Below, in pieces: positions 1-64,000 of a DNA stretch of 64,000 nt (positions are counted from its first letter, which is position 1; each line of letters starts with the position of its first letter). The notes under the pieces are model-generated. The model was given only the letters and a program-made list of their open reading frames with translations, made no database searches and was not told where the DNA came from. The translations under genes were made by a program, and so were the position numbers. The DNA comes from Ornithinimicrobium ciconiae. Lineage in GTDB: Bacteria > Actinomycetota > Actinomycetes > Actinomycetales > Dermatophilaceae. The stretch covers positions 3,782,001 to 3,846,000 of the forward strand of contig NZ_CP041616.1 of the NCBI RefSeq assembly GCF_007197575.1. The letters run 5' to 3'.

Positions 1-925
1 GCGCGTTCAACCGGAGCTTGCGGCTCGCCTCCTGCTGCAGGGTGGAGGTGGTGAAGGGTGCGGAGGGACGGCGGGTGTAGGGCTTCTCCGAGACCTGGCG
101 GACGACGACCTGCGCCTCGCGGGTGCCCTCGGCGATGCTAGTGGCGAGCGCGGCCTCGAGGTGGACCAGTCCGGAGCTCTTCAGCGCCCCGCGGTCATCG
201 AAGTCGCGGCCGGTGGCGACCCGCTTGCCGTCGACCCCGGTCAACCGGGCCAGGAACGCCTGCCCACCGCTCCCCTCGGGGGCGAACTCGCCCTCGACGT
301 CCCAGTAGGACGCGGAGCGGAACGCCATGCGCTCGCGCTCCCGCTCGACCACCATGCGCGTGGCCACCGACTGCACCCGACCGGCGGAGAGTCCCTGCCG
401 CACCTTGCGCCACAGGACGGGGCTGACCTCGTAGCCGTAGAGCCGGTCTAGGACCCGACGGGTCTCCTGGGCGTCGACCCGGTCCATGTTGAGGTCCCGG
501 GTCTCGTTGACGGCGCGCTGGATCGCCTCGCGGGTGATCTCGTGAAAGACCATGCGCTTGACCGGCACCTTGGGCTGCAGGACCTCCAGCAGGTGCCAGG
601 CGATCGCCTCGCCCTCGCGGTCCTCATCCGTGGCGAGATAGAGCTCGTCGGCATTCTTGAGGTGCCGCTTGAGTTCGTTGACCTTCTTCTTCTTGTCGGC
701 GTCGACCACGTAGTAGGGGTCGAAGTCGTCCTCGACGTTGATCGCAAACTTGCCGAACGGCCCCTTTTTCATCTCGACCGGGAGCTCGCTGGGATTGGGC
801 AGATCCCGGATGTGCCCAATGCTGGCGTCGACCACATAGTCAGGACCGAGGTACTCCCCGATGCTCTTGACCTTGCCTGGTGACTCGACGATAACTAGCT
901 TGCGACCGCTCACGGGACCTTCCAT
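1..925 (-). CDS. topA: DNA topoisomerase I, N-terminal part (runs off left edge)
   Basis: Type IA topoisomerase that relaxes negative supercoils. The frame opens at ATG 925 behind a GGGGGGAG ribosome site and runs off the window. The TOPRIM signature VESPGK is at residues 13-18, and the metal-binding acidic stretch ATDEDREGEAIAWHL lies near residues 98-111 (D100, D102). It continues through RRVLDRLYGYEVSPVLW and LSAGRVQSVATRMVVERE, both typical of TopA. About 308 residues are visible; the catalytic tyrosine (YxTYxRTDS region) lies beyond the edge. A GTG at 913 is an alternative start. Identification is secure from the motifs. Confidence 0.97.
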   Translation of the reverse strand, partial: MEGPVSGRKLVIVESPGKVKSIGEYLGPDYVVDASIGHIRDLPNPSELPVEMKKGPFGKFAINVEDDFDPYYVVDADKKKKVNELKRHLKNADELYLATDEDREGEAIAWHLLEVLQPKVPVKRMVFHEITREAIQRAVNETRDLNMDRVDAQETRRVLDRLYGYEVSPVLWRKVRQGLSAGRVQSVATRMVVERERERMAFRSASYWDVEGEFAPEGSGGQAFLARLTGVDGKRVATGRDFDDRGALKSSGLVHLEAALATSIAEGTREAQVVVRQVSEKPYTRRPSAPFTTSTLQQEASRKLRLNA

Positions 926-1068
926 TTCTCCCCCCGAGCGTGTCGCGGATTCGTCGCGACCTCGACGCCTAGGAGGAACGGCGCTCACGCTAGCCCATCC
1001 CCCAGAGCGTCAGCACACAGGTTCCCGGACAGCATCCCACCGCTGTCACTCACCACCTCGCTGCACGG

Positions 1069-1974
1069 CTAGCGCGAGAGGAGGGCATCGGGCGCCTCGA
1101 GCAGCTGCGCGACGGTGTGCTCGGCGATGGCCGTGAACTGCGGGCTGTCGGCCGACAGCGCGAGGGAGTTGACGGCATACAGCACGGCCCAGCCCCGCGC
1201 CCGCTGCCAGAGCGCCTCGTCCCGACCCGCCAGCTGGGAGTAGCGCACCACGAAGGCCGCGCGCCCCTCCCAGGAGAAGGTCTGCCAGGCCGTGGCCAGG
1301 TCGGAGGCAGGGTCGCCCTGGGTCAGGTCTCCGAAGTCGATGACGGCGGCGAGGCTGCCCCGGCGCACCACCATGTTGAGCGGGTGCGGGTCGCCATGCA
1401 CCCACCGTGGCGGGCCGTCATAGACCGGCGCGGCCAGGGCCCGCTCCCACTGGGCCAGCAGGTCATCGCCTCGGGGATGACCGACGCTGCTGAGCCGCTC
1501 CCGGAGGGTCGCGTCGCGCAGGGCCAGCGGCACACCGCGGACCAGGCTCTGGGGCGCGTCGCTGGGCGCGGGTTGGTGCAGCTGGGCAGCGAACCGGGCG
1601 AGCACCCCGGCCCAGTGCGCCCTGGCAGCGACCGGGCTCTCGGCCGCAGGCCGGCCCTCGATCCACCGGGTGATCGACCAGGACCAGGGGAAGTATGCCG
1701 TGGGGTGGCCGTGCCGCACCGGCGCCGGGACGGGCAGGTCGACCAGGCGCGCGACCTCGGGGAGCCACCGGTGCTCGTGGGCCACCAGCCCAGCGGCCGC
1801 CTGCCGTCGCGGCAGCCGGACCAGATAGTGCTGGCCCAGCCGGAAGATCGCGTTGTCCCACCCCTCACCGAGCGGACTCAGCGGACGGTCTGCCAGGTCG
1901 GGATGCTGGTCGGCGAGCAGCGTGCGGACCAGCTCGAGATCGATGGCGACCTCGGCCGGTGGACCGGAACTCAT
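1069..1974 (-). CDS. Phosphotransferase family protein (APH/choline kinase fold)
   Basis: A 301-residue soluble kinase of the APH superfamily. The Brenner motif WVHGDPHPLNMV (catalytic Asp, Asn) is near residues 191-202 and the metal-binding VIDFGDLTQGDPASDLA follows at about 211-227. The N-terminal half carries the small ATP-binding lobe. Members phosphorylate aminoglycosides, macrolides, homoserine or other small hydroxyl compounds; the substrate cannot be read from sequence, and this subgroup is commonly a chromosomal housekeeping gene rather than a resistance gene. It stands alone between topA and a decayed DoxX gene. Confidence 0.85.
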   Translation of the reverse strand: MSSGPPAEVAIDLELVRTLLADQHPDLADRPLSPLGEGWDNAIFRLGQHYLVRLPRRQAAAGLVAHEHRWLPEVARLVDLPVPAPVRHGHPTAYFPWSWSITRWIEGRPAAESPVAARAHWAGVLARFAAQLHQPAPSDAPQSLVRGVPLALRDATLRERLSSVGHPRGDDLLAQWERALAAPVYDGPPRWVHGDPHPLNMVVRRGSLAAVIDFGDLTQGDPASDLATAWQTFSWEGRAAFVVRYSQLAGRDEALWQRARGWAVLYAVNSLALSADSPQFTAIAEHTVAQLLEAPDALLSR

Positions 1975-1976
1975 CG

Positions 1977-2192
1977 CCTCAGGCTACCCATCCGGCATCC
2001 TGTTCGTCGCGATCTTCCTCGCCTCGGGCATCGGCCACCTGAAGGCCACCGACGCCATGGCCGGATACGCCGAGTACACGAAGGTGCGGGCCGCTCGCCT
2101 CAGCGTCATCGTCTCCGGCGTGCTGATGATCGTCGGTGCCCTGTCCGTGCTGCTGGGCGTCTGGGGCGACCTGGGCTCGCTGCTGCTGAGGG
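1977..2192 (+). pseudogene. DoxX-family membrane protein remnant
   Basis: The + strand frame reads a fragment with IFLASGIGHLKATDAMAGYA then VSGVLMIVGALSVLLGVWGD, which looks like the middle of a DoxX-family membrane protein (two hydrophobic helices around a conserved polar loop). It has no start codon or N-terminal helix: the frame emerges directly from the divergent phosphotransferase gene. It loses similarity where the ABC transporter gene ends at 2193. This is inferred to be a truncated leftover, not a working gene. Confidence 0.6.
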
Positions 2193-4214
2193 TCAGGTCG
2201 TGGTCTGCAGTTCCTCGTCGATGTCGACCGCCGAGCCGGCGAACTGCGACTGGTAGAGACGGGCGTAGGCGCCGTCGCTGGCCAACAGGTCCTCGTGCGT
2301 GCCCTTCTCGACGATCGCGCCGGCCTCCATCACCAGGATCAGGTCCGCGTCCCGGATCGTGGAGAGCCGGTGCGCGATGACAAAGCTGGTGCGGTCACTG
2401 CGCAGCGCGTTCATCGCGTGCTGGAGCAACAGCTCGGTGCGGGTGTCCACCGAGGAGGTCGCCTCGTCCAGGATCAGCAGGGCCGGGTCCGACAGGAAGG
2501 CACGCGCGATCGTGATCAGCTGCTTCTCCCCCGCGCTGACATTGCTGCCCTCGGAGTTGAGCACGGTGTCATAGCCCTCCGGGAGGGTGCGCACGAAGCG
2601 GTCGACATAGGTGGCCTCGGCCGCCTCGATGATCTCGGCCTCGGTGGCCTCCGGGCGTCCGTAGGCGATGTTCTCCCTGATGGTGCCCTCGAACAGCCAG
2701 GTGTCCTGCAGCACCATCCCGATGCGCGAGCGCAGGCCCTTGCGGGTCAGGTCGGTGATGTCCTCACCGTCCAGGGTGATCCGGCCGCCGTCCAGCTCAT
2801 AGAAGCGCATCAGCAGGTTGACCAGCGTCGTCTTACCCGCGCCGGTCGGCCCGACGATCGCCACGGTCTGCCCGGGCTCGACCGTCAGGTCCAGGTCGTG
2901 GATGAGCGGACGCTCGGGGTCGTAGGAGAAGGCGACGCCCTCAAAGGTGACCCGTCCGTGCGGGTCGTCGAGGGTGGCCGGGCTGGCGGACTCCGGGTCC
3001 TGCTCGTCCGCGTCGAGGACCTCAAAGACCCGCTCGGCGGAGGCCACCCCGGACTGCATCAGGTTGGCCATCGAGGCGACCTGGGTCAGCGGCTGGGTGA
3101 ACTGGCGCGAGTACTGGATGAAGGCCTGGACCTCACCCAGGCTCATCGTGCCCGAGGCGACGCGCAGCCCGCCCAGGACGGCGATGACGACATAGTTGAG
3201 GTTTCCGACGAACATCATCGTCGGCATGATGATGCCGGAGATGAACTGTGCGCCGAAGCCCGCTTCATACAGGTCGTTGTTGGCCTTGTCGAAGGTCCGC
3301 CGGCTCTCGGCCTGACGTCCGAAGACCTTGATGAGCTCGTGCCCGGTGAAGGTCTCCTCGACGATGGCGTTGACCTCGCCGGTGTGCTTCCACTGCCGCT
3401 TGAACTGCTTCTGTGCCCGGCTGCCGATCACTCCGGTGATGACGACCGAGACGGGGATGGTGATCAGCGCGACCAGCGCCAGGGTCGGGGAGATCACAAA
3501 CATCATCACGACCATCGCGACCACGGTCAGCAGTGAGTTGAGCAGCTGACTGAGCGTCTGCTGCAGGCTCTGCGAGACATTGTCGATGTCATTGGTGACC
3601 CGGCTCAGGACCTCACCGCGCGGCTGCCGGTCGAAGTAGGGCAGCGGCAGCCGGTTGAGCTTGTCCTCCACGTCGCGGCGCAGGTTGTAGATGGTGCGGT
3701 TGACCACGACCACCAGCAGCCTCGCCTGGACCCAGGACAGGAGGGAGGCGACCAGATAGATGCCCATCACCAGCACCAGGACCTCACCGAGCGCGCCGAA
3801 GTCGACGCCGCGCCCCACCTCCAGGTGGTCCATGACGGCGATCATGTCGGCGAAGGTGTCCTCACCAGAGGCGCGCAACCCCTCTGCCACCTGCTCCTGC
3901 GGTGTCCCTGGCGGGACGCCCTGCTCGGCGAGGACCCGGCCGAAGAAGCCAGCAAAGATAATGTCGGTGGCCCGCGCCAGGATGTAGGGGCCGATCGCGT
4001 TGAGGACCACGGCGACCGCCGTCAGCACGACCACCAGGGAGACTGCTGCCCGGTCGGGGCGCAGCAGCCCGATCAGCCGCTTGGCGCTGTCGCCGAAGTT
4101 GGCGGCCTTCTCGGCCGGGACTCCCAGCCCACCACCGGGTGACCCGTGGCCGGCGCGCGGTCCGCGGCGGGACTCCGCCGCCTTCTCCTCCTCGGACTTG
4201 ATGCCCTCGCTCAT
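2193..4214 (-). CDS. ABC exporter half-transporter, catalytically complete subunit
   Basis: A 673-residue type IV (multidrug-type) ABC half-transporter: an N-terminal polar extension of about 45 residues, six membrane helices (about 50-350), then an ATPase domain with Walker A GPTGAGKTTL, signature NVSAGEKQLITIARAF and Walker B LLILDEATSSVD with the catalytic Glu present. It starts at ATG 4214, overlapping the stop of the upstream 576-residue half-transporter (ATGA), so the two are translationally coupled and should form a heterodimer. The substrate is unknown; drug or lipid export is usual for the family. Confidence 0.93.
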   Translation of the reverse strand: MSEGIKSEEEKAAESRRGPRAGHGSPGGGLGVPAEKAANFGDSAKRLIGLLRPDRAAVSLVVVLTAVAVVLNAIGPYILARATDIIFAGFFGRVLAEQGVPPGTPQEQVAEGLRASGEDTFADMIAVMDHLEVGRGVDFGALGEVLVLVMGIYLVASLLSWVQARLLVVVVNRTIYNLRRDVEDKLNRLPLPYFDRQPRGEVLSRVTNDIDNVSQSLQQTLSQLLNSLLTVVAMVVMMFVISPTLALVALITIPVSVVITGVIGSRAQKQFKRQWKHTGEVNAIVEETFTGHELIKVFGRQAESRRTFDKANNDLYEAGFGAQFISGIIMPTMMFVGNLNYVVIAVLGGLRVASGTMSLGEVQAFIQYSRQFTQPLTQVASMANLMQSGVASAERVFEVLDADEQDPESASPATLDDPHGRVTFEGVAFSYDPERPLIHDLDLTVEPGQTVAIVGPTGAGKTTLVNLLMRFYELDGGRITLDGEDITDLTRKGLRSRIGMVLQDTWLFEGTIRENIAYGRPEATEAEIIEAAEATYVDRFVRTLPEGYDTVLNSEGSNVSAGEKQLITIARAFLSDPALLILDEATSSVDTRTELLLQHAMNALRSDRTSFVIAHRLSTIRDADLILVMEAGAIVEKGTHEDLLASDGAYARLYQSQFAGSAVDIDEELQTTT

Positions 4215-5944
4215 CAGGCCACCTCCGCCACGGCCTGGGACTGCACGATCTCTTGGTATGTCGTGCAGTCAGCCAGGAGGTCGTCGTGCGTGCCGACCCC
4301 GACCACCCGTCCGTCCTCGAGGACGACGATCTGGTCGGCGCCGATGATCGTGGACACCCGCTGGGCCACCACGATGACGGTCGCCTCGCCGGTCTCGGGC
4401 TCCAGGGCCGCTCGCAGCCGGCGGTCGGTCATCAGGTCCAGGGCCGAGAAGGAGTCGTCAAACAGATAGACGTCGGGGCGGCGCACCAGGGCCCGGGCGA
4501 TCGCGAGCCGCTGGCGCTGGCCGCCCGAGACGTTGCCACCACCCTGGGCGATGGCCGAGTCCAGCCTCTCCGGCATGGCCTGCACGAAGTCCGTGCCCTG
4601 GGCGATCCGCAGGGCCTCCCACAGGTCCTCCTCGCTGGCCTCAGGGTCGCCATAGCGCAGGTTGTCGGCGACCGAACCGGTGAACAGGTAGGGCTTCTGC
4701 GGGACCAGTCCGACCCGGCGCCACACGTCGGACAGCTCGGCGTCCCTGACATCGACCCCGCCCATCAGCACCGCCCCCGAGCTCACGTCATACAGCCTGG
4801 GGATCAGGTTGACCAGCGTGGTCTTGCCCGCTCCGGTGGATCCGATGATCGCGGTGGTCTGCCCCGGTCGGGCGGTGAAGCTCACGCCCTGCAGGACCGG
4901 CACCTCGGCACCGGGATAGGCGAACTCCACGTCGCGGAACTCGATCTCGACCGGGCCGTGCGGGATCTGCACCGGGTTGGTCGCCTCCACCACCGTGGAG
5001 TCGGTGTCGAGCACCTCGACGATGCGACCGGCGGAGACCTCCGCCCGCGGGATCATGGTGGCCATGAAGGTCGCCATCATGACCGACATCAACACAAAGA
5101 TCAGATAGGCCAGGAAGGCGGTGAGCGCGCCGATCTCCATGTTGCCGCTGTCGATCCGGTGCGCGCCGAACCACATCACCGCGATCGTCGAGGCATTGAA
5201 GATCAGCATGACCAGCGGGAACACCAGGGCCATCAGCTTGCCGACCGCCAGGGCCGTCCCGGTGTACTGCGTGTTGGCCGCGGCGAAGCGGGCTCGCTCA
5301 TCGTCCTCGCGGACAAAGGCCCGCACCACGCGGATGCCGGTGATCTGCTCACGCAGCACCCGGTTGACCCAGTCAACCGACTTCTGCATCAGGGAGAACT
5401 GCGGGACCATCCGGCGGATGATCAGCCCGACGACCAGCGCCAGCAGCGGCACGGCGACCGCCATGAGCCAGGAGAGACCGACGTCCTCGCGTAGCGCCAT
5501 GATGATGCCGCCGACCATCATGATCGGCACGCCGACCATCAACGTCAGACCCATGAAGGTGACGGTCTGCACCTGCGTCACGTCGTTGGTCGAGCGGGAG
5601 ATCAGCGTCGGAGCACCGAAGCGTCCGACCTCCTGGGCGCTGAAGACGGCGACCCTGTCGAAGACGGACCCGCGCACATCCCGCCCCACGGACGCGGAGG
5701 TGCGGGAGGCGAGATAGGTCGCCCCGATCGTGACGGTGATCTGCACCAGGGAGACGGCGAGCATGATCGCACCCAGTCGCAGGATCGGCCCGGTCTGGCC
5801 GACGGCGACACCCTCGTCGATGATCCGGCCGTTGAGGCTGGGCAGATAGAGCGAGGCGATGGTGCTCGCCAGTTGCAGGACCAGCAGGATCACCACGAGC
5901 CAGCGATACGGGCCCAGGTGGGCGCGCAGGAGACGGATCAGCAT
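4214..5944 (-). CDS. ABC exporter half-transporter, degenerate-site subunit
   Basis: A 576-residue half-transporter with six membrane helices (about 15-300) and one ATPase domain. Walker A is IIGSTGAGKTTLVN and the signature is the canonical NVSGGQRQRLAIARAL, but Walker B reads DVYLFDDSFSALD: the catalytic Glu is replaced by Asp. In heterodimeric exporters (TM287/288, BmrCD) one ATP site is degenerate in this way, so this is the partner of the downstream subunit. Its ATG (5944) directly abuts the stop of the TetR gene, giving a three-gene operon tetR-ABC-ABC. Confidence 0.93.
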   Translation of the reverse strand: MLIRLLRAHLGPYRWLVVILLVLQLASTIASLYLPSLNGRIIDEGVAVGQTGPILRLGAIMLAVSLVQITVTIGATYLASRTSASVGRDVRGSVFDRVAVFSAQEVGRFGAPTLISRSTNDVTQVQTVTFMGLTLMVGVPIMMVGGIIMALREDVGLSWLMAVAVPLLALVVGLIIRRMVPQFSLMQKSVDWVNRVLREQITGIRVVRAFVREDDERARFAAANTQYTGTALAVGKLMALVFPLVMLIFNASTIAVMWFGAHRIDSGNMEIGALTAFLAYLIFVLMSVMMATFMATMIPRAEVSAGRIVEVLDTDSTVVEATNPVQIPHGPVEIEFRDVEFAYPGAEVPVLQGVSFTARPGQTTAIIGSTGAGKTTLVNLIPRLYDVSSGAVLMGGVDVRDAELSDVWRRVGLVPQKPYLFTGSVADNLRYGDPEASEEDLWEALRIAQGTDFVQAMPERLDSAIAQGGGNVSGGQRQRLAIARALVRRPDVYLFDDSFSALDLMTDRRLRAALEPETGEATVIVVAQRVSTIIGADQIVVLEDGRVVGVGTHDDLLADCTTYQEIVQSQAVAEVA

Positions 5945-6589
5945 TCAGTCGACCTTCCGGGTGCCGTCCAGCAGCACGGAGACGATGGTGGCGGGAGCGA
6001 GGGAGCGCCCCTGGTTCAGGGTGGGGTGGCTGCTGGCGAAGGTCAGCAGGCCGACCAAATCGACGAGCTCGGCGACCGGCACCCGCAGCAGGTCGGCGTC
6101 CGGCTCCAGCAGCAAGGTCAACGCCTCACCGATCGGCTGGCGCCAGGGGCGTGGCCGATGGCGCGAGTCCGGCTCGGCCGTCGTCGAGGGCTCGTGGTCT
6201 GCCGTGGTTCCGGCACGGGCCTGCCCGGCCCGGGGAGGTTCCGGAGGGTGCACGATCCCCATGGCGTGCATCAGTCCGATGACTTCCTGATAACGGCCCT
6301 GCAGGATGGTCACGGCAGCGACCATCCGCTCGCGCAGCGGCAGGGACAGGTCAACGTCATCCAGCAGCCCCAGCACCGGTGCGGGGTCGAAGGCCTGGTC
6401 CAGAGCGGCGCAGACAAGCTCCTCCTTGGTGGCGAAGGCCCGGAACAGGGTCCCCTCGGCCACCCCTGCCGCTTCGGCGATCGTGCGGGTGGTGGCGCTC
6501 TGACCCTCGTCCTGGAGCACCGTGACCGCCGCACTGAGGATCGCGGCGCGGCGTTGGTCCGGAGGCAGCGCCCGGGCGCGTGGTGGCAT
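5945..6589 (-). CDS. TetR-family repressor of the ABC exporter operon
   Basis: 214 residues. The N-terminal helix-turn-helix (TTRTIAEAAGVAEGTLFRAF, about residues 33-52) is typical of TetR. The C-terminal domain is variable and contains a low-complexity acidic/Pro-rich stretch around residues 115-145. The stop codon touches the start of the first ABC gene, and the only palindrome of operator type lies just upstream of its own start, so autoregulated repression relieved by an exporter substrate is the natural inference. The ligand is not predictable. Confidence 0.9.
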   Translation of the reverse strand: MPPRARALPPDQRRAAILSAAVTVLQDEGQSATTRTIAEAAGVAEGTLFRAFATKEELVCAALDQAFDPAPVLGLLDDVDLSLPLRERMVAAVTILQGRYQEVIGLMHAMGIVHPPEPPRAGQARAGTTADHEPSTTAEPDSRHRPRPWRQPIGEALTLLLEPDADLLRVPVAELVDLVGLLTFASSHPTLNQGRSLAPATIVSVLLDGTRKVD

Positions 6590-6606
6590 GCCCCGAAGCG
6601 TAAGCG

Positions 6607-6622
6607 GAGTGAGCGCTCACTC
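6607..6622. promoter_or_regulatory. TetR operator palindrome
   Basis: A perfect 16-bp palindrome, GAGTGAGCGCTCACTC, ends 18 bp upstream of the tetR start codon. Position and symmetry are those of a TetR-family operator; the related TGAGTGAGCGCTCACTCA half-sites are common for this repressor family. The divergent lipoprotein gene (6696) may share the control region. Confidence 0.75.
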
Positions 6623-6695
6623 ACAATCTGATTTTTCTCCCAGGCTCGGTGGCTACGCTGCCCCGGTTGTCCTGTCCCCGCCAGGAGGCCCGCTC

Positions 6696-7451
6696 GTGAC
6701 CCTGTCCGTCCGCTCCCCCGTTGTCCTGCTGGTGCTGGTCGCTGGCCTGCTGACAGCCTGCACCGGGTCACCAGAGGGTGAGCCGACGGTGGACGGCGGC
6801 GTCCACGCGACCACCGGCGCTGAGACCACGGGTCCCGGCCAGGACGCGTCGACAACCGATGCCGGGGAGGCCGCGCCGACGACCGATCCCACCGACGCTG
6901 GGGCGAGCACGGGCCCCGATGCGGGCACGCCGGACAGCACGGACGGGGACGGGGCGCGGCCCGAGATGCCCGGGGAGGTCAGCGCCCAGCTCCAGTCGGA
7001 CGGGTCGATCCTGGTCGATGGCGGCCAGGCCTCCTTCCTGATGCCCTCCCAGAACGTCGCCTGTCTGGTGCGGACCGACAATGTCGTCTGCCAGATCGAC
7101 GGCAAGGAGTATGACGCTCGCTCGGCTGACATCGACCCGGCCGCCTTCGCGGGATGCACCCCCGCAGCGGCAGACGCGATGACGGTCGGTGGTGGGGTGG
7201 ACCCTCGCTGGTCGTGCCTGCCCTATGACCTGCGCGCCGACACCGACGTCACGGGCGGAGGCGCCTGGACCGGGCCCGGCCTCGGGGCCACCGCGACCCT
7301 CGACGGCGCCACGGTCGCCGTGCTGCCCTACGGCACGACACTGCGGCTGGGGAACATCTCCTGCACCAGTGACCGCCAGGGCGTCGCCTGCACGGACCTG
7401 ACCACGGGTCACGGCTTTCAGCTGGCCAGTCAGCGTTACGCCATCCACTAA
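6696..7451 (+). CDS. Secreted lipoprotein, function unknown
   Basis: GTG start at 6696 preceded by AGGAGG (6682-6687); 251 residues. A signal peptide ends in the lipobox LLTAC with the lipidated Cys at residue 22. A long Thr/Asp/Gly/Pro-rich linker (about residues 25-95) leads to a small Cys-containing domain with paired cysteines (NVACLVRTDNVVCQI, then SWSC-like and ISC...VAC). The architecture is that of a tethered extracellular domain held by a flexible linker. A longer frame upstream exists but lacks a ribosome site and would destroy the signal peptide. Confidence 0.8.
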   Translation: MTLSVRSPVVLLVLVAGLLTACTGSPEGEPTVDGGVHATTGAETTGPGQDASTTDAGEAAPTTDPTDAGASTGPDAGTPDSTDGDGARPEMPGEVSAQLQSDGSILVDGGQASFLMPSQNVACLVRTDNVVCQIDGKEYDARSADIDPAAFAGCTPAAADAMTVGGGVDPRWSCLPYDLRADTDVTGGGAWTGPGLGATATLDGATVAVLPYGTTLRLGNISCTSDRQGVACTDLTTGHGFQLASQRYAIH

Positions 7452-7638
7452 AACGGGTGCACCCCGGGGATTTTCTGTGCGGCGTGCGACACAACTGCGA
7501 CACAAGAGCGGGAGGCTGCGCGCGGGTGACCGTGACCTCCCGTGAACTTACCCCCGCACGGCGTGATCCGCCGTGGTTTCCTGAGTCACGAACGCCCTTC
7601 ATTCACGGCCCCCCCGGGGCCCGATCGAAGGAGTTCAG

Positions 7639-9774
7639 ATGCACCACACCAGGACCTCCCGGCTTCGTGCCGGGCTCGCCGCCAGCAGCGTCCTGCCGCT
7701 GCTCGCGGTGGCCGTTGCCACATCGGCGGGCATGGCATCCGCGGACGACGCGACCACTGACCGTGAGCAGCACCAGGCGACCGCGAGCAGCACAGCTGAC
7801 GTCGGCCTGACGGCGATCACCCCGACGTCGGCACTCGCTGTCGCCCAGGCGATGGCCAGCCCGAGCTTCAACGTCACCGCGGCCAACTTTGTCGCCGTAC
7901 CACCCGGCGGGGACAGTGCGGGCGTGGGGGACTCTGCGGTCGCGGGCTTCCCGACGCAGGGCTCGACCTTCGGCGTGCTGTCCAGCGGCTATGTGTCCAC
8001 CATCGAGGCCCCTGGCACCTTCTCCAGCTCCGACCTGGGCGGTGGCAACGTCCGGGGAGATACCGACCTGGACGTGACCGTGCTCAAGGTCGACTTCGCC
8101 GTGCCGACGGGGTCCAACTGTCTGTCCTTCGACTTCCGGTTCCTGTCCGAGGAGTACCCGGTCTATGTCGGGAGCAGCGTCAACGACGCCTTCGTCGCCG
8201 AACTGGACACCTCGACCTGGACCACTGACGACAGCCTCATCAGTGCGCCGGACAACTTCGCGTTCGATGCCGCCGGCGAGGTGGTCAGCATCAACTCCAC
8301 CGGCGTGGGCGGCATGAGCGGCACCAATGGCCTCGGCACCGCCTTCGACGGGACGGCCGGCAGCGGGGACAGCAACGGGGGCGCCACCGTGCGACTGTCC
8401 GCCTCCACCCAGGTCACGCCGGGCAACCACTCGGTCTACTTCTCCATCTTCGACCAGGCAGACCACATCTTTGACTCCGCGGTCTTCCTCGACAACCTGA
8501 TCGTCGGCTACACCCCTGACCCCGAGGTCGACTGCGCCCCAGGCGCCGAGATCGTCACCCACGACCTTGACCTGGAGCCCAACACCGGCACCGCGCCGGT
8601 CGGCACGGAGCACACGGTCACGGCCACCCTCACCGACGACGCCGGCGACCCGGTGGCCGACACCTCGGTCGAGTTCGCGGTCAGCGGCACCCACAGCACC
8701 ACCGGCTCGGCGACCACGGACGCCAGCGGGCAGGCCACCTTCTCCTACACCGGCACCTCGGCCGGCAGCGACACCATCAGCGGGTGCTCTCGCCCCGAAA
8801 CCGGGGAGCCGTGCAGCGCCACGGACAGCGTCAGCTTCGTCTGGACCGACTCCGAGGGACCCGCCGTCGAGCGCATCTCGGGCTCCGACCGTTACGGGAC
8901 CGCAACGGCAATCTCCGGCAACTGGGCACCTGGTGTCGACGTGGTCTACATCGCCAGTGGTCTGGACTACCCGGACGCGATGCCCGCTGGAGCCCTGGGC
9001 GGCACCCACGACGCCCCGGTGCTGCTCACCAAGCCGGGGAGTCTGCCCAGCGTCACGACGGCCGAGCTGACACGCTTGCAGCCCGACAAGATCGTGGTCA
9101 TGGGTGGCAGCACCGCCATCTCGGAGTCCGTGGTCACCACTCTGGGTGACTACGCCCTGGCCGACACCCCCGACGAGGTCACCCGCATCGCCGGCCCTGA
9201 CCGCTACGCGACGGCGGCGGAGGCCGGCCTGACCTACCCGGCAGGCGTGCAGGTCGCCTATATCGCCAAGGGCAGCGACTTCCCCGACGCCCTGGCCGCG
9301 GCCGCCCGCGGCGGACAGCTCGACAGCCCGGTCCTGCTCACCAGGACCGACCACCTGCCGGCTGCCACCCGCACGGCCCTGGAGCACCTCGATCCCGACC
9401 AAATCATCGTCCTGGGCGGCACCGGAGCCGTCGAGGACGAGATCCTGGCCGACCTTGCCGCCTATACCGACGGCACCGTCACCCGCGCCGCGGGCGACAA
9501 CCGCTACGGCACCGCCGCCGCGATCTCCGGGGACCACGCTCCCGGCGTGGACGCCGTGTTCGTGGCCACCGGTGAGATCTATGCCGACTCGATGACCGGC
9601 GCACCCCTGACCGCGTCGATCCTCGGCCCGGTCGTGCTGACCCAGCCCAACAACCTGCCCGCCGAGACGATCGCCGAGCTCGAGCGGCTGGACCCGCAGC
9701 GCATCATCATCCTGGGCGGCACCCAGGCTGTGTCTGCGCAGATCCAGGTGGACCTGGCCGCCTACTTCGGTTAG
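7639..9774 (+). CDS. Secreted protein with choice-of-anchor L, Ig-like and three CWB2 repeats
   Basis: 711 residues behind AAGGAG. The signal peptide (about 1-35) is followed by a beta-rich region resembling the choice-of-anchor L domain (SFDFRFLSEEYPVYVGSSV, about 155-175; paired Cys). A bacterial Ig-like domain (about 310-400) follows, then three cell-wall-binding type 2 repeats beginning near residues 410 (RISGSDRYGTATAISG), 514 (RIAGPDRYATAAEAG) and 614 (RAAGDNRYGTAAAISG). Each carries the VVLLGG-like turn (IVVMGG, IIVLGG, IIILGG). CWB2 repeats hold proteins non-covalently on the cell wall, so this is a surface-displayed adhesin-like or structural protein with no visible enzyme domain. 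Confidence 0.9.
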   Translation: MHHTRTSRLRAGLAASSVLPLLAVAVATSAGMASADDATTDREQHQATASSTADVGLTAITPTSALAVAQAMASPSFNVTAANFVAVPPGGDSAGVGDSAVAGFPTQGSTFGVLSSGYVSTIEAPGTFSSSDLGGGNVRGDTDLDVTVLKVDFAVPTGSNCLSFDFRFLSEEYPVYVGSSVNDAFVAELDTSTWTTDDSLISAPDNFAFDAAGEVVSINSTGVGGMSGTNGLGTAFDGTAGSGDSNGGATVRLSASTQVTPGNHSVYFSIFDQADHIFDSAVFLDNLIVGYTPDPEVDCAPGAEIVTHDLDLEPNTGTAPVGTEHTVTATLTDDAGDPVADTSVEFAVSGTHSTTGSATTDASGQATFSYTGTSAGSDTISGCSRPETGEPCSATDSVSFVWTDSEGPAVERISGSDRYGTATAISGNWAPGVDVVYIASGLDYPDAMPAGALGGTHDAPVLLTKPGSLPSVTTAELTRLQPDKIVVMGGSTAISESVVTTLGDYALADTPDEVTRIAGPDRYATAAEAGLTYPAGVQVAYIAKGSDFPDALAAAARGGQLDSPVLLTRTDHLPAATRTALEHLDPDQIIVLGGTGAVEDEILADLAAYTDGTVTRAAGDNRYGTAAAISGDHAPGVDAVFVATGEIYADSMTGAPLTASILGPVVLTQPNNLPAETIAELERLDPQRIIILGGTQAVSAQIQVDLAAYFG

Positions 9775-9796
9775 CCAACCCCCACCGCGGCCCGGT

Positions 9797-9850
9797 CGTC
9801 CCATCCCTGGGGCGGCCGGGTCGTCCCATCCCTGGGGCGGCCGGGTCGTC
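9797..9850. repeat. Tandem 25-bp repeat between convergent genes
   Basis: A 25-bp unit beginning CGTCCCATCCCTGG occurs twice without change (9797-9821, 9822-9846), with the start of a third. It is GC-rich, contains CCCC/GGGG complements, and lies between two convergent stop codons (9774 and 9863), so it may act in termination. Confidence 0.7.
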
Positions 9851-9862
9851 CGTGCCCGGGAC

Positions 9863-11389
9863 CTACTGCAGCAACCCGTCGGCCACCAGGGCCCGCAGGG
9901 TCGGAACCACCTGGGCCTCGAGGTCACTCACCTCGTGCTCGGTGAGCACGGCGATGCCCCGCACGATCTGCGTCGCAGTCAGCTCCCCGTCACTGGCGCC
10001 GACCAGTCCCGCGCTGACCGTGTCCAGCCGCACGGTCCGGCGCAGTCCACCACCCTGTCGGAGCTGGATCACCATCGGGTCCGATCCACCCGGTCGCCCG
10101 ATCCGCTCCTCTGTGACATCTGCGGCCGTGGACCAGCGGGTCTCGAGCAGGTCGGTGTCCGTGTGCTCAGCCAGCCAGGTGCGAGCCCGCAGCCCCGCCA
10201 GGATCGCCGGCCCGGCTGGCTGTGCCACTGGACCGTGCAGGTCGTCCAGGTCACGGAAGGGGTCGCGATCCGTGAGCGGGCGCTGCAGCGTGATCACCCC
10301 GAACCCGATGCGCTCGATGCCGCGGGCGGCAAAGTCGTCCAGCCACGCGGCATACAGTGCCTCGAAGTCCGCCGTCCCGGGTCGGTGACCGCCATCGCGC
10401 GCCCAGGTCTCGGCATACTCCGCGACGTCCTGGACCTCGCGCTGGATCACCCACGCGTCGAGCGTGCTGTCGCTGAGCCATCCGCCGACCCGGTCGGTCC
10501 ACTCCTCACCGCGCCGCAGCTCCCAGTTGCCCAGCAGCTGGGCGATGCCACCGGGTGCCAGCACCGTCTCGAGGTCAGCGACCAGTCCGGCCACGATCGC
10601 GTCTCCGGGAGCGCCACCGTCGCGGTACTCGTAGAGCGGGACGTTGGGGTGCCGGGGCGTGATCACAAAGGGTGGGTTGGAGACGACGAGATCGAAGTGC
10701 TCCCCCGCGAGCGGTTGGAGCAGCGAGCCGGCACGCAGGTCGAGGTCGACACCGTTGAGCAGGGCGGTGAAGCGGGCATAGCCCAGGGCACGCTCGGACA
10801 GGTCCGTGGCGATGATCCGGTCGGCGTGCGTCGACAGGTGCAGGGCCTGGACGCCGCAGCCGGTGCCGAGGTCGAGGGCCCGGGCCACGTGCGGTCGCGG
10901 GGCCCAGGAGGCCAACGTGGTCGATGCCCCGCCCACACCCAGGACGTGGTCGGTGGGCAGCGCGCCTCCGAGCACCAGCTCCGAGAGGTCGGAGGCGACC
11001 CACCAGTCGTGCCGCTCGTCGCCGTAGGGTCGCAGGTCGCAGGTGCCGCGCAGCACAGATCCGTCCGGGGACTCCTCGGACGTGACGGCCAGGCCCATCG
11101 TCAGGAGGCCGGCCGAGCCGGTGCGCGGCAGAGCCCTGTCCAGTTCGACCACAGGCACGTCCTCCCCCAGCACCCACAGCCGCACGAGGACCCCCACCGG
11201 GTCGGCACAACTCGCCAGGGCACGTCGCGCCGGCAGCGCCTGCTCGCGGTGCAGGGCGCCGGAGGCCACCGACCCGAGCACGTCGGCCAGATGATCGGCG
11301 GTGTAGTCCGCCGCGGACAGGTCTGAGCGCAGGGCCTCGATCTGTGCTGCATCCGCCGTCGGCACCTGACGTCCGGCTATCTCTGTCAC
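9863..11389 (-). CDS. SAM-dependent methyltransferase (N6/N5-type, NPPF motif)
   Basis: 508 residues from GTG 11389 (GGAG eight bases upstream). An N-terminal winged-helix-like region (about 1-150) is followed by a class I methyltransferase: motif I ALDLGTGCGVQALHLS, acidic motif IIATDLSERAL, and catalytic NPPFVITP. NPPY/F motifs methylate amide or exocyclic amino nitrogens (HemK, RsmC and RlmG relatives), so a release-factor, ribosomal or rRNA substrate is plausible. The frame is open upstream to 11872, but that extension overlaps the neighbouring gene antisense to its reading and has no start signal. Confidence 0.85.
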   Translation of the reverse strand: MTEIAGRQVPTADAAQIEALRSDLSAADYTADHLADVLGSVASGALHREQALPARRALASCADPVGVLVRLWVLGEDVPVVELDRALPRTGSAGLLTMGLAVTSEESPDGSVLRGTCDLRPYGDERHDWWVASDLSELVLGGALPTDHVLGVGGASTTLASWAPRPHVARALDLGTGCGVQALHLSTHADRIIATDLSERALGYARFTALLNGVDLDLRAGSLLQPLAGEHFDLVVSNPPFVITPRHPNVPLYEYRDGGAPGDAIVAGLVADLETVLAPGGIAQLLGNWELRRGEEWTDRVGGWLSDSTLDAWVIQREVQDVAEYAETWARDGGHRPGTADFEALYAAWLDDFAARGIERIGFGVITLQRPLTDRDPFRDLDDLHGPVAQPAGPAILAGLRARTWLAEHTDTDLLETRWSTAADVTEERIGRPGGSDPMVIQLRQGGGLRRTVRLDTVSAGLVGASDGELTATQIVRGIAVLTEHEVSDLEAQVVPTLRALVADGLLQ

Positions 11390-12402
11390 GCGCACCGCTC
11401 CATTGTCACTCTCACCAGTCCCACTCGAAGCCGACCGAACAGTCCTGTGCCGGGGTGAGGAACCGGTGGACCGCGCGATCGGGAGCCAGCACGACCGGTT
11501 CGGTGAGCAGATCCGGTGGGACGGTGGCACTGAGCTCGGTCCACCGCACCCGCTGCGGCACGGCAGCGGCGTCGAAGCGCACCTCCAGTGACACTCCGCC
11601 CGCTGTTGCCCGCAGGCTGCGCCGAAAGTGGTCCAGTCTCGGCCCGCCAGCTGGAAAGGCGGCGATGGTCTCCAACGCTGCGGTCTGTCCGGGCGCCAGG
11701 GGAGACGGCAGGGCGATCTTGACTCGGAACCGGCCGGTCGGGTCGGGCACGGGTCGTCCGGCCGTGCCTCCCCGGACCACCTCGATCTCCACGTCGGAGG
11801 TGTCGAACAGATAGGACAACTGCTCCAGGTGGGTCTCTGCACGCACGATGTGCATGAGGGTGTGCCGTGCACGGGACCGGTCGGGGCCGACCTCGCACGT
11901 CTCGATCAGGGACTGGGTGCGATAGCTGGTCCGCGTGTGATCCAGGTGTGGATCCGCCGGTGCCGTGGCGACGGTCGTCCGGCTCGTGACCCGGTGGGGA
12001 TCTCCCGAGCGGAGATCAGCCTCAAGCAGCTCCCACAGCCGCTGCACGTCGGTCTCGGTCATCGCGAAGGCACCGACAAACCAGTTCAGCGTCTGGTGGG
12101 AGAGGTTGCGTCCGGCCATGGCTCGGGCCACGAGGTCCTTGAGCCGCCGTGGCAGGTCGGTGTCGGACTCGGCGACCTCGCCGATCTCCCACAAGTGTTG
12201 GGCCAGCACCTGCGCGACCGCACTCTGGTGCGGGTCGCTGGGCGAGACCCGGCGCACCTCCGAGCGCCATCTGCGACGGTAGGGACCGTCCTGACTCAGC
12301 AGGAGCCGCAGCAGCTCGGAGGTGACCGTGGCACGGGTCGGGGCCTCACGAACGGATCCGGCGGTCTGAGCTCCGCCGGCCGTCGTGGGCCCCGCGCCGT
12401 GC

Positions 12403-14709
<2,307 letters not shown>

Positions 14710-14909
14710 GACAGCAGCTCCGAGGGGTGCGGGCGGTTAGGCATAGATCCTCCTGGAAAACGCCGGTCGGCATCGACCGGGTGCGCCGGTGTAGGTGGTG
14801 CGCGTGTGGCGCCACTGTAACGGGGGCCACGCTACGTCACGGCTGTGATTTCCCCCACACCGACCCGAGGTGTTCGCGCCGGACGGTGGGAGACATACCG
14901 TTGCCAGCG

Positions 14910-17201
14910 ATGACCCGTGCACCTTTCGACCCTCGCGAGACCCTCGCCCACCTGGCCCGGGGGGCCCGCGGCGAGCGCCTTGCCCACGTGCGCCACCTGC
15001 CGCGCCGGGAGGCAGTCCGCGTCCCCTGGCCGGAGTGGACCGACCCGGGGGTGTATGCCGCGTGGTCCGGCGCGGGGGTCACCCACCTGTGGTCCCACCA
15101 GGGCGAGCTGGCTGAGCTGGCCCGGCAGGGACGGCATACGGTCTGCGCGACGGGGACCGCCTCGGGCAAGTCGCTCGGGTTCCTGCTCCCGGTCCTGACG
15201 GCGTTGGCCGAGGGCTCGCACGCCCCGACCGGGCGGGGCGCGACGGCGCTCTATCTGGCACCGACCAAGGCCCTGGCGGGTGACCAGTTGGCTCGGCTGG
15301 CGGCGATGGCGGTCCCGGGGGTGCGTGCTGCGGTCTATGACGGGGACACCCCGACCGAGGAGCGGCGCTGGATCCGCGACCACGCGCACTATGTCCTGTC
15401 CAACCCTGACCTGTTGCACCACTCGCTGCTGCCCGGTCACCGCCAGTGGGCACCCTTCCTGCGGGCGTTGCGCTATGTCGTGGTGGACGAGTGCCACGTC
15501 TATCGCGGCGTGTTCGGGGCGCACGTCTCGGCGGTGCTGCGCCGACTGCTGCGGGTCGCGGCCCGCTACGAGTCCCGGCCCACCGTGCTGTTCGCCTCCG
15601 CCACGGTTGCCGAGCCGGCGGCGCTGGCCTCAGCGCTGATCGGTCAGGACGTCACCGCCGTCACCCGGGACGGCTCCCCGCGCGAAGCCACCACCTTCGC
15701 GCTGTGGGAGCCGCCACTGGCCAGCGAGGGCACCCGGCGCAGTGCCGTCTCGGAGTCGGCGAGCCTGCTGGCCGACCTGGTCCTGCGCGACGTGCAGACG
15801 GTGGCCTTCGCCCGCTCCCGGGTCGGCGTCGAGGCGGTGGCCGCAGCAGCTCGCCGTGACCTGGCGGACGTTGATCCGGCCCTGGCGCCACGGGTCGCGG
15901 CCTACCGCGGCGGCTACCTGCCCGAGGAACGTCGCGACCTCGAAGCTGCCCTGCGAGGGCGGGAACTGCTGGGCCTGGCGGCCACCAACGCCCTGGAGCT
16001 GGGCATCGACATCGCCGGGCTGGACGCCGTCCTCATCGCCGGCTGGCCGGGAACCCGCGCCTCGCTCTGGCAGCAGGCCGGGCGCGCCGGCCGGACCGGC
16101 TCCGAGTCCCTCGCCGTGCTCGTGGCCGCCGATGACCCGCTCGACACCTATCTCGTGCACCACCCGGAGTCGGTCTTTGAGGCGCCGGTGGAGGCCAGTG
16201 TCTTCGACCCGGCCAACCCGCACGTGCTGTCGGCGCACCTGGCGGCCGCCGCGGCCGAGCTGCCGCTCACCCCGGCGGACACCGAGTGGTTCGGACCGAG
16301 CGTCCCGGCCCTGGCGGAGGCTCTCGTGGCGGGCGGTGTCCTGCGTGCCCGCCCGGCCGGCTGGTACTGGGCGCGGGCTGACCGCCCGAGCGACCACGTG
16401 GAGCTGCGCGGCATCGGCCAGACCGTGCGGATCGTGGAAACCCGCACCGGCCGGGTGCTGGGCACGGTGGATGAGGCACGTGCTCACTCCGCGGTGCACA
16501 CCGGGGCGGTCTATCTGCACCAGGGGCAGCAGCACGTGGTCACCGAGCTGGACCTGGCTGACGCCGCCGCCCACGTGGTCGTCGGTGACCCCGGGTGGAG
16601 CACCCAGGCCCGCTCGGTGAGCGAGTTCCGCATCCTCTCCACGACCCGGGAGCAGCAGTGGGGGCCCGCCCGGCTCTGTCTCGGCGCTGTCGAGGTGACC
16701 AGCCAGGTGACCTCTTTCCTGAGGCGGCTGCCCACCGGCGAGGTGATCGGCGAGCACCCGCTCGACCTGCCGCGCCGCAGCCTGACGACGGTGGCGGTCT
16801 GGTGGACGCTGCCGGAGGAGGAGCTGGCCCTGGCTGGCATCGGTGAGGCGGACATCCCAGGGGCACTGCATGCTGCTGAGCACGCCTCGATCGGGTTGCT
16901 ACCCCTGATCGCCACCTGCGACCGGTGGGACATCGGCGGAGTCTCGACAGCCCTGCACCCGGACACCGGCCTGCCCACCGTCCTGGTCTATGACGGGCAC
17001 CCGGGTGGGGCCGGCTTTGCCGAGCACGGCTTCCGGCACGCCCGGCAGTGGTTGGACGCCACCCTCCAGACGGTGCGAGCGTGCGAGTGCCCCGCCGGCT
17101 GTCCCTCGTGCGTGCAGTCCCCCAAGTGCGGCAACGGCAACGATCCGCTGAGCAAGACCGGGGCTGTGCAGGCGTTGGCTCATCTGCTCTCCGGGCACTG
17201 A
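14910..17201 (+). CDS. MrfA-type DEAD/DEAH helicase with C-terminal Cys cluster (Rv3649-like)
   Basis: 763 residues from ATG 14910. Superfamily 2 motifs: Walker A ATGTASGKS (about 80), motif II VVDECHVYRGVFG, motif III FASATVAEP, and motif VI QQAGRAGR. The C-terminus has a DUF1998-like region with four cysteines in CECPAGCPSCVQSPKCGNGN. This is the architecture of Bacillus MrfA, which acts in mitomycin-lesion repair, and of mycobacterial Rv3649. In Actinobacteria this gene usually sits beside the Rv3654c TadE-like gene, as it does here. Upstream in-frame codons to 14727 lack a ribosome site and conflict with the hppA promoter. Confidence 0.93.
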   Translation: MTRAPFDPRETLAHLARGARGERLAHVRHLPRREAVRVPWPEWTDPGVYAAWSGAGVTHLWSHQGELAELARQGRHTVCATGTASGKSLGFLLPVLTALAEGSHAPTGRGATALYLAPTKALAGDQLARLAAMAVPGVRAAVYDGDTPTEERRWIRDHAHYVLSNPDLLHHSLLPGHRQWAPFLRALRYVVVDECHVYRGVFGAHVSAVLRRLLRVAARYESRPTVLFASATVAEPAALASALIGQDVTAVTRDGSPREATTFALWEPPLASEGTRRSAVSESASLLADLVLRDVQTVAFARSRVGVEAVAAAARRDLADVDPALAPRVAAYRGGYLPEERRDLEAALRGRELLGLAATNALELGIDIAGLDAVLIAGWPGTRASLWQQAGRAGRTGSESLAVLVAADDPLDTYLVHHPESVFEAPVEASVFDPANPHVLSAHLAAAAAELPLTPADTEWFGPSVPALAEALVAGGVLRARPAGWYWARADRPSDHVELRGIGQTVRIVETRTGRVLGTVDEARAHSAVHTGAVYLHQGQQHVVTELDLADAAAHVVVGDPGWSTQARSVSEFRILSTTREQQWGPARLCLGAVEVTSQVTSFLRRLPTGEVIGEHPLDLPRRSLTTVAVWWTLPEEELALAGIGEADIPGALHAAEHASIGLLPLIATCDRWDIGGVSTALHPDTGLPTVLVYDGHPGGAGFAEHGFRHARQWLDATLQTVRACECPAGCPSCVQSPKCGNGNDPLSKTGAVQALAHLLSGH

Positions 17202-17299
17202 TCCACAGGAGGCCAGGTGACGCGTGGGCGGGCGCCGTTGACCGTTCGTCGGTAGTGTCGTGCGACGTCCGGTCGACCCAACCTGCGTGAGGTGGTCCC

Positions 17300-17821
17300 A
17301 TGCTCATCCTCGGCATCTTGCTGATCGCCGCGGCCCTTGTGGTCTTCGGCTACATGTTCTTCGGCACCAGTGACCTTGCTCCGATGGACATCGATCTGGG
17401 CATCTTCACAGTGCAGCTGACTCCGCTGCATCTCTATCTCCTCGGCGCAGCGACGTTGGTCGTGCTGACCCTTGGCCTGCTCACACTGGTCGCCGGGCTG
17501 CGCGCCTCGCGCCGTCGACGCCGCGAGGTCAAGGAGCTGCGCAAGGCCGTGCACGACGGCGGGACGGGCGAGGACCGCGACCTCCGCGAGACGACTGGCT
17601 ATGAGCGCGAGATCGCGACCCCGGTCGACTCCCGGACGGGCCGCACTCGCGACGACGCCAGGGTCGACGAGCGGCTGTCCACCTCGCCTCCGGGGGCCGG
17701 GCCCCGCGCCGACATCGGCGAACCCGCACCCACCGATCGTTCCCCGGACGACGCCCACATCGCCCTGCCCAGCGACTATCCGTCAGACGCCCCGCCCCCT
17801 GACGGTCCGCGCCGGTCCTGA
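17300..17821 (+). CDS. Small membrane protein with charged tail
   Basis: 173 residues: a hydrophobic helix at about 1-24, a second at about 48-68 (LLGAATLVVLTLGLLTLVAG), then a basic patch (RRRRREVKELRKAV) and a long hydrophilic, Pro/Asp-rich tail. Two-helix topology with a cytoplasmic tail resembles LapA/DUF1049-type proteins, but no family is secure. It ends four bases before the convergent TadE-like gene. Confidence 0.7.
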   Translation: MLILGILLIAAALVVFGYMFFGTSDLAPMDIDLGIFTVQLTPLHLYLLGAATLVVLTLGLLTLVAGLRASRRRRREVKELRKAVHDGGTGEDRDLRETTGYEREIATPVDSRTGRTRDDARVDERLSTSPPGAGPRADIGEPAPTDRSPDDAHIALPSDYPSDAPPPDGPRRS

Positions 17822-17824
17822 CGG

Positions 17825-18214
17825 TCACGTGCTGGGGGCGGGCACTGCTCCCGCTCGCGCCACGGCCCGTGCCTCGGCACCGCCGAGGGCTGGCACCGTG
17901 ACCTCCACACGGAGGACGGCGCTGACGGTCTCGCTCTCACCACCGGCTGAGCACCCCGTGAGCGTTGCGTTGTTGGCGCGTGCGAGCTCCCCTGCCGCTG
18001 CACAGGCTGACTCAGCGGTGCCGCCCTCGAGGAGCACTGCGGCGCCGGCCAGGGCCGCGGAGTCGGCACCAGCGCGGGCCTGCAGGCTCGCGCGGAGTGC
18101 GACCCCCAGCACGAGCAGCGCCGCCAGCAGGGTCACCAGGACCAGGATGACTCCGAGGCCCAACACGGTCGCTGAGCCCCGCTCCCGATCCCGATCCCGC
18201 TCCCGGGACGTCAT
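17825..18214 (-). CDS. Rv3654c-family TadE-like pseudopilin-type protein
   Basis: 129 residues: a basic Arg/Asp N-terminus, GSATVLGLGVILVLVTLLAA (class III leader-like signal with one membrane helix at about 15-37), then an Ala-rich extracytoplasmic domain with QARAGADSAALAGAA and two Cys. This matches the helicase/secretion-neighbourhood TadE-like family found beside Rv3649-type helicases. Its start overlaps the end of tadE by four bases (ATGA). Likely a minor pilus or assembly component. Confidence 0.85.
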   Translation of the reverse strand: MTSRERDRDRERGSATVLGLGVILVLVTLLAALLVLGVALRASLQARAGADSAALAGAAVLLEGGTAESACAAAGELARANNATLTGCSAGGESETVSAVLRVEVTVPALGGAEARAVARAGAVPAPST

Positions 18215-18582
18215 GGCGATCCCATACGCGCAGCGGGCTCAAGGGCCGCCTCGACGCGCGCGTGGCCGCGCGGCAGCCCGGGTAGGTATCGGGTCCGGCC
18301 CGGTGCTGTCACGGCGACGACCGCCCTGTCCTCGTCGACGCTCACCTCGACGTCCGCACCTGGGGGCGCGGCCTGGCGGGCGATCTGCTCGACGATGCCT
18401 GAAGGCTCCCCACGTGCTGCGGCACGCACCGCGATCCGCGCCGCATCGACGCACCGCATCTGGTCAACAGCCAGACCGAGACCGCTCAGGCACAGCGCGA
18501 GCACCGCCACCAGGGCTGGGATGACGATGGCCAGCTCGGCGGTCACCATGCCGTCCTCGTGGCGGCGCCCGCACCCGCTCAC
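18211..18582 (-). CDS. TadE-family pilus assembly protein
   Basis: 123 residues from GTG 18582, whose GTGA overlaps the pilin stop codon (18579-18581). GMVTAELAIVIPALVAVLAL (residues 11-30) is the TadE-type cleavage signal and membrane helix; a small domain follows with paired-cysteine-free beta content. It is coupled to the pilin upstream and to the TadE-like gene downstream. Because the pilin gene has lost its 5' half here, expression of this coupled gene probably depends on readthrough from the element or a new promoter. Confidence 0.85.
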   Translation of the reverse strand: MSGCGRRHEDGMVTAELAIVIPALVAVLALCLSGLGLAVDQMRCVDAARIAVRAAARGEPSGIVEQIARQAAPPGADVEVSVDEDRAVVAVTAPGRTRYLPGLPRGHARVEAALEPAARMGSP

Positions 18583-18689
18583 AGCGAGACCGAGAGTGCT
18601 GCCTTGATGACCTTGGTCACCAGCGACTCGATCCCGCCGGACTGCACGATCGCCAGCATCACGGCGGCAAACGCGCAGGCTGCAATCGT
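18579..18689 (-). pseudogene. Flp-like (DUF4244) pilin gene, C-terminal half, cut at attL
   Basis: The minus-strand frame reads TIAACAFAAVMLAIVQSGGI and then ends ...KAALSVSL-stop, the hydrophobic helix and tail of a DUF4244/Flp-type pilin. There is no start codon. The missing N-terminus (AGMTTAEYAVGT) is found 40 kb away at 58,838-58,947. The break falls inside the codons for Gly-Thr-Ile/Met-Ala-Ala-Cys, at the serine-integrase crossover. Joining the two halves restores an ordinary pilin of about 70 residues. Confidence 0.88.
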
Positions 18690-18709
18690 CCCACGCGAAC
18701 TGCGTACTC
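18661..18709. other. attL of the integrative element
   Basis: The left junction has pilin coding sequence on the left and element DNA on the right, meeting at ATCGT (18685-18689). The element arm ends in GCGTACTC (18702-18709), whose last base is 24 bases from the first base of the core. The right junction has GAGTACGC at exactly the mirrored distance, so the reconstructed attP is a 49-bp imperfect palindrome centred on the core, as expected for a large serine integrase. The integrase gene begins 276 bp to the right. Confidence 0.8.
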
Positions 18710-18984
18710 AGCAGCGAGGCACCCACCACAGCCCGATGTGGCGTCAGCTGGCACACCCCAGATGACGTTGTTCGAACGCCCAGAGACGAACAGGCGACCT
18801 GTACCGAACCGTGGTGGCACAGGGCTCCCGTGAAGAAGAAGACACAAGACCACAACTGCCCTGTAATCGATCGCCATCCGAGGTACAGGCATGTCACCGT
18901 CCAGGCCCGCAGCACGGCAGACACAGGACAGCTCCAGCGTGTGGCCGCCCTCGTCACCACCGCCCGCGGGACGAGGCGGGCGTC

Positions 18985-20553
18985 GTGAGGGTCGTAACGT
19001 ACGCCCGGGTCTCGACGCAGGAGCAGGTCGAGCACGGCACCTCGCTGGAGGACCAGCGCAAACGTCTCGCGGCACGGGCAGTCGCGGACGGCCACCAGCA
19101 CGTCCAGCACTTCGAGGACGGTGGCCTGAGCGGAGGGTCGATGAATCGCCCCGGACTGACGGAGTTGCGGTCACTCGTCGCCAGGGGTGGGGTCGACGCA
19201 GTACTCGCCACCAAGATGGACCGAGTGGCGAGGAGCGTCCGCGACCTCGTGAACCTGCTCGAGGAACTCGCCGGGAACGGCTGCGCGGTAGCGTTCATCG
19301 ACGAGGGCATCGACACATCGACCGCGGCCGGAACGATGCACTCACAAATCCTGTCCGCGGTCGCGCAGTTCGAACGGAACCGTATCTCCGAGCGAACACG
19401 GTCAGGTCGACGTGCTGCGGCGGAGGCAGGCCGGTTCGTCGGGTCGACGCCGCCGTACGGCTACCGGGTCACGGGCGGTCACGGTGACCGGCACCTGGTA
19501 GTCGAGGAAACCCAGGCGCGGGCCATCCGACTCATCTACCGACGCCTGGTCGTCGAGCGGGTGCAGGCCAAGCACGTGGCCGCCGAGCTGAACGAGTCCC
19601 GGCTGCCCCCCGCGCTGAAGGACACATGGGACGCGGCCACATTGCGCCGTTGGGCGAAGGACGAGGGCCACATCCGCAACGCCGCCGGAACGTGGACGTT
19701 CGATGGTGTCGACGTTCCGATTCCCCCCATCCTCACACCCACCGAGGCGGCTGTGTGGCGGGCCTGGTCCTCCGAGTCTCGCTCGAACTTCCCCGCCCGC
19801 GCTCCCCAGACGTACCTCCTGAGCGACTTCGTCCGGATGCCGTGTGGCCGGCGTGCGATGGGGCGGACCGTCACGGGGCAGGAGCCGACGTACAGCTGCA
19901 GGGACCGGCTGACCGCAGGCGTGCCGGGCCACCTCGACTGCAAAAATCTGCACGCACCGACACTGGAAAGCACCGTCATCCACGAGGTGCGAGCACGCCT
20001 GCTCCAGCCTGCGGTTCTGCGAGCTGCGGTCTCCGGGGCCAGCCGTGGCGTCTCAGCCGGTACCCAGCTGGTGCAGCTGCAACAAGAGCTGGACTCGCTC
20101 GACGACAGCATTGCGGAGGAGATGGCTCTCCTGCGCGAGTCGGGTCTGCGTCGGGAGTCGGTGGCTCGTGTCCTCAGACCGCTCAAGGACCAGCAAGAGG
20201 GGCTGCAAGCCAAGGCGCGTGCCCTGAGACGCCGTCTGGCGGAGGAGGCTGCGGGCCCGGGGCCGAGGCAGATTCGCGAAGCGGTAGACCAGTTGAGTGC
20301 GGGCCTCGCCACTGACGAGCCGGCCCTCTGGCGTCAGGTACTCGACACGTTGAACGTCGTCGTCCACATCGTGGAGCACGTCGAGTGCGACGAGTGCGGC
20401 GGCAGCGGCTACCTGGCGCTGCCTCCAGGACAGGGACGCCGCTGGGCACAACGGTGTCCCGGTTGTCTCCGGGGGAAGGTGCCGGTACTGGAGATTGAGA
20501 TGGACGACGTCGTGGCCCTGGCGGTCGCTGACGGGCTGCAGGAGGTCGGCTAG
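18985..20553 (+). CDS. Large serine integrase
   Basis: 522 residues from GTG 18985. The resolvase catalytic domain has YARVSTQEQ with nucleophile Ser10 and the conserved MDRVARSVRDL and QFERNRISERTRSGRRAA. The recombinase domain follows (PPYGYRV..., about 150-260), then a zinc ribbon with paired Cys (CGRRAMG ... YSCRDR ... DCKN) and a coiled coil (about 355-440). An extra C-terminal module carries CDECGGSG and CPGCLRGK. This protein performs attP x attB integration, and excision with a directionality factor. It lies next to attL, the normal position. Confidence 0.95.
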   Translation: MRVVTYARVSTQEQVEHGTSLEDQRKRLAARAVADGHQHVQHFEDGGLSGGSMNRPGLTELRSLVARGGVDAVLATKMDRVARSVRDLVNLLEELAGNGCAVAFIDEGIDTSTAAGTMHSQILSAVAQFERNRISERTRSGRRAAAEAGRFVGSTPPYGYRVTGGHGDRHLVVEETQARAIRLIYRRLVVERVQAKHVAAELNESRLPPALKDTWDAATLRRWAKDEGHIRNAAGTWTFDGVDVPIPPILTPTEAAVWRAWSSESRSNFPARAPQTYLLSDFVRMPCGRRAMGRTVTGQEPTYSCRDRLTAGVPGHLDCKNLHAPTLESTVIHEVRARLLQPAVLRAAVSGASRGVSAGTQLVQLQQELDSLDDSIAEEMALLRESGLRRESVARVLRPLKDQQEGLQAKARALRRRLAEEAAGPGPRQIREAVDQLSAGLATDEPALWRQVLDTLNVVVHIVEHVECDECGGSGYLALPPGQGRRWAQRCPGCLRGKVPVLEIEMDDVVALAVADGLQEVG

Positions 20554-21299
20554 TGGTGTCGCAAACCCCACGGGACACGGTGGTCCGTTGGACCCAGACA
20601 CTCGTCGAACCACTCCTCCCCCTCGAGCAGAGAACCCAGCTCGAACACAAGATGCGGAGGATCTGCGCGGCCCACCCGGCCTGGGCGGCCATCACCATCG
20701 GCGGCACCATCGCCGACATCATGCAGTCCCTGCCGGACGACGACCCGTGGCGCAACTGCTCCGCCCGGATCGGCAAGATGACCACCGGCAGCCGGCCACC
20801 GGTGCGGGACGGCGCCAGGCTGCCGGCCGGTGGACGACTGGGCACCTGGTCCAGCTTCGTCGACACCCTCGGCCGGCCCAGTGAGGAGGACATCACCCTC
20901 GACCCGGCCTACATCCCGATAGCCACCAACCTGACCCCGGTCGCCGAGGCAGTCCTCGCCTTCGGGGCCGTCGGCTGGGAGGAGGCCAGCGCCGCCGTCG
21001 CCGCCACCACCGAACGCGGCGAGATCACCAGCGCCGTCGACGACCTGGCCAACCTGCCCGGCACCGCCACGCTGGTTCACGCCCCCGTCTACACCTACGG
21101 GGTGCCGGCGCTGAGGTGGGCGTCCTACCGCAGGCGCTCCTACGGCACCAGCCCGGACGACCCGTGGCTGGCCGAGGCGCTCTACCGGTGGTCCTGGCGG
21201 GCCGGGCGGATCCTCGGTGGGATGTCCTGGGACGAGAACATGGTCAGCGTCCGGATCGAGGCCGAGCGGCTCGACCCGATCCCCGACGAGCACTTCTGA
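20553..21299 (+). CDS. Hypothetical protein coupled to the integrase
   Basis: 248 residues; GTG start overlaps the integrase stop (TAGTG) with GGAGG ten bases upstream, so both are made from one message. It is soluble with no known motif; the N-terminus is helical (EQRTQLEHKMRRICAAHPAW) and later segments are rich in Asp/Pro/Trp. Genes coupled to serine integrases sometimes encode the directionality factor, and that is a guess for this one. It ends just before a strong terminator. Confidence 0.75.
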   Translation: MVSQTPRDTVVRWTQTLVEPLLPLEQRTQLEHKMRRICAAHPAWAAITIGGTIADIMQSLPDDDPWRNCSARIGKMTTGSRPPVRDGARLPAGGRLGTWSSFVDTLGRPSEEDITLDPAYIPIATNLTPVAEAVLAFGAVGWEEASAAVAATTERGEITSAVDDLANLPGTATLVHAPVYTYGVPALRWASYRRRSYGTSPDDPWLAEALYRWSWRAGRILGGMSWDENMVSVRIEAERLDPIPDEHF

Positions 21300-21308
21300 G
21301 CACTGAAC

Positions 21309-21342
21309 CGAAACCCCTGGGTGGCTGGTCCCAGGGGTTTCG
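21309..21342. terminator. Bidirectional terminator
   Basis: A perfect 13-bp stem, CGAAACCCCTGGG / CCCAGGGGTTTCG, with an 8-nt loop lies between the + strand integrase unit (ends 21299) and the convergent minus-strand unit (ends 21354). Confidence 0.85.
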
Positions 21343-21353
21343 AGTCGGTGGGC

Positions 21354-21644
21354 TCACTCCGCGTGGCGCAGGTACATGAGACGGATCGCGGTGTCCTTCT
21401 CGACAGCCTCGTCCACCTCTTCGAGGCTCAGTCCGGACACGCGGGACACCTCCTCGCGGGACACGGGCTGCCAATACCCCGGGTACTGCCCCCGCGGGTC
21501 TACCGGTTGCGGCTTCAGTGCCCCAGCTACCGCCACCTGCAGACGGACCGGGTCCTTAGTGCGTACTGCACGGAGGATCGACCGGATCTCCTGGGCCCTT
21601 GGGAACTCCCTTTCCTCCAGCGCCGCCGCGATCATCGGGTCCAT
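21354..21644 (-). CDS. Small hypothetical protein of the element
   Basis: 96 residues, not recognised. It is charged and helical at the N-terminus (IAAALEEREFPRAQEIRSIL). A C-terminal segment, REEVSRVSGLSLEEVDEAVE, looks like a short helix-turn-helix. Its start overlaps the stop of the next gene upstream (21644), so it is the last of a coupled three-gene string. Confidence 0.6.
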   Translation of the reverse strand: MDPMIAAALEEREFPRAQEIRSILRAVRTKDPVRLQVAVAGALKPQPVDPRGQYPGYWQPVSREEVSRVSGLSLEEVDEAVEKDTAIRLMYLRHAE

Positions 21645-21856
21645 CAGTCCTCCTCCTTCGGTCGTAGCTGTGCGATGCGGGCGCTGGTCAGGCCCGTGGC
21701 CCTGGCGAGCTGAGCCGGGGGGACGCCCGCAGCTCGCAGCTCGGTCAGCAGGGCGAGACGCCGTGCGGTGAGCTTCTTGCGTCGGGCCTCTGTGACCCGC
21801 AGGCCCTCGGCAACCTCCCGCAGCTCAGCCAGCCCGGCGCGACGGTCGATGCTCAT
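21644..21856 (-). CDS. Small coiled-coil/helix-turn-helix protein
   Basis: 70 residues. A basic amphipathic helix (LREVAEGLRVTEARRKKLTA) leads into ALLTELRAAGVPPAQLARATGLTSARIAQL, a helix-turn-helix of the sigma-70 region 4 or XRE type. Two other proteins of the same plan occur in this element (27768-28001 and 35718-35948). Probably a DNA-binding regulator. ATGA overlap with the upstream gene. Confidence 0.65.
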   Translation of the reverse strand: MSIDRRAGLAELREVAEGLRVTEARRKKLTARRLALLTELRAAGVPPAQLARATGLTSARIAQLRPKEED

Positions 21857-22107
21857 GCCGCAGCCAGACGGGCGATGTAGGCCGACCCCTCAAGACGCCG
21901 GGCCCGGTCACGGAGGCGGTCATGCTCATCCATCCGGTACTCCGCGTGACGCCTCCACTCGCGGGCGGCGGGGACCCGGCCGTGGGCCTCCTCCCAGTTG
22001 GCGCGGCGGTAAGCGAACTCGGCGCGGGCCAGCACGGTCTCAGCCTGCTGGTAGAACTCCAGGGCGGTCCGCTCAGCCTGATCAGCGATTCCGAAAGTTT
22101 GTGCCAT
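21853..22107 (-). CDS. Small charged helical protein
   Basis: 84 residues from ATG 22107. Almost entirely helical and charged (RTALEFYQQAETVLARAEFA, then REWRRHAEYRMDEHDRLRDR), with no membrane span. It is the first of three overlapping genes on the minus strand. No family recognised; it resembles small accessory proteins of AICE replication regions. Confidence 0.6.
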   Translation of the reverse strand: MAQTFGIADQAERTALEFYQQAETVLARAEFAYRRANWEEAHGRVPAAREWRRHAEYRMDEHDRLRDRARRLEGSAYIARLAAA

Positions 22108-22235
22108 CAGCCCTTCTCCTTCCCCGGGCACCTCAGCCTCGGGTCGTGCGGCAGGGGGGGATGCTCCTGCTCTGCGTGCCCGCCCCAGGCGATGCTCCCG
22201 GGGCGCCGGCGTGGATACCGGACGGGCGGTGGTGG

Positions 22236-22646
22236 TCAGTCCTCGGTGGACTCGGACTGGGCCAGTTGGGCCAGCCCCACGACGGCGTCCCAGTCGGACT
22301 GACCCACCGAGATCCACTCCTCGCCGAGGATGTCCCACCCGCCGCCGCGCGCACTGAGGACGATGGTCACCTGGTAGTTGGTGTAGGACCCGTCCATCGC
22401 CCAGCTGTCCCCGCGCACCATGGCCGTCGCGCGACGGTCGTAGCGGCGGGCGATGCGGGCTGCGACGTAGCCCAGCAGGTCGTAGGCGTCGGACTCGTCG
22501 CCCTCGATGGGACGACCCTCCGCGACGGCCTGCACGATCTGGACCGCCTGCTTCCGCGTGATGCGGACACCCTCGACGGTGACGGTCTTGATGGTCTTGA
22601 TGGTCTTGGTGGTCTTGGTGGTCTTGGTGGTCTTGTTCTTGCTCAT
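22236..22646 (-). CDS. Hypothetical protein with Lys-Thr repeat N-terminus
   Basis: 136 residues. The first 22 residues are a Lys/Thr repeat (KTTKTTKTTKTIKTIKT), encoded by iterated ACCAAG/ATCAAG codons; the DNA itself is a short tandem repeat at about 22580-22630. The rest has a helical segment (RKQAVQIVQAVAEGRPIEGD) and a beta-rich part (YTNYQVTIVLSARGGG). No family recognised. The basic leader may contact nucleic acid. Confidence 0.6.
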   Translation of the reverse strand: MSKNKTTKTTKTTKTIKTIKTVTVEGVRITRKQAVQIVQAVAEGRPIEGDESDAYDLLGYVAARIARRYDRRATAMVRGDSWAMDGSYTNYQVTIVLSARGGGWDILGEEWISVGQSDWDAVVGLAQLAQSESTED

Positions 22647-22710
22647 CTTCGTTCTCGCTCTCTCCGGGCGGCTACCCGGTTCAACAGGTCCGGCTAACTG
22701 CCTGACCTCT

Positions 22711-22760
22711 TGACTACTATACTAAGTACCCTAAGCTCTCTATGCAACTCTATCAGGAAG
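22711..22760 (-). promoter_or_regulatory. AT-rich probable promoter for the 22236-22646 gene
   Basis: A conspicuously AT-rich patch in GC-rich DNA. On the minus strand it reads TTAGGGTACTTAGTATAGTAG, with a TATAGT -10-like hexamer (22717-22722) about 70 bases upstream of the start codon. No convincing -35 is spaced correctly, so this is only a candidate. Confidence 0.35.
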
Positions 22761-22768
22761 TTTTTAGG

Positions 22769-25700
22769 TCACAGTTTGGTAACGGTCTCCTGGGCGGCCG
22801 GCTCGGTGGTGTCAGTCTCGTCGGCCACGTCCCGCTGCAGCAGGGCGTCCAGCAGGATCGCCGTGCCGCTCACCGAGACCCCACCCGCCATGACCCGCTG
22901 CTGACCCTTGTTCGGCGTCCAGGCGTCAGAGCACAGCCCCTCGTCCCGGGCAGCCCGGAGGGAGTCCGGGAGCCGGGTGCCGTGGGGCAGGTGCCCGCCG
23001 TCGCGCAGCAGGACGGACGCCCCAGCCGTGTGATAGATCAGGACGCACCACCTGCGGCCACCCTCCGGCTCGCGCACCAGGCAGCCGACCGTCCTGCCGC
23101 GCGGAAGGGCAGCCTCGGGACGAAGGAAGGTTGGCTTGCCGGTCTCGTCCTTCTTGGCGGCCTCGTCCTTCTCGTCCTTCTTGGCGGTCTCGTCGTCCCG
23201 GTAGATATCCGCCTCGATAGCCGGGAGGTGCCAGCCCAGGGCCTGCCCCAGGGCGCCGTCACCCTCGGTGATGGACGGGCGCTCACCCGAGCCGGGCACC
23301 GCGATGTGGCACAGTCCGGCCGCCAGGTCAGCCCGCAGGGCAGTCAGTAGGGCCTGTCCGGGCGCCAGGTCACGGCTCGCCTCCATCTGCTTGAGCACCA
23401 GCGTGGCAAGAGCCTGCCGCCACTTGTAGATCCGCGACTCGTAGACCTCAGGGTCCAGGCCGACGTGGGCACACAGCTCGGCCAGCAGCTCCAGACCCAC
23501 CAGTAGGTCCCCCGCCTTCTCAGCGGCACGCCGGACCTCGTTCTCGCTGGCGCCGGCCCGGATCATCCCCTTCTCGACCCACTCGACCTCCTGGGCACGC
23601 CGCCACCGCCAGACCTCAGTGACCTCGGCCCACGTCTCCGGTCCGACCTCGCCGAGGACCATCTGGACGGCTGCGGTGAAAACGCGTGCCGGCGCCAGGC
23701 TGTCCGCGATCATGGCGTTCATCCGCTCCACCCCGGGTTTGCGCAGCTCGCCCTTGCCGTACGTCAGGGTCACGCAGCGGTCGAGGACGGATGAGACGCG
23801 CATGGTGTTCTCCATGGTCACCATGAGGACGGCGCGCGGGGGGTTCTCGGCGTAGCCCGTGCCGATACCACGGCGCCTGGCTGCCCTGTTGTGCACCGCC
23901 CGGATCACGTCTCCCAGCTTGGCCTCCGTGCCGTCACTGGCCTTCTTGTCCGTGGTGGGCGCCGCGTCGTCAGCCACCCAGAACGGGTGCAGGCTCACGT
24001 TCTGCTCGAGCCTCAGCGGGGTGTCGGAGGCGCCGCCCGTCAGGTGCTCACCGGCCCACACACCCAGGCCGGACCGGAAGAACTGGCTGGCGGCACGGGC
24101 ACTGTAGGACTTGCCCGACCGCCGCGCACCGACGTGGTTGACCACCGAGTTGGTCTCCACCGGGACCGCGGGGCGCAAGGGTGACGCCACCGTCACCGCA
24201 GCCTTGGCGGGGTCGGTCCACACCGAGTCGTAGACCTCAAGGACCTCGGTCAGGTCGGCGCGGATCTGGTCCTTGTCGATGCCGCCGGTCGGGCTGGTCG
24301 TCGGGTGCAGACCGAACTCGGCGGCCGCGGAGTCGAGCTCCGGGACGCCCGCACCGACCTTGTCCGTGAATCCGCCAGCTCCGACCACGCTATTACCCAT
24401 GACGTAAGCCATGGAACCGTCCGGGCACGGCACATACCCGCTCTGCATATACGTGGGAAGGTCCAGCCGGTCCTCAGGTCGGTGAGCCTTGGCGGCGCGG
24501 ATGACCTCCGGCGGCGGCGGCCAGTGGTCGACCGACGAAGCCTCCAGGTCAGCCGGGAGACCACGGGCGGCGTTCACGAACCGTGGCCCCTGCTCGGACA
24601 GCATGGAAATCGGCCCGTCGAACGTCGCCTCCCGTACCTGCCCGTCACGGGAGGACCGCCACGTGACGCCCATCCGGATGCCCGACTGGTACTGGCTCGT
24701 CGGCTTCGGCATGGTCGCCGACGCCACCTCAGCGTCGGTCGCCGTGTACCGGTCCCTCGTCTCGGCGATCCGCAGGGCGTAGGTCGAGTACTCCTCCCAC
24801 CGGCCCGGGTGACCCTCGGCGGCCTTGTAGACCTCGGTGATGCCCTGCTCCGGGCAGACCCTCAGGTCGCCGTCACGGGCAGGCGGGGCAGGCGGGGCAG
24901 GCAGGGTCTCGACGCACGTGTTGAGCAGAGCGTCCAGGCTCATCCCGGTCGCTGCCAGCATGTCGTCGGCACCGGCTTTCGGGTCGCCGTCCACGCAGGG
25001 CCGCAACAGAGCCACCCGGGCCCTCTTGTGCTCGAGCATGGACCAGAGCCCCGCTGCCTGACGGTGCACCTGGGCGTTCGTCGTGACGTCGGCGTCGAGG
25101 CAGATGTAGACGGCGCGGTCCCGCAGGTCGAGCCCGTTCCACTCGGAGTTGTGGTGCCAGTTCCCGACCCCGACGACACCCAGCACCAGGACACGCTGTC
25201 CGGTCGGCACGGACTCCATCAGGCCGTGCAGCCGGGCAGAGACGGTGCGGACAGCGGCACGGCGACCCTCGGCGGTCGGGGCGGCCAGGGCGTCACGCTC
25301 GGCGTCGGTCAGCAGCAGCGCCTCGCGCCCGTGGTAGCCATACAGGCAGGCCGTCAGGATGGACAGCGCCTTCATCATCCCCTCGGCGATGATGACGTCG
25401 CAGTCACCATCCAGCCAGGACGTCGGGGTGGACGGGTGCGCCGCGATGGGGGAGGTCCCGCCGGCCAGGCTGTCGTACTTCCTGGTCTTGCCGTCGATCA
25501 CGATGGGCTCTGACGGCCGCGCCTGGTGCATCTGTGCTGGCACCGGGTACCCGGGCGTCTTGCGGCTAGTCTCGGCCACCCGGGTCAGGGACGGCCACGG
25601 GAGGTACAGAGCGTCACCTGTGGCGGCGTTGCGTGCCAGGAAGCTCGTGCCCTTCGACCTGCTGTCACCCAGGGTCAGTGCCGGGACGGTCTGGGCGATC

Positions 25701-25891
25701 TCCTTCCGGTCACCATTCCGGACGGTCACCAGGCCCCCGGCGACAGCGACGATGGGGGCGACGGCGCTGGACGCGCACTTGGCGGCCCCGCTACCGGTGA
25801 TGCTCGGTCCGTACTCGGTCGACTCCCAGCCCGGCGTGGCTTCCACCACGGACAGGGCGGGCGTCGTACTCTCGGTGTGTGCAGTGGTCAT
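22769..25891 (-). CDS. Primase/helicase-type replication protein (TOPRIM plus P-loop ATPase)
   Basis: 1,040 residues. The N-terminal third carries a DUF3854-like TOPRIM domain: CDVIIAEGMMKALSILTA (catalytic Glu) and, later, YICLDADVTTN (Asp-x-Asp). The centre has a Walker A NHVGARRSGKSYSA near residue 590 with downstream ATPase segments (PPRAVLMVTMENTMRVSS). A Lys/Asp/Glu-rich linker (DDETAKKDEKDEAAKK) lies near 920. This is the arrangement of mobile-element primase-helicases that start and drive replication. It reads away from the iteron region at 26.2-26.6 kb, its likely origin. Confidence 0.8.
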   Translation of the reverse strand: MTTAHTESTTPALSVVEATPGWESTEYGPSITGSGAAKCASSAVAPIVAVAGGLVTVRNGDRKEIAQTVPALTLGDSRSKGTSFLARNAATGDALYLPWPSLTRVAETSRKTPGYPVPAQMHQARPSEPIVIDGKTRKYDSLAGGTSPIAAHPSTPTSWLDGDCDVIIAEGMMKALSILTACLYGYHGREALLLTDAERDALAAPTAEGRRAAVRTVSARLHGLMESVPTGQRVLVLGVVGVGNWHHNSEWNGLDLRDRAVYICLDADVTTNAQVHRQAAGLWSMLEHKRARVALLRPCVDGDPKAGADDMLAATGMSLDALLNTCVETLPAPPAPPARDGDLRVCPEQGITEVYKAAEGHPGRWEEYSTYALRIAETRDRYTATDAEVASATMPKPTSQYQSGIRMGVTWRSSRDGQVREATFDGPISMLSEQGPRFVNAARGLPADLEASSVDHWPPPPEVIRAAKAHRPEDRLDLPTYMQSGYVPCPDGSMAYVMGNSVVGAGGFTDKVGAGVPELDSAAAEFGLHPTTSPTGGIDKDQIRADLTEVLEVYDSVWTDPAKAAVTVASPLRPAVPVETNSVVNHVGARRSGKSYSARAASQFFRSGLGVWAGEHLTGGASDTPLRLEQNVSLHPFWVADDAAPTTDKKASDGTEAKLGDVIRAVHNRAARRRGIGTGYAENPPRAVLMVTMENTMRVSSVLDRCVTLTYGKGELRKPGVERMNAMIADSLAPARVFTAAVQMVLGEVGPETWAEVTEVWRWRRAQEVEWVEKGMIRAGASENEVRRAAEKAGDLLVGLELLAELCAHVGLDPEVYESRIYKWRQALATLVLKQMEASRDLAPGQALLTALRADLAAGLCHIAVPGSGERPSITEGDGALGQALGWHLPAIEADIYRDDETAKKDEKDEAAKKDETGKPTFLRPEAALPRGRTVGCLVREPEGGRRWCVLIYHTAGASVLLRDGGHLPHGTRLPDSLRAARDEGLCSDAWTPNKGQQRVMAGGVSVSGTAILLDALLQRDVADETDTTEPAAQETVTKL

Positions 25892-26052
25892 GCTGTTTAC
25901 TCACTCTCCCGGCTCGGCCGGTTCTCGGGTCCCAGGCCGGCTAGCCCGGGGAGGCCCAGTACGGGCCTTCAGCGTCTTGCACTGTGCGGGGGTCGCGAGT
26001 TCTTCCCACGGGATCTGGCCAAATCTGCCGATCTGGCCGCATCGTTACCTAA

Positions 26053-26065
26053 CCGTTATAAACGG
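26053..26065. promoter_or_regulatory. Small palindrome upstream of the replication gene
   Basis: CCGTT-ATA-AACGG, a perfect 5-bp inverted repeat around ATA, sits about 160 bp upstream of the replication gene start in an AT-rich spot. It overlaps a TATAAC -10-like hexamer on the minus strand, so it may be the operator of the rep promoter. Context only; no regulator is assigned. Confidence 0.4.
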
Positions 26066-26183
26066 CCCGCCAGGCCCAGCCGGTGAGTGAGCCAGTGACA
26101 GCCCGTCCGGTAGGCTGTGCACAGGCACCTCGCCTCCGCGTGATGACCCCCGGCCAGCCGGCTAGCTACCCGGGGAGAGCGCA

Positions 26184-26230
26184 CCGAAGCCCGCCCGCTG
26201 TGACTCACTCTCCGGCGCGGCGGGCTTCGG
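26184..26230. repeat. 12-bp inverted repeat flanking the origin region
   Basis: CCGAAGCCCGCC (26184-26195) and GGCGGGCTTCGG (26219-26230) form a perfect 12-bp stem with a 23-nt loop, immediately left of the first TTGAGA iteron. It could be a terminator separating rep transcription from the origin or part of the origin structure. Confidence 0.6.
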
Positions 26231-26245
26231 CGTGCGGGGGCAGGG

Positions 26246-26579
26246 TTGAGAACCGGCCAGGCAGGGTTGAGAGTGTTGAGAACGGGTTGAGAACACCTCT
26301 TCTCAAATGGTCCGGAGACAAAACCGCAGGTCAGAGGCCTACTACTACTACTACTTACTACTTTTGAGAAGGTTGAGAGTAGTAGTAGTAGTACCCCCTA
26401 GGGAGCCGAGGGTATATATACATGCGAGGTCTGTGTATGTATATGTCCTGGGGTATAGGGGGGGTGTCTCCCAGATCGCTCTCAAACGACTCAACACTCT
26501 CAAATGGCCCTCTGACCTGCGGTTTTCGTCTCCAATCGGGTTCTCAACCCTGTTCTCAAATGGGTGCGGATCTTCTCAA
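26246..26579. other. Probable replication origin: symmetric TTGAGA iterons
   Basis: The hexamer TTGAGA occurs twelve times in 334 bp: + strand at 26246, 26267, 26276, 26287, 26364, 26373; complement at 26301, 26480, 26498, 26542, 26554, 26574. Left copies point mostly one way and right copies the other. A 24-bp inverted repeat with one internal difference (GGAGACAAAACCGCAGGTCA, beginning at 26313; its partner ends near 26533) frames a core holding a triplet-repeat hairpin and the AT-rich tract GGTATATATACATG (26411-26424). Iterons plus an AT-rich element beside a primase-helicase gene are the marks of an origin. It lies in the 579-bp intergenic space before 26682. Confidence 0.72.
26340..26393. 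repeat. CTA/AGT triplet-repeat hairpin in the origin core
   Basis: T(ACT)5 at 26340-26355 pairs perfectly with (AGT)5A at 26378-26393: a 16-bp stem with a 22-nt loop that itself contains two TTGAGA iterons. In single-stranded form it would make a long cruciform or stem-loop. Confidence 0.85.
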
Positions 26580-26681
26580 CTCGGGCTCTCAGACCGTTCG
26601 AGGACAGCCTCTACCCCCTCCCCCGCGCCGTCAGCGGCCACAGGCACCGGCACCGGCACCGGCACCGAGTAGCCTCACGTC

Positions 26682-27101
26682 ATGACGGTCGAGGACCTGA
26701 TCGAGGGCGGCAGGCTACTCCGCGTCGAGCCGGACCGGAGGCTGGTGGACGAGCTACTGGCCACCGCCCGGACCCACACACGCTCCGCGGAGGTATTGCA
26801 GGCAAAGGATCCCTGGGCGTCGGTGGTCGTAGCGACAGCGGCTGTCCGTGGGTGCCTGCTCGCGGTCCTACAGACCCGGGGGCTAGCCGTGGCCCCTGCC
26901 GCCGACGGTGGGGATACCCTGCTGGCGGCGCTGGCTGAGCTGGGCGATGTGCCGGTGGATCTGCCAGCCGTGACCGCGCTTCTGAGCCAGCACCGTCACG
27001 GCGTGAGCACCACAGTGACAGCCACCGAGGTAGAGGACGCGCTTCGGCTCGCGGACGCCACTCTGTCCCGGGTCGCAGCGGCCAGCCCCGGCGAAGAGTG
27101 A
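26682..27101 (+). CDS. HEPN-like small helical protein
   Basis: 139 residues, all helical. The pattern LLATARTHTRSAEVLQAKDPWASVVVATAAVRGCLLAVL then EDALRLADATLSRVAA resembles small actinobacterial HEPN-like proteins. The same plan recurs in the gene at the right end of the element (55739-56089). No clear RX4-6H nuclease motif, so ribonuclease activity is not supported. It follows a CACCGG tandem repeat (26645-26667). Confidence 0.45.
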   Translation: MTVEDLIEGGRLLRVEPDRRLVDELLATARTHTRSAEVLQAKDPWASVVVATAAVRGCLLAVLQTRGLAVAPAADGGDTLLAALAELGDVPVDLPAVTALLSQHRHGVSTTVTATEVEDALRLADATLSRVAAASPGEE

Positions 27102-27138
27102 GACCCCGCCCGACCGCGTGATGCAGCCAGACGGGGCC

Positions 27139-27414
27139 TCAGGGGTGGTTCAGGACGCCAGCAGCTCGCGCCCTCTCCGCTCGCAGCTCGGCCAGATCAC
27201 GGCGCACACCCAGACACTCGGTGCACTCGATTGGGTATGCGTCACGGTCGACCAGCCACTGCCGTGCGCCGGTCAGGTGCTCCGAGCACCATGTGATGTA
27301 ATCCCGTAGGTCGGTCCACCGCTGCTCGTCCCAGGTGGCCCCGCAGGTCGTGCAGCTGGCCACCCACACCCGGTCCGCAGCCCGGTCCGCGAGCCCATCG
27401 ACCACTACAACCAA
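27139..27414 (-). CDS. Small zinc-ribbon-like protein
   Basis: 91 residues with two CxxC pairs (SCTTCGATWDEQ about residue 20, and IECTECLGVRRDL about 62) that could bind one zinc ion; between them lies a helical segment with WCSEHLTGARQW. The C-terminus is a charged helix. No family recognised; typical of accessory genes in AICEs. Confidence 0.6.
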   Translation of the reverse strand: MVVVVDGLADRAADRVWVASCTTCGATWDEQRWTDLRDYITWCSEHLTGARQWLVDRDAYPIECTECLGVRRDLAELRAERARAAGVLNHP

Positions 27415-27426
27415 GCGAGCCGGCCT

Positions 27427-27702
27427 TCAGCCGCCACCCCCGGCGCCATCTGCCAGCCAGACGAGCGCCCCAGCATCGTCGGCGTCTCGCTCGGTCGCTA
27501 CGTGGTGCGAGGCCAGCTGGAGCAGGCCCGCCCTGGCGAGCAAGTTGCCTTCGTGGAGGACGCCGGTATCCATCCCCACCTCACCTTCAGCGGCCCAGGT
27601 CAGCACCCAGGCCGTGGGTGGACCGCCGATCATGTCCTCCAGGATGAGGGTGATCTGCTCGTGGGCCTGCTCGAACGTCAAGGACGCCTCTGCATCGGTC
27701 AT
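27427..27702 (-). CDS. Small hypothetical protein
   Basis: 91 residues with an acidic N-terminus (TDAEASLTFEQAHEQITLIL) and a hydrophobic core strand (PPTAWVLTWAAEGEVG), ending in GAGGGG. Soluble and not recognised. It lies between the zinc-ribbon gene and the HTH gene on the same strand. Confidence 0.5.
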   Translation of the reverse strand: MTDAEASLTFEQAHEQITLILEDMIGGPPTAWVLTWAAEGEVGMDTGVLHEGNLLARAGLLQLASHHVATERDADDAGALVWLADGAGGGG

Positions 27703-27767
27703 GCCACACCATAGATCGGATCGGATGCCGGCACGCCCCTACAGGCGTTGCGCCTTGACCTGCACAC

Positions 27768-28001
27768 TCACGACGAGGATTCTCCGTCACCGGTTCTTAC
27801 ACGCTGGAGGGCCAGTTGGATCCCCCGGCGGGAGAGTCCGGCCAGTTCCATGGCCTCCACCCAGGTCCCGCCGTTCTGCAGGAACTCGGCCAGCGCGGCA
27901 TCGTGCCTACTCCGCGCCGCGAGTCGTTGCTCCTCCAGGGCGGCGAGGCGTCGTGTGGCGGCGCGGAGCTCCTTGGCAGAGGCGATCTCATGTGCTGGCA
28001 C
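27768..28001 (-). CDS. Small coiled-coil/helix-turn-helix regulator
   Basis: 77 residues: a charged helix (ATRRLAALEEQRLAARSRHD) then GGTWVEAMELAGLSRRGIQLAL, a compact helix-turn-helix. It is divergent from the transfer operon at 28091, and the shared intergenic region holds paired palindromes, so it probably represses that operon and itself. Same plan as the proteins at 21644-21856 and 35718-35948. Confidence 0.6.
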   Translation of the reverse strand: MPAHEIASAKELRAATRRLAALEEQRLAARSRHDAALAEFLQNGGTWVEAMELAGLSRRGIQLALQRVRTGDGESSS

Positions 28002-28020
28002 GGCTGCAGTCTATCTAGTG

Positions 28021-28053
28021 ATCTACATGGTAGACTTAATCTACCTAGTAGAT
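28021..28053. promoter_or_regulatory. Tandem operators between the HTH gene and the transfer operon
   Basis: Two related palindromes: ATCTACATGGTAGA (28021-28034) and ATCTACCTAGTAGAT (28039-28053; perfect 6-bp arms around CTA), spaced 18 bp start to start, with a weaker third, TCTATCTAGTGAT, just left. They sit in an AT-rich gap between the divergent genes at 28001 and 28091. Likely targets of the small HTH protein encoded at 27768-28001. Confidence 0.65.
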
Positions 28054-28090
28054 CATGCGGTCTTGGGTCCAAGAGGCAAGGAGAGGGGCC

Positions 28091-28435
28091 ATGAGGATCA
28101 CACCGTTCATTCCGGGGGCGGCCGCCCTGGCAGTCATCGCGGTCGCCGTCCTGGGCGGCTGTGTGCCGGACGAGCCGGACACTCGGGACGTCACTGTCAC
28201 CACCGACACCACCGCCTGCCGTGAGGGCACCGAGGTCGAGCTGTCGGCCGGTGACGTCATCCGCATCAACGAGGCCATGACCCCAACGGACCACACCCCG
28301 TGGATGTGGCCTGGCGTGCTGGTCGTCGACGGCAAGGAAGCCGACACCGTCACCTTCCCCGCGTGGTCACTCGACGCGGACTTCGAGGCCGACCCGGAGG
28401 ACTACCACATCGCCTGCGAGGAGCTGGACCGATGA
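28091..28435 (+). CDS. Lipoprotein, first gene of transfer operon
   Basis: 114 residues from ATG 28091 (GGAGAGG upstream). The signal peptide ends in the lipobox AVLGGC with Cys24. The mature part is acidic and ends in the downstream ATGA overlap. Its position, coupled to a membrane protein and an FtsK-type translocase, suggests a cell-surface role in mating, entry exclusion or pore structure; that is inference. Confidence 0.75.
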   Translation: MRITPFIPGAAALAVIAVAVLGGCVPDEPDTRDVTVTTDTTACREGTEVELSAGDVIRINEAMTPTDHTPWMWPGVLVVDGKEADTVTFPAWSLDADFEADPEDYHIACEELDR

Positions 28436-30393
28436 CCATTGCAGCACTGACCCTGGCCGCGGCCGTCCTGTTCACCGGGGCCGTCGCGGACACCACCGAG
28501 CCTGCCCCGGTCGCCACCGGTCAGGCCATCCCCGACGAGCTGGCCGGTGTCCTCATCGAGGGTTCGGCCGTTGACAAGCACACCGGTCTGACCGTCCTCG
28601 AAGGGCGGCGTGTCACCTGCCCCGGCGAGCACGACCCCGCACCGACCGAGCTGCAGGAGTTGGTGGTCACCTACAGCATCGTGGCTCAGCCGGCATGGGC
28701 AGATCACACGGCGCCCAGCGTGCCGTTCAGCCGGGGCGAGGTGCTGCCCGGGCTGCTCTGCAACGACGTGCAGCGAACGTCCATGTTGTGGAAGGACGAG
28801 ACCCCGTATACCCGGGTCTCGGCAGTCCTGTCCATCACCGAATCAGACACTCGCGCGCTGGCTGAGGTCACCGGCATCACCGGCACCACGACCACCGCCC
28901 CGACCAGTATCGGCGGAACCGAAATCGTCCTGTACTCCGCACCGGGCGACCGAGGCGAGGTCCTGGCCAAGCTCCCGGTCGGGGCGAAGCTTGCAGCAGT
29001 CGGCCACCCCGTCCAGGGCATCGGAGACAGCAGCCTGTGGGGGTCTGGGTCGTCCTACGTGCCGGTCGTGACGTCGAACCGCGGACTGGTCGGCTGGCTC
29101 GACTCCCGAGCCATCATCACCGCCAACCTGGACCCGGACAGTCTGTGGGGCGAGCTGGAGACAGTCACCCTCACAGCTCAGCGGCCCGTGCCCACCGCCG
29201 TGCCCAACCTCAGGATCGACCCGGCCGCAGTCACCCCGCCCTACAACGGTGTCGGCACGCTGTCCGGTGGGGAGATTGAGACGGGCACCGAGGTCGTCGT
29301 ATCCGTTGACCGTTGGGCCGTCAACAGGCTGGGTTGGGCGGCCCTGGCATCCAGTCCGAGGTTCGGCACGCCGCCGCCCAGCCTGGAGCACATGAAGGAC
29401 CTCACTCTCATCGTCGAGTGCCCCAGCCGTCCCGGCATCCTCTGCTGGGCACCGGCCTGGGCTTTCGAGGAGAGCGCGGCACAGCAGACCGTCGACGACG
29501 AGGCCGAGCGGACCGAGGCGCTGACCACGGAGGACGAGACGGTCCCAACGGTCACCGAGCCGGGCGTGGCGACCGGGCCGGGCCGGGAAGTCTGCAACAT
29601 GGACGGCGTCTGCTTTGAGACCGCCGAGCAGACCGACGCCGAGCCGGGCGCGACGGCCACAGACAAGCCGCGCATCCGGGACCGGGTCAAGGATTGGTTG
29701 GACCCGAAGGTGGACGAACTGGCCGAAACTTCCGACCGGTTCGCCGAGGCCGCACCGGGCAAGGGCGAAGAGTTGGCAGACCGACTCGAAGGCAGACTGA
29801 GTGACTCACCGGTCGGCAAGTTCGCCCGGGCCGTGGCATGGGGTATCACCCTGGTTCTGCTGGTGCCTGGGGTGGCCCTGCTGTGGAAATCTCACGGCCG
29901 GGCACGGGCACGGCTGAACGGGCCGACAACGACCGGTCGGGTGCTCGGTGCGGCCAGCCGGTTGACCCCGCTCGAACTGCTCGGGCTGGTGCCGGGACTG
30001 CCGGTCGGAACAGTGCTGGTGGCGGCCGCTGCGAGCGTCACGCCGGGAGGCTGGCGCTGGGCTGTGGCGGTGGCCGGCGGGCTGCTCGCGGCCTACGTGG
30101 CCGGGGTGTCAGCAGCAGCGGCCAAGGGGTTTGAAGTCTCTCTGCTGAGGCCGTTGCGTGAGCACGTCGCTGTCGGACTGGTCAGCGGTACGGCCATCGC
30201 CCTGCTGGTCGGGTTCACGACCACCTGGCCTGCCGCGTACGTGGTCGGGGTCGCCGTCACCACCGGAGTGGCCTGCTGGATGGCTGCCCGGAACGGTGCC
30301 GCCACGGTCCAGCACACGGAACTCGACAGGGACCAGGAGGTGACCAGTCATGACCAGCAGCTCAACGCTGACGGACACGATGACGGGGTCTGA
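28432..30393 (+). CDS. Secreted/membrane protein of the transfer operon
   Basis: 653 residues from ATG 28432 (overlaps the previous stop). An N-terminal signal sequence (TIAALTLAAAVLFTGAVA) and a large extracytoplasmic region (about 30-460) with SH3-like beta segments (GTEIVLYSAPGDRGEVLAKL near 165) are followed by an acidic linker and a C-terminal membrane domain with at least four helices (about 470-620). No homologue recognised by eye. The layout (outside domain plus membrane bundle) suits a mating-apparatus component. Confidence 0.7.
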   Translation: MTIAALTLAAAVLFTGAVADTTEPAPVATGQAIPDELAGVLIEGSAVDKHTGLTVLEGRRVTCPGEHDPAPTELQELVVTYSIVAQPAWADHTAPSVPFSRGEVLPGLLCNDVQRTSMLWKDETPYTRVSAVLSITESDTRALAEVTGITGTTTTAPTSIGGTEIVLYSAPGDRGEVLAKLPVGAKLAAVGHPVQGIGDSSLWGSGSSYVPVVTSNRGLVGWLDSRAIITANLDPDSLWGELETVTLTAQRPVPTAVPNLRIDPAAVTPPYNGVGTLSGGEIETGTEVVVSVDRWAVNRLGWAALASSPRFGTPPPSLEHMKDLTLIVECPSRPGILCWAPAWAFEESAAQQTVDDEAERTEALTTEDETVPTVTEPGVATGPGREVCNMDGVCFETAEQTDAEPGATATDKPRIRDRVKDWLDPKVDELAETSDRFAEAAPGKGEELADRLEGRLSDSPVGKFARAVAWGITLVLLVPGVALLWKSHGRARARLNGPTTTGRVLGAASRLTPLELLGLVPGLPVGTVLVAAAASVTPGGWRWAVAVAGGLLAAYVAGVSAAAAKGFEVSLLRPLREHVAVGLVSGTAIALLVGFTTTWPAAYVVGVAVTTGVACWMAARNGAATVQHTELDRDQEVTSHDQQLNADGHDDGV

Positions 30394-31555
30394 CCAGGAC
30401 AGCACATTTTCGTCCCCCACATCATCCCCACCTGACTTCGTCAGTGGGTTGATGGGAGACGGAAACGTTGACATGTCGACCACGCTCCGTGCACGTCACG
30501 GGATGCGGGCAGACGCGTACGTCCTGGCCGGTCTGGTCCGGGGTCTGTCCATGGGTCTCGACGCGTTCACGATCCGTAAACAACTCGTCCGTCACGGGAA
30601 CCGAGACGTGCACAACCTGCTGTCGAACCGGGCCACCATGCAAGCCCTCACCGACAAGGCCCGCCTGCACATCACACGCTCCCAAGCGGGGGTGAGCGAC
30701 CGGGTCAGAGCGGCGCGTGCCCTGGTCGGGGTGGTCCTCGGGCCGGGTCGGTTGGGCGTGACGGACCGGGCTGTCCTAGCGCACCTGGCGCTGGCTTCGA
30801 TGACGTCTGGCTGGGCGACGATCCAGACGTCTCGGGACACCGTGGCCTACGAGCTGGGCCTGCCTGTTCCGACGGTGCGGGACTCGCTGCGGAGGCTGGT
30901 CGAGCGGGGCTATGTCCGGGTGCACGCGCAGCGACAGGGTCACGCTCACGTCTACAAACTGGGACTGCTCAGGAGTGCAGGCGACCGGGCGACAGCACTG
31001 CTTCTGGACGAGGTCGTGACGGCCCTGGTTGACGGTGACGACAGCAACCGGGTCGCCAAGATCCTGCGGTCGGTGGACAGTCCCCGGTGGGGCTACTCGG
31101 CGGTTCAGGGCCACGCCAGCTGGCTATACCTGGCGACGGATGCAGCCGGGCAGGAATGGCCGCTCGGACCGCGGTCGAAGCGCCGGGCGACCGAGTCTGT
31201 GGGCGCCCCGGTGGCATCCGTCATCAACGACGCCATCAACCGGAAAGCGGCGGCTCGGGAGGAACTGGCCAACAGGCAGCAGGGCCGTATGGAAGGGGTC
31301 GAGCAGGCCCGTCTCAATAGGACCGAGGCCCTCGCCACGGTCGACTGGCTGGTGGACCGGACCGGCAACCCGAAGCTGCTCATTGAACCCGGTGAGCGGA
31401 TGCAGTGGGTGAGGGCGGCGAGGGCACAGCTCGGGTCCGGCGGCGGCTGGGACCGTGGGCAGGTCAGGGCAACCCTGGCCCGCCGGCTGGCCATGTGCGG
31501 CTGGCCGGAGAAGGCAGCACGTTCAGCAGCTCAGGCAGTGACGAAGGAGCAGTAA
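30350..31555 (+). CDS. Winged-helix DNA-binding protein of the transfer operon
   Basis: 401 residues; the start at 30350 overlaps the previous gene by 44 bp, and internal ATGs (30451, 30472) are alternatives. A winged-helix segment is visible: TSRDTVAYELGLPVPTVRDS followed by LRRLVERGYVRVHAQ (about residues 160-195), as in replication or plasmid-control proteins. The C-terminal part is helical and basic. Could be a transfer regulator or an origin-binding accessory protein. The next gene starts within its stop codon (TAATG). Confidence 0.65.
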   Translation: MTSSSTLTDTMTGSDQDSTFSSPTSSPPDFVSGLMGDGNVDMSTTLRARHGMRADAYVLAGLVRGLSMGLDAFTIRKQLVRHGNRDVHNLLSNRATMQALTDKARLHITRSQAGVSDRVRAARALVGVVLGPGRLGVTDRAVLAHLALASMTSGWATIQTSRDTVAYELGLPVPTVRDSLRRLVERGYVRVHAQRQGHAHVYKLGLLRSAGDRATALLLDEVVTALVDGDDSNRVAKILRSVDSPRWGYSAVQGHASWLYLATDAAGQEWPLGPRSKRRATESVGAPVASVINDAINRKAAAREELANRQQGRMEGVEQARLNRTEALATVDWLVDRTGNPKLLIEPGERMQWVRAARAQLGSGGGWDRGQVRATLARRLAMCGWPEKAARSAAQAVTKEQ

Positions 31556-32613
31556 TGAGGGTCAGGGGAGTGGGACGACGGACCCGTGGAATGGCGGTCC
31601 GGCTGGCTATCGCAGCGGTCGTTGTGGCTCGACTGGCGTGGGCTGGTTGGGGTGTCCTGGCGCAGGCGCTGGACCCGGTCGCGGAGCTGGGGCGAGCCCG
31701 GCTGGTGGCTGGCATCCTGACCGGTCTGTGGCTGGCTGCGACGGTGGTTTCCTGGCGCCGCACGCTCGAGACACTGGCGCACGAAGCACACCACCATGGG
31801 AGTGCCGCCGGGACACGCGCGATGAGCCAGATTCTGAGGGTCGGGACCGTCGGCCAGTACGCCGCCGTGACGGCAACGAAGCTGGCGGCACGGGTCCTGG
31901 CGGGTCTGTCCCCGGTCGTCGCCGTCGGTCTGGCATCGCTGGTCTGGGCGTGGGTCGGGCTGGCTGGTTTCGGGCTGGCCGGGTGGGTGGCAGCGGCTGT
32001 CGTGTCGGCCGTCGCGGGCTGGACCCTGGCGCGGACTGTCGCGTCCTGGCAGGGGGTGGCCCTACGGTCGCTCACCGGGGCCGGGGTGCTGGCCGGCCTG
32101 GCCGGTGGGCTGGCTGTCGCGGTCGTGCCGCTGCTGGTCGGTGTGCCGATGAACGACCACGCCTGGGTGGGGACGAGCCTGGCCGGTGCGGTCCTGGTTG
32201 CCGGTCTGGTGAGCGGTCACGGACAGGGAGTGGTGCAGCGCCGGAAGCGTGCCGTAGCCGGTGAGCTGGCTGCTGTCCTCGGTGTCGCACAGAGCACTCT
32301 TGAGGACCCGGCTAAGGCACGGTGGAGCGTCAGCAAGGCTGGCACCGTTAATGTCCATCCTCCGCTGCCAGCCGACGTGGTGAAGAACCTGCCGGGTCTG
32401 GCCGAGCGGGTCGTGCTCCACCTCCCCAGCCATGAGGTGGAGTACGCCGACCCGCACGACGGCGTGGTCCTGGTGCAGGTTCGTGAGGAGACCGCGCAGA
32501 CCCGGGCACTGCTCGCTCAGACAGGCGGGCTGCTGACCTCACTGGCCGAGCACGACACCCCCACCCCGACCGTCACGATCACCGCCGAAGACCTGGAGAC
32601 CAGTCATGTCTGA
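31555..32613 (+). CDS. Multi-pass membrane protein of the transfer operon
   Basis: 352 residues from ATG 31555. About six hydrophobic helices in the first 235 residues (for example AIAAVVVARLAWAGWGVLAQ and GLAGFGLAGWVAAAVVSAVA), then a cytoplasmic C-terminal domain of about 115 residues with EVEYADPHDGVVLVQV. It overlaps the FtsK gene by eight bases. Likely the membrane partner of the translocase in the mating pore. Confidence 0.7.
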   Translation: MRVRGVGRRTRGMAVRLAIAAVVVARLAWAGWGVLAQALDPVAELGRARLVAGILTGLWLAATVVSWRRTLETLAHEAHHHGSAAGTRAMSQILRVGTVGQYAAVTATKLAARVLAGLSPVVAVGLASLVWAWVGLAGFGLAGWVAAAVVSAVAGWTLARTVASWQGVALRSLTGAGVLAGLAGGLAVAVVPLLVGVPMNDHAWVGTSLAGAVLVAGLVSGHGQGVVQRRKRAVAGELAAVLGVAQSTLEDPAKARWSVSKAGTVNVHPPLPADVVKNLPGLAERVVLHLPSHEVEYADPHDGVVLVQVREETAQTRALLAQTGGLLTSLAEHDTPTPTVTITAEDLETSHV

Positions 32614-34186
32614 GCTGACAATTCCACTGCCTGAGGCCTACCACCCGCGTGAGCACAGGGACCGGGTCGCAGGACTCATCGCCTGTCGCGCACCCGGCTA
32701 CGTGACCACCCGGGTGGACGCCGAGTCACGGACGGCGTGGGCGTCACCGACCCTGCCGGGGAAAGTCGACGGCACCCTGTCTGAGAACTGTCGGGTGCAG
32801 GACCTGGACACCCTGGCGGTGCGTGTTGCTGACCAGGGCCTGGTGCTGTCGGGCGCCGACGTGCCAGCGCGGTCGGTCACTCTCGCACGGCTCACCCCGG
32901 CGCAGCAGACAATCCGGTCACGCATCGCTACGCGCCTGCGCTGCCAGCCGTGGGAGGTTGAGCTGGCGATCGGCGCGCGCGGCACTGGCGAGGTCACCGA
33001 TGTGGTCGTGACGCGCTGGCCGGATGCTGGTATGCCTGCCGCGAAAGCCCAGGAGCTCTGGCTGGAGGTCGCCCGGCAGGTGGTGGGCCACCCCGGCTGG
33101 ACCCGGCGGATCGTTGGTCAGCGGGTCGAGATGCACTCCGAGCCGCGGCCGACGTGGCCCAATATCCCAGTCCCGTGGGATGAGATCAGGGCCGCACCGT
33201 GGCACCGGCTGTTCCTGGGCCATGATGAGAAGCAGCGTCCGGTGTGGGGCGACCTCACAGCGACGCCGCAGGCCATGGTGACCGGGCGGACTGGCAGCGG
33301 CAAGAGCGTGATGCTGGAGCTGATGCTGTGCGGGATGCTGCTGCGCGGTTGGGACCTGCGGGTGTGCGAACCAGTGAAGTCAGGCTTGGACTTCCGTCAC
33401 CTGAGGCCGTTCTGCTCCCGCTGGGCCACCACCCGTGTCGAGGTCGCCGAGGTGATGACCGAGCTGGCAGCCGAGATTGACCGGCGCCTGGCGGTCATGC
33501 TTGAGCACGGCGCGCCCCGCTGGGATGAGCTGCCCGAAGCGGTTCGCGAGACTGAGGGAATCCACCCGATCTGTGTTGTGCACGACGAACTGGAATCGGC
33601 CGCCCAGGAGATCCAGACAGCGGGGTTGCGCGGCGCCGAGCTGATGCGGGCACAGACAGACGCTGAGGCCGTCATGACTACCCGCGCCCTCTACTCCCGG
33701 CTGCTGCGGGAGGCCCGGTATGTCGGTATCCACCTGGTCCTGAGCACCCAGCGCTGGACGAATGAAGCTCTGGGCTCGGCGGCGTCGGGCTGGCGGGCCA
33801 ACGCCGGTCTGCGGATCGCGATGGGCCGGATGAACTTGACCACCTTGTCCACCTCGATCCTGGAGGTTGACGCCTGCCAGGTGGCCTACGAGCGGGCGTT
33901 CGGTGCTCTCGGGTCCGACGGTGACGAGCCAGACGATGACCCGGTGCCGATCAAGGGCCGGGGCATCGTGGAGCTCGATTACGCGGACCCGGTGAGCTTC
34001 CAGACCCCGTGGCCCGGGACCCACGCAGAGCAGGCGGCGATGCTGCGGTCTCACGGTGTTCCTGAGCGGGAGCAGATGACGCTGGTCCCGCAGTTCGGTC
34101 CGCCGCCCGGGTTCGGTCAGGACGCCGTGAAGGACCTGGGCACCTTGGATGACCTCGACCTCGACCTTGCGGACCTGGAGGGGTGA
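32606..34186 (+). CDS. FtsK/SpoIIIE-type conjugal DNA translocase (TraB/TraSA-like)
   Basis: 526 residues. The ATPase core has Walker A VTGRTGSGKSVMLELML (about 226-242) and Walker B HPICVVHDELESA. Between them lies VCEPVKSGLDFRHLRPF, a normal feature of AICE FtsK-like proteins, and later ARYVGIHLVLSTQRW. No obvious N-terminal membrane helices; the preceding membrane proteins may anchor it. In Streptomyces-type elements one such protein moves double-stranded DNA between mycelia or cells without a relaxase. Confidence 0.9.
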   Translation: MSELTIPLPEAYHPREHRDRVAGLIACRAPGYVTTRVDAESRTAWASPTLPGKVDGTLSENCRVQDLDTLAVRVADQGLVLSGADVPARSVTLARLTPAQQTIRSRIATRLRCQPWEVELAIGARGTGEVTDVVVTRWPDAGMPAAKAQELWLEVARQVVGHPGWTRRIVGQRVEMHSEPRPTWPNIPVPWDEIRAAPWHRLFLGHDEKQRPVWGDLTATPQAMVTGRTGSGKSVMLELMLCGMLLRGWDLRVCEPVKSGLDFRHLRPFCSRWATTRVEVAEVMTELAAEIDRRLAVMLEHGAPRWDELPEAVRETEGIHPICVVHDELESAAQEIQTAGLRGAELMRAQTDAEAVMTTRALYSRLLREARYVGIHLVLSTQRWTNEALGSAASGWRANAGLRIAMGRMNLTTLSTSILEVDACQVAYERAFGALGSDGDEPDDDPVPIKGRGIVELDYADPVSFQTPWPGTHAEQAAMLRSHGVPEREQMTLVPQFGPPPGFGQDAVKDLGTLDDLDLDLADLEG

Positions 34187-34429
34187 GATCGCCACCACCC
34201 ATCCCCAACTTCATCGCTGCACCCGGCGGTCAGTTGGACTTCCGCATGGATGGGTACGCACCTCGCTTCCCTCAGGTGGCGCCGGCGACCGTGCTCCGAT
34301 AGGCCGGACCTCATCTCGGATGTCTGCGAGCGGGGTGCCAGCGGTCGCCGGAACTCGGCGGGGGCCTCACGGGACAGCCCATGGCTCACATCCGTGACAG
34401 TGCGGCGGGCACCCTGGGACACTGGCCTG

Positions 34430-34750
34430 ATGACCCGCCTCGCTGTTCTCGTCGAGGCCCTTGGTGAGACAGCCGTCGCCTTCCTCGCCGGGGCTAACCG
34501 CCGCGCCACACCTGCCCTGTGGTTGTCTGGCACCGAGCCAATTCCAGAGCTGTCACAGCTCCGGCTGGATATGGCGTACCAGGTCTGGGAGGTGCTGACA
34601 GCCGAGCACAACCCGGACGTGGCGAGGCGGTGGCTGACCGGGACGAAACCACGGCTTGATCACCGGAGCCCGCTTGAAGGACTCCGCGCTGGCGACCTTA
34701 ACACCGCCTTTGCCGCCGCTCAGGCATTCGCTGACGGGACCGACGGCTGA
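34430..34750 (+). CDS. Xre/MbcA/ParS-like antitoxin-type protein, no toxin partner seen
   Basis: 106 residues from ATG 34430. The C-terminal half, ARRWLTGTKPRLDHRSPLEG then LRAGDLNTAFAAAQAF, matches the toxin-binding domain pattern of Xre/MbcA/ParS antitoxins (WL...P.L....P...L..G). The N-terminus (LVEALGETAVAFLAGANRRA) is helical. A RES/ParT-type toxin gene should lie beside it but none is visible. It may be a solitary regulator or a decayed pair. Confidence 0.5.
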   Translation: MTRLAVLVEALGETAVAFLAGANRRATPALWLSGTEPIPELSQLRLDMAYQVWEVLTAEHNPDVARRWLTGTKPRLDHRSPLEGLRAGDLNTAFAAAQAFADGTDG

Positions 34751-34916
34751 CTCAATCCCCGGCCCTCGCTGCCAAAGCCTGGCAAGAGTTCTCACGGCCA
34801 GTCGCGAGCCACGACCGCCGTCGGGCGCGCCGATCTGAGGCGCTCCCAAGCCACCCGAGCGTCCCATAGACGGCATCACCACGGCAGCCAGCCCCATGCC
34901 AGCCGCCCGCGGCCAC

Positions 34917-35186
34917 TTACCCGGGCTCGCTCTCTTCGATCTGCGGGGCACCGGGCCCTCGCAACGGCACCCTAGCCTGAGCCAGCGCCCGCCTGACCGC
35001 GGTCTGCGACCTCCCGGTCTCCGCCGCGATCACTCTCAAACTCGCCCTGTCCTCGCTATACCGCCGAGCGCAGTGCTCGATGAGCCGCGCACGCATCTCT
35101 GGGGTCTGCGATCGAGCACCAGCCGTCCCCTCGAACTCCGGCAAGACCTTCGGATAGGGCCGCCCAGGATACGCCATGAATGACAC
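34917..35186 (-). CDS. Small helix-turn-helix protein
   Basis: 89 residues. After a Pro/Gly-rich N-terminus comes RARLIEHCARRYSEDRASLR then VIAAETGRSQTAVRRAL, a clear helix-turn-helix as in small actinobacterial regulators; the tail is Gly/Pro-rich and acidic. The 160-bp gap to the left gene and 230-bp gap to the right gene hold nothing else that I can support. Confidence 0.6.
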   Translation of the reverse strand: MSFMAYPGRPYPKVLPEFEGTAGARSQTPEMRARLIEHCARRYSEDRASLRVIAAETGRSQTAVRRALAQARVPLRGPGAPQIEESEPG

Positions 35187-35414
35187 CCTGCCACTTCAGC
35201 CACCGCATCCGCACGATCCTGCGATGCCGACCTGGCCCACGCCCACGGGAACCGGAATGACCTCGTGAGGCCAGGACGCCGAGCGAATCCGTGAACCGCC
35301 CAGAAGCGCCGCGCCAACAGCGAACGGGTCACCGACCAGGGTGCCGGCGACGACGCATGGCCTCATCAGTTGACCACAGCCACTGATCACAAGCCGGAGT
35401 GTCAGACTCAGGTC

Positions 35415-35714
35415 ATGGACGAACTACTGATCGAGTTGGACAGCCCCAGTGATGCAATGGCCATGCACGACGTGCTGAATACGGCAGCACCTGACGCATG
35501 GAGGAAGGCTGAGAAGGACGGGCACGACAGGGACTGGATCTTGGCGTGCGGCGGAGGAAGCCTGTACCAGGCCATCTACTTCGTCGTGACCGGGGTCGAC
35601 GAGCAGACAATCCGCGATCGGGCACACCATCTGTCGCTCCAAACCAACTGGCCTGAAGGCAGTCCGCATTGGTCCGTGCTCGGCAGCAGACCGCGGCAGA
35701 CGTACCCGGCATGA
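35415..35714 (+). CDS. Small hypothetical protein
   Basis: About 99 residues from ATG 35415 (a TTG at 35370 in the same frame is possible). Acidic N-terminus (DELLIELDSPSDAMAMHDVL) and a hydrophobic core segment (GGGSLYQAIYFVVTGVDEQT). Not recognised. It converges on the HTH gene at 35718. Confidence 0.5.
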   Translation: MDELLIELDSPSDAMAMHDVLNTAAPDAWRKAEKDGHDRDWILACGGGSLYQAIYFVVTGVDEQTIRDRAHHLSLQTNWPEGSPHWSVLGSRPRQTYPA

Positions 35715-35717
35715 GCA

Positions 35718-35948
35718 CTACCCCCGGGGCGCGTTCGTCAGCCGACTCACCAACCCTTGACTGACACCCGCGCCCTGAGCGATCAGCCCACCGGGAACTC
35801 CCGCCCGGACAGCTGCACGGACCGCCTGATCGCGCCGCTCCCGGGCCGCGTTGGCCTCCGCTTCCGTCCGCTCCAGCTCGGCCGCTGCAGCACTGACGCG
35901 CTCGAGCAGTTGGCGTTCGTGGCGGTCCGAGGCCGTGATGCCATCCAT
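35718..35948 (-). CDS. Small coiled-coil/helix-turn-helix protein
   Basis: 76 residues from ATG 35948. Long charged helix (RQLLERVSAAAAELERTEAE then ANAARERRDQAVRAAV) followed by RAGVPGGLIAQGAGVSQGLV, the same coiled-coil plus helix-turn-helix plan as the genes at 21644-21856 and 27768-28001. It is divergent from hsdM with about 220 bp between, so it could control the restriction system. Confidence 0.6.
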   Translation of the reverse strand: MDGITASDRHERQLLERVSAAAAELERTEAEANAARERRDQAVRAAVRAGVPGGLIAQGAGVSQGLVSRLTNAPRG

Positions 35949-36166
35949 GCAGCTGAGAGTAGCGAGTCCGGTCAACGCCTCGACGGCTCCCACCCAGCTT
36001 CTGCTGCGGCAGCGAACCACACAGCGAACTCGACGTCGTTCATTACAGCAGCGTAACGAGGGGGCGGACACGCAACCCCACCGTCGCGGGAACCGTCACG
36101 TTCTGATCTAGTAGCCACCAACGGGTCAGCACGGGGCTGACTCGAGGATGCTCGGAGGACTCACAC

Positions 36167-38116
36167 GTGTCTCAGTTGGCCAATTTTGTCTGGGGCATCG
36201 CTGACCAGTTGCGTGGGGTGTACAAGCCGAATTCGTACGGCGACGTGATCCTGCCGATGACGATCTTGCGGCGGATGGAGTGCGTGATGGAACCGCACCG
36301 CGCAACCATCACCCAGTTGGCGAAGGTCGGGCGTCCGGACACCCTCGAGCTCCTGGTTCGTGACCAGACCGGTTTGACGTTCTACAACACCTCCCCCTAT
36401 TCGCTGGCCACGATCCTGGAAGAGCCCGAGAACCTGGCCGGCAACCTGAACGCCTACCTGGACGGGTTCTCAGGCAACGTTGCCGACCTCTTCGCGGCCT
36501 ACAAGTTCGACCGTGAGATCGAGACTCTGGACAACAGCGACCGGCTGTACCTGGTTCTGGACAAGTTCTCCCGTGTGGACCTTGGCCCGGATGCTCTGAC
36601 GAACGCCCAGATGGGCACCATGTTTGAGGACCTGATCCGCCGGTTTGCTGCCGCGTCGAACGAGACTGCTGGTGAGCACTTCACGCCTCGTGACGCGGTC
36701 CGACTGCTGGTCGACCTTCTTGTCGAACCGGACGGGGACGTGCTGACCGGGTCTGTGGTCCGCACCGTGTATGACCCGACGGCCGGCACTGGTGGGATGC
36801 TCTCGGTCCTGGACGAGCGGCTCACGGAGATGAACGACAGGGCCCAGGTGGTGATGTACGGCCAGGAGCTGAACGCCCAGTCCTATGCCATCTGCAAGTC
36901 CGAGCTGATCGGTAAAGGCCAGGACGCGGACAACATCGCTCTTGGAGACACGCTGGCCAACCCTCAGCACTACGACCAGCGGTTCGACTACGTCCTGTCC
37001 AATCCTCCCTACGGCGGCGACTGGAAAGCCTCCCAGGCGCAGGTGCTCGCCGAGGTCGACAAGCTCGGTGACAACTCTCGCTTCCCGGGTGGCACTCCGG
37101 CGATCAGTGACGGCCAGATGTTGTTCTTGCAGCTGGTCGCCACCAAACTGCGCCCGGCCTCTGAGGGTGGAGGGCGTGCCGGGATTGTCCTGAACGGCTC
37201 CCCGCTGTTCACCGGCGGCGCCGAGTCCGGACCGTCAAACATCCGCCGCTGGTTACTCGAGTCCGACCTGGTCGACGCAATCGTGGCCCTACCGACCGAC
37301 ATGTTCTACAACACCGGCATCGCCACCTACATGTGGGTGCTGGACAGCGCCAAGGCCGACGAGCGTAAGGGCAAGGTCCAGCTGATCGACGCCCGTGAGT
37401 TCTTCACCAAGCTGCGCCGCAACCTCGGTTCCAAGAACAAGGAGATCGGGGACTCTGACCGGGCCCGCATCTTGCGGATCTACAGCAACTTCGACGAGCA
37501 GACCGAGGACGATCAGCGGTACTCGAAGGTGCTCGAACCGGCCGACTTTGGGTACCACGAGATCACCGTCGAGCAGCCTCTCCAGCTGCGGTTCGAGGTC
37601 ACCGACGACGCCCTGGCCGCGGTGACCGCCACCAAACAGGTCGACAAGCTGTCCGAAGAGAACCGTGCCGCGCTCTTGGCCGGGCTGGAGACCCTGCGTG
37701 GTCAGACCTGGATGGACCGATCGAGCTTCGTCACCGCGCTGCGCAAGGCCAGCAAGGACGCCGGGTTCACCCTGCCGACGCCGCTGGTCAAGGTGCTCTG
37801 GTCCAAGATCGGTGTGCACGACGACGACGCCGTCATCTGCCGCGACAAGCACGGCGACCCCGAACCGGACACCGACCTGCGCGACACCGAAATCGTCCCC
37901 TTCGACCGCGACATCACCGACTACTTCGACACCGAGGTCAAGCCGCACGTCCCCCTCGCCTGGATCGACCACGCCAAGACCAAGGTCGGCTACGAGATCC
38001 CCTTCACCCGGATCTTCTACAAGTACGTACCGCCCCGCCCGCTCGAGCAGATCGACGCCGAACTCGACGAACTGGCCACCGAGATCGTCCAGCTCCTGCG
38101 GAAGGTTGAGGCGTGA
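36167..38116 (+). CDS. hsdM: Type I restriction-modification methyltransferase subunit
   Basis: 649 residues from GTG 36167 (GGAGG nine bases upstream). The N-terminal HsdM domain (FVWGIADQLRGVYKPNSYGD) precedes the N6-adenine methylase core with SAM motif YDPTAGTGGMLSVLDE and catalytic SNPPYGGDWK. The C-terminal region is long for the family and helical. It methylates adenine in the host copy of the recognition site and forms the M2S complex with HsdS. First of a tight three-gene operon with 4-bp and 1-bp style overlaps. Confidence 0.95.
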   Translation: MSQLANFVWGIADQLRGVYKPNSYGDVILPMTILRRMECVMEPHRATITQLAKVGRPDTLELLVRDQTGLTFYNTSPYSLATILEEPENLAGNLNAYLDGFSGNVADLFAAYKFDREIETLDNSDRLYLVLDKFSRVDLGPDALTNAQMGTMFEDLIRRFAAASNETAGEHFTPRDAVRLLVDLLVEPDGDVLTGSVVRTVYDPTAGTGGMLSVLDERLTEMNDRAQVVMYGQELNAQSYAICKSELIGKGQDADNIALGDTLANPQHYDQRFDYVLSNPPYGGDWKASQAQVLAEVDKLGDNSRFPGGTPAISDGQMLFLQLVATKLRPASEGGGRAGIVLNGSPLFTGGAESGPSNIRRWLLESDLVDAIVALPTDMFYNTGIATYMWVLDSAKADERKGKVQLIDAREFFTKLRRNLGSKNKEIGDSDRARILRIYSNFDEQTEDDQRYSKVLEPADFGYHEITVEQPLQLRFEVTDDALAAVTATKQVDKLSEENRAALLAGLETLRGQTWMDRSSFVTALRKASKDAGFTLPTPLVKVLWSKIGVHDDDAVICRDKHGDPEPDTDLRDTEIVPFDRDITDYFDTEVKPHVPLAWIDHAKTKVGYEIPFTRIFYKYVPPRPLEQIDAELDELATEIVQLLRKVEA

Positions 38117-39402
38117 CATTCCCCGCAGTTCAAGTGCGACGTATGGCACGGGTGACGCTGGGGAAGATGCTCCAACCGCAGCCGGGGTCCGAGCTAGACG
38201 TCGAGCGTCCCTACTTGCGTGCTGCACACGTTCAGCCGGACGGACTGGTCGTGCATCTCGACGACGACCAGGTCATGTGGTTCCGCCCAGGCGAGCTACG
38301 GGCCCTCGACCTGCAGCCCAACGACGTGGTCATCGTGGAGGGTGGCGCCGGATACGGACGAAGCGGGTTGATCCGCGACGGACACTCCGGGTGGGGTTTC
38401 CAGAACTCGATCGTCCGAGTTCGACCGTTCCCGGATCTCAGCCACGGACCCTTCGTGGACTACGCCCTCCAGTCAGCATTGGCGGAAGGTCGCATCGCAC
38501 TCGTCGCCAGCACTGCTACGATTCCCCACTTCACCGCCGAGAAGGTGGCTGCCTTCCCCATCCCCCGCCCTCCTCTCGTCGACCAGCGGGCAATAGCCGA
38601 CTATCTGGACCGCGAGACCGCGGAGATCGACCTGCTCATCGAGAAGCAGACCGCGCTGATCGACCGGTTGCGGGAGCGGCGGAGGGCCATGATCTCGTCA
38701 ATGGTTGTCGGGGGGTCGTCGACCGTGGGCGGCAGTCAAGAACGGCCAGTGGCCCTAGACCAGCAGCTCAGCGCGCTCCCGTCCGGATGGGGTCGTGTTC
38801 GGTTGTCAAGGCTGGCGACCTCGCCTGTCACCGCAGGAGTGGACTTCTCGGCCGCCATGTTGTCCGAAGGTCACATCCGCTACGTCCGTACTACTGACAT
38901 CGCCACCCTGGCATCACTCACAAGCGCCGATAAGGCTGTGGGCATCACTTACGAAATGGCGGGGACGTCTCTGGTGCGGCGCGACGATCTCCTATTCACA
39001 AGGTCAGGGTCGCTGGGCACGTCCTACCTGCACCAGTCCGATGAAGTGATGGCGTACGCGGGCTATCTCGTGCGCCTGCGGCCAGACACCGGTCGGTGCT
39101 TGCCCAGGTTCCTGGGATGGTGGTCGCAGAGCGATGACCACTTAGACCAGATTGCGGTGGGAGCGACGCGCTCGACCATCGAAAACTTCAGCGCAAGCAG
39201 GTTCTCGGCCATGCGCGTGCCGCTGCCACCTCTTGAGGAGCAACAACGCATCGTGAACCACCTGGACCACGAGACTGCCACGAACGACGAGGTGATCGCC
39301 AAGACGGCGCGCTTCATCGAGCTGACGAAGGAGCGTCGGTCGGCGTTGATCACAGCAGCAGTGACCGGGCAAGTCGACGTGACGGGCAGAGGGGCGGCGT
39401 GA
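38113..39402 (+). CDS. hsdS: Type I restriction-modification specificity subunit
   Basis: 429 residues; GTG 38113 overlaps the hsdM stop. Two target-recognition domains, each followed by a conserved helix: first YLDRETAEIDLLIEKQTALI with DRLRERRRAMISSMV, second HLDHETATNDEVIAKTARFI with ELTKERRSALITAAV. The two TRDs bind the halves of a bipartite site. No frameshift or repeat-driven phase variation is visible. It sets the DNA specificity shared by methylation and cleavage. Confidence 0.93.
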   Translation: MTFPAVQVRRMARVTLGKMLQPQPGSELDVERPYLRAAHVQPDGLVVHLDDDQVMWFRPGELRALDLQPNDVVIVEGGAGYGRSGLIRDGHSGWGFQNSIVRVRPFPDLSHGPFVDYALQSALAEGRIALVASTATIPHFTAEKVAAFPIPRPPLVDQRAIADYLDRETAEIDLLIEKQTALIDRLRERRRAMISSMVVGGSSTVGGSQERPVALDQQLSALPSGWGRVRLSRLATSPVTAGVDFSAAMLSEGHIRYVRTTDIATLASLTSADKAVGITYEMAGTSLVRRDDLLFTRSGSLGTSYLHQSDEVMAYAGYLVRLRPDTGRCLPRFLGWWSQSDDHLDQIAVGATRSTIENFSASRFSAMRVPLPPLEEQQRIVNHLDHETATNDEVIAKTARFIELTKERRSALITAAVTGQVDVTGRGAA

Positions 39403-42400
39403 TGGCACAGCACAACGAGAAGCCGTTCGAGGACGAACTGTGCGCCTATCTGGCCGCGCGTGGGTGGTTGTACTCGCCGAACGATGACGGGTATGACCGG
39501 GGGCGGGCGCTGTTCCCGGAGGATCTGTTGGGCTGGTTGGAGGACACCCAGCCTGTGACGTACGCGGGCATTGTGAAGCCGTCGATGTCGGAGAAGGAGG
39601 CCCGCGGCGCGCAGGACAAGATCCTGGACCGGGTCGTGAAGGTGCTGGACACCCCGTTGACCTCAGACGGTGGGACGTTGAACCTGTTGCGGGGCGGGTT
39701 CAAGGTCGGCACGTCGAAGCGGTTGGACATGTCGTATCCCCGGCCGGCGACATCGTTGAACCCGAAGGCTGCCGAGCTGTACGGCAGGACCCGGGTTCGG
39801 GTGATGCGGCAGGTTCACTTCGCCACGGCCGGGAACCACACGGTCGACATGGTGCTGTTCATCAATGGGCTCCCGGTGGCGACGGTGGAGCTGAAGACTG
39901 ACTTCACCCAGAGCGTCGACGAGGCGATGGCCCAGTACCGGCGACGAGACCCGCGGTCCTCTCCTCTGTTCGGATGGGGTACTCGTGCGGTGGTGCACTT
40001 CGCGGTGTCGAACGCCGAGGTGTGGATGACCACCAAGCTCGCAGGCCCTGACACCCGGTTCCTGCCGTTCAACCGTGGTGATGACGGCCATGCCGGGAAC
40101 CCGCGCCACCCGGGCGGTTCAGACACGGCCTACCTGTGGGAGCGAGTGTGGGACAAGGACACCTGGCTGGACATCATCCTGCGATTCGCACACGTTGAGA
40201 CGTCGACCCACCTGGACGCCAACGCCCGACCGGTGAAGTCCTCGACGTTGATCTTCCCGCGATTCCACCAGTGGGAGGCAGTCACCGAGGTCCTGGCCGA
40301 TGCCCGGACCAACGGTGCCGGCCAGTCGTACCTGATCGAGCACTCGGCCGGGTCCGGCAAGACGCGCACGATCGCCTGGACCGCGCACCGGTTGCTGTCT
40401 CTGCACGACGAAGCCGATCAGAAGATCTTTGACTCGGTGATCGTGGTGACCGACCGGACCGTGCTGGATGACCAGTTGCAGGCCGCGGTTAAGCAGATCG
40501 AGCGGACCACCGGCACGGTCCTGGCGATCGACCGCAAGGCCTTGGGCGCACACGGTGCCACGTCCAAGTCCCAGTTGCTGCAGCATGGCCTGCTGGGTGG
40601 CCGCAAGATCATCGTCGTCACGCTGCAGACTTTCCCGGCCGTCCTAGAGCTCCTGAACGACGACAGCACGTTGGCCGGGCGCCGGTACGCAGTCATCGCC
40701 GACGAAGCCCACTCCTCCCAAACAGGTTCCGCGGCAACGAAGCTGAAGAAGGTTCTGACACCCAGCGAGCAAGCCGACCTGGATGACGGCGGCGAGGTAG
40801 ACACCGAAACCCTGCTGGCCGCCGAGATGGAGGGACGGGCACGACCGGAGCACATCAGTTTCCTGGCGTTCACCGCGACCCCGAAAGGCAAGACGCTGCA
40901 GCTGTTCGGCCGGCCCGGTGAGGACGTCGACGAGCGAGGCAACCCGATCCCCGTCTCGTTCCACCTGTACCCGATGCAGCAGGCCATCGAAGAGGACTTC
41001 ATCCTCGACGTGTTGCGGAACTTCACGAACTACGACACCGCGTTTCAACTGGCCATCAAGGTCGAACAAGGCGACATGGTCCTGACCGGTCACGACCCGG
41101 ACGACGACACCGTGTTGGTCGATCAGCACGCCGCCACAAAGGGCCTCATCCGGTGGGTGAAGCTGCACCCGACGAACATCGCTCAGAAGGTCCAGATCAT
41201 CGTCGAGCACTACAGGGCCAACATCGCCCACCTGCTCGATGGCAAGGCCAAGGCCATGGTGGTGACCGACTCCCGCAAGGCCGCCGTCCGCTACAAGACC
41301 GCGATGGACGCCTACATCACCAAGATGGGCTACAAAGGCCTGTCCACGCTCGTCGCCTTCTCGGGTGACGTCGACGACCCGGAGACCGGACCGAACCCGT
41401 TCACCGAAGCCAACATGAACCCTGGGGTCACAGGCAACCTGGCCGCCGCGTTCGCCACCGACGGCTTCCAGGTGATGATCGTCGCGAACAAGTACCAGAC
41501 CGGGTTCGACCAGCCCCTGTTGTGCGCCATGTACGTGGACCGGCAGCTCTCTGGGGTGACCGCGGTGCAAACCCTGTCCCGGCTCAACCGGACCTTTCCA
41601 GGCAAGTCCGACACCTACGTGCTGGACTTCGTCAACAGCGAGGAAGAGATCCTGGAGGCGTTCAAGCCCTACTACGCCGGCGCCGAACTGGCCGCGGTCA
41701 CCGATCCAGACCTGATCCACGACTTGCAGGGCAAACTCGACGCCTCTGGCATGTACACGACCGAGGAGGTGGACGCGGTCGTCGACGCCTGGGTGCGCCA
41801 GAAGGGCAACAACGCGATCACCGGTGCGCTGGGCCCGATCGTGCACCGCTTCCGGTCCGACTATCAGACCGCCATGCAACGCGAGGACAAGGCCCGCCTG
41901 GACGAGCTGGACCTGTTCCGCAAGGACCTGCGCAGCTTCATCAACCTGTACGACTTCCTGTCCCAGATCGTCGAGTTCGGCGACACCGAGCCGTTCCGCC
42001 GCTCGATCGCCTACCGACTGCTCGAGCCGCTCATCCACGTCCGCAACCACAGCGAGATCACCGACCTGTCTGGCGTGGATCTGGTCGCCATCACCCAGAA
42101 GCACAAGAGCACCTCTGACCTGGTCATCGAGGAGACCAAACCAGTCCGCCCCGTTACTGCGGCTGGTTCGGGCACCGTCCGGGAGATCAAGAAGGGCCCG
42201 TTGGCGGAGGTCATCGAGCGGCTCAACGAGATCTTCGGCGGCGAGGACTTCAGCACCGACCAGCAGGAGACCTGGCTGGAAGGACTCATCCGGTCTCTCA
42301 TGAGTGACGAGCAGGTCCGCGAACAGGCTGAGCACAACAGCAAGGGCCAGTTCCTGGCAAGCCCCACCCTGCGCACCAAGGTCCTCCTCGCCGTCTTCAA

Positions 42401-42515
42401 GAACCAAGCCGCGCACGAGAAGATGAGCCAGATCATCCACCAAGGCGGCCAACCCGAAAAGGTCCTGGTCGAGATGCTCGGCGAACTGATCCACCACCTG
42501 GTACGCGAAGAGTAG
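39402..42515 (+). CDS. hsdR: Type I restriction endonuclease motor subunit
   Basis: 1,037 residues from ATG 39402 (TGATG overlap with hsdS). The N-terminal nuclease domain shows the PD-(D/E)xK core as VDMVLFINGLPVATVELKTD (ELK). The translocase follows with Walker A EHSAGSGKTRTIAWTAHRL, DEAH box IADEAHSSQTG, motif III SFLAFTATPKG, and helicase C-terminal motif YQTGFDQPLLCAMY / QTLSRLNRTFPGK. Complete in length and motifs, so active restriction is expected. Confidence 0.95.
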   Translation: MAQHNEKPFEDELCAYLAARGWLYSPNDDGYDRGRALFPEDLLGWLEDTQPVTYAGIVKPSMSEKEARGAQDKILDRVVKVLDTPLTSDGGTLNLLRGGFKVGTSKRLDMSYPRPATSLNPKAAELYGRTRVRVMRQVHFATAGNHTVDMVLFINGLPVATVELKTDFTQSVDEAMAQYRRRDPRSSPLFGWGTRAVVHFAVSNAEVWMTTKLAGPDTRFLPFNRGDDGHAGNPRHPGGSDTAYLWERVWDKDTWLDIILRFAHVETSTHLDANARPVKSSTLIFPRFHQWEAVTEVLADARTNGAGQSYLIEHSAGSGKTRTIAWTAHRLLSLHDEADQKIFDSVIVVTDRTVLDDQLQAAVKQIERTTGTVLAIDRKALGAHGATSKSQLLQHGLLGGRKIIVVTLQTFPAVLELLNDDSTLAGRRYAVIADEAHSSQTGSAATKLKKVLTPSEQADLDDGGEVDTETLLAAEMEGRARPEHISFLAFTATPKGKTLQLFGRPGEDVDERGNPIPVSFHLYPMQQAIEEDFILDVLRNFTNYDTAFQLAIKVEQGDMVLTGHDPDDDTVLVDQHAATKGLIRWVKLHPTNIAQKVQIIVEHYRANIAHLLDGKAKAMVVTDSRKAAVRYKTAMDAYITKMGYKGLSTLVAFSGDVDDPETGPNPFTEANMNPGVTGNLAAAFATDGFQVMIVANKYQTGFDQPLLCAMYVDRQLSGVTAVQTLSRLNRTFPGKSDTYVLDFVNSEEEILEAFKPYYAGAELAAVTDPDLIHDLQGKLDASGMYTTEEVDAVVDAWVRQKGNNAITGALGPIVHRFRSDYQTAMQREDKARLDELDLFRKDLRSFINLYDFLSQIVEFGDTEPFRRSIAYRLLEPLIHVRNHSEITDLSGVDLVAITQKHKSTSDLVIEETKPVRPVTAAGSGTVREIKKGPLAEVIERLNEIFGGEDFSTDQQETWLEGLIRSLMSDEQVREQAEHNSKGQFLASPTLRTKVLLAVFKNQAAHEKMSQIIHQGGQPEKVLVEMLGELIHHLVREE

Positions 42516-42525
42516 GACGACGTCG

Positions 42526-43071
42526 ATGGCTGAAGGAGTCGAGGTCCCATCTGGAGAGGTGCTTCCAATGCGTCATGTGTTGGGCCGCGGCCTGCCAGAG
42601 GGGTTCCCTGCCCCAGTGTTGGGCGAACAACCGCATGGGCTCGACGTCCGTCATGTTGACCCCGAGGGTTGGACCGGCGACGGGCCGATCGAGGACCGCG
42701 CGGTAGCGCCACCTTTGGAGTGGACCGAGGCACACCGCATCCTGATCCTCGACGCCTACAACCGAAAGTGGGCTCGCTACCTCGAGGACGGCCAAAGCCA
42801 CGAGATTGAATGGCCGCCGACGGCCTACCTATGGACGCCAGGACACGCGATCGAGCCAATCCTCTACACCTGCAACGAACACGACGAGGCAGACTGCGAA
42901 ATCTGTGAGCTTGAGCCAATCCCACCTGATGAGGTGTACCCGGCAGAGTGGCGGTGGCGAGTCCAGATCGAGGTCTACCGCTGGGAAGGGACTTCCGGTG
43001 TCCGTGAAGAGGTCGAAACATTCGAGTTCATGACCACCCTCATGGACCCGCGCGAGGTCGACTACACCTGA
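42526..43071 (+). CDS. Hypothetical protein behind hsdR
   Basis: 181 residues, ten bases after hsdR and probably co-transcribed. Acidic, with PPLEWTEAHRILILDAYNRK and a possible Cys pair in TCNEHDEADCEICELEP; ends in a Trp/Arg-rich beta stretch (WRWRVQIEVYRWEG). No known anti-restriction or antitoxin motif. It may be a restriction-linked accessory gene. The 250 bp after it hold no gene. Confidence 0.6.
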   Translation: MAEGVEVPSGEVLPMRHVLGRGLPEGFPAPVLGEQPHGLDVRHVDPEGWTGDGPIEDRAVAPPLEWTEAHRILILDAYNRKWARYLEDGQSHEIEWPPTAYLWTPGHAIEPILYTCNEHDEADCEICELEPIPPDEVYPAEWRWRVQIEVYRWEGTSGVREEVETFEFMTTLMDPREVDYT

Positions 43072-43321
43072 CATCGTCCCAACAAGCGAGGCATGGTTCG
43101 AAACCGGGCGCCAGTGAGCGAGCTGGCGTTCGAACTCGCCCTCCCCGAGCTATGAATCCAGCAGGTGATGACGGCCCCTGTCTGAGACCTGGCGATCGAC
43201 ACCGCCCAGGTGCTCGGGCAGTCCATCGCGGTGATGGCCAGGCCAGGGACTGCTGTTCCCAGCTCACTTGGACGGGTGGCCCTAGGCTCCCACCCAGACA
43301 GTGCGGCCGAGGAGGAAGATC

Positions 43322-44932
43322 ATGAGCGATGCCGAGGAACCCGACTGGTTGGACGCGCTGAGAGACCAGTTCGCCGGCATGGTGACGGTCACCCACTCAG
43401 CAGAGCAGCGAGGGCCTCGACTTCGATTCGCCCTGCCGGGGGGCCGGCATGGTGGAGCGGAGATCTCGTTGAGCGCGGTCGTCGACGAGCCGTACATAAC
43501 AGTCGACGTGACCCCGCTCGAGCACTGCACCATCCGCGACACACCACTCAACCTCACCCTCCGTGTCGTCGGTGGAGGTCACGGCCACCTACTGGACCTA
43601 ACGTTGGCAAGCTCAGTTCACGGCCCGGTCCAACTCGATGGTGCTGCCGATGGGATTCGCCTAACCGTTGAGAGTGGCGCGGAGACAGACATTGCTGTTG
43701 CTAGGGGCTTCGTCCGACCACGCAAGGACGAGACGTTCAGCTGCCCTCTGACATTGGCCGGTGGTGAACTGGGCAGTGGCACCTACGGCGTTGTGCGCGC
43801 AGGTGGTTCGGCTGCATTCAGTACCGAGCGGTTGATGCTGACGATCGACACCCTTGAACTGCTAGGAGACTCGACCTTCGAACTTCCTCAGTCTGGCGCA
43901 ACGATCGACATCTCGCGGCTCCACTCCCAGTCAACAGGACACTCGCTGACGGTGACCCACGCGGGCGCAAGCAAGAAGAAGCCGCCAAACCCCAATATCC
44001 GCCTGAGCCTCAGCACCGTGGAGTCAGTCAGGGTGGCAGGCGGCGCCGAGGTGCAGGTGACGCTCAAGGGTCCGCTCACGGAAGCGACTTTCGCGGGGCA
44101 GCTGGAGGTGACTGTTCCCGTCCGGACAGCGATTGACGGTCCGGCCTTTGAGAAGCACGGCGGCAAGTTGCCACGGCTGGTAGCTCAACCCAGATCGGTC
44201 GTCAGAGGTATCAGTGGGGGTGTGGTGATCCGGGCTGCCCAACAAGCCACTCTTGAAGGGGCCGGCACAGGTTTTCGGATCGACAAACTGGAAGCCCCCA
44301 CGCGACGCGGTGCTGGCGGCGAGTACTTCAAGGATGCCTACCTCCGGAACTTCCGCGTATCACCTGGGCTCCCGGGCCACTCCCTCTTAGTACAGATGGA
44401 TGAAGCGCACCAGGTCGAGCCGTCCACCGCGGACCTGCCCGGCTGGGACCTTCGCTTCCCGCGCCGTAGCCGCAAGACGGGCGAAGTCGACCGACGCAAT
44501 GCCGAGTTCATGCGCAAACTGTCCGAGCTCGCCGACACGAAGGGCGCATCGGGGTCGGTGCGGACCAAAGTTGGGTGGTGTGCACAGCGCCTCCGACACG
44601 AGACCACAAACGGCTGGGTCGAACGAGGTGCCCTCACCGGCTACCGGTGCTTGGGCTATGGGGAGCGACCGGGCCCGCCACTGCTGAGTTGGTTGGCGCT
44701 CTCGCTAGCCTTCACCTTCCTGCTCTGGGGACTCGGGCTTGCCTCGGTCAGCAGTTGGGGCGACTTCTTCACCGCCTGGGCAGACCGCGCCGCCAGCCCG
44801 ATAGGGGCCATCGTCGGGACGGGCACAGCTGGTGAGGCGAACGCATGGCTGTACCTTGTTCGGGCCATCGTGGCCGTGCCTCTGGTAGTCGCGGCGCTCT
44901 GCCTTCGGAAGTACGTCCGCGCCGGAAAGTAG
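43322..44932 (+). CDS. Beta-rich membrane-anchored protein
   Basis: 536 residues from ATG 43322 (GGAGGAAG upstream). Residues about 20-340 are rich in short hydrophobic strands and Gly turns (for example GGHGHLLDLTLASSVHGPVQ), like a beta-helix or bactofilin-type scaffold. A helical basic region (about 370-440) follows, then two membrane helices near the C-terminus (SWLALSLAFTFLLWGLGLAS and VRAIVAVPLVVAALCL) and a basic tail. Third such scaffold-plus-C-terminal-helices design in the element is at 53082-55148. Function unknown. Confidence 0.6.
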   Translation: MSDAEEPDWLDALRDQFAGMVTVTHSAEQRGPRLRFALPGGRHGGAEISLSAVVDEPYITVDVTPLEHCTIRDTPLNLTLRVVGGGHGHLLDLTLASSVHGPVQLDGAADGIRLTVESGAETDIAVARGFVRPRKDETFSCPLTLAGGELGSGTYGVVRAGGSAAFSTERLMLTIDTLELLGDSTFELPQSGATIDISRLHSQSTGHSLTVTHAGASKKKPPNPNIRLSLSTVESVRVAGGAEVQVTLKGPLTEATFAGQLEVTVPVRTAIDGPAFEKHGGKLPRLVAQPRSVVRGISGGVVIRAAQQATLEGAGTGFRIDKLEAPTRRGAGGEYFKDAYLRNFRVSPGLPGHSLLVQMDEAHQVEPSTADLPGWDLRFPRRSRKTGEVDRRNAEFMRKLSELADTKGASGSVRTKVGWCAQRLRHETTNGWVERGALTGYRCLGYGERPGPPLLSWLALSLAFTFLLWGLGLASVSSWGDFFTAWADRAASPIGAIVGTGTAGEANAWLYLVRAIVAVPLVVAALCLRKYVRAGK

Positions 44933-44956
44933 TGGAGCTCCCCGACCCACGTGCAT

Positions 44957-45763
44957 TTACGCCTGCCTGGGGCGTTTGGTCAGCACGTCGTCCGACAGCG
45001 CGATCTCGACCCCATCGCCTCTCGTCACCCTTGCTTGAAAGAAGTCACGGTCGAAGGCCCCCACATCGAGGCCCGCGTCGTAGAGCCGGCGCGCTGCCTC
45101 CAGCAAGGTCCACACGATATGAGCGTCACGGGCCGCGGCGATACATCCGCGCTCGTTTGTGGTTACCTGGAGCACCGACATCCCGTCCTGTCGAGGGAAC
45201 TGCGAAAGTGCGTGGGCCACCTCTTCGTCCAGGTAGGTAGCGGAGGAACTCAGGTCACTCAAGGCGCGGGGGACGGCCAGCTCGACCACCGTCCTGAACA
45301 TGTTGGCGCGGTCCGGGCCGAAGAACGTCCTGTTCGGATCCATTCCTCCTTCGTTGATAAGGGCCTCCATCCGCTGCTCAATCTTGGAGGCTAATCGCTG
45401 TAGATCGCCCTGATTCCAGGGGTCAAGCTTGTACCCCAACGCCGCGGCTGCCGTCTGATAAGGGTCCAGCAGTCCAGGACCAGGGGTCAGAAGCACCTGG
45501 AAAGTTTGGCGATGGAACTCGTATGTGGACCGACGACGGCGCCTCGCGGGCAGCTCGACGATCAGCCAGTGGAAGATCGTTGCGCCGATCAGTGCGTAGG
45601 TCACGTTTCGAGTGACCTCTCCAACCGCCGCAGCACCAGGCAGGACCTCAGGGAAACGCCGGGCCAGTTCGATGGCGAAGACCGAACCCAGGAGCACCGC
45701 CAAGGTGAGAGCCGGTCTACGCAGAGGCAGGACAGCAAGTGCTCTGAGTCGTTGTTCCCACAT
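44957..45763 (-). CDS. Two-helix membrane protein with cytoplasmic domain
   Basis: 268 residues from ATG 45763. Two membrane helices (LTLAVLLGSVFAIELARRF and VTYALIGATIFHWLIVELPA), then RRRRR and a helical cytoplasmic domain of about 190 residues. It converges on the gene at 43322-44932 with 24 bp between. An upstream in-frame extension to 45889 has no ribosome site. Not recognised; a two-TM-plus-soluble-domain layout is common among phage-defence effectors, which is suggestive only. Confidence 0.6.
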   Translation of the reverse strand: MWEQRLRALAVLPLRRPALTLAVLLGSVFAIELARRFPEVLPGAAAVGEVTRNVTYALIGATIFHWLIVELPARRRRRSTYEFHRQTFQVLLTPGPGLLDPYQTAAAALGYKLDPWNQGDLQRLASKIEQRMEALINEGGMDPNRTFFGPDRANMFRTVVELAVPRALSDLSSSATYLDEEVAHALSQFPRQDGMSVLQVTTNERGCIAAARDAHIVWTLLEAARRLYDAGLDVGAFDRDFFQARVTRGDGVEIALSDDVLTKRPRQA

Positions 45764-45910
45764 GCCCGAAGTATGCGTGGGTCTGAGGCATCCCGTCCGC
45801 CGGGGTACAGGACGCGCGGACGGCTTGTGCATCGAAGGCGGCTTTAGCTGGCTGACCGTCCTCCAGTCAGGGCGATCAGCGACATCCACGGTCCTGCCAG
45901 GTGTCAGGCG

Positions 45911-46336
45911 CTAACGCCCACCGCGGGTCAACTGGTGGAGACCACTCTGCGCCATTCCCTGCATGGCGGTATAGTGCTCCGCACCAAAGACTGCCCGGTG
46001 TTCGGCGTCAGGCCGCGCGGCCAACGCCTGCCTGTACGTATGGACATGGACGAGGACGATCCTGGAGACTGCCTCGTCGATGTCGCGGCCGACCACGTGG
46101 AGGGGTGCGGGCGGAGGCCCCCCGGGAATCGGGTTGCCGTTGGAATCAAGTAGGAAACTCCACGCGTACCAGAACCCGTCGATGACCATGTAAAGGGTCT
46201 CGGTTATTCCGGGGTACGTGTGGACGACGACCGCTCGGTCGCGCTGCATATCGACTAGGCCGACGTCCCAGAACGAACAGAGAGGTCCCAACTTCTCGAC
46301 GAGTCGCTTGAGCTGCCTCTCTGAACTTCCGAACAT
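45911..46336 (-). CDS. Hypothetical protein
   Basis: 141 residues from ATG 46336. Soluble mix of helix and strand: KRLVEKLGPLCSFWDVGLVD, HTYPGITETLYMVIDGFWYA, then VLVHVHTYRQALAARPDAEH. No family recognised. The reading frame is open further upstream but with low-quality coding sequence and no start signal. Confidence 0.55.
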   Translation of the reverse strand: MFGSSERQLKRLVEKLGPLCSFWDVGLVDMQRDRAVVVHTYPGITETLYMVIDGFWYAWSFLLDSNGNPIPGGPPPAPLHVVGRDIDEAVSRIVLVHVHTYRQALAARPDAEHRAVFGAEHYTAMQGMAQSGLHQLTRGGR

Positions 46337-46490
46337 GGGAAGCAGACTACTTGGCCCTCCCGGGAGTCTTCCACGACGGTGTCTGTCCGTTGGGGTACAC
46401 CCGGCCGATCCACACCGACCGCCAGTGTCACCACCGTCCAATAGGGTCCGGTCAGAGCCAATGAGACACATCTGATCGGGAGGTCTAGAC

Positions 46491-47054
46491 ATGACGGGGC
46501 AGATTGTCGCGTACGTCCGGGTGAGCAGCACCGACCAGCGGACTGACCGCCAGGACGTCGGGCAGGTTGGGCGGCTCTTCGAGGATCACGTGTCCGGCGG
46601 CAGCACTGACCGGCCGGCGTTCCTCGAGATGATGGGCTACCTGCGGGACGGCGACACCCTCCGGGTCTGGTCCATGGATCGCCTGGCCCGCTCACTGCTC
46701 GACCTGGTGACCACTGTGCAGGACCTGGTCGGACGTGGCGTCACCGTCGAGTTCATCTCCGAGCGGCTGATCTTCAAACCCGGTGCGGACGACCCCTACG
46801 CCACGTTCCAGCTCCAACTACTCGGATCTGTCGCTGAGCTCGAGCGGGCACTGATCCGGCAGCGGCAACGCGAAGGCATCGAGAAGGCCAAGGCGCGCGG
46901 GGTCTACCGGGGACGGGCACCGAAGCTGGCCGCCGAGCAGGTTGCCAAGGCGCAGGCCCGAGTCGCCGCTGGGGTCCCGAAGGCCCGTGTGGCGAGGGAG
47001 CTGGGGTGCGGCCGGGCGACGCTGTACCGCGCGCTGGAGTCCGCGGGTGTCTGA
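46491..47054 (+). CDS. Small serine resolvase/invertase
   Basis: 187 residues. Catalytic N-terminal domain with YVRVSSTDQRT (nucleophile Ser12), SMDRLARSLLDLV and QRQREGIEKAKARGVYRGR, then a Hin-like helix-turn-helix (KARVARELGCGRATLYRALE). Full length for the resolvase/invertase family, so probably active. No paired res or inversion site is obvious next to it. Overlaps the next gene by eight bases if that gene starts at GTG 47047. Confidence 0.9.
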   Translation: MTGQIVAYVRVSSTDQRTDRQDVGQVGRLFEDHVSGGSTDRPAFLEMMGYLRDGDTLRVWSMDRLARSLLDLVTTVQDLVGRGVTVEFISERLIFKPGADDPYATFQLQLLGSVAELERALIRQRQREGIEKAKARGVYRGRAPKLAAEQVAKAQARVAAGVPKARVARELGCGRATLYRALESAGV

Positions 47055-48015
47055 CGAGCCTCTAATCGGTATGCCCACACCGCTCTCCGACGAAGAAATA
47101 GACGGCGTAGACGCGCAGTGCCGTCGCGCCATGGCCTACTGGTCGCACCTTGGCATCCCGCCGCTCGCTCCCCTTGCACTCCAGGCCGCGCCGGGGAGCT
47201 CTACCGCGGCTCACCTTGCCGACATGCACCTTGAGGGGACCCTGAGAACGCTGAACCCCGCGGTGCTCGCGTGGCGCTCCCTCGGCAGCGCGGGCGAACA
47301 TGCAGGTCTCGCTGAGCATGTGCACTGGGCAACGTCGGGCGGGGTGGTGCATCGCCCGCAGATGTCCCTGGCTCGGACTACCATGTTGGGTGCAGCCAGG
47401 GCCATCTACGTGCTGGAGCCGGAGAGCCTGGATGAGCAACGCGTGCGGGCTGCGCAACTGGCGAACCAGGAGGCTCGGGACGCACAGAAGATTCTCGACC
47501 AGTGGAGTGACACCCCCTACGTTCGGGAGAGAGTCTTCGCCACGTTGGCTGACCAGCTCGTCGGACTGGCCGATGGAGCGGCCGAGATACTGCGACAGGC
47601 CGGCCGCCCCCCGGGCAGCCACGTTTCCGAGAGCGAGCTGCTTCGCAAGGTGCAGCACACGGTGAAGGACAGACTCGCGTGGCCGGACTCAGCCGTCCTG
47701 AGTTTCTGGTCCCTCGCCTCAGGTACCTCCCACGCCCGTTCCTGGGTGTGGGAGAGCGAGCTCCAGTCACCCGCCGAACATTTTGTTGGTGTGTGGTCAA
47801 TCCCCGTGGCCTTCATGGAGCAGGCGTGGACACTGTGGAACAAACGGCGTGGGCTGGACATCCCGCCGCCTACCCCACCCGAAGACTGGGAGCCTGATCG
47901 GTCCTCTTGGGGTCCACTGCCAGGCAGGAGTCTCTGGCTTGGGGCACCGGGAACGGACGATCTGGGAGATCTTGACGCAGACCCTCCACCATGTAGCCCG
48001 AGCCCTAGATCCTGA
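47047..48015 (+). CDS. Helical hypothetical protein
   Basis: About 322 residues (GTG 47047; ATG 47071 is the alternative). Mostly helical and soluble: AHLADMHLEGTLRTLNPAVL, RAAQLANQEARDAQKILDQW, and a FWSLASGTSHARSW motif near residue 235. The SGxxHA element resembles helical HEPN-like or DUF5677-like cargo proteins, but this is not secure. Coupled to the resolvase. Confidence 0.55.
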   Translation: MSDEPLIGMPTPLSDEEIDGVDAQCRRAMAYWSHLGIPPLAPLALQAAPGSSTAAHLADMHLEGTLRTLNPAVLAWRSLGSAGEHAGLAEHVHWATSGGVVHRPQMSLARTTMLGAARAIYVLEPESLDEQRVRAAQLANQEARDAQKILDQWSDTPYVRERVFATLADQLVGLADGAAEILRQAGRPPGSHVSESELLRKVQHTVKDRLAWPDSAVLSFWSLASGTSHARSWVWESELQSPAEHFVGVWSIPVAFMEQAWTLWNKRRGLDIPPPTPPEDWEPDRSSWGPLPGRSLWLGAPGTDDLGDLDADPPPCSPSPRS

Positions 48016-48084
48016 CACCCGCGTGAATCGCCATTATCGAGCGTGTCGGCCCGAAAAACCCTCTTCACTCGCTAGCGTTCGGCC

Positions 48085-48561
48085 ATGTCCACCCACCGCC
48101 GGCTCACTGGTCGCACGCTTGGCGCATTGGCCGCTTCCCTGCTTCTCATCGGCTGCTCAGGCGGTGACGACGATCCCAGCACGCCTGGCGAGGACGTTGC
48201 CGGTGCCATGCCGCCCGCCGTTGGCCCGGCGTACGACGACGCCGCGGAGGTTCTCGACATCCTCAGAGATGCCGGCCTGCACGACCCAGAGTATGAGCAC
48301 CAGTGCAGCGAGGAGATGTCCGTCAACATGGCCGGCTTTGGCACGGCCAGGTGCATCGTCAGGGAGGAAGACATGGCCGTTGGCGTTTCCAGCAACATAA
48401 TCGAAGTGCACGTCTATGCCGATGAGGAGCACGCGCGAGAGTTCATGGTCGGCCAGAGTGTCCCGTACTGGCATGGGAACGGATACTTCATCACGGCGCC
48501 AAGCGAGGACCTCCTGGAGCGGGCCGAAGAGGTGATCCTCGCCCACCACGCCACTGGCTAG
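48085..48561 (+). CDS. Lipoprotein, function unknown
   Basis: 158 residues. Signal peptide with lipobox LLIGC (Cys24), an Asp/Pro linker and a small mature domain with two Cys (HQCSEEMSVN ... ARCIVREED) likely to form a disulphide. Small Cys-paired lipoproteins are frequent in actinobacterial mobile elements; a surface role is likely. Confidence 0.7.
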   Translation: MSTHRRLTGRTLGALAASLLLIGCSGGDDDPSTPGEDVAGAMPPAVGPAYDDAAEVLDILRDAGLHDPEYEHQCSEEMSVNMAGFGTARCIVREEDMAVGVSSNIIEVHVYADEEHAREFMVGQSVPYWHGNGYFITAPSEDLLERAEEVILAHHATG

Positions 48562-48669
48562 AGGGCAGGACAGTTCGGCAAGGCAGAACAAGGGCCGGCG
48601 GCGGTCAGGATGAGCCGCCGCAGCGCGCCCGGCCAAGGAGCCGCCAAGCACCGCGCTACAGGTCGGGTA

Positions 48670-49215
48670 TCAGCGCACCGCCCGGTAGACCGTCGCGCGG
48701 CTCACTGCCAGGATCGCAGCGACCTCGCTCACTGGCTGGCCCTTCTCGATCCGTGTCTTGGCGTCAGCGACCTGCTTGGCGGTCAGGGCACGGGGACGAC
48801 CACCACGCTGGCCCGGTCCTCGAGCAGCCAGAGCCTCCTGGGTGCGGGCAGCGATCAGTGCAGCCTCCATTTCAGCGAAAACCCCGCCCACCTGCAGCAT
48901 GGCTCGGCCCATCGGGGTGCTGGTGTCGATGCCGTGGTCCAGCACCCGCAGTGACGCCCCGACCTGCTCTGTGGCCTCCATGACCTGCACCAGCCCACTG
49001 AGCCGTCGGGCGATCCGGTCAACGCGCGTGGTGACCAAAACGTCACCCTCCCGCAGCGTCCTGATCGCCTGCTCGAGCTGCGGACGAGGCTTCTTGCCGG
49101 ACACCTTCTCGGTGTAGATGTGCCGGTCTTCGACGCCCGCCCCACGGAGGGCCAGGACCTGCGTGCTGAGGTCCTGACCCTCCGTGGACACCCTCGCGTA
49201 TCCGATAAGCGTCAT
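48670..49215 (-). CDS. Small serine resolvase/invertase
   Basis: 181 residues: YARVSTEGQDL with nucleophile Ser10, TTRVDRIARRLSGLVQVMEA and EMEAALIAARTQEALAAR, then the HTH GQPVSEVAAILAVSRATVYR. Second complete resolvase of the element. ATGA overlap with the alkB gene upstream, so they share a message. Confidence 0.9.
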   Translation of the reverse strand: MTLIGYARVSTEGQDLSTQVLALRGAGVEDRHIYTEKVSGKKPRPQLEQAIRTLREGDVLVTTRVDRIARRLSGLVQVMEATEQVGASLRVLDHGIDTSTPMGRAMLQVGGVFAEMEAALIAARTQEALAARGPGQRGGRPRALTAKQVADAKTRIEKGQPVSEVAAILAVSRATVYRAVR

Positions 49216-49784
49216 CGGGGCTCAAACCACCGGAACGTCAGGTTGACCCGGGGCTCACTGACCCGGGCCCGCTTCGGAACGCTGTGCTGCCAAGCGGACT
49301 GGCTGTCGTCTCGCATCACGACCAGGGACCCGTGCTCCAACGGGACGGACTGCTTGACGGTCTTGCCGTCCTTCCGGCGCAACACGAAGTCACGGACACT
49401 GCCTAGCGAGATAGACGCGATAGTCGGCGTTGGTCCCAGCTCCGGCTCGTCATCGCTGTGCCATGCGATGCTGTCCTGCCCGCCGCGGTACAGGTTGAGC
49501 AGCACCGAGTTGTAGCGAGCCCCGGTGTCGGCCGCCAGTCGGTCACGCAGGTCGGCCAGCTCGGGCGTCCAGGGCTGTGCCTCCTGGGTCGAGCCGGAGA
49601 AGACGTAGTTGGCGTCGCCCACCCAGCAGATCAGTCGAGGCATCGGGTTGGTGCGCCCCATGATGGTGATGGTCTTGGTCTGCCACGGTGTCGTCTGGGT
49701 CAGGTGGTCCAGCAGCCGGTCAGCCTCGTCGGTGCCCAGGTAGCCGGGCATGTAGTCGATCGGTGCGGTGATGGTCGCAGTCAT
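49212..49784 (-). CDS. alkB: AlkB-like Fe(II)/2-oxoglutarate dioxygenase
   Basis: 190 residues from ATG 49784 (GGGGAG upstream). The iron site is complete: WHSDDEPEL (H109, D111) and H167 in AWQHSVPK. The 2-oxoglutarate ligand arginines are in EPRVNLTFRW (R179, R185). Substrate-loop segment LLNLYRGGQDSIAWH matches AlkB. It directly reverses N-alkyl damage on DNA or RNA bases. Short length and C-terminal Arg finish are normal for bacterial ALKBH2/3-like forms. An upstream in-frame start to 49829 is unlikely. Confidence 0.92.
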   Translation of the reverse strand: MTATITAPIDYMPGYLGTDEADRLLDHLTQTTPWQTKTITIMGRTNPMPRLICWVGDANYVFSGSTQEAQPWTPELADLRDRLAADTGARYNSVLLNLYRGGQDSIAWHSDDEPELGPTPTIASISLGSVRDFVLRRKDGKTVKQSVPLEHGSLVVMRDDSQSAWQHSVPKRARVSEPRVNLTFRWFEPR

Positions 49785-49854
49785 TGGTCTCCCCTTCCAG
49801 TGGAGCCAGGACCCGGGGCGAGTTCTCACCCGCCCCGGGTCTGTGTTGGCTGGG

Positions 49855-50280
49855 TCAGGCGGCGACCAGGCCGTCGAACTTGAGGCTGGCCATCTCGTTC
49901 GTCACTGCGGACCGCCACTCGTCGGAGTCGCAGCTGACCTGACGCGCCGTCTCCTGCCAGCACGTTCCGTCAGGCTCCACCTCATCCGCGCAGCCGTGGG
50001 GGCTGAGGCTGCAGCTGGCGCTCATCCAGTCGTCGTACTCCGTGCGGGCGGCGTTCTCGTATGAGCTGGCGACGAAGATGGTTGCGTGACGGTTGGTTCG
50101 CTCACCCAGCCGCTTGTGCTCACGCTGGACGGCTTCGACCCACCGCGGGTCGTCGGCGGTGACCTCGATGCGAGTCACACCAGCTTCGTAGCAGCCGTCT
50201 CCGTATGCCTCATCGAAGTCGGTCTCCACGAAGCTGGTCTCGCCGGTCGGGGCGTACTGCCAGAGAGTCGAAAGGTACAT
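49855..50280 (-). CDS. Hypothetical protein upstream of alkB
   Basis: 141 residues, soluble, acidic, with scattered Cys (GDGCYEAGVTRIEVT, SASCSLSPHGC, GTCWQETARQVSC) that could chelate metal or form disulphides. No family recognised. It is co-directional with alkB and the resolvase, and its promoter region carries palindromes at 50368-50398. Confidence 0.55.
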   Translation of the reverse strand: MYLSTLWQYAPTGETSFVETDFDEAYGDGCYEAGVTRIEVTADDPRWVEAVQREHKRLGERTNRHATIFVASSYENAARTEYDDWMSASCSLSPHGCADEVEPDGTCWQETARQVSCDSDEWRSAVTNEMASLKFDGLVAA

Positions 50281-50714
50281 CTGGTTCTCCTAGTTCGTTG
50301 GGTGTACTTGCTGGTCGTCGGGCTGTGCGTTGCGTGTCATCTGCGGTTTCGTGTCTATCGCCCTATGCTGAATTCAGTGTAGCAGAACTCAGTGAGTTGT
50401 GAGAAATCAAAGGCTTACCCGTATCGGACGTCTCAAAACTCGGCGGTTCCCTATACCTGTGCCACCTGTTTCCGGGCCAGGTCCACGTCGCCCAACCGAC
50501 CGGTTCTGGACAGGGTGCAATCACCGTCCCCGGGACACTGCACCTACGCGTAACGGGGCTAGCGCCTTGACGTCAGCTGGCGATAGAGTCGCGCGCACGA
50601 GCGCTGCTCCCACCCCCAGGGTCCTAGGACCCGACCGAACTGTCTCCAGCATGTCGACGTCGCTACCTCGTCAGGTAACCCGTCCCTACTGAGAGACTGA
50701 AAGGGGTGAGCGTT
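50281..50714. other. 434-bp intergenic region with operator-like palindromes
   Basis: Between the minus-strand unit (ending its 5' side at 50280) and a short + strand peptide gene. It holds two adjacent perfect palindromes, CTGAATTCAG (50368-50377) and AACTCAGTGAGTT (50386-50398), in AT-richer DNA, plausibly operators of the 49855-50280 promoter. Frames crossing the rest have poor coding character and no start signals. Confidence 0.5.
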
Positions 50715-50780
50715 ATGGACGGTTCACTGGCACTGCTGGCTGTAGTCATCCTGCTCATCGCGGTCGTTCTCCGGTCGTGA
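50715..50780 (+). CDS. 21-residue single-helix membrane peptide
   Basis: ATG 50715 behind a strong ribosome site (AAAGGGGTGAG, seven bases off). Begins MDGSLALL and is hydrophobic to a final Arg-Ser: one membrane helix with an Asp at the N-terminus and a basic C-terminus. A perfect terminator follows 20 bp after the stop, so this looks like a dedicated transcript. Tiny one-helix peptides of this kind are type I toxins (Ibs/TisB-like), regulators of larger membrane proteins, or stress peptides. No antisense RNA can be proved here. Confidence 0.5.
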   Translation: MDGSLALLAVVILLIAVVLRS

Positions 50781-50799
50781 AAACGGGCGCAGCGCTCGA

Positions 50800-50827
50800 G
50801 GGGTCCCCGGAGAGGTCCGGGGACCCC
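50800..50827. terminator. Strong hairpin terminator
   Basis: GGGGTCCCCGGA / TCCGGGGACCCC, a perfect 12-bp stem with the 4-nt loop GAGG, right after the small peptide gene. There is no long U-tract, as usual in high-GC Actinobacteria. Confidence 0.85.
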
Positions 50828-50951
50828 GATTCAGCGCGGCGAACCGCCCAACAGAGTCCAGGCAGCCACTCCGAAGTCGTAGGCACAGGGGGCACGGAGC
50901 CCAGTCACATGCCGCCCGTCCCCGTAACCGCTTCGATGATCTAATACGCCC

Positions 50952-52223
50952 ATGACACAGCCCCACACGCCCCGAGACCCGAGGCTTCAGGGCGTCCTGT
51001 TCGTGCCGCTCGTCGTCTCGGTGCTGATCGCCCTGGCTCTCGGCGCTGGGGTCATCGTTGGCGCCTACTGGCTCGTCAAGCAGTACCTGGGGATCGACGA
51101 CGAGCCCTTCTCGCGGGCTCAGGCGGCAACCGCGGCGTTCGCGACAGCAACCGCTGCGGGCGCCGTTGTGGCCCTCGTCGTAGGTGTGCGCAAGCAGGGG
51201 TTATCGGAACAGGTCGCACGCCGGGAGCTCACATCAGCCTTCACCGAGCGATTCCGGGCAGCGGCATCCCAGCTTGGCGGCGACCCCCCGGCAGAGAGAA
51301 TCGCCGGCGTCTACGCGATGGCGGCGTTGGCCGACGACTACCCCACCCGAGCTCAGCAGTGCGTGGATGTCCTCTGTGGGTATCTGCGGTTGCCGTTCGA
51401 TCCAGAGAGCAACACCCTGGCGAGCGGGTCTATCGACACGACCCACACCTTCGCTGACGGCAAAACCGTGGCGATCCACCGAGGGATCGCTGCACGGCCC
51501 TTTGATCAGCAGGTCCGCGAGACGATCGTGACCGTCATCCGCAGCCACCTCGGCATGTCCCCGGTGCAGGAGAGCCTGGTTGGACGCATCACGGGGAAGA
51601 TTCGCAGTGACAGCATGGGTGCGTGGGCAGATCTCGACTTCGACTTCGCCGGCGCACACCTTCACAACGCAAAATTCACTGCCATGGCCTTCCCCGGACA
51701 CATCAACTTTAGCGGAACAATCTTCTCCGGAAGGACCGACTTCGGCCTCGCAACCTTCTCCGGACACACCAACTTCGACCTTGCAACCTTCTCCGGACAC
51801 ACCAACTTCGGCCTCGCACGCTTCTCCGGAGACACCGACTTCAAGGAGGCAACCTTCTCCGGAGGCACCGACTTCAAGGAGGCAACCTTCTCCGGACACA
51901 CCAACTTCGGCCTCGCACGCTTCTCCGGAGACACAAACTTCGACCTTGCAACCTTCTCCGGACAAACGGACTTCGGAGGGGCAACCTTCTCCGGACACAC
52001 CTACGTCGTCGACGCGACCTTTTCCGGGCGCACCAACTTCGATCAGGCGAGGTTCAGCGATGTGAGAGTTCACTTCGATAGCCCGCATCCGGCAGAGGGT
52101 GCACGGATCACGGGACTCAGGGAACCAATCCTGGTGGGGTCAGCGTCCATCACGAGCGACGGCAAGCCGTTCCGCGGTTGGCCGCCTGAGGATCCTGAGG
52201 ACTCGCCCACAGACGTTGAGTGA
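50952..52223 (+). CDS. Membrane-anchored pentapeptide-repeat protein
   Basis: 423 residues. Two N-terminal membrane helices (LVVSVLIALALGAGVIVGAY and TAAFATATAAGAVVALVVG), a helical domain (about 75-215) with VRETIVTVIRSHLG, then about 13 tandem 10-residue units (pattern ATFSGHTNFG/D; about 255-365) with the central-aromatic A(D/N)LxF style of right-handed quadrilateral beta-helices. A short polar tail follows. Related 'pentapeptide plus helical domain' proteins are common, of unknown role, in actinobacterial accessory regions. The AUG lacks an obvious ribosome site and may be leaderless. Confidence 0.8.
   Translation: MTQPHTPRDPRLQGVLFVPLVVSVLIALALGAGVIVGAYWLVKQYLGIDDEPFSRAQAATAAFATATAAGAVVALVVGVRKQGLSEQVARRELTSAFTERFRAAASQLGGDPPAERIAGVYAMAALADDYPTRAQQCVDVLCGYLRLPFDPESNTLASGSIDTTHTFADGKTVAIHRGIAARPFDQQVRETIVTVIRSHLGMSPVQESLVGRITGKIRSDSMGAWADLDFDFAGAHLHNAKFTAMAFPGHINFSGTIFSGRTDFGLATFSGHTNFDLATFSGHTNFGLARFSGDTDFKEATFSGGTDFKEATFSGHTNFGLARFSGDTNFDLATFSGQTDFGGATFSGHTYVVDATFSGRTNFDQARFSDVRVHFDSPHPAEGARITGLREPILVGSASITSDGKPFRGWPPEDPEDSPTDVE
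51715..52040 (+). repeat. In-frame 30-bp tandem repeats
   Basis: Units of 30 bp around TTCTCCGGACACACCAACTT encode the decapeptide repeats of the pentapeptide protein. Several units are nearly identical at DNA level, including silent positions, which suggests recent expansion or gene conversion. Confidence 0.8.
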
Positions 52224-52363
52224 ACCGAGCGGGGCAGTAGTCAGCGGCGTGTACTCATAGTCGATGTCCAGGTGCCCGAGCAGATGACCGAGCTGGGCAC
52301 CACCACGATCGGCCAGTGGGCTGCCAAGTCAGCCAGCGGCACCGTCGCGGTACTGTCGCGGTC

Positions 52364-53044
52364 GTGACCTGGTTCTCGATGCCGGATGGACCGGCACACG
52401 TCCTGCAGACTGCGCCACGACCCGCGAGCTGGAATCGCTCGACCCATCCCGACCAGCTCAGGTTGCGCCGTTACCTGGATGACACGCGCGAGGTCCTGGT
52501 CGGCCGCATCCCCAGTCAGCCGTGGGCTCTTCATCTCAACGTCGCTATCAGCCCACCCCAGCAGCTCACGCACAGTGCCGACCTGGACAACTATCTGCTC
52601 CCGATCGCTGGCGCTCTCGACAACGGGCAGCTCGTCAGCGTTTGGGGCACCAAGCACGAAGGCGGCTCGTCGACCATCACCGTCGCGCCTGCAGCGCCCA
52701 CACCCGCGCCCGACTGGCAGGTCTGGTCCGGATCCACGACTGCCTCGGCCGACACGGTTGCCTACAAGGTCCAGGTCCGGGAGTTCGTGGCCGACGCCGA
52801 ACTGCTGCCCCCAGGTCCCGTCGCGCTGCAGATCGTCTTCACCGTTGGGCCTCGGCGCAACTGGATGAACCTGTGGAAGCCGACGATCGACGCCCTGGAC
52901 CCGCTCCTCGGCCGCGTTGATGCTCACCGGGCCTGGCACCCACAGGACGGGCGGATCACCGAGCTTGGGCTCCACAAGGTTGTGGATCCCGAACTGCGCC
53001 ACGATGTCCGCTTGCAGATCGCCGCCCGCTCGATCGGCAACTGA
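52364..53044 (+). CDS. RusA-like protein (tentative)
   Basis: About 226 residues from GTG 52364 (ATG 52379 alternative). Two segments echo the RusA Holliday-junction resolvase core (D.DN..K...DAL...V): SADLDNYLLPIAGALDNGQL near 80-100 and NWMNLWKPTIDALDPLLGRV near 165-185, the latter followed by DGRITELGLHKVVD. The acidic residues of the first and the Lys/Asp of the second would have to come together; whether it is an active nuclease is unclear. The opposite-strand frame here is a shadow. Confidence 0.4.
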   Translation: MTWFSMPDGPAHVLQTAPRPASWNRSTHPDQLRLRRYLDDTREVLVGRIPSQPWALHLNVAISPPQQLTHSADLDNYLLPIAGALDNGQLVSVWGTKHEGGSSTITVAPAAPTPAPDWQVWSGSTTASADTVAYKVQVREFVADAELLPPGPVALQIVFTVGPRRNWMNLWKPTIDALDPLLGRVDAHRAWHPQDGRITELGLHKVVDPELRHDVRLQIAARSIGN

Positions 53045-53081
53045 CCAGCCGCGCAGTCGCAGGCAGGATGCAGTCTGCGGG

Positions 53082-55148
53082 TCAGTTACGCTTCCGCAGG
53101 AGTCCAGTGATGCCAGCCACGAAGAGAACCGCCAACAGCCAGCTTGCCGTCTTCAACAAGGTGAGAACGACCTGTATCCAAACCGCAGCCGGCGCCCACA
53201 CGTTGTTGGTCGCCGTGGCAGCCCCAGGAAGCATCGTCTCAAGCGCCACCACCAGAGGGTTGGGACCCGTGGCTCCCGCCACCGCCGCTGGGTCGACCGT
53301 AAGGATGAAGGCGCTGTCCGGGGCAATGAGCGTTACCACGTAGGCCGCAATACCTACACCGAACAGCCAAGCCAACGCCCAGAACGGGTGGTAGCCGTAC
53401 CGGACGGTCCCTCCGTAGAAGACTTGACGCAGCCACCGTGCCGGGGCCTTCAACCTCTTCGTTGCCCGCTTTTCCATCTCGACCCGTACCAGCCGCGCGT
53501 GACCAGGCTGTCCGGCGCGGTCGTAAAACGCAGCGACCTCCGCCCAGGGCTGCGCCGAGAACTCAGGACTGCTCGACAGCCACCGCACAAAAGCCTTGGG
53601 GTCGTTGCGCAGCGGTCCGTGCACTTCCCCCAATGTCCACCCCGCAGCCGTCAATGTTGGCCAGTGGTCCATGCCCTCCGCATAGCCGACAGTCAGCGAT
53701 CGCAGGTCGGCGTTCGTGAGATTAACCAGCCCACCCCAAGCCTCGCGTGCCGGGCTCAAGAATAACTCCGAGACTTGCGCTCCCGCCAGGTTCAGCGCAT
53801 ATCCCTCGCCATCATTGTCCAGCGCTGCCTCCTCTAGATCCAGTTGGCCCTCCACGCGCATCCCGAGACCCCGCACCCCACCGACCGCTTTCAGACCCTG
53901 CGCGAACACGCCACCGGCGACTTCCCCCCCATCCAGAGCCAGTGCGTACCCCTCGCCACCGTTGTCCAACACCGCACCCTGCAGGTGCAGTTGGCTCCCC
54001 ATTCGCATCTCGAGGGCCCGCACCCCACCGACCGCCTTCAGACCCTGCGCGAACACGCCACCGGCGACTTCCCCCCCATCCAGAGCCAATGCGTACCCCT
54101 CGCCACCGTTGTCCAACACCGCACCCTGCAGGTTCAGTTGGCCCTCCACGCGCATCCCGAGACCTCGCACCTCACCGGTGGCCTTCAGCTCAGGTGCGAA
54201 CACGCCATCGGCGACCTGCGCCCGCTCCAGGTTCAGCGCACTCCCGTCGCCACCGTTGTCCAGCACCGCACCCTGCAGGATCAGTTGACCATGAACACGC
54301 ATCCCGAGGGCCCGCACCTCACCGGTGGCCTTCAGACCCTGCGCGAACACGCCACCGGCGACCTGCGCCCGCTCCAGGTTCAGCGCGCTCCCGCCGGCAC
54401 TGTTGCCCAGCACCGCACCCTCAAGGTTCAGTTGGCGCCCCACTCGCATCCCGAGGGCCCGCACCTCACCGGTGGCCTTCAGATCAGGTGCGAACACGCC
54501 ACCGGCGACCTGCGCCCCATCCAGAGCCAGCGCGTACCCCTCGCCACCACTACCCAGCGCCGCACCCTGCAGGATCAGTTGACCATGAACACGCATCCCG
54601 AGCGCCTGCACCCCACCAGTCGCGCTGAGGTGAGACGCTCCGAGGTCGCTTCTCGTCACTTCGACCTTGTCCAAGCGCAGTCTTGGCACGCAGCCACCCG
54701 TCAGGCTTAGGTGCGGAAGAGTCATAGCTTCAAGAGTCGGCGGACTCTCGAAGTGGCTGTAGGTGATACACAGGGGAAACCGGATAGTGACACGCGCGAG
54801 ATCGAGGACGCCAGCAATCACAGCCCCGTGGATCCGCAGGCCGCGGGGGTCCACGACGAGGTCCGGGTCGAGCAGAACACGCCGTATTGACTCCGCCGGG
54901 ATACGTGCACCCGCCGGATACGAACTGACAATCGGCAACTTCCACCCATCGGGCAGGTGCGGCGAGGCAACCAAAGGATGTGGAAGGTCGGGCGCACCAT
55001 CAAGCTTCGCAAGGTCAAGGACGACTCCAGCTTCGGCGCATTCACGCAGCCGCAGGGCCCAACGCTCGACCTCGTTCGCAGAAGTCCCTTCGACATCGCC
55101 AGCAGTCATGCGGGCATAGTGCCAGGAAGTGACGTCGGACTCAGCCAT
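53082..55148 (-). CDS. 49-residue-repeat membrane protein (membrane-associated oxidoreductase-like)
   Basis: 688 residues. A helical N-terminal domain (about 1-150) precedes six tandem 49-residue units (about 190-490) of the form VLDNGGEGYALALDGGEVAG...VRALGMRVxGQLxLQGA. Their short strands and regular hydrophobic spacing suit a stacked beta-helix, akin to pentapeptide or bactofilin scaffolds. A helical segment with EVAAFYDRAGQPGHARLVRV follows, then three C-terminal membrane helices (WALAWLFGVGIAAYVVTLIA and later). Streptomyces relatives carry the label 'membrane-associated oxidoreductase' without evidence of redox chemistry. Function unknown. Confidence 0.7.
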   Translation of the reverse strand: MAESDVTSWHYARMTAGDVEGTSANEVERWALRLRECAEAGVVLDLAKLDGAPDLPHPLVASPHLPDGWKLPIVSSYPAGARIPAESIRRVLLDPDLVVDPRGLRIHGAVIAGVLDLARVTIRFPLCITYSHFESPPTLEAMTLPHLSLTGGCVPRLRLDKVEVTRSDLGASHLSATGGVQALGMRVHGQLILQGAALGSGGEGYALALDGAQVAGGVFAPDLKATGEVRALGMRVGRQLNLEGAVLGNSAGGSALNLERAQVAGGVFAQGLKATGEVRALGMRVHGQLILQGAVLDNGGDGSALNLERAQVADGVFAPELKATGEVRGLGMRVEGQLNLQGAVLDNGGEGYALALDGGEVAGGVFAQGLKAVGGVRALEMRMGSQLHLQGAVLDNGGEGYALALDGGEVAGGVFAQGLKAVGGVRGLGMRVEGQLDLEEAALDNDGEGYALNLAGAQVSELFLSPAREAWGGLVNLTNADLRSLTVGYAEGMDHWPTLTAAGWTLGEVHGPLRNDPKAFVRWLSSSPEFSAQPWAEVAAFYDRAGQPGHARLVRVEMEKRATKRLKAPARWLRQVFYGGTVRYGYHPFWALAWLFGVGIAAYVVTLIAPDSAFILTVDPAAVAGATGPNPLVVALETMLPGAATATNNVWAPAAVWIQVVLTLLKTASWLLAVLFVAGITGLLRKRN
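53840..54610 (-). repeat. 147-bp coding tandem repeats
   Basis: The six 49-residue units correspond to direct DNA repeats of 147 bp; blocks such as TGCGCGAACACGCCACCGGC recur at this spacing (for example around 53900, 54050 and 54345). Identity is high between adjacent units, so copy number may vary between strains. Confidence 0.75.
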
Positions 55149-55263
55149 CGCCGCAGGCTAGAACTGGCGTGCGCATGACCAACCGGCCGTGATGTCTGTT
55201 GGTCAACCATCGCCGCCGCGCCTGTAGTACCCAGCCCGCCCGGTCTCGGTGGATGACTGACCG

Positions 55264-55719
55264 TCACCCTGACCGACGTCGCGCTCGGCCTTGAATCCGG
55301 GCCCGTGCGCACTTCGGACACTTCGACCCTTTACTCGTCCGGCTCACCACCTGCGTCTGCCAGCTGTGGTCGCACTCCGGGCACCGCCACCAAACCCGCT
55401 CGGTGCTGCTAGCGCTGACCTGGTCCGGAGTCAGGTCGTTACGCTCACGGTCCCACTCGACGATCAGCAGCGGATGGGTCTCGACTATCGACGGGCCGGG
55501 CCTACTCGACCGTGCACAATGTGGGCAGCCCGCCTTCCGGTAGACCCTGTTGCCGACCGTCGACGTCCAGACGTGGCGGCAGGCCGAGCAGGTCCACTCG
55601 ACGCGCCGGTTGGACCCCAACGTCACCTGGTCGGCGGTGAACTCGTTGGCGGGACTCCACTCAGCGGCGAGGTCGGGTCGTCCAGAAGCGACCGTCGGCT
55701 GGGGCTGCTGAGGCACCAC
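55264..55719 (-). CDS. Tandem treble-clef zinc-finger protein (DUF4379-like)
   Basis: 151 residues from GTG 55719. Two copies of a unit: RPDLAAEWSPANEFTADQVT ... WTCSACRHVW ... CPHCAR and IVEWDRERNDLTPDQVSAS ... WRCPECDHSW ... CPKCAR. The CxxCxxxW...CPxC pattern matches DUF4379 zinc fingers, often found on Vsr-like or other endonucleases and in mobile elements. No nuclease domain is attached here, so it may bind DNA alone or help a partner. Confidence 0.75.
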   Translation of the reverse strand: MVPQQPQPTVASGRPDLAAEWSPANEFTADQVTLGSNRRVEWTCSACRHVWTSTVGNRVYRKAGCPHCARSSRPGPSIVETHPLLIVEWDRERNDLTPDQVSASSTERVWWRCPECDHSWQTQVVSRTSKGSKCPKCARARIQGRARRRSG

Positions 55720-55738
55720 CCGACCGTAACCCACCCGC

Positions 55739-56089
55739 TCAGCAACTCGACTGGGCCTCGATTGCCCCACGAGCACGTTCCACGGCGCGTCCGGCGTCAG
55801 CCAGGGCCTCATCCGGGTTGACCGTCCCGAGCCCGTCGCGCACATCCAGTAGTTCCGTCAGTCTGTCTGCGGGGACCAGAGACCCACCCAGCAACTCGGT
55901 GACTTCTGCACCAAGGCGGCGCTCATCAGCTGGAATCGGCTGCTGACCGTGGGCGTGCAGAACGGCGACGTGCGCCATGACGACGACCGACGCGGACAGG
56001 CTGACTGCGGCGGACGGGTCTGTTTGGCGGACGCTTCTAGCGGTCTCCAGCATCCGGTCGGCTCGGGCCAGCAGATCCTGCTCCGACAT
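55739..56089 (-). CDS. HEPN-like helical protein at the right end of the element
   Basis: 116 residues from ATG 56089 (GGAG upstream). Helical: EQDLLARADRMLETARSVRQ then TDPSAAVSLSASVVVMAHVA and NPDEALADAGRAVERARGAI. Similar in plan to the protein at 26682-27101. Two broken relatives of this gene lie at 56776-56952 and 58579-58745, so it marks the right end of this element family. No RX4-6H nuclease motif is present. Confidence 0.55.
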   Translation of the reverse strand: MSEQDLLARADRMLETARSVRQTDPSAAVSLSASVVVMAHVAVLHAHGQQPIPADERRLGAEVTELLGGSLVPADRLTELLDVRDGLGTVNPDEALADAGRAVERARGAIEAQSSC

Positions 56090-56114
56090 CGCGCTTCTCC
56101 TCACCTCGTAGACA

Positions 56115-56267
56115 TCAAACCCGCAGGTCAGAACGGGAGTACGCTGACCAACATGCCGCCATCGTGCCGACGGCGTACTCCGCCGTTGTCATCCCCGCTT
56201 CCCGTGCGGCCGACAGCGACTCGCTCAGCCGGCGCCACCCGTGACGCCGCTCCACTGACTTCCTCAT
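56115..56267 (-). pseudogene. Foreign copy of the pilin N-terminal half at attR
   Basis: ATG 56267 opens MRKSVERRHGWRRLSESLSA then AREAGMTTAEYAVGTMAAC, the leader and first helix residues of a DUF4244 pilin. After the crossover it runs into element DNA and stops at 56115 (50 codons). It differs at several residues from the genuine N-terminus at 58,838-58,947, so it came from another host, not from a local duplication just now. Confidence 0.8.
56137..56185. other. attR of the integrative element
   Basis: Element arm GAGTACGC (56137-56144), core ATCGT (56161-56165), then pilin coding sequence, which itself contains GCGTACTC (56173-56180). The first base of GAGTACGC is 24 bases before the first core base, mirroring attL. 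Together with attL this gives the attP palindrome and an attB inside the pilin helix codons. Confidence 0.8.
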
Positions 56268-56590
56268 TGTTGCCTCCATCCCTGAGGGGAACCGGTTGTT
56301 CCCTTTAGGCGAGACTCATCCAGGGCGCTGGTCCCTCGACAGGCCCTCGGGGAATCTGTGGACAAACGGCGATGGGCTCACGCGCTGTGCACACAGCTGA
56401 GCCCCGGCCCGCCAGAAGGCGGATCGGGGCTAACACGAAAGGCAGGCCGCTGACGGTGTGGGTCAGCCGTGGATCAACTGGCTGCTCGGCACGGCAGTGA
56501 TGAGCCGGGTCTGGGTCACACACTCGTGGCCCGTGGCAGACAGAACAGTCGTAGCGCCGGGAGCACCCACACCGTCGGGGCATCGTCCCC
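56268..56590 (-). pseudogene. Duplicated host flank with 3' tail of the SIP-domain gene
   Basis: This stretch aligns, with many differences, to 58948-59310: the pilin leader region (GCCTCCATCCCT... TTCCCTTT) and GCCGTGGATCA(A/G)CTGGCTGCTCGG at the SIP gene's 3' end. Similarity stops near 56590. The SIP portion has no start, so it is a relic. The remaining bases to 56775 hold nothing recognisable. Confidence 0.65.
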
Positions 56591-56775
56591 CGAACCGCCC
56601 TTGACGCGCTCACCTCCCCACACTCACAACCCCGCCGTGAATACTCCAGGTTCAGGCCTCCGTATCCGTCCGTCCCACAGGCCACACTGCCGACCACCTG
56701 GATCTCGCTCACCCGAAGCCCCGCAGAGGTCAAGAACACCCTCGCGGTGCCGAGCCAAAGCAAGTCTCCGCCTTC

Positions 56776-56952
56776 ACCCACCCGTACCTGCCTCAAACTC
56801 CAAACGCCGACGCTCCACCACCTTCCGGGCATCAGCCAGCGCCTCGTCCGGCTCGAGCATCTTGAGACCGTCACGCGTTTCCGATAGTGCTGTCGACCTG
56901 CCCTCAAGGATCAGCGGCTCGCAAAGCACGGCGGTGACTCCCGCACCGAGGC
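56776..56952 (-). pseudogene. HEPN-like gene fragment, middle and C-terminal part
   Basis: Minus-strand frame with LCEPLILEGRSTALSETRDG then EPDEALADARKVVERRRLEF, ending at a stop near 56776. It corresponds to the C-terminal two thirds of the 55739-56089 family. Its N-terminal part is 1.6 kb away (58579-58745). The joined frame upstream is not real coding for this family. Confidence 0.6.
56851..56952 (+). repeat. 102-bp direct repeat, left copy
   Basis: Identical to 58579-58680 over 102 bp (begins GCTCGAGCATCTTGAGACCG, ends GACTCCCGCACCGAGGC). The two copies bracket the 1.6 kb cassette inside the HEPN-like pseudogene. Confidence 0.9.
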
Positions 56953-57081
56953 AGCCACAAGCCCTAGTACACCGCTCTGGAAAGTTCACTTGACATCGAT
57001 CACCTCGGTATGTAGGTTCGCCGTCACGGATTCCACAAGCGGCGAGACGCTGAACTATGTGCACTGGAGGGAACGTTCGGT

Positions 57082-57429
57082 ATGCCTGCACTCGACATTG
57101 ACTATTCGACGGGCGACGGTAGCCCAGTAATGATTGGCGCCATCGCGGTGGTGGCGGTTTTGCTGCTTGGCCTTCTCACGAAAAGGGCAACAGAGAACAA
57201 GGCCCGCGCCGACCGTTCACAAGAAGCCGACAGCATCGAGTTTCGCCTTGGACTGGAAGCAAGAGCGGGCTCCTATATGGACTGCATCATCCTTGGCTCT
57301 GTGCTATTCTGCATCAGCGCCCTCGCGCCATCTATTCCATCGTGGCTCACAACATTTGTCTACCTGGTTCTAATAACAGCATCCTTCTGGATCCGTTTCG
57401 CAGTTAAGCGCGGAGGATTTCGTGGGTGA
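57082..57429 (+). CDS. Small membrane protein paired with an XRE regulator
   Basis: 115 residues: an N-terminal helix (VMIGAIAVVAVLLLGLLTKR), a polar loop (RADRSQEADSIEFRLGLEAR), and two C-terminal helices (DCIILGSVLFCISALAPSI and WLTTFVYLVLITASFWI). Overlaps the next gene by eight bases. DUF2178-like membrane protein plus short XRE regulator is a widespread pair of unknown function in bacteria and archaea. GC content is visibly lower than the surroundings, a sign of separate origin. Confidence 0.75.
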   Translation: MPALDIDYSTGDGSPVMIGAIAVVAVLLLGLLTKRATENKARADRSQEADSIEFRLGLEARAGSYMDCIILGSVLFCISALAPSIPSWLTTFVYLVLITASFWIRFAVKRGGFRG

Positions 57430-57634
57430 AGTTGATAACCGAGTAGGACACTTCAGGCGGAAGCGCTCCTTAACGCAAGAGCAATTGGCACAGTCCGTGG
57501 GCGTCTCACGACAAACCATAAATGCAATTGAGCGTGGGCGCTTCGACCCGAGTCTTCCACTGGCCATCCGCCTGGCCCGGACATTCGACGTAGAGATTTT
57601 GGATTTGTTCACACTAAAGACTGATCAGGAATAA
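57422..57634 (+). CDS. XRE-family regulator (short)
   Basis: 70 residues, GTG start. LTQEQLAQSVGVSRQTINAI then ERGRFDPSLPLAIRLARTFD is a textbook Cro/CI helix-turn-helix of the YozG type, with no extra domain. Coupled to the membrane protein upstream; such pairs are thought to signal between membrane and promoter. Confidence 0.9.
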   Translation: MGEVDNRVGHFRRKRSLTQEQLAQSVGVSRQTINAIERGRFDPSLPLAIRLARTFDVEILDLFTLKTDQE

Positions 57635-57740
57635 GATTGCCTGGCTAGCCGACTCGCCGGGCCACCTGTCGTGGCGCGCATATTGGGAGGTGGTCGGGTT
57701 GACGTATCGCATCGAGGCGGTCGTTCCGCAATCTTCCGCT

Positions 57741-57788
57741 AAGCCTCAGGGGCTGGCGAGCGGAGTGCCGTGCCAGCCCCTGAGGCTT
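57741..57788. terminator. Bidirectional hairpin terminator
   Basis: A perfect 17-bp stem (AAGCCTCAGGGGCTGGC / GCCAGCCCCTGAGGCTT) with a 14-nt loop separates the XRE gene (+) from the convergent fragment gene (-). Confidence 0.85.
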
Positions 57789-57802
57789 GATCCGACGGTG
57801 CT

Positions 57803-58431
57803 TCAGAATGGACGCGAGGATCGGCACTGGATAGTCGAACCGCCCTTGACGTCATACCACCAGAGCGTTCGCCCGGACGAGCATATTCCATTCCTAAGCA
57901 CGTACGCTGTCCCTACCGCAACTGCAACCGAGGCAACACCGCAAGCTAGCCATCCGACAAATGGAAAGGCACAGATGGCTACCGTGAGTGCAGCAGCCGC
58001 ACCGCTACCCAGCATCTGTTGCTCAGTAGTGTTGAAACCGATCGCAACACGGCTGCCCTTGAGCCGCACTGAGATGTTAGGCTCCATTCCCGCCTCCGAG
58101 CCCACGGTTCCGCTAACCTCACCCTCGGACGTGGACGCGGCAGCTTCTATCGCCGCGGAGCTTGGTAGGGTTAACTGCCCTTCGGGTAGAATGTATGTGT
58201 ATCCTGCAATAGATCCCGCTGCGGCTACTTTCCGGGGTATGGGTGATGCCTCCAATTCCTGTAGCCCTTCAATGAAGGTCGCATGCTCAAGAAATTGCGA
58301 CCCTCCAGGGTAGATCTTGTCAATTTCCTCGTCTGATATGAACTCCCCAGAGGGGTCAACAGGACTGACAACGGCAAGAGTTCGTGAGTCGTCGACTTTG
58401 CCTTCATCTGCAACAGCTGTCCCGTGCCGGA
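57803..58431 (-). pseudogene. Truncated membrane-protein gene of the cassette
   Basis: The minus-strand frame codes for an acidic, secreted-looking part (VVSPVDPSGEFISDEEIDKI, EGQLTLPSSAAIEAAASTSE) and two hydrophobic segments (GSGAAAALTVAICAFPFVGW, ACGVASVAVAVGTAYVL), then a Cys-containing tail ending CRSSRPF. It has no start of its own: to the right the frame runs into an inverted piece of the HEPN-like gene and stays open to 58657, a chimera. The original 5' end was lost. The residual 3' part could be from a bacteriocin-like or surface protein; unproven. Confidence 0.55.
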
Positions 58432-58513
58432 TGAGGCGCTTGCTGATGCCCGGAAGGTGGTGGAGCGTCCGCGTTTGGAGTTCGAGGCAGGTACGGGTGG
58501 GTGAAGGCGGAGA
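58425..58513 (+). repeat. Inverted copy of the HEPN-like gene C-terminus
   Basis: On the + strand these bases encode DEALADARKVVERPRLEFEA then a stop, the inverse of 56761-56850 with only a few differences. With the 102-bp direct repeat it shows the cassette arrived together with duplication and inversion of its target. Confidence 0.8.
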
Positions 58514-58578
58514 CTTGACTTGGCCCACCGGGCGACACGGTGGAAAGTGCCGCCGGCCCGGGAGGCACTGAAGGGGGG

Positions 58579-58680
58579 GCTCGAGCATCTTGAGACCGTC
58601 ACGCGTTTCCGATAGTGCTGTCGACCTGCCCTCAAGGATCAGCGGCTCGCAAAGCACGGCGGTGACTCCCGCACCGAGGC
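58579..58680 (+). repeat. 102-bp direct repeat, right copy
   Basis: Identical to 56851-56952. It continues on its right into the N-terminal part of the HEPN-like pseudogene, whereas the left copy continues on its left into the C-terminal part. Confidence 0.9.
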
Positions 58681-58745
58681 GCTCATAAACTGGGCTGGGC
58701 TACCAGCCGTGGGCGTGCAGGACCGCGACGTCCGCCATGACGACG
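58579..58745 (-). pseudogene. HEPN-like gene fragment, N-terminal/middle part
   Basis: The minus-strand frame reads ADVAVLHAHGW, a TAG stop, then a frame with LGAGVTAVLCEPLILEGRST. It corresponds to the 55739-56089 gene from about residue 35 onward, is cut at 58579 by the cassette, and has an internal stop, so it is dead. It lies just inside the second attR, as the intact gene lies just inside the first. Confidence 0.65.
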
Positions 58746-58791
58746 ACCCGACGCCGCTAGGCTGGCTGAGGTGGTCCTCGCCTCGTAGCCA

Positions 58792-58947
58792 TCATAATCG
58801 CAGGCCAGAACGGGAGCATGCTGACCAACATGGAGCCATGGTGCCCACGGCATACTCCGCCGTGGTCATCCCCGCCTCTCGCGCCGCCGACAGCTGCCTG
58901 CTCAGTCGCCGCCAGCCGTGACGCCGGTCCAGTGATGTCCTCATCAT
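58792..58947 (-). pseudogene. Genuine Flp-like (DUF4244) pilin gene, N-terminal half
   Basis: ATG 58947 (or 58944) opens MMRTSLDRRHGWRRLSRQLS then AAREAGMTTAEYAVGT: a charged leader, the prepilin-peptidase-type G/MTTAEY site and the start of the pilin helix. At 58,838 it crosses into element sequence and stops at 58792. The rest of the pilin is at 18579-18689. It is next to the intact SIP gene and so is the native chromosomal half. Confidence 0.85.
58814..58860. other. Second attR-type junction (older element)
   Basis: GAGCATGC (58814-58821) is 24 bases before the core ATGGT (58838-58842), the same geometry as attR but with changed arm and core bases. The sequence between arm and core (TGACCAACATG) is nearly the same as at 56145. 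It marks an earlier integration of a related element at the same pilin site. Confidence 0.65.
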
Positions 58948-59186
58948 GTGCCTCCATCCCTCACGGGAACTGGATGTTCCCTTTGGACGAGGCTGCCGAG
59001 ATGGTGCCGGTGCCCACCAGAGCGCTGACGGATCTGTGGACAAGGCAGGTGACCGAGATCTGTTGTGCACAAGTGAACCGGGCCCAGGTGGCCCCTTCGA
59101 GCACGACAAGGACCCCGTCCTGCTGAGACAGAACGTGGCCCTTGTGCTGTTTGAAGAGTCGTCTCCAGCCGTTGTGGCGCGGAGCG

Positions 59187-59564
59187 CTAGCCGTGGATCA
59201 GCTGGCTGCTCGGCAACGCCGTGATCAGCCGCGTGACGCACTCGTGGTCCGCAGCGGCGAGGGCGGCGCTAGCACCCGGGAGGACCCAGACCGTCGGGGT
59301 GTCGCTCACCGCATCGATGCCCTCCGGGAGCCACTCAGCGGCCCACCCTGACATGGCCTCGGCCAGGGCGCACACGCCCGGTCGCGTCCTCACCCGGTTG
59401 ATCTGCACCCGCTCCGGGCCGCACACCGGGAGGGCGTCGTCGGCAATGTAAACCTGTCCGTACGCATCAGCCGGAAGCGCGAGCAGCACCTGCTGCGCGG
59501 CGACGAGGTCGCAGGTGTCAGCGAAGATGCACACCTTCAGGGAAGGACCTCGACGACGGCTCAC
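59187..59564 (-). CDS. Small SIP-domain (siderophore-interacting) protein
   Basis: About 125 residues from GTG 59564 (an in-frame GTG codon at Val12 is an alternative). VCIFADTCDLVAAQQVLLAL then PADAYGQVYIAD match the C-terminal half of siderophore-interacting ferric reductases, without the FAD-binding N-terminal half. Stand-alone SIP-C proteins are common in Actinobacteria and are iron-regulated. A strong DtxR/IdeR box lies just upstream. Likely role: helping release iron from ferri-siderophores, or a regulatory leftover of that chemistry. Confidence 0.75.
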   Translation of the reverse strand: MSRRRGPSLKVCIFADTCDLVAAQQVLLALPADAYGQVYIADDALPVCGPERVQINRVRTRPGVCALAEAMSGWAAEWLPEGIDAVSDTPTVWVLPGASAALAAADHECVTRLITALPSSQLIHG

Positions 59565-59574
59565 ACTTGCGAGT

Positions 59575-59593
59575 GTAGGTTAGCCTAACCATA
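59575..59593. promoter_or_regulatory. DtxR/IdeR iron box
   Basis: GTAGGTTAGCCTAACCATA matches the 19-bp consensus TWAGGTWAGSCTWACCTWA at 17 positions. It sits about 11 bp upstream of the SIP gene start. Fe(II)-loaded IdeR would repress the gene when iron is plentiful. Confidence 0.85.
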
Positions 59594-59729
59594 TCTCGAA
59601 ACGAGGGGCGAGCAACGGGCTCAGCTGCGTGGGGCCAGCAGAGCCCGTGACGGGTGCCGCGACCATTCCGACGGCCCGCGGCACGTCGACTCTGGACGCA
59701 GCACCCGGTCACGGGCTGCCCGGTAGGTC

Positions 59730-60215
59730 TCAGTTGGCGAGGTGCGCCTGGAGGAACCACCGGTCCTTGACCAGGCCCTGCTCGATCGCGATGGCCACGT
59801 CCTGGCTGGACAAGTCAACCTCGTCCAGGCCCTTGATGGCCTCGCGTGTGGTTGCGATAACGGCGTCGAGCTGAGCGATGACCTGCGGGATCAACTCATC
59901 CGACGAGATGAATCCCTCGGTCAGCGTCGGCAGGGTGTTCTTGGCGGCCACGGTCTCGATACGGGCGTCGAGGGGCAGGCCCATGGCGACGATGCGCTCG
60001 GCCGCGGTGTCAGCGAAGTCCTGCGCGTGGGCGACAACCTGGTCCAGCAACTCGTGAACGCCCACGAAGTTCGGCCCGCGCACGTGCCAGTGCGCCTGCT
60101 TGCCATCGACGACAAGCGCCTCCAGGTCGATCACGACGGGCGACAGCAACTGTGCTGCGCCGGCAGCGACCTCGGACGAGGTGGCCAGCGCGTCGGCAGT
60201 GTGGGTAGTGGTCAT
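59730..60215 (-). CDS. dps: Dps-family DNA-binding ferritin-like protein
   Basis: 161 residues from ATG 60215 with AGGAGG upstream. Ferroxidase-site residues appear in KQAHWHVRGPNFVGVHELLD (His, His, Asp) and DFADTAAERI. The N-terminus is short with a Thr/His-rich start. Forms dodecamers that store iron and protect DNA from Fenton chemistry. Together with the SIP gene it makes a small iron/oxidative group. Confidence 0.93.
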   Translation of the reverse strand: MTTTHTADALATSSEVAAGAAQLLSPVVIDLEALVVDGKQAHWHVRGPNFVGVHELLDQVVAHAQDFADTAAERIVAMGLPLDARIETVAAKNTLPTLTEGFISSDELIPQVIAQLDAVIATTREAIKGLDEVDLSSQDVAIAIEQGLVKDRWFLQAHLAN

Positions 60216-60347
60216 CGTGCCTCCTAAGCAGTGGACTGGCCGCCTGGTGAACCTGCGGCCAACACTGTCTAATCTCCTCCACATCACGAGATCCGGCAAG
60301 CAAGCACAGGCTGACCTTAGGTCCCGCCAGGCCCCTACTGTTGGGCC

Positions 60348-61718
60348 ATGGCTCCTGGCTCTCCCCTCTCCGACCTGATCCGCGCACTGCCTCCGGGATC
60401 GGTGGTGACTCATGCCGACACCCTGGCTACCTATCGGCAGGACCGCGCACTGGACCCGGATGCCGGGACACCGCTGGCGCTGGTCCGTCCGACCAGCACG
60501 GATGAGGTCCAGGAGACAGTGCGCTGGTGCGCCGCCCATGGCGTCAAGCTCGTCACCCGTGGAGCAGGCACCAGCTTGTCCGGTGGCTCGACAGCGGTCG
60601 ACGGAGCCTTGATGCTGTCCACCGAGCGCATGCGGGCGCTGCACATCGACCTGCCCACCCGAACTGCGACGGTGCAGCCCGGTCTGATGAACTCCGAGGT
60701 CAAGGTCGCCGCGGCACAGCATGGGCTCTGGTATCCGCCGGATCCCTCGTCGTTCGAGATCTGCTCGATCGGCGGCAACGTGGCCACCAACGCCGGGGGC
60801 CTGTGCTGCGTCAAGTATGGCGTCACCGGCGACTACGTTCTGGGCCTGCAGGTCGTCCTCGCGGACGGTCGTGCGGTCCGACTCGGTGGACGACAGATCA
60901 AGGACTCGGCAGGACTCTCGCTCACCAAGTTGTTTGTGGGCAGCGAGGGGGTGCTCGGCGTCATCACTGAGATCACCCTGCGGCTGTTGCCGGCCCAACC
61001 ACCGGCCAGCACCGTGGTCGGCACCTTTCCGTCGGTCAGCCACGCCAGTCGCGCGGTGCTGGCCGTGACCGACCGCATCCGGCCTGCGTTGCTGGAGTTC
61101 ATGGACAAGGTCACCCTCAACGCCGTCGAGGACCACCTGCGGATGGGGCTGCCACGCGAGGCCGAGGCCCTGCTGCTCGCGCAGTCCGACGCGCCCGGGG
61201 CCGCAGGCCGCGCCGAAGTGGAGCTGATCCAGGAGGCGTTCACCGCCCACGGCGCTGCGGAGTGCTTCAGCACGGACGATCCCGTTGAGGGCGAGGCCTT
61301 CGCCGCAGCCCGCCGAGCGGCGATCCCGGCGGTCGAGAAGTTGGGATCATTGCTCCTCGAGGATGTCGGGGTCCCGCTGCCAGCACTGCCGGACCTGATC
61401 GACGGGGTGGCAGCGATCGCGGCTGCCGAGGACGTGACCATCGCGGTGATCGCCCACGCCGGCGACGGCAACACCCATCCGCTCATCGCCTTCGACCCCA
61501 CCGACGCCGCGCAGCGCGAGCGGGCACATCGCGCTTTTGGTCAGATCATGGACCTGGCCATCTCGCTGGGGGGAACTATCACCGGCGAGCACGGTGTGGG
61601 GCGGTTGAAGAAGGCCTGGTTGCCGGACCAGGTCGGGTCCGACGTGATGCAGATGACCGCCGCCATCAAGAACGCTCTCGATCCAGATGGGCTGCTCAAC
61701 CCGGGGGTCATGCTGTAG
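60348..61718 (+). CDS. FAD-linked oxidase (GlcD/D-lactate dehydrogenase type)
   Basis: 456 residues. FAD-binding PCMH domain with VTRGAGTSLSGGSTAVDGAL and the diphosphate loop SIGGNVATNAGG, then FVGSEGVLGVITEITLRL. The C-terminal cap has VIAHAGDGNTHPLI and the terminal GTITGEHGVGRLKKAWL, diagnostic of glycolate/D-lactate oxidases. It oxidises an alpha-hydroxy acid; which one is not readable. Divergent from dps. Confidence 0.93.
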   Translation: MAPGSPLSDLIRALPPGSVVTHADTLATYRQDRALDPDAGTPLALVRPTSTDEVQETVRWCAAHGVKLVTRGAGTSLSGGSTAVDGALMLSTERMRALHIDLPTRTATVQPGLMNSEVKVAAAQHGLWYPPDPSSFEICSIGGNVATNAGGLCCVKYGVTGDYVLGLQVVLADGRAVRLGGRQIKDSAGLSLTKLFVGSEGVLGVITEITLRLLPAQPPASTVVGTFPSVSHASRAVLAVTDRIRPALLEFMDKVTLNAVEDHLRMGLPREAEALLLAQSDAPGAAGRAEVELIQEAFTAHGAAECFSTDDPVEGEAFAAARRAAIPAVEKLGSLLLEDVGVPLPALPDLIDGVAAIAAAEDVTIAVIAHAGDGNTHPLIAFDPTDAAQRERAHRAFGQIMDLAISLGGTITGEHGVGRLKKAWLPDQVGSDVMQMTAAIKNALDPDGLLNPGVML

Positions 61719-61731
61719 GCACTGCGTGGCC

Positions 61732-62352
61732 TCAGGGAAGCAGCTGTCCCGAGCCGCCGAGCAACTGACCAGCCAGGGCCAGGACCACCGGCACGACGGC
61801 CGTGAGCACAAAGGCGGGGAGGAAGGCCAGACCCAGCGGCAGCACGAGCCGCACCCCAAGGCGGGCCGTCGCGGCCTCGACCGCGTGGAGCCGTTCGCGG
61901 CGCGCGTCCTCGGCGGCACGCCGGAGCAGACCTGCTGGCGGCACCCCGGCATGGGAGGCGAGCCGCAGGGCACGACCCGCCGGCTCCCAGCGGTGCGGAG
62001 CTGCGGACCAGGCAGCCTCGTCTCCAATCCCCCACTCGAGGGCAGCCGCCACCGCCCGCAGCTCCGTGCCACCGCGGCCGGGCAGGCGGTCTGCAGCAGC
62101 ACGCAACGCAGCGGTCGTGCTCGCTCCGGCGTCCAGCGCGAGCGCCACCAGGTCAAGCACGTCAGGCACGGCAAGCTCTGGCTCGACCTGGCTGCGTCGC
62201 CAAGGCGCCGCAGCTCGGAGCACACGTGCCCCTGTAGCACCGGCGACGCCCCCACCATCCGGCCCCGGCACAAAAGCTGGCGCCCGTTGCCGGGTCGGCC
62301 AGACCAGCACCGCGAGGGCGACCAGAGCTGCGGGAAGCAGCGACCAGGTCAT
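61732..62352 (-). CDS. tadC: TadC, type II/IV secretion F-family protein
   Basis: 206 residues from ATG 62352 (ATGA overlap with tadB). Two N-terminal/central hydrophobic segments and C-terminal helices (LVLPLGLAFLPAFVLTAVVP) with the F-domain signature DLVALALDAGASTTAALRAA and RLASHAGVPPAGLLRRAAED. Inner-membrane platform protein of the Tad pilus; works with TadB to couple the TadA motor to pilin assembly. Normally the pilin gene follows at once; here iron genes and the element intervene. Confidence 0.88.
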   Translation of the reverse strand: MTWSLLPAALVALAVLVWPTRQRAPAFVPGPDGGGVAGATGARVLRAAAPWRRSQVEPELAVPDVLDLVALALDAGASTTAALRAAADRLPGRGGTELRAVAAALEWGIGDEAAWSAAPHRWEPAGRALRLASHAGVPPAGLLRRAAEDARRERLHAVEAATARLGVRLVLPLGLAFLPAFVLTAVVPVVLALAGQLLGGSGQLLP

Positions 62353-63077
62353 CGCTGGTCCGTGACACGGTCGACCATGCCGTTGACCACGACCCGACCC
62401 GCAGCGATGAGCAGGAGCCCGACGGCAAGACTCACCACTGCTGTGGGAGAGCCGTAGAGGTCGACCGGCCCGATCCCCATGAGGAGGGCCACGCCGACCC
62501 CTGCCACCGGCAGCAGACTCAGGATGGTGGCGGTCGTCCTGGCCCCGGCAGTCGCCGTTGCGAGCCGACTGGACAGCTCGGTCTGCGAGCGCGCTGACCG
62601 GGCCGTGCTGTCCACAGCGTCGGCCAGAGGTGCGCCCAGTTGCTCGCTGATGGCCCAGGACCTGGCCAGCAGCTGGAGCTCCAGCCGGCCCGTTGCCCGC
62701 GCCGCCCGGGCCCACGCCGGCGCGCACTGCCGCCCCTCCCGTGCGGCATCCAGGACTGATTCGAGCGTGCGCCGGACGTCGCGGCCGGAGTCCTTGGTGG
62801 TCAGGGCCAGCGCATCTGTCGGTGGGAGCCCGGCCCGCAGAGACGCCGCCAGTTGATCAAGCACTGGTAGCCACGCGTCGGACGCGGGCCCAGCACGGTG
62901 CCTGCCGAGTCCCAGCCGGGTGGCCACGGCGAGCAACGGCCTGCGCCAGCCGGACCGCTGGTCCACGGCGAGGTCCATGGCGCAGACCTGCAGCCGCGCC
63001 CGCAACGCGCTCTCCGCCCGACCTGGCGGAGCGGCCAGCACCACGAGGGCGGCGAGGAGGGCGACCATGAGGCTCAT
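62349..63077 (-). CDS. tadB: TadB, F-family pilus platform protein
   Basis: 242 residues: an N-terminal helix (SLMVALLAALVVLAAPPGRA), the F-domain LDQLAASLRAGLPPTDALAL and two C-terminal helices (TTATILSLLPVAGVGVALLM, TAVVSLAVGLLLIAAGRVVV). Second platform subunit of the Tad machine. Three bases from the tadA stop. Confidence 0.88.
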   Translation of the reverse strand: MSLMVALLAALVVLAAPPGRAESALRARLQVCAMDLAVDQRSGWRRPLLAVATRLGLGRHRAGPASDAWLPVLDQLAASLRAGLPPTDALALTTKDSGRDVRRTLESVLDAAREGRQCAPAWARAARATGRLELQLLARSWAISEQLGAPLADAVDSTARSARSQTELSSRLATATAGARTTATILSLLPVAGVGVALLMGIGPVDLYGSPTAVVSLAVGLLLIAAGRVVVNGMVDRVTDQR

Positions 63078-63080
63078 GGC

Positions 63081-64000
63081 TCAGCCCTCAGGTCCCAGAC
63101 CGAGCAACCCGCACAGCTCGGGCCAGCCCGATCCTCTGCCGTGGTCCTGACTCAGGGCTGGCACCACCTCCGCGAGCCGTGCTCCGGGGGCCCGCCGCAC
63201 GAGCCCGATCTCGCGCAACGAACGCCGCCCCTGGTGCCTGGCCAGGTGGATCACCATCGTGATCGCACTGGCCAACTGGGCATGGACCGCCTCGGTCGGC
63301 AACCCGGCGAGCGCCCCCAGCGCCTCGAACCTGGGCGGCACGTCCGCGATGGCGTTGGCGTGCAAGGTGCTCGCCCCACCCTCATGCCCGGTGTTGAGGG
63401 CGCTCATCATCTCGCGCACCTCCGCGCCGCGGACTTCACCGACAACCAGGCGGTCGGGGCGCATCCGCAGGGACTGCCGGACCAGGGTCGTCAGGGTGAC
63501 CTCCCCCCTGCCCTCGACGTTGGCAGCCCGGGCCTGCAGTCGCACCACGTGCGGGTGCCGCACCGCCAGCTCACGGGTGTCCTCCACCAGCACGATGCGC
63601 TCCCCCGGGTCGACGGACTGAAGCATCGCGCCGAGCAGGGTGGTCTTGCCCGATCCGGTCCCCCCGGTGATCACGAACGAGAGGCGCCGCTGCACCACTG
63701 CGCGCAGGATCTCCGCCACCGCACCGTCGAACATCCCCCACTCCTGCAGGGTCGCCAGGTCAGGGCTGTGCCGCCGAGGGATCCGCAGGCTCAGGTGGGC
63801 TGCGTCGGCGACCAGTGGCGGCAGAATGCCGTGCAGCCGCACTCCCCCAGGCAGCAGTCCGTCCACCCACGGGCAGGCATCGTCGAGGCGCTGACCGGCA
63901 AGGGTCGCCAGACGCACCGCCAGCCGCCGCACCGCGTCAGCGTCTGCGAAGCGCACCGGCTCGGACTGCAGACCCTCGCCACGGTCGACCCAGACCCCGT
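63081..64000 (-). CDS. tadA: TadA secretion ATPase (5' end beyond window)
   Basis: The C-terminal 306 or so residues of the CpaF/TadA ATPase. Walker A FVITGGTGSGKTTLLGAML, Asp box RIVLVEDTRELAVRHPH, Walker B RMRPDRLVVGEVRGAEVREM and the His box ALNTGHEGGASTLHANAI are all present. The frame is open through the window edge (upstream residues VWVDRGEGLQSEPVRFADAD match TadA), so the GTG at 63956 is not the start. Hexameric motor that drives pilin assembly from the cytoplasm. Confidence 0.93.
   Translation of the reverse strand, partial: GVWVDRGEGLQSEPVRFADADAVRRLAVRLATLAGQRLDDACPWVDGLLPGGVRLHGILPPLVADAAHLSLRIPRRHSPDLATLQEWGMFDGAVAEILRAVVQRRLSFVITGGTGSGKTTLLGAMLQSVDPGERIVLVEDTRELAVRHPHVVRLQARAANVEGRGEVTLTTLVRQSLRMRPDRLVVGEVRGAEVREMMSALNTGHEGGASTLHANAIADVPPRFEALGALAGLPTEAVHAQLASAITMVIHLARHQGRRSLREIGLVRRAPGARLAEVVPALSQDHGRGSGWPELCGLLGLGPEG

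Follow-up and report, generated by a model that had tools for sequence, protein, structure and literature searches.

The 64,000-nucleotide stretch of DNA analysed here, below called the window, holds a DUF4244 Flp/Tad pilin gene that is cut into two halves, and the interval between them is very probably made up of one or more accreted integrative elements whose large serine integrase takes this pilin gene as its attB site. By the mechanism we propose, recombination of attP with attB across an AT (or CT) dinucleotide would insert the element and would part the promoter and the leader with its EY motif from the body of the pilin; the cell would then be left without the DUF4244 pilin while the element is integrated, and recombination of attL with attR, together with an excision factor, could restore it. 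The genome from which the window comes (G000) is one complete 4.09-Mb contig. The pilin sits in a tad locus whose tadA, tadB, tadC and tadE-type genes are spread across both flanks, with the following features at the locus and at the break.

17825..18214, minus strand: TadE/G-like gene (weak Pfam match, E 0.0012, under the curated cut-off)
18211..18549, minus strand: tadE (weak Pfam match, E 0.0049, under the curated cut-off)
18579..18686, minus strand: C-terminal half of the pilin, DUF4244, sequence IAACAFAAVMLAIVQSGGIESLVTKVIKAALSVSL
18685..18709, no strand: attL, AT (18,685-18,686) and an element arm ending GCGTACTC
56137..56162, no strand: inner attR, arm GAGTACGC to AT (56,161-56,162)
56161..56267, minus strand: second, diverged pilin N-terminal half (MRKS...GMTTAEYAVGT), sharing about 83% identity with the native half and having a separate attR
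58814..58839, no strand: outer attR, arm GAGCATGC (58,814-58,821) to AT (58,838-58,839)
58838..58947, minus strand: native pilin N-terminal half (MMRTS...GMTTAEYAVGT), which stops at the outer attR's AT
61732..62352, minus strand: tadC-like gene (T2SSF)
62349..63077, minus strand: tadB-like gene (T2SSF)
63081..64000, minus strand: tadA ATPase (T2SSE), uninterrupted, running past the window to about 64,214

Read on the minus strand, the pilin stops after ...GMTTAEYAVGT at 58,838 and is picked up at 18,686 as IAACAFAAVMLAIVQSGG...SVSL. Against the PF14029 profile the C-terminal half scores 38.6 bits (positions 21-54) and the outer N-terminal half 29.4 bits (positions 5-26); with a further score of 32.2 bits, both kinds of half lie above 27 bits and pass the curated cut-off. 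In both N-terminal halves the processing site G/XXXXEY lies ahead of the hydrophobic stretch, as GMTTAEYAVGT. In the intact locus of the relative G018, window positions 18,021-18,694 and 58,841-58,998 adjoin with an 8-bp overlap, and as the two flanks abut there, a single gene has been split by insertion. The intact loci of G014 and G019, as well as that of G018, match both sides of the break with no gap. Three genes stand between the tadC side and the pilin, one of them Dps-like, one coding for an FAD oxidase and one small and of no known family, and the same neighbours are found in G018 and G019. When the flanks are joined at the common AT, an in-frame pilin of 71 aa results. These results bear out much of what the first-pass annotation had proposed, namely that the halves of a single DUF4244 pilin are found at these places (the PF14029 matches and the G018 empty-site alignment), that a serine-integrase element interrupts it (the large serine integrase adjoins the C-terminal half), that precise recombination would return a pilin of normal length (the 71-aa join), and that tadE and the TadE-like gene are coupled downstream (they overlap in ATGA, with weak Pfam matches). 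Moreover, the uninterrupted relatives, whose lack of a pilin here it had named as counter-evidence, carry one at the same locus (G018, G014 and G019).

The product of the truncated N-terminal half in the window ends within about 15-20 non-pilin residues, and thus the pilin could not be made while the element is integrated; judged from these reading frames, integration must abolish the DUF4244 pilin product. Meanwhile the comparison of the C-terminal half in the G000 sequence with its G018 counterpart (pS 0.43, pN 0.027) indicates that this half is still under purifying constraint, a pattern which is consistent with either a recent insertion or repeated restoration.

As for the attachment sites, the core ATCGT at 18,685-18,689 is common to the inner copy at 56,161-56,165, whereas the outer site has ATGGT at 58,838; GAGTACGC lies at 56,137 and its complement at 18,702. 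With both N-terminal copies considered, the AT dinucleotide is the sole common sequence, and throughout all att pairs nothing but the exchange dinucleotide, AT or CT, is held in common, the arms being different. Hence some details given earlier need correction. The 24-base spacing from arm to AT stands for three arms, but the ATCGT core and GAGTACGC claimed for the outer site do not; the outer att pair, as the first-pass annotation wrote it, combined the core and arm sequence of the inner copy with the coordinates of the outer one, and the supposed 49-bp palindrome of attP is an imperfect inverted repeat with 11 of 23 arm positions matching at a 1-bp offset. The 19-base attR arm has two exact copies in the window, against 0.06 expected with up to three mismatches, and CATGT is present in all attR arms (7/7) at a constant distance from the dinucleotide. 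The break falls within the first codon after AEYAVGT, which is ATC (Ile) in the genus of the window and CTC or CTT (Leu) in the other hosts; in G128, G135 and G191 the common dinucleotide in the Leu codon is CT, at the homologous position. Joining the flanks yields an in-frame, full-length pilin for every attR copy tested (6/6, in 5/5 genomes: G000 with both of its N-terminal halves, G013, G007, G128 and G135), and the C side of G191, GTLAACSFAAV, is in frame. Of six attP sites reconstructed, five are imperfect inverted repeats (P<=0.031 against shuffles), the symmetry in G013 being no better than in shuffles (P 0.36). Since AT is itself palindromic, the dinucleotide alone would not fix the orientation of insertion in the genus of the window; in spite of this, the integrase adjoins the C-terminal half in all six hosts.

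The same cut recurs across genomes. In a set of 58 relatives PF14029 is matched in every genome, the pilin being split in three (G000, G007 and G013), while 54 have strong matches of near full length and G037 has one weak partial match. In the set of 186 genomes of the host family, 172 have a match and 14 have none; six genomes have split, weak pilin halves only (G000, G007, G013, G128, G135 and G191), and G157-G160 have a single weak pilin match each and lack the integrase. A profile built from three integrase sequences and applied to the 186 family genomes at a threshold of E<=1e-60 finds the integrase family in six, exactly the six with a split pilin; the chance of this full coincidence is 3e-11 assuming independent genomes, which they are not. 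Such co-occurrence of one integrase family with the same cut in six genomes indicates that the family is dedicated to the pilin target, and as five of these integrases are just 38-72% identical pairwise, the targeting is old and conserved. In an order-wide sample of 396 genomes the integrase occurs only in G000 and G135, both among the six, and therefore the family looks confined to the host family among the genomes searched. Two narrow peptide patterns run against named genomes found one locus, in O. cavernae. The insertions differ greatly in length, from 12.7 kb in G007 and 24.1 kb in G013 to about 72.9 kb in G128 and about 161.4 kb in G135; the halves in G191 lie on two separate contigs. 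That the whole arrangement is an assembly error, as the local rearrangement seen in the duplicated N-terminal half might suggest, or consists of two unrelated pilin fragments, is ruled out for practical purposes by the exact empty-site match and by the same cut with the same integrase in six genomes.

The duplicate N-terminal half, which is missing from the first-pass annotation, shows the complexity of the window insertion. Its region (56,098-56,306) is 83% identical to the native copy over 212 columns, and it brings along about 450 bp of chromosomal flank, to which the upstream region of G019 is about 79% identical over 450 bp. Because this flank is, in the intergenic part, nearer to G019 than the host's own copy is, the duplicate probably came from another lineage; no near-identical donor was found among the 186 genomes, the best being G019 with 79% over 450 bases. 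Between the two N-terminal halves there are remnants of element ends, of which 56,850-56,952 is repeated unchanged at 58,578-58,680 and 56,754-56,855 is repeated inverted at 58,423-58,524. Together with the duplicate N-terminal half, these remnants mark the window insertion as a composite, measuring 37.5 kb to the inner attR and 40.15 kb to the outer attR. The genes recognised within it are listed below.

18982..20553, plus strand: large serine integrase, 523 aa, resolvase domain PF00239 (E 1.5e-40), reading away from attL
20553..21299, plus strand: 248-aa protein of no known family, directly after the integrase, with a 68% identical relative in the G013 element
22769..25891, minus strand: 1040-aa protein with a sub-threshold DUF3854 match and a 36% relative in the G013 element
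32606..34186, plus strand: FtsK/SpoIIIE-type ATPase (PF01580, E 3.8e-11), possibly a DNA-transfer translocase
36167..42515, plus strand: type I restriction-modification genes hsdM, hsdS and hsdR (cargo)
46491..47054, plus strand: small serine resolvase, common to the G013 and G007 elements
48670..49215, minus strand: second small serine resolvase

A large serine integrase is taken here to have an N-terminal resolvase domain followed by a long C-terminal region, about 450-700 aa in all. The integrase reading frame in the window is open at full length; its match to PF07508 (Recombinase) reached 22.1 bits in the genome search, where the cut-off is 21.1, and was not listed by hmmscan at E 0.001. 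The G013 element shares the resolvase and the relatives of the 248-aa and 1040-aa proteins, and also carries a type I restriction-modification system. The G128 insertion encodes a TrwC relaxase and a coupling protein; it also has T2SSE and T2SSF genes of Tad-like type, and a second integrase copy that is broken and 88% identical. As this broken copy suggests, the G128 insertion may comprise more than one element, and the pilin site looks like a hot spot for element accretion.

The identity of the elements was further sought among known mobile DNA. Against phage records the integrase has 545 matches, all below 60% identity, with 28.5% as the best listed; at least 5000 plasmid records match, and the matches listed are all below 60% identity; in IMG/VR there are 38 loci with 26-37% identity. 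The exact attR pattern has no match in viral contigs. Scanning the window proteins yielded no replication initiator or transfer gene at curated cut-off; the only candidate for a replication initiator in the window is the sub-threshold DUF3854 match, and the FtsK-type ATPase scores 27 bits against NCBIfam TraB, whose cut-off is 800. AICEs are thus resembled in the FtsK/SpoIIIE-type ATPase of the window element, and differ in that no such initiator or transfer gene reaches its cut-off among the window proteins scanned, though a TrwC relaxase and a coupling protein are found in the G128 insertion.

A second component of the locus has been struck in G007 (Ornithinimicrobium cavernae, which falls in the same genus group as the window genome), where tadA is also split, by a separate serine-integrase element of about 11 kb whose integrase is only distantly related to the pilin-targeting one. 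The tadA-splitting integrase is present in one of the 186 family genomes, and tadA was rejected as a general target, for among 31 genomes of the genus the insertion is found only in G007. As a side observation, tadA lies in two adjacent overlapping pieces in G008 and G025, which look like frameshifts.

What the element gains by breaking the pilin may be approached from better studied systems. Micrococcus luteus mutants that lack flp or tadA are neither piliated nor transformable, and the study that describes them anticipates this for other actinobacteria as well (PMC4322843). The locus there is of a similar tadA-tadB-tadC-flp-tadE type, with the Flp site G/XXXXEY to be compared with GMTTAEY of the window (PMC4322843), but no mobile element is involved there. 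The M. luteus pilin is compared as Flp, whereas the DUF4244 assignment is that of the window pilin. Given that pili of this kind serve DNA uptake in a relative, the elements possibly shut down the DNA uptake of their hosts, though none of the six hosts is known to be transformable. ComEC is present in five of the six hosts and was not found in G191; an additional Flp_Fap pilin, a possible substitute, is present in G007, G013, G128 and G191, with none in G000 and G135. The likeliest benefit to the element, which we suggest tentatively, is that loss of the Tad pili would block DNA uptake and so keep the element safe from replacement through transformation. As natural transformation in M. luteus requires both its Flp pilin and tadA, the best functional reading is that the pilin insertions would be an actinobacterial parallel of the uptake-blocking prophages in comYC and comK. 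A wider version, possible although we advance it with reserve, is that the integrases evolved to be dedicated to the Tad pilus because the phylum takes up DNA through it; the pilin insertion in six genomes and, by a separate integrase, the tadA insertion would then block transformation and prevent curing, and the G128 insertion, with its relaxase and Tad-like motor genes, could swap the host pilus for its own.

On the other hand, the elements may simply have found a neutral safe harbour, in which the codons of EYAVGT(I/L)AAC are very conserved, the pilus is dispensable and blocking it gains the element nothing. This is a possibility to be taken seriously, if a somewhat doubtful one: conserved coding sequences are common targets of serine integrases (PMC10083194) and the motif is kept in every intact relative listed, while against it stand a second type of element in the tad locus of G007 and a report that competence genes are over-represented among the targets of serine integrases (PMC10083194). 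Less likely is a regulated switch, by which the element would excise on a signal and rebuild the pilin so that piliated and non-piliated states alternate, in the manner of the comK prophage or skin. The att sites and the integrase appear intact, the pilin joins in frame, and the pilin halves and neighbouring tad genes are still open and constrained, all of which speaks for a switch; but a recent insertion explains the constraint equally well, the complete assembly holds the integrated state only, and the product would differ with the attR copy used. Moreover, with tadA also broken in G007, the pilus there would not return on excision of a single element. It is rather improbable that the insertions serve superinfection or phage exclusion, the loss of the pilus removing a phage receptor and so protecting both element and host, even though pili can serve as phage receptors and type I restriction-modification is carried by the window and G013 elements.

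Returning to the parallel with uptake-blocking prophages, this kind of event is already known. In streptococci and Lactococcus, prophages occupy an orthologous site across species in comYC, which codes for the major pilin of the competence pilus; their integrases are related (one pair is reported at about 51% identity) and the pilin is lost (PMC4774983). Prophage insertion into comYC, comK, comFA and comM has been read as a means by which the element guards itself from being cured through transformation (PMC4774983). The likeness to our case lies in an element within a pilin gene, one site across species and related integrases; the difference is that comYC belongs to the competence pseudopilus of Firmicutes and receives prophages, whereas here an actinobacterial Flp/Tad pilin receives elements without detected phage identity. 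Besides, a loss of DNA uptake in the hosts with a split pilin would follow by analogy with M. luteus. The comK prophage of Listeria, whose excision is regulated, is alike in its insertion within a competence gene and in that excision can recover the coding frame; regulated excision is a feature of that prophage, and the window element is known from integrated sequence alone. The large serine recombinases of Durrant et al., among whose target genes competence genes are reported to be enriched, are likewise site-specific for one conserved coding target (PMC10083194), and the main text of that paper nowhere uses the terms Tad, DUF4244, pilin or pilus. In the open-licence literature searched, no report was found of an element in an Flp/Tad pilin or DUF4244 gene, and the choice of the pilin as target, an integrase family dedicated to it and two strikes on a single tad locus appear to be new.

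Whatever the function, six hosts now offer defined att sites for a serine integrase family that has one conserved coding target, and this family could be put to use as a site-specific tool and in studies of why pili are chosen by elements. If the functional reading is true, the conflict between elements and transformation described for comYC, comK and comM would reach actinobacteria and their Flp/Tad uptake pilus, which is of quite another kind, and the insertions would offer a genomic test for DUF4244 pili as uptake machines in species that have never been tested.

As the inferred exchange dinucleotide, AT is located at 18685-18686, 56161-56162 and 58838-58839 of the window, and it is palindromic. 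A serine integrase that works directionally does not usually have such a dinucleotide; elsewhere in the family, the other genera have CT in place of AT. Between the two N-halves of the window pilin, one element-end segment recurs (56754-56952 and 58423-58680), in part inverted (93%) and in part direct (100%), and this is the trace of a local inversion or insertion. The cargo of the window element includes a gene adjoining a small resolvase:

Window 49212-49829, AlkB-like 2OG-Fe(II) oxygenase (E 1.2e-34)

In the O. cavernae element, a candidate defence gene (L037:11059-12087) has DUF3644 / HEC-08 matches with E about 1e-16.

In O. cavernae (G007) tadA is also split, by an insertion of ~11 kb with the break point between GEVRGAE and VREMM. 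Its serine integrase, of 524 aa with resolvase, recombinase and zinc-ribbon domains, differs from the pilin-type integrase and was found in this genome only, among 186 of the family. In two genus genomes (L019 and L015), tadA appears to consist of two adjacent, overlapping pieces, perhaps because of frameshifts or assembly errors.

G007:C1, about 55,000-66,300 (L038/L051), insertion leaving tadA in two parts
G025:C1:346,936-347,963, two-piece tadA
G008:C1:2,549,877-2,550,703, two-piece tadA

Inside the pilin insertion of the family genome G128, a TrwC relaxase and a coupling protein are found, and the insertion also brings Tad-like genes of its own, for a motor (T2SSE) and a membrane component (T2SSF).

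G128:C78, 33,396-73,127 (L064, L129, L130), relaxase/motor gene region
L064:4345-5472 = G128:C78:24,345-25,472, broken integrase copy

This second, broken copy of the pilin-type integrase shares 88% identity with the attL-side one and suggests that the G128 insertion consists of two accreted elements.
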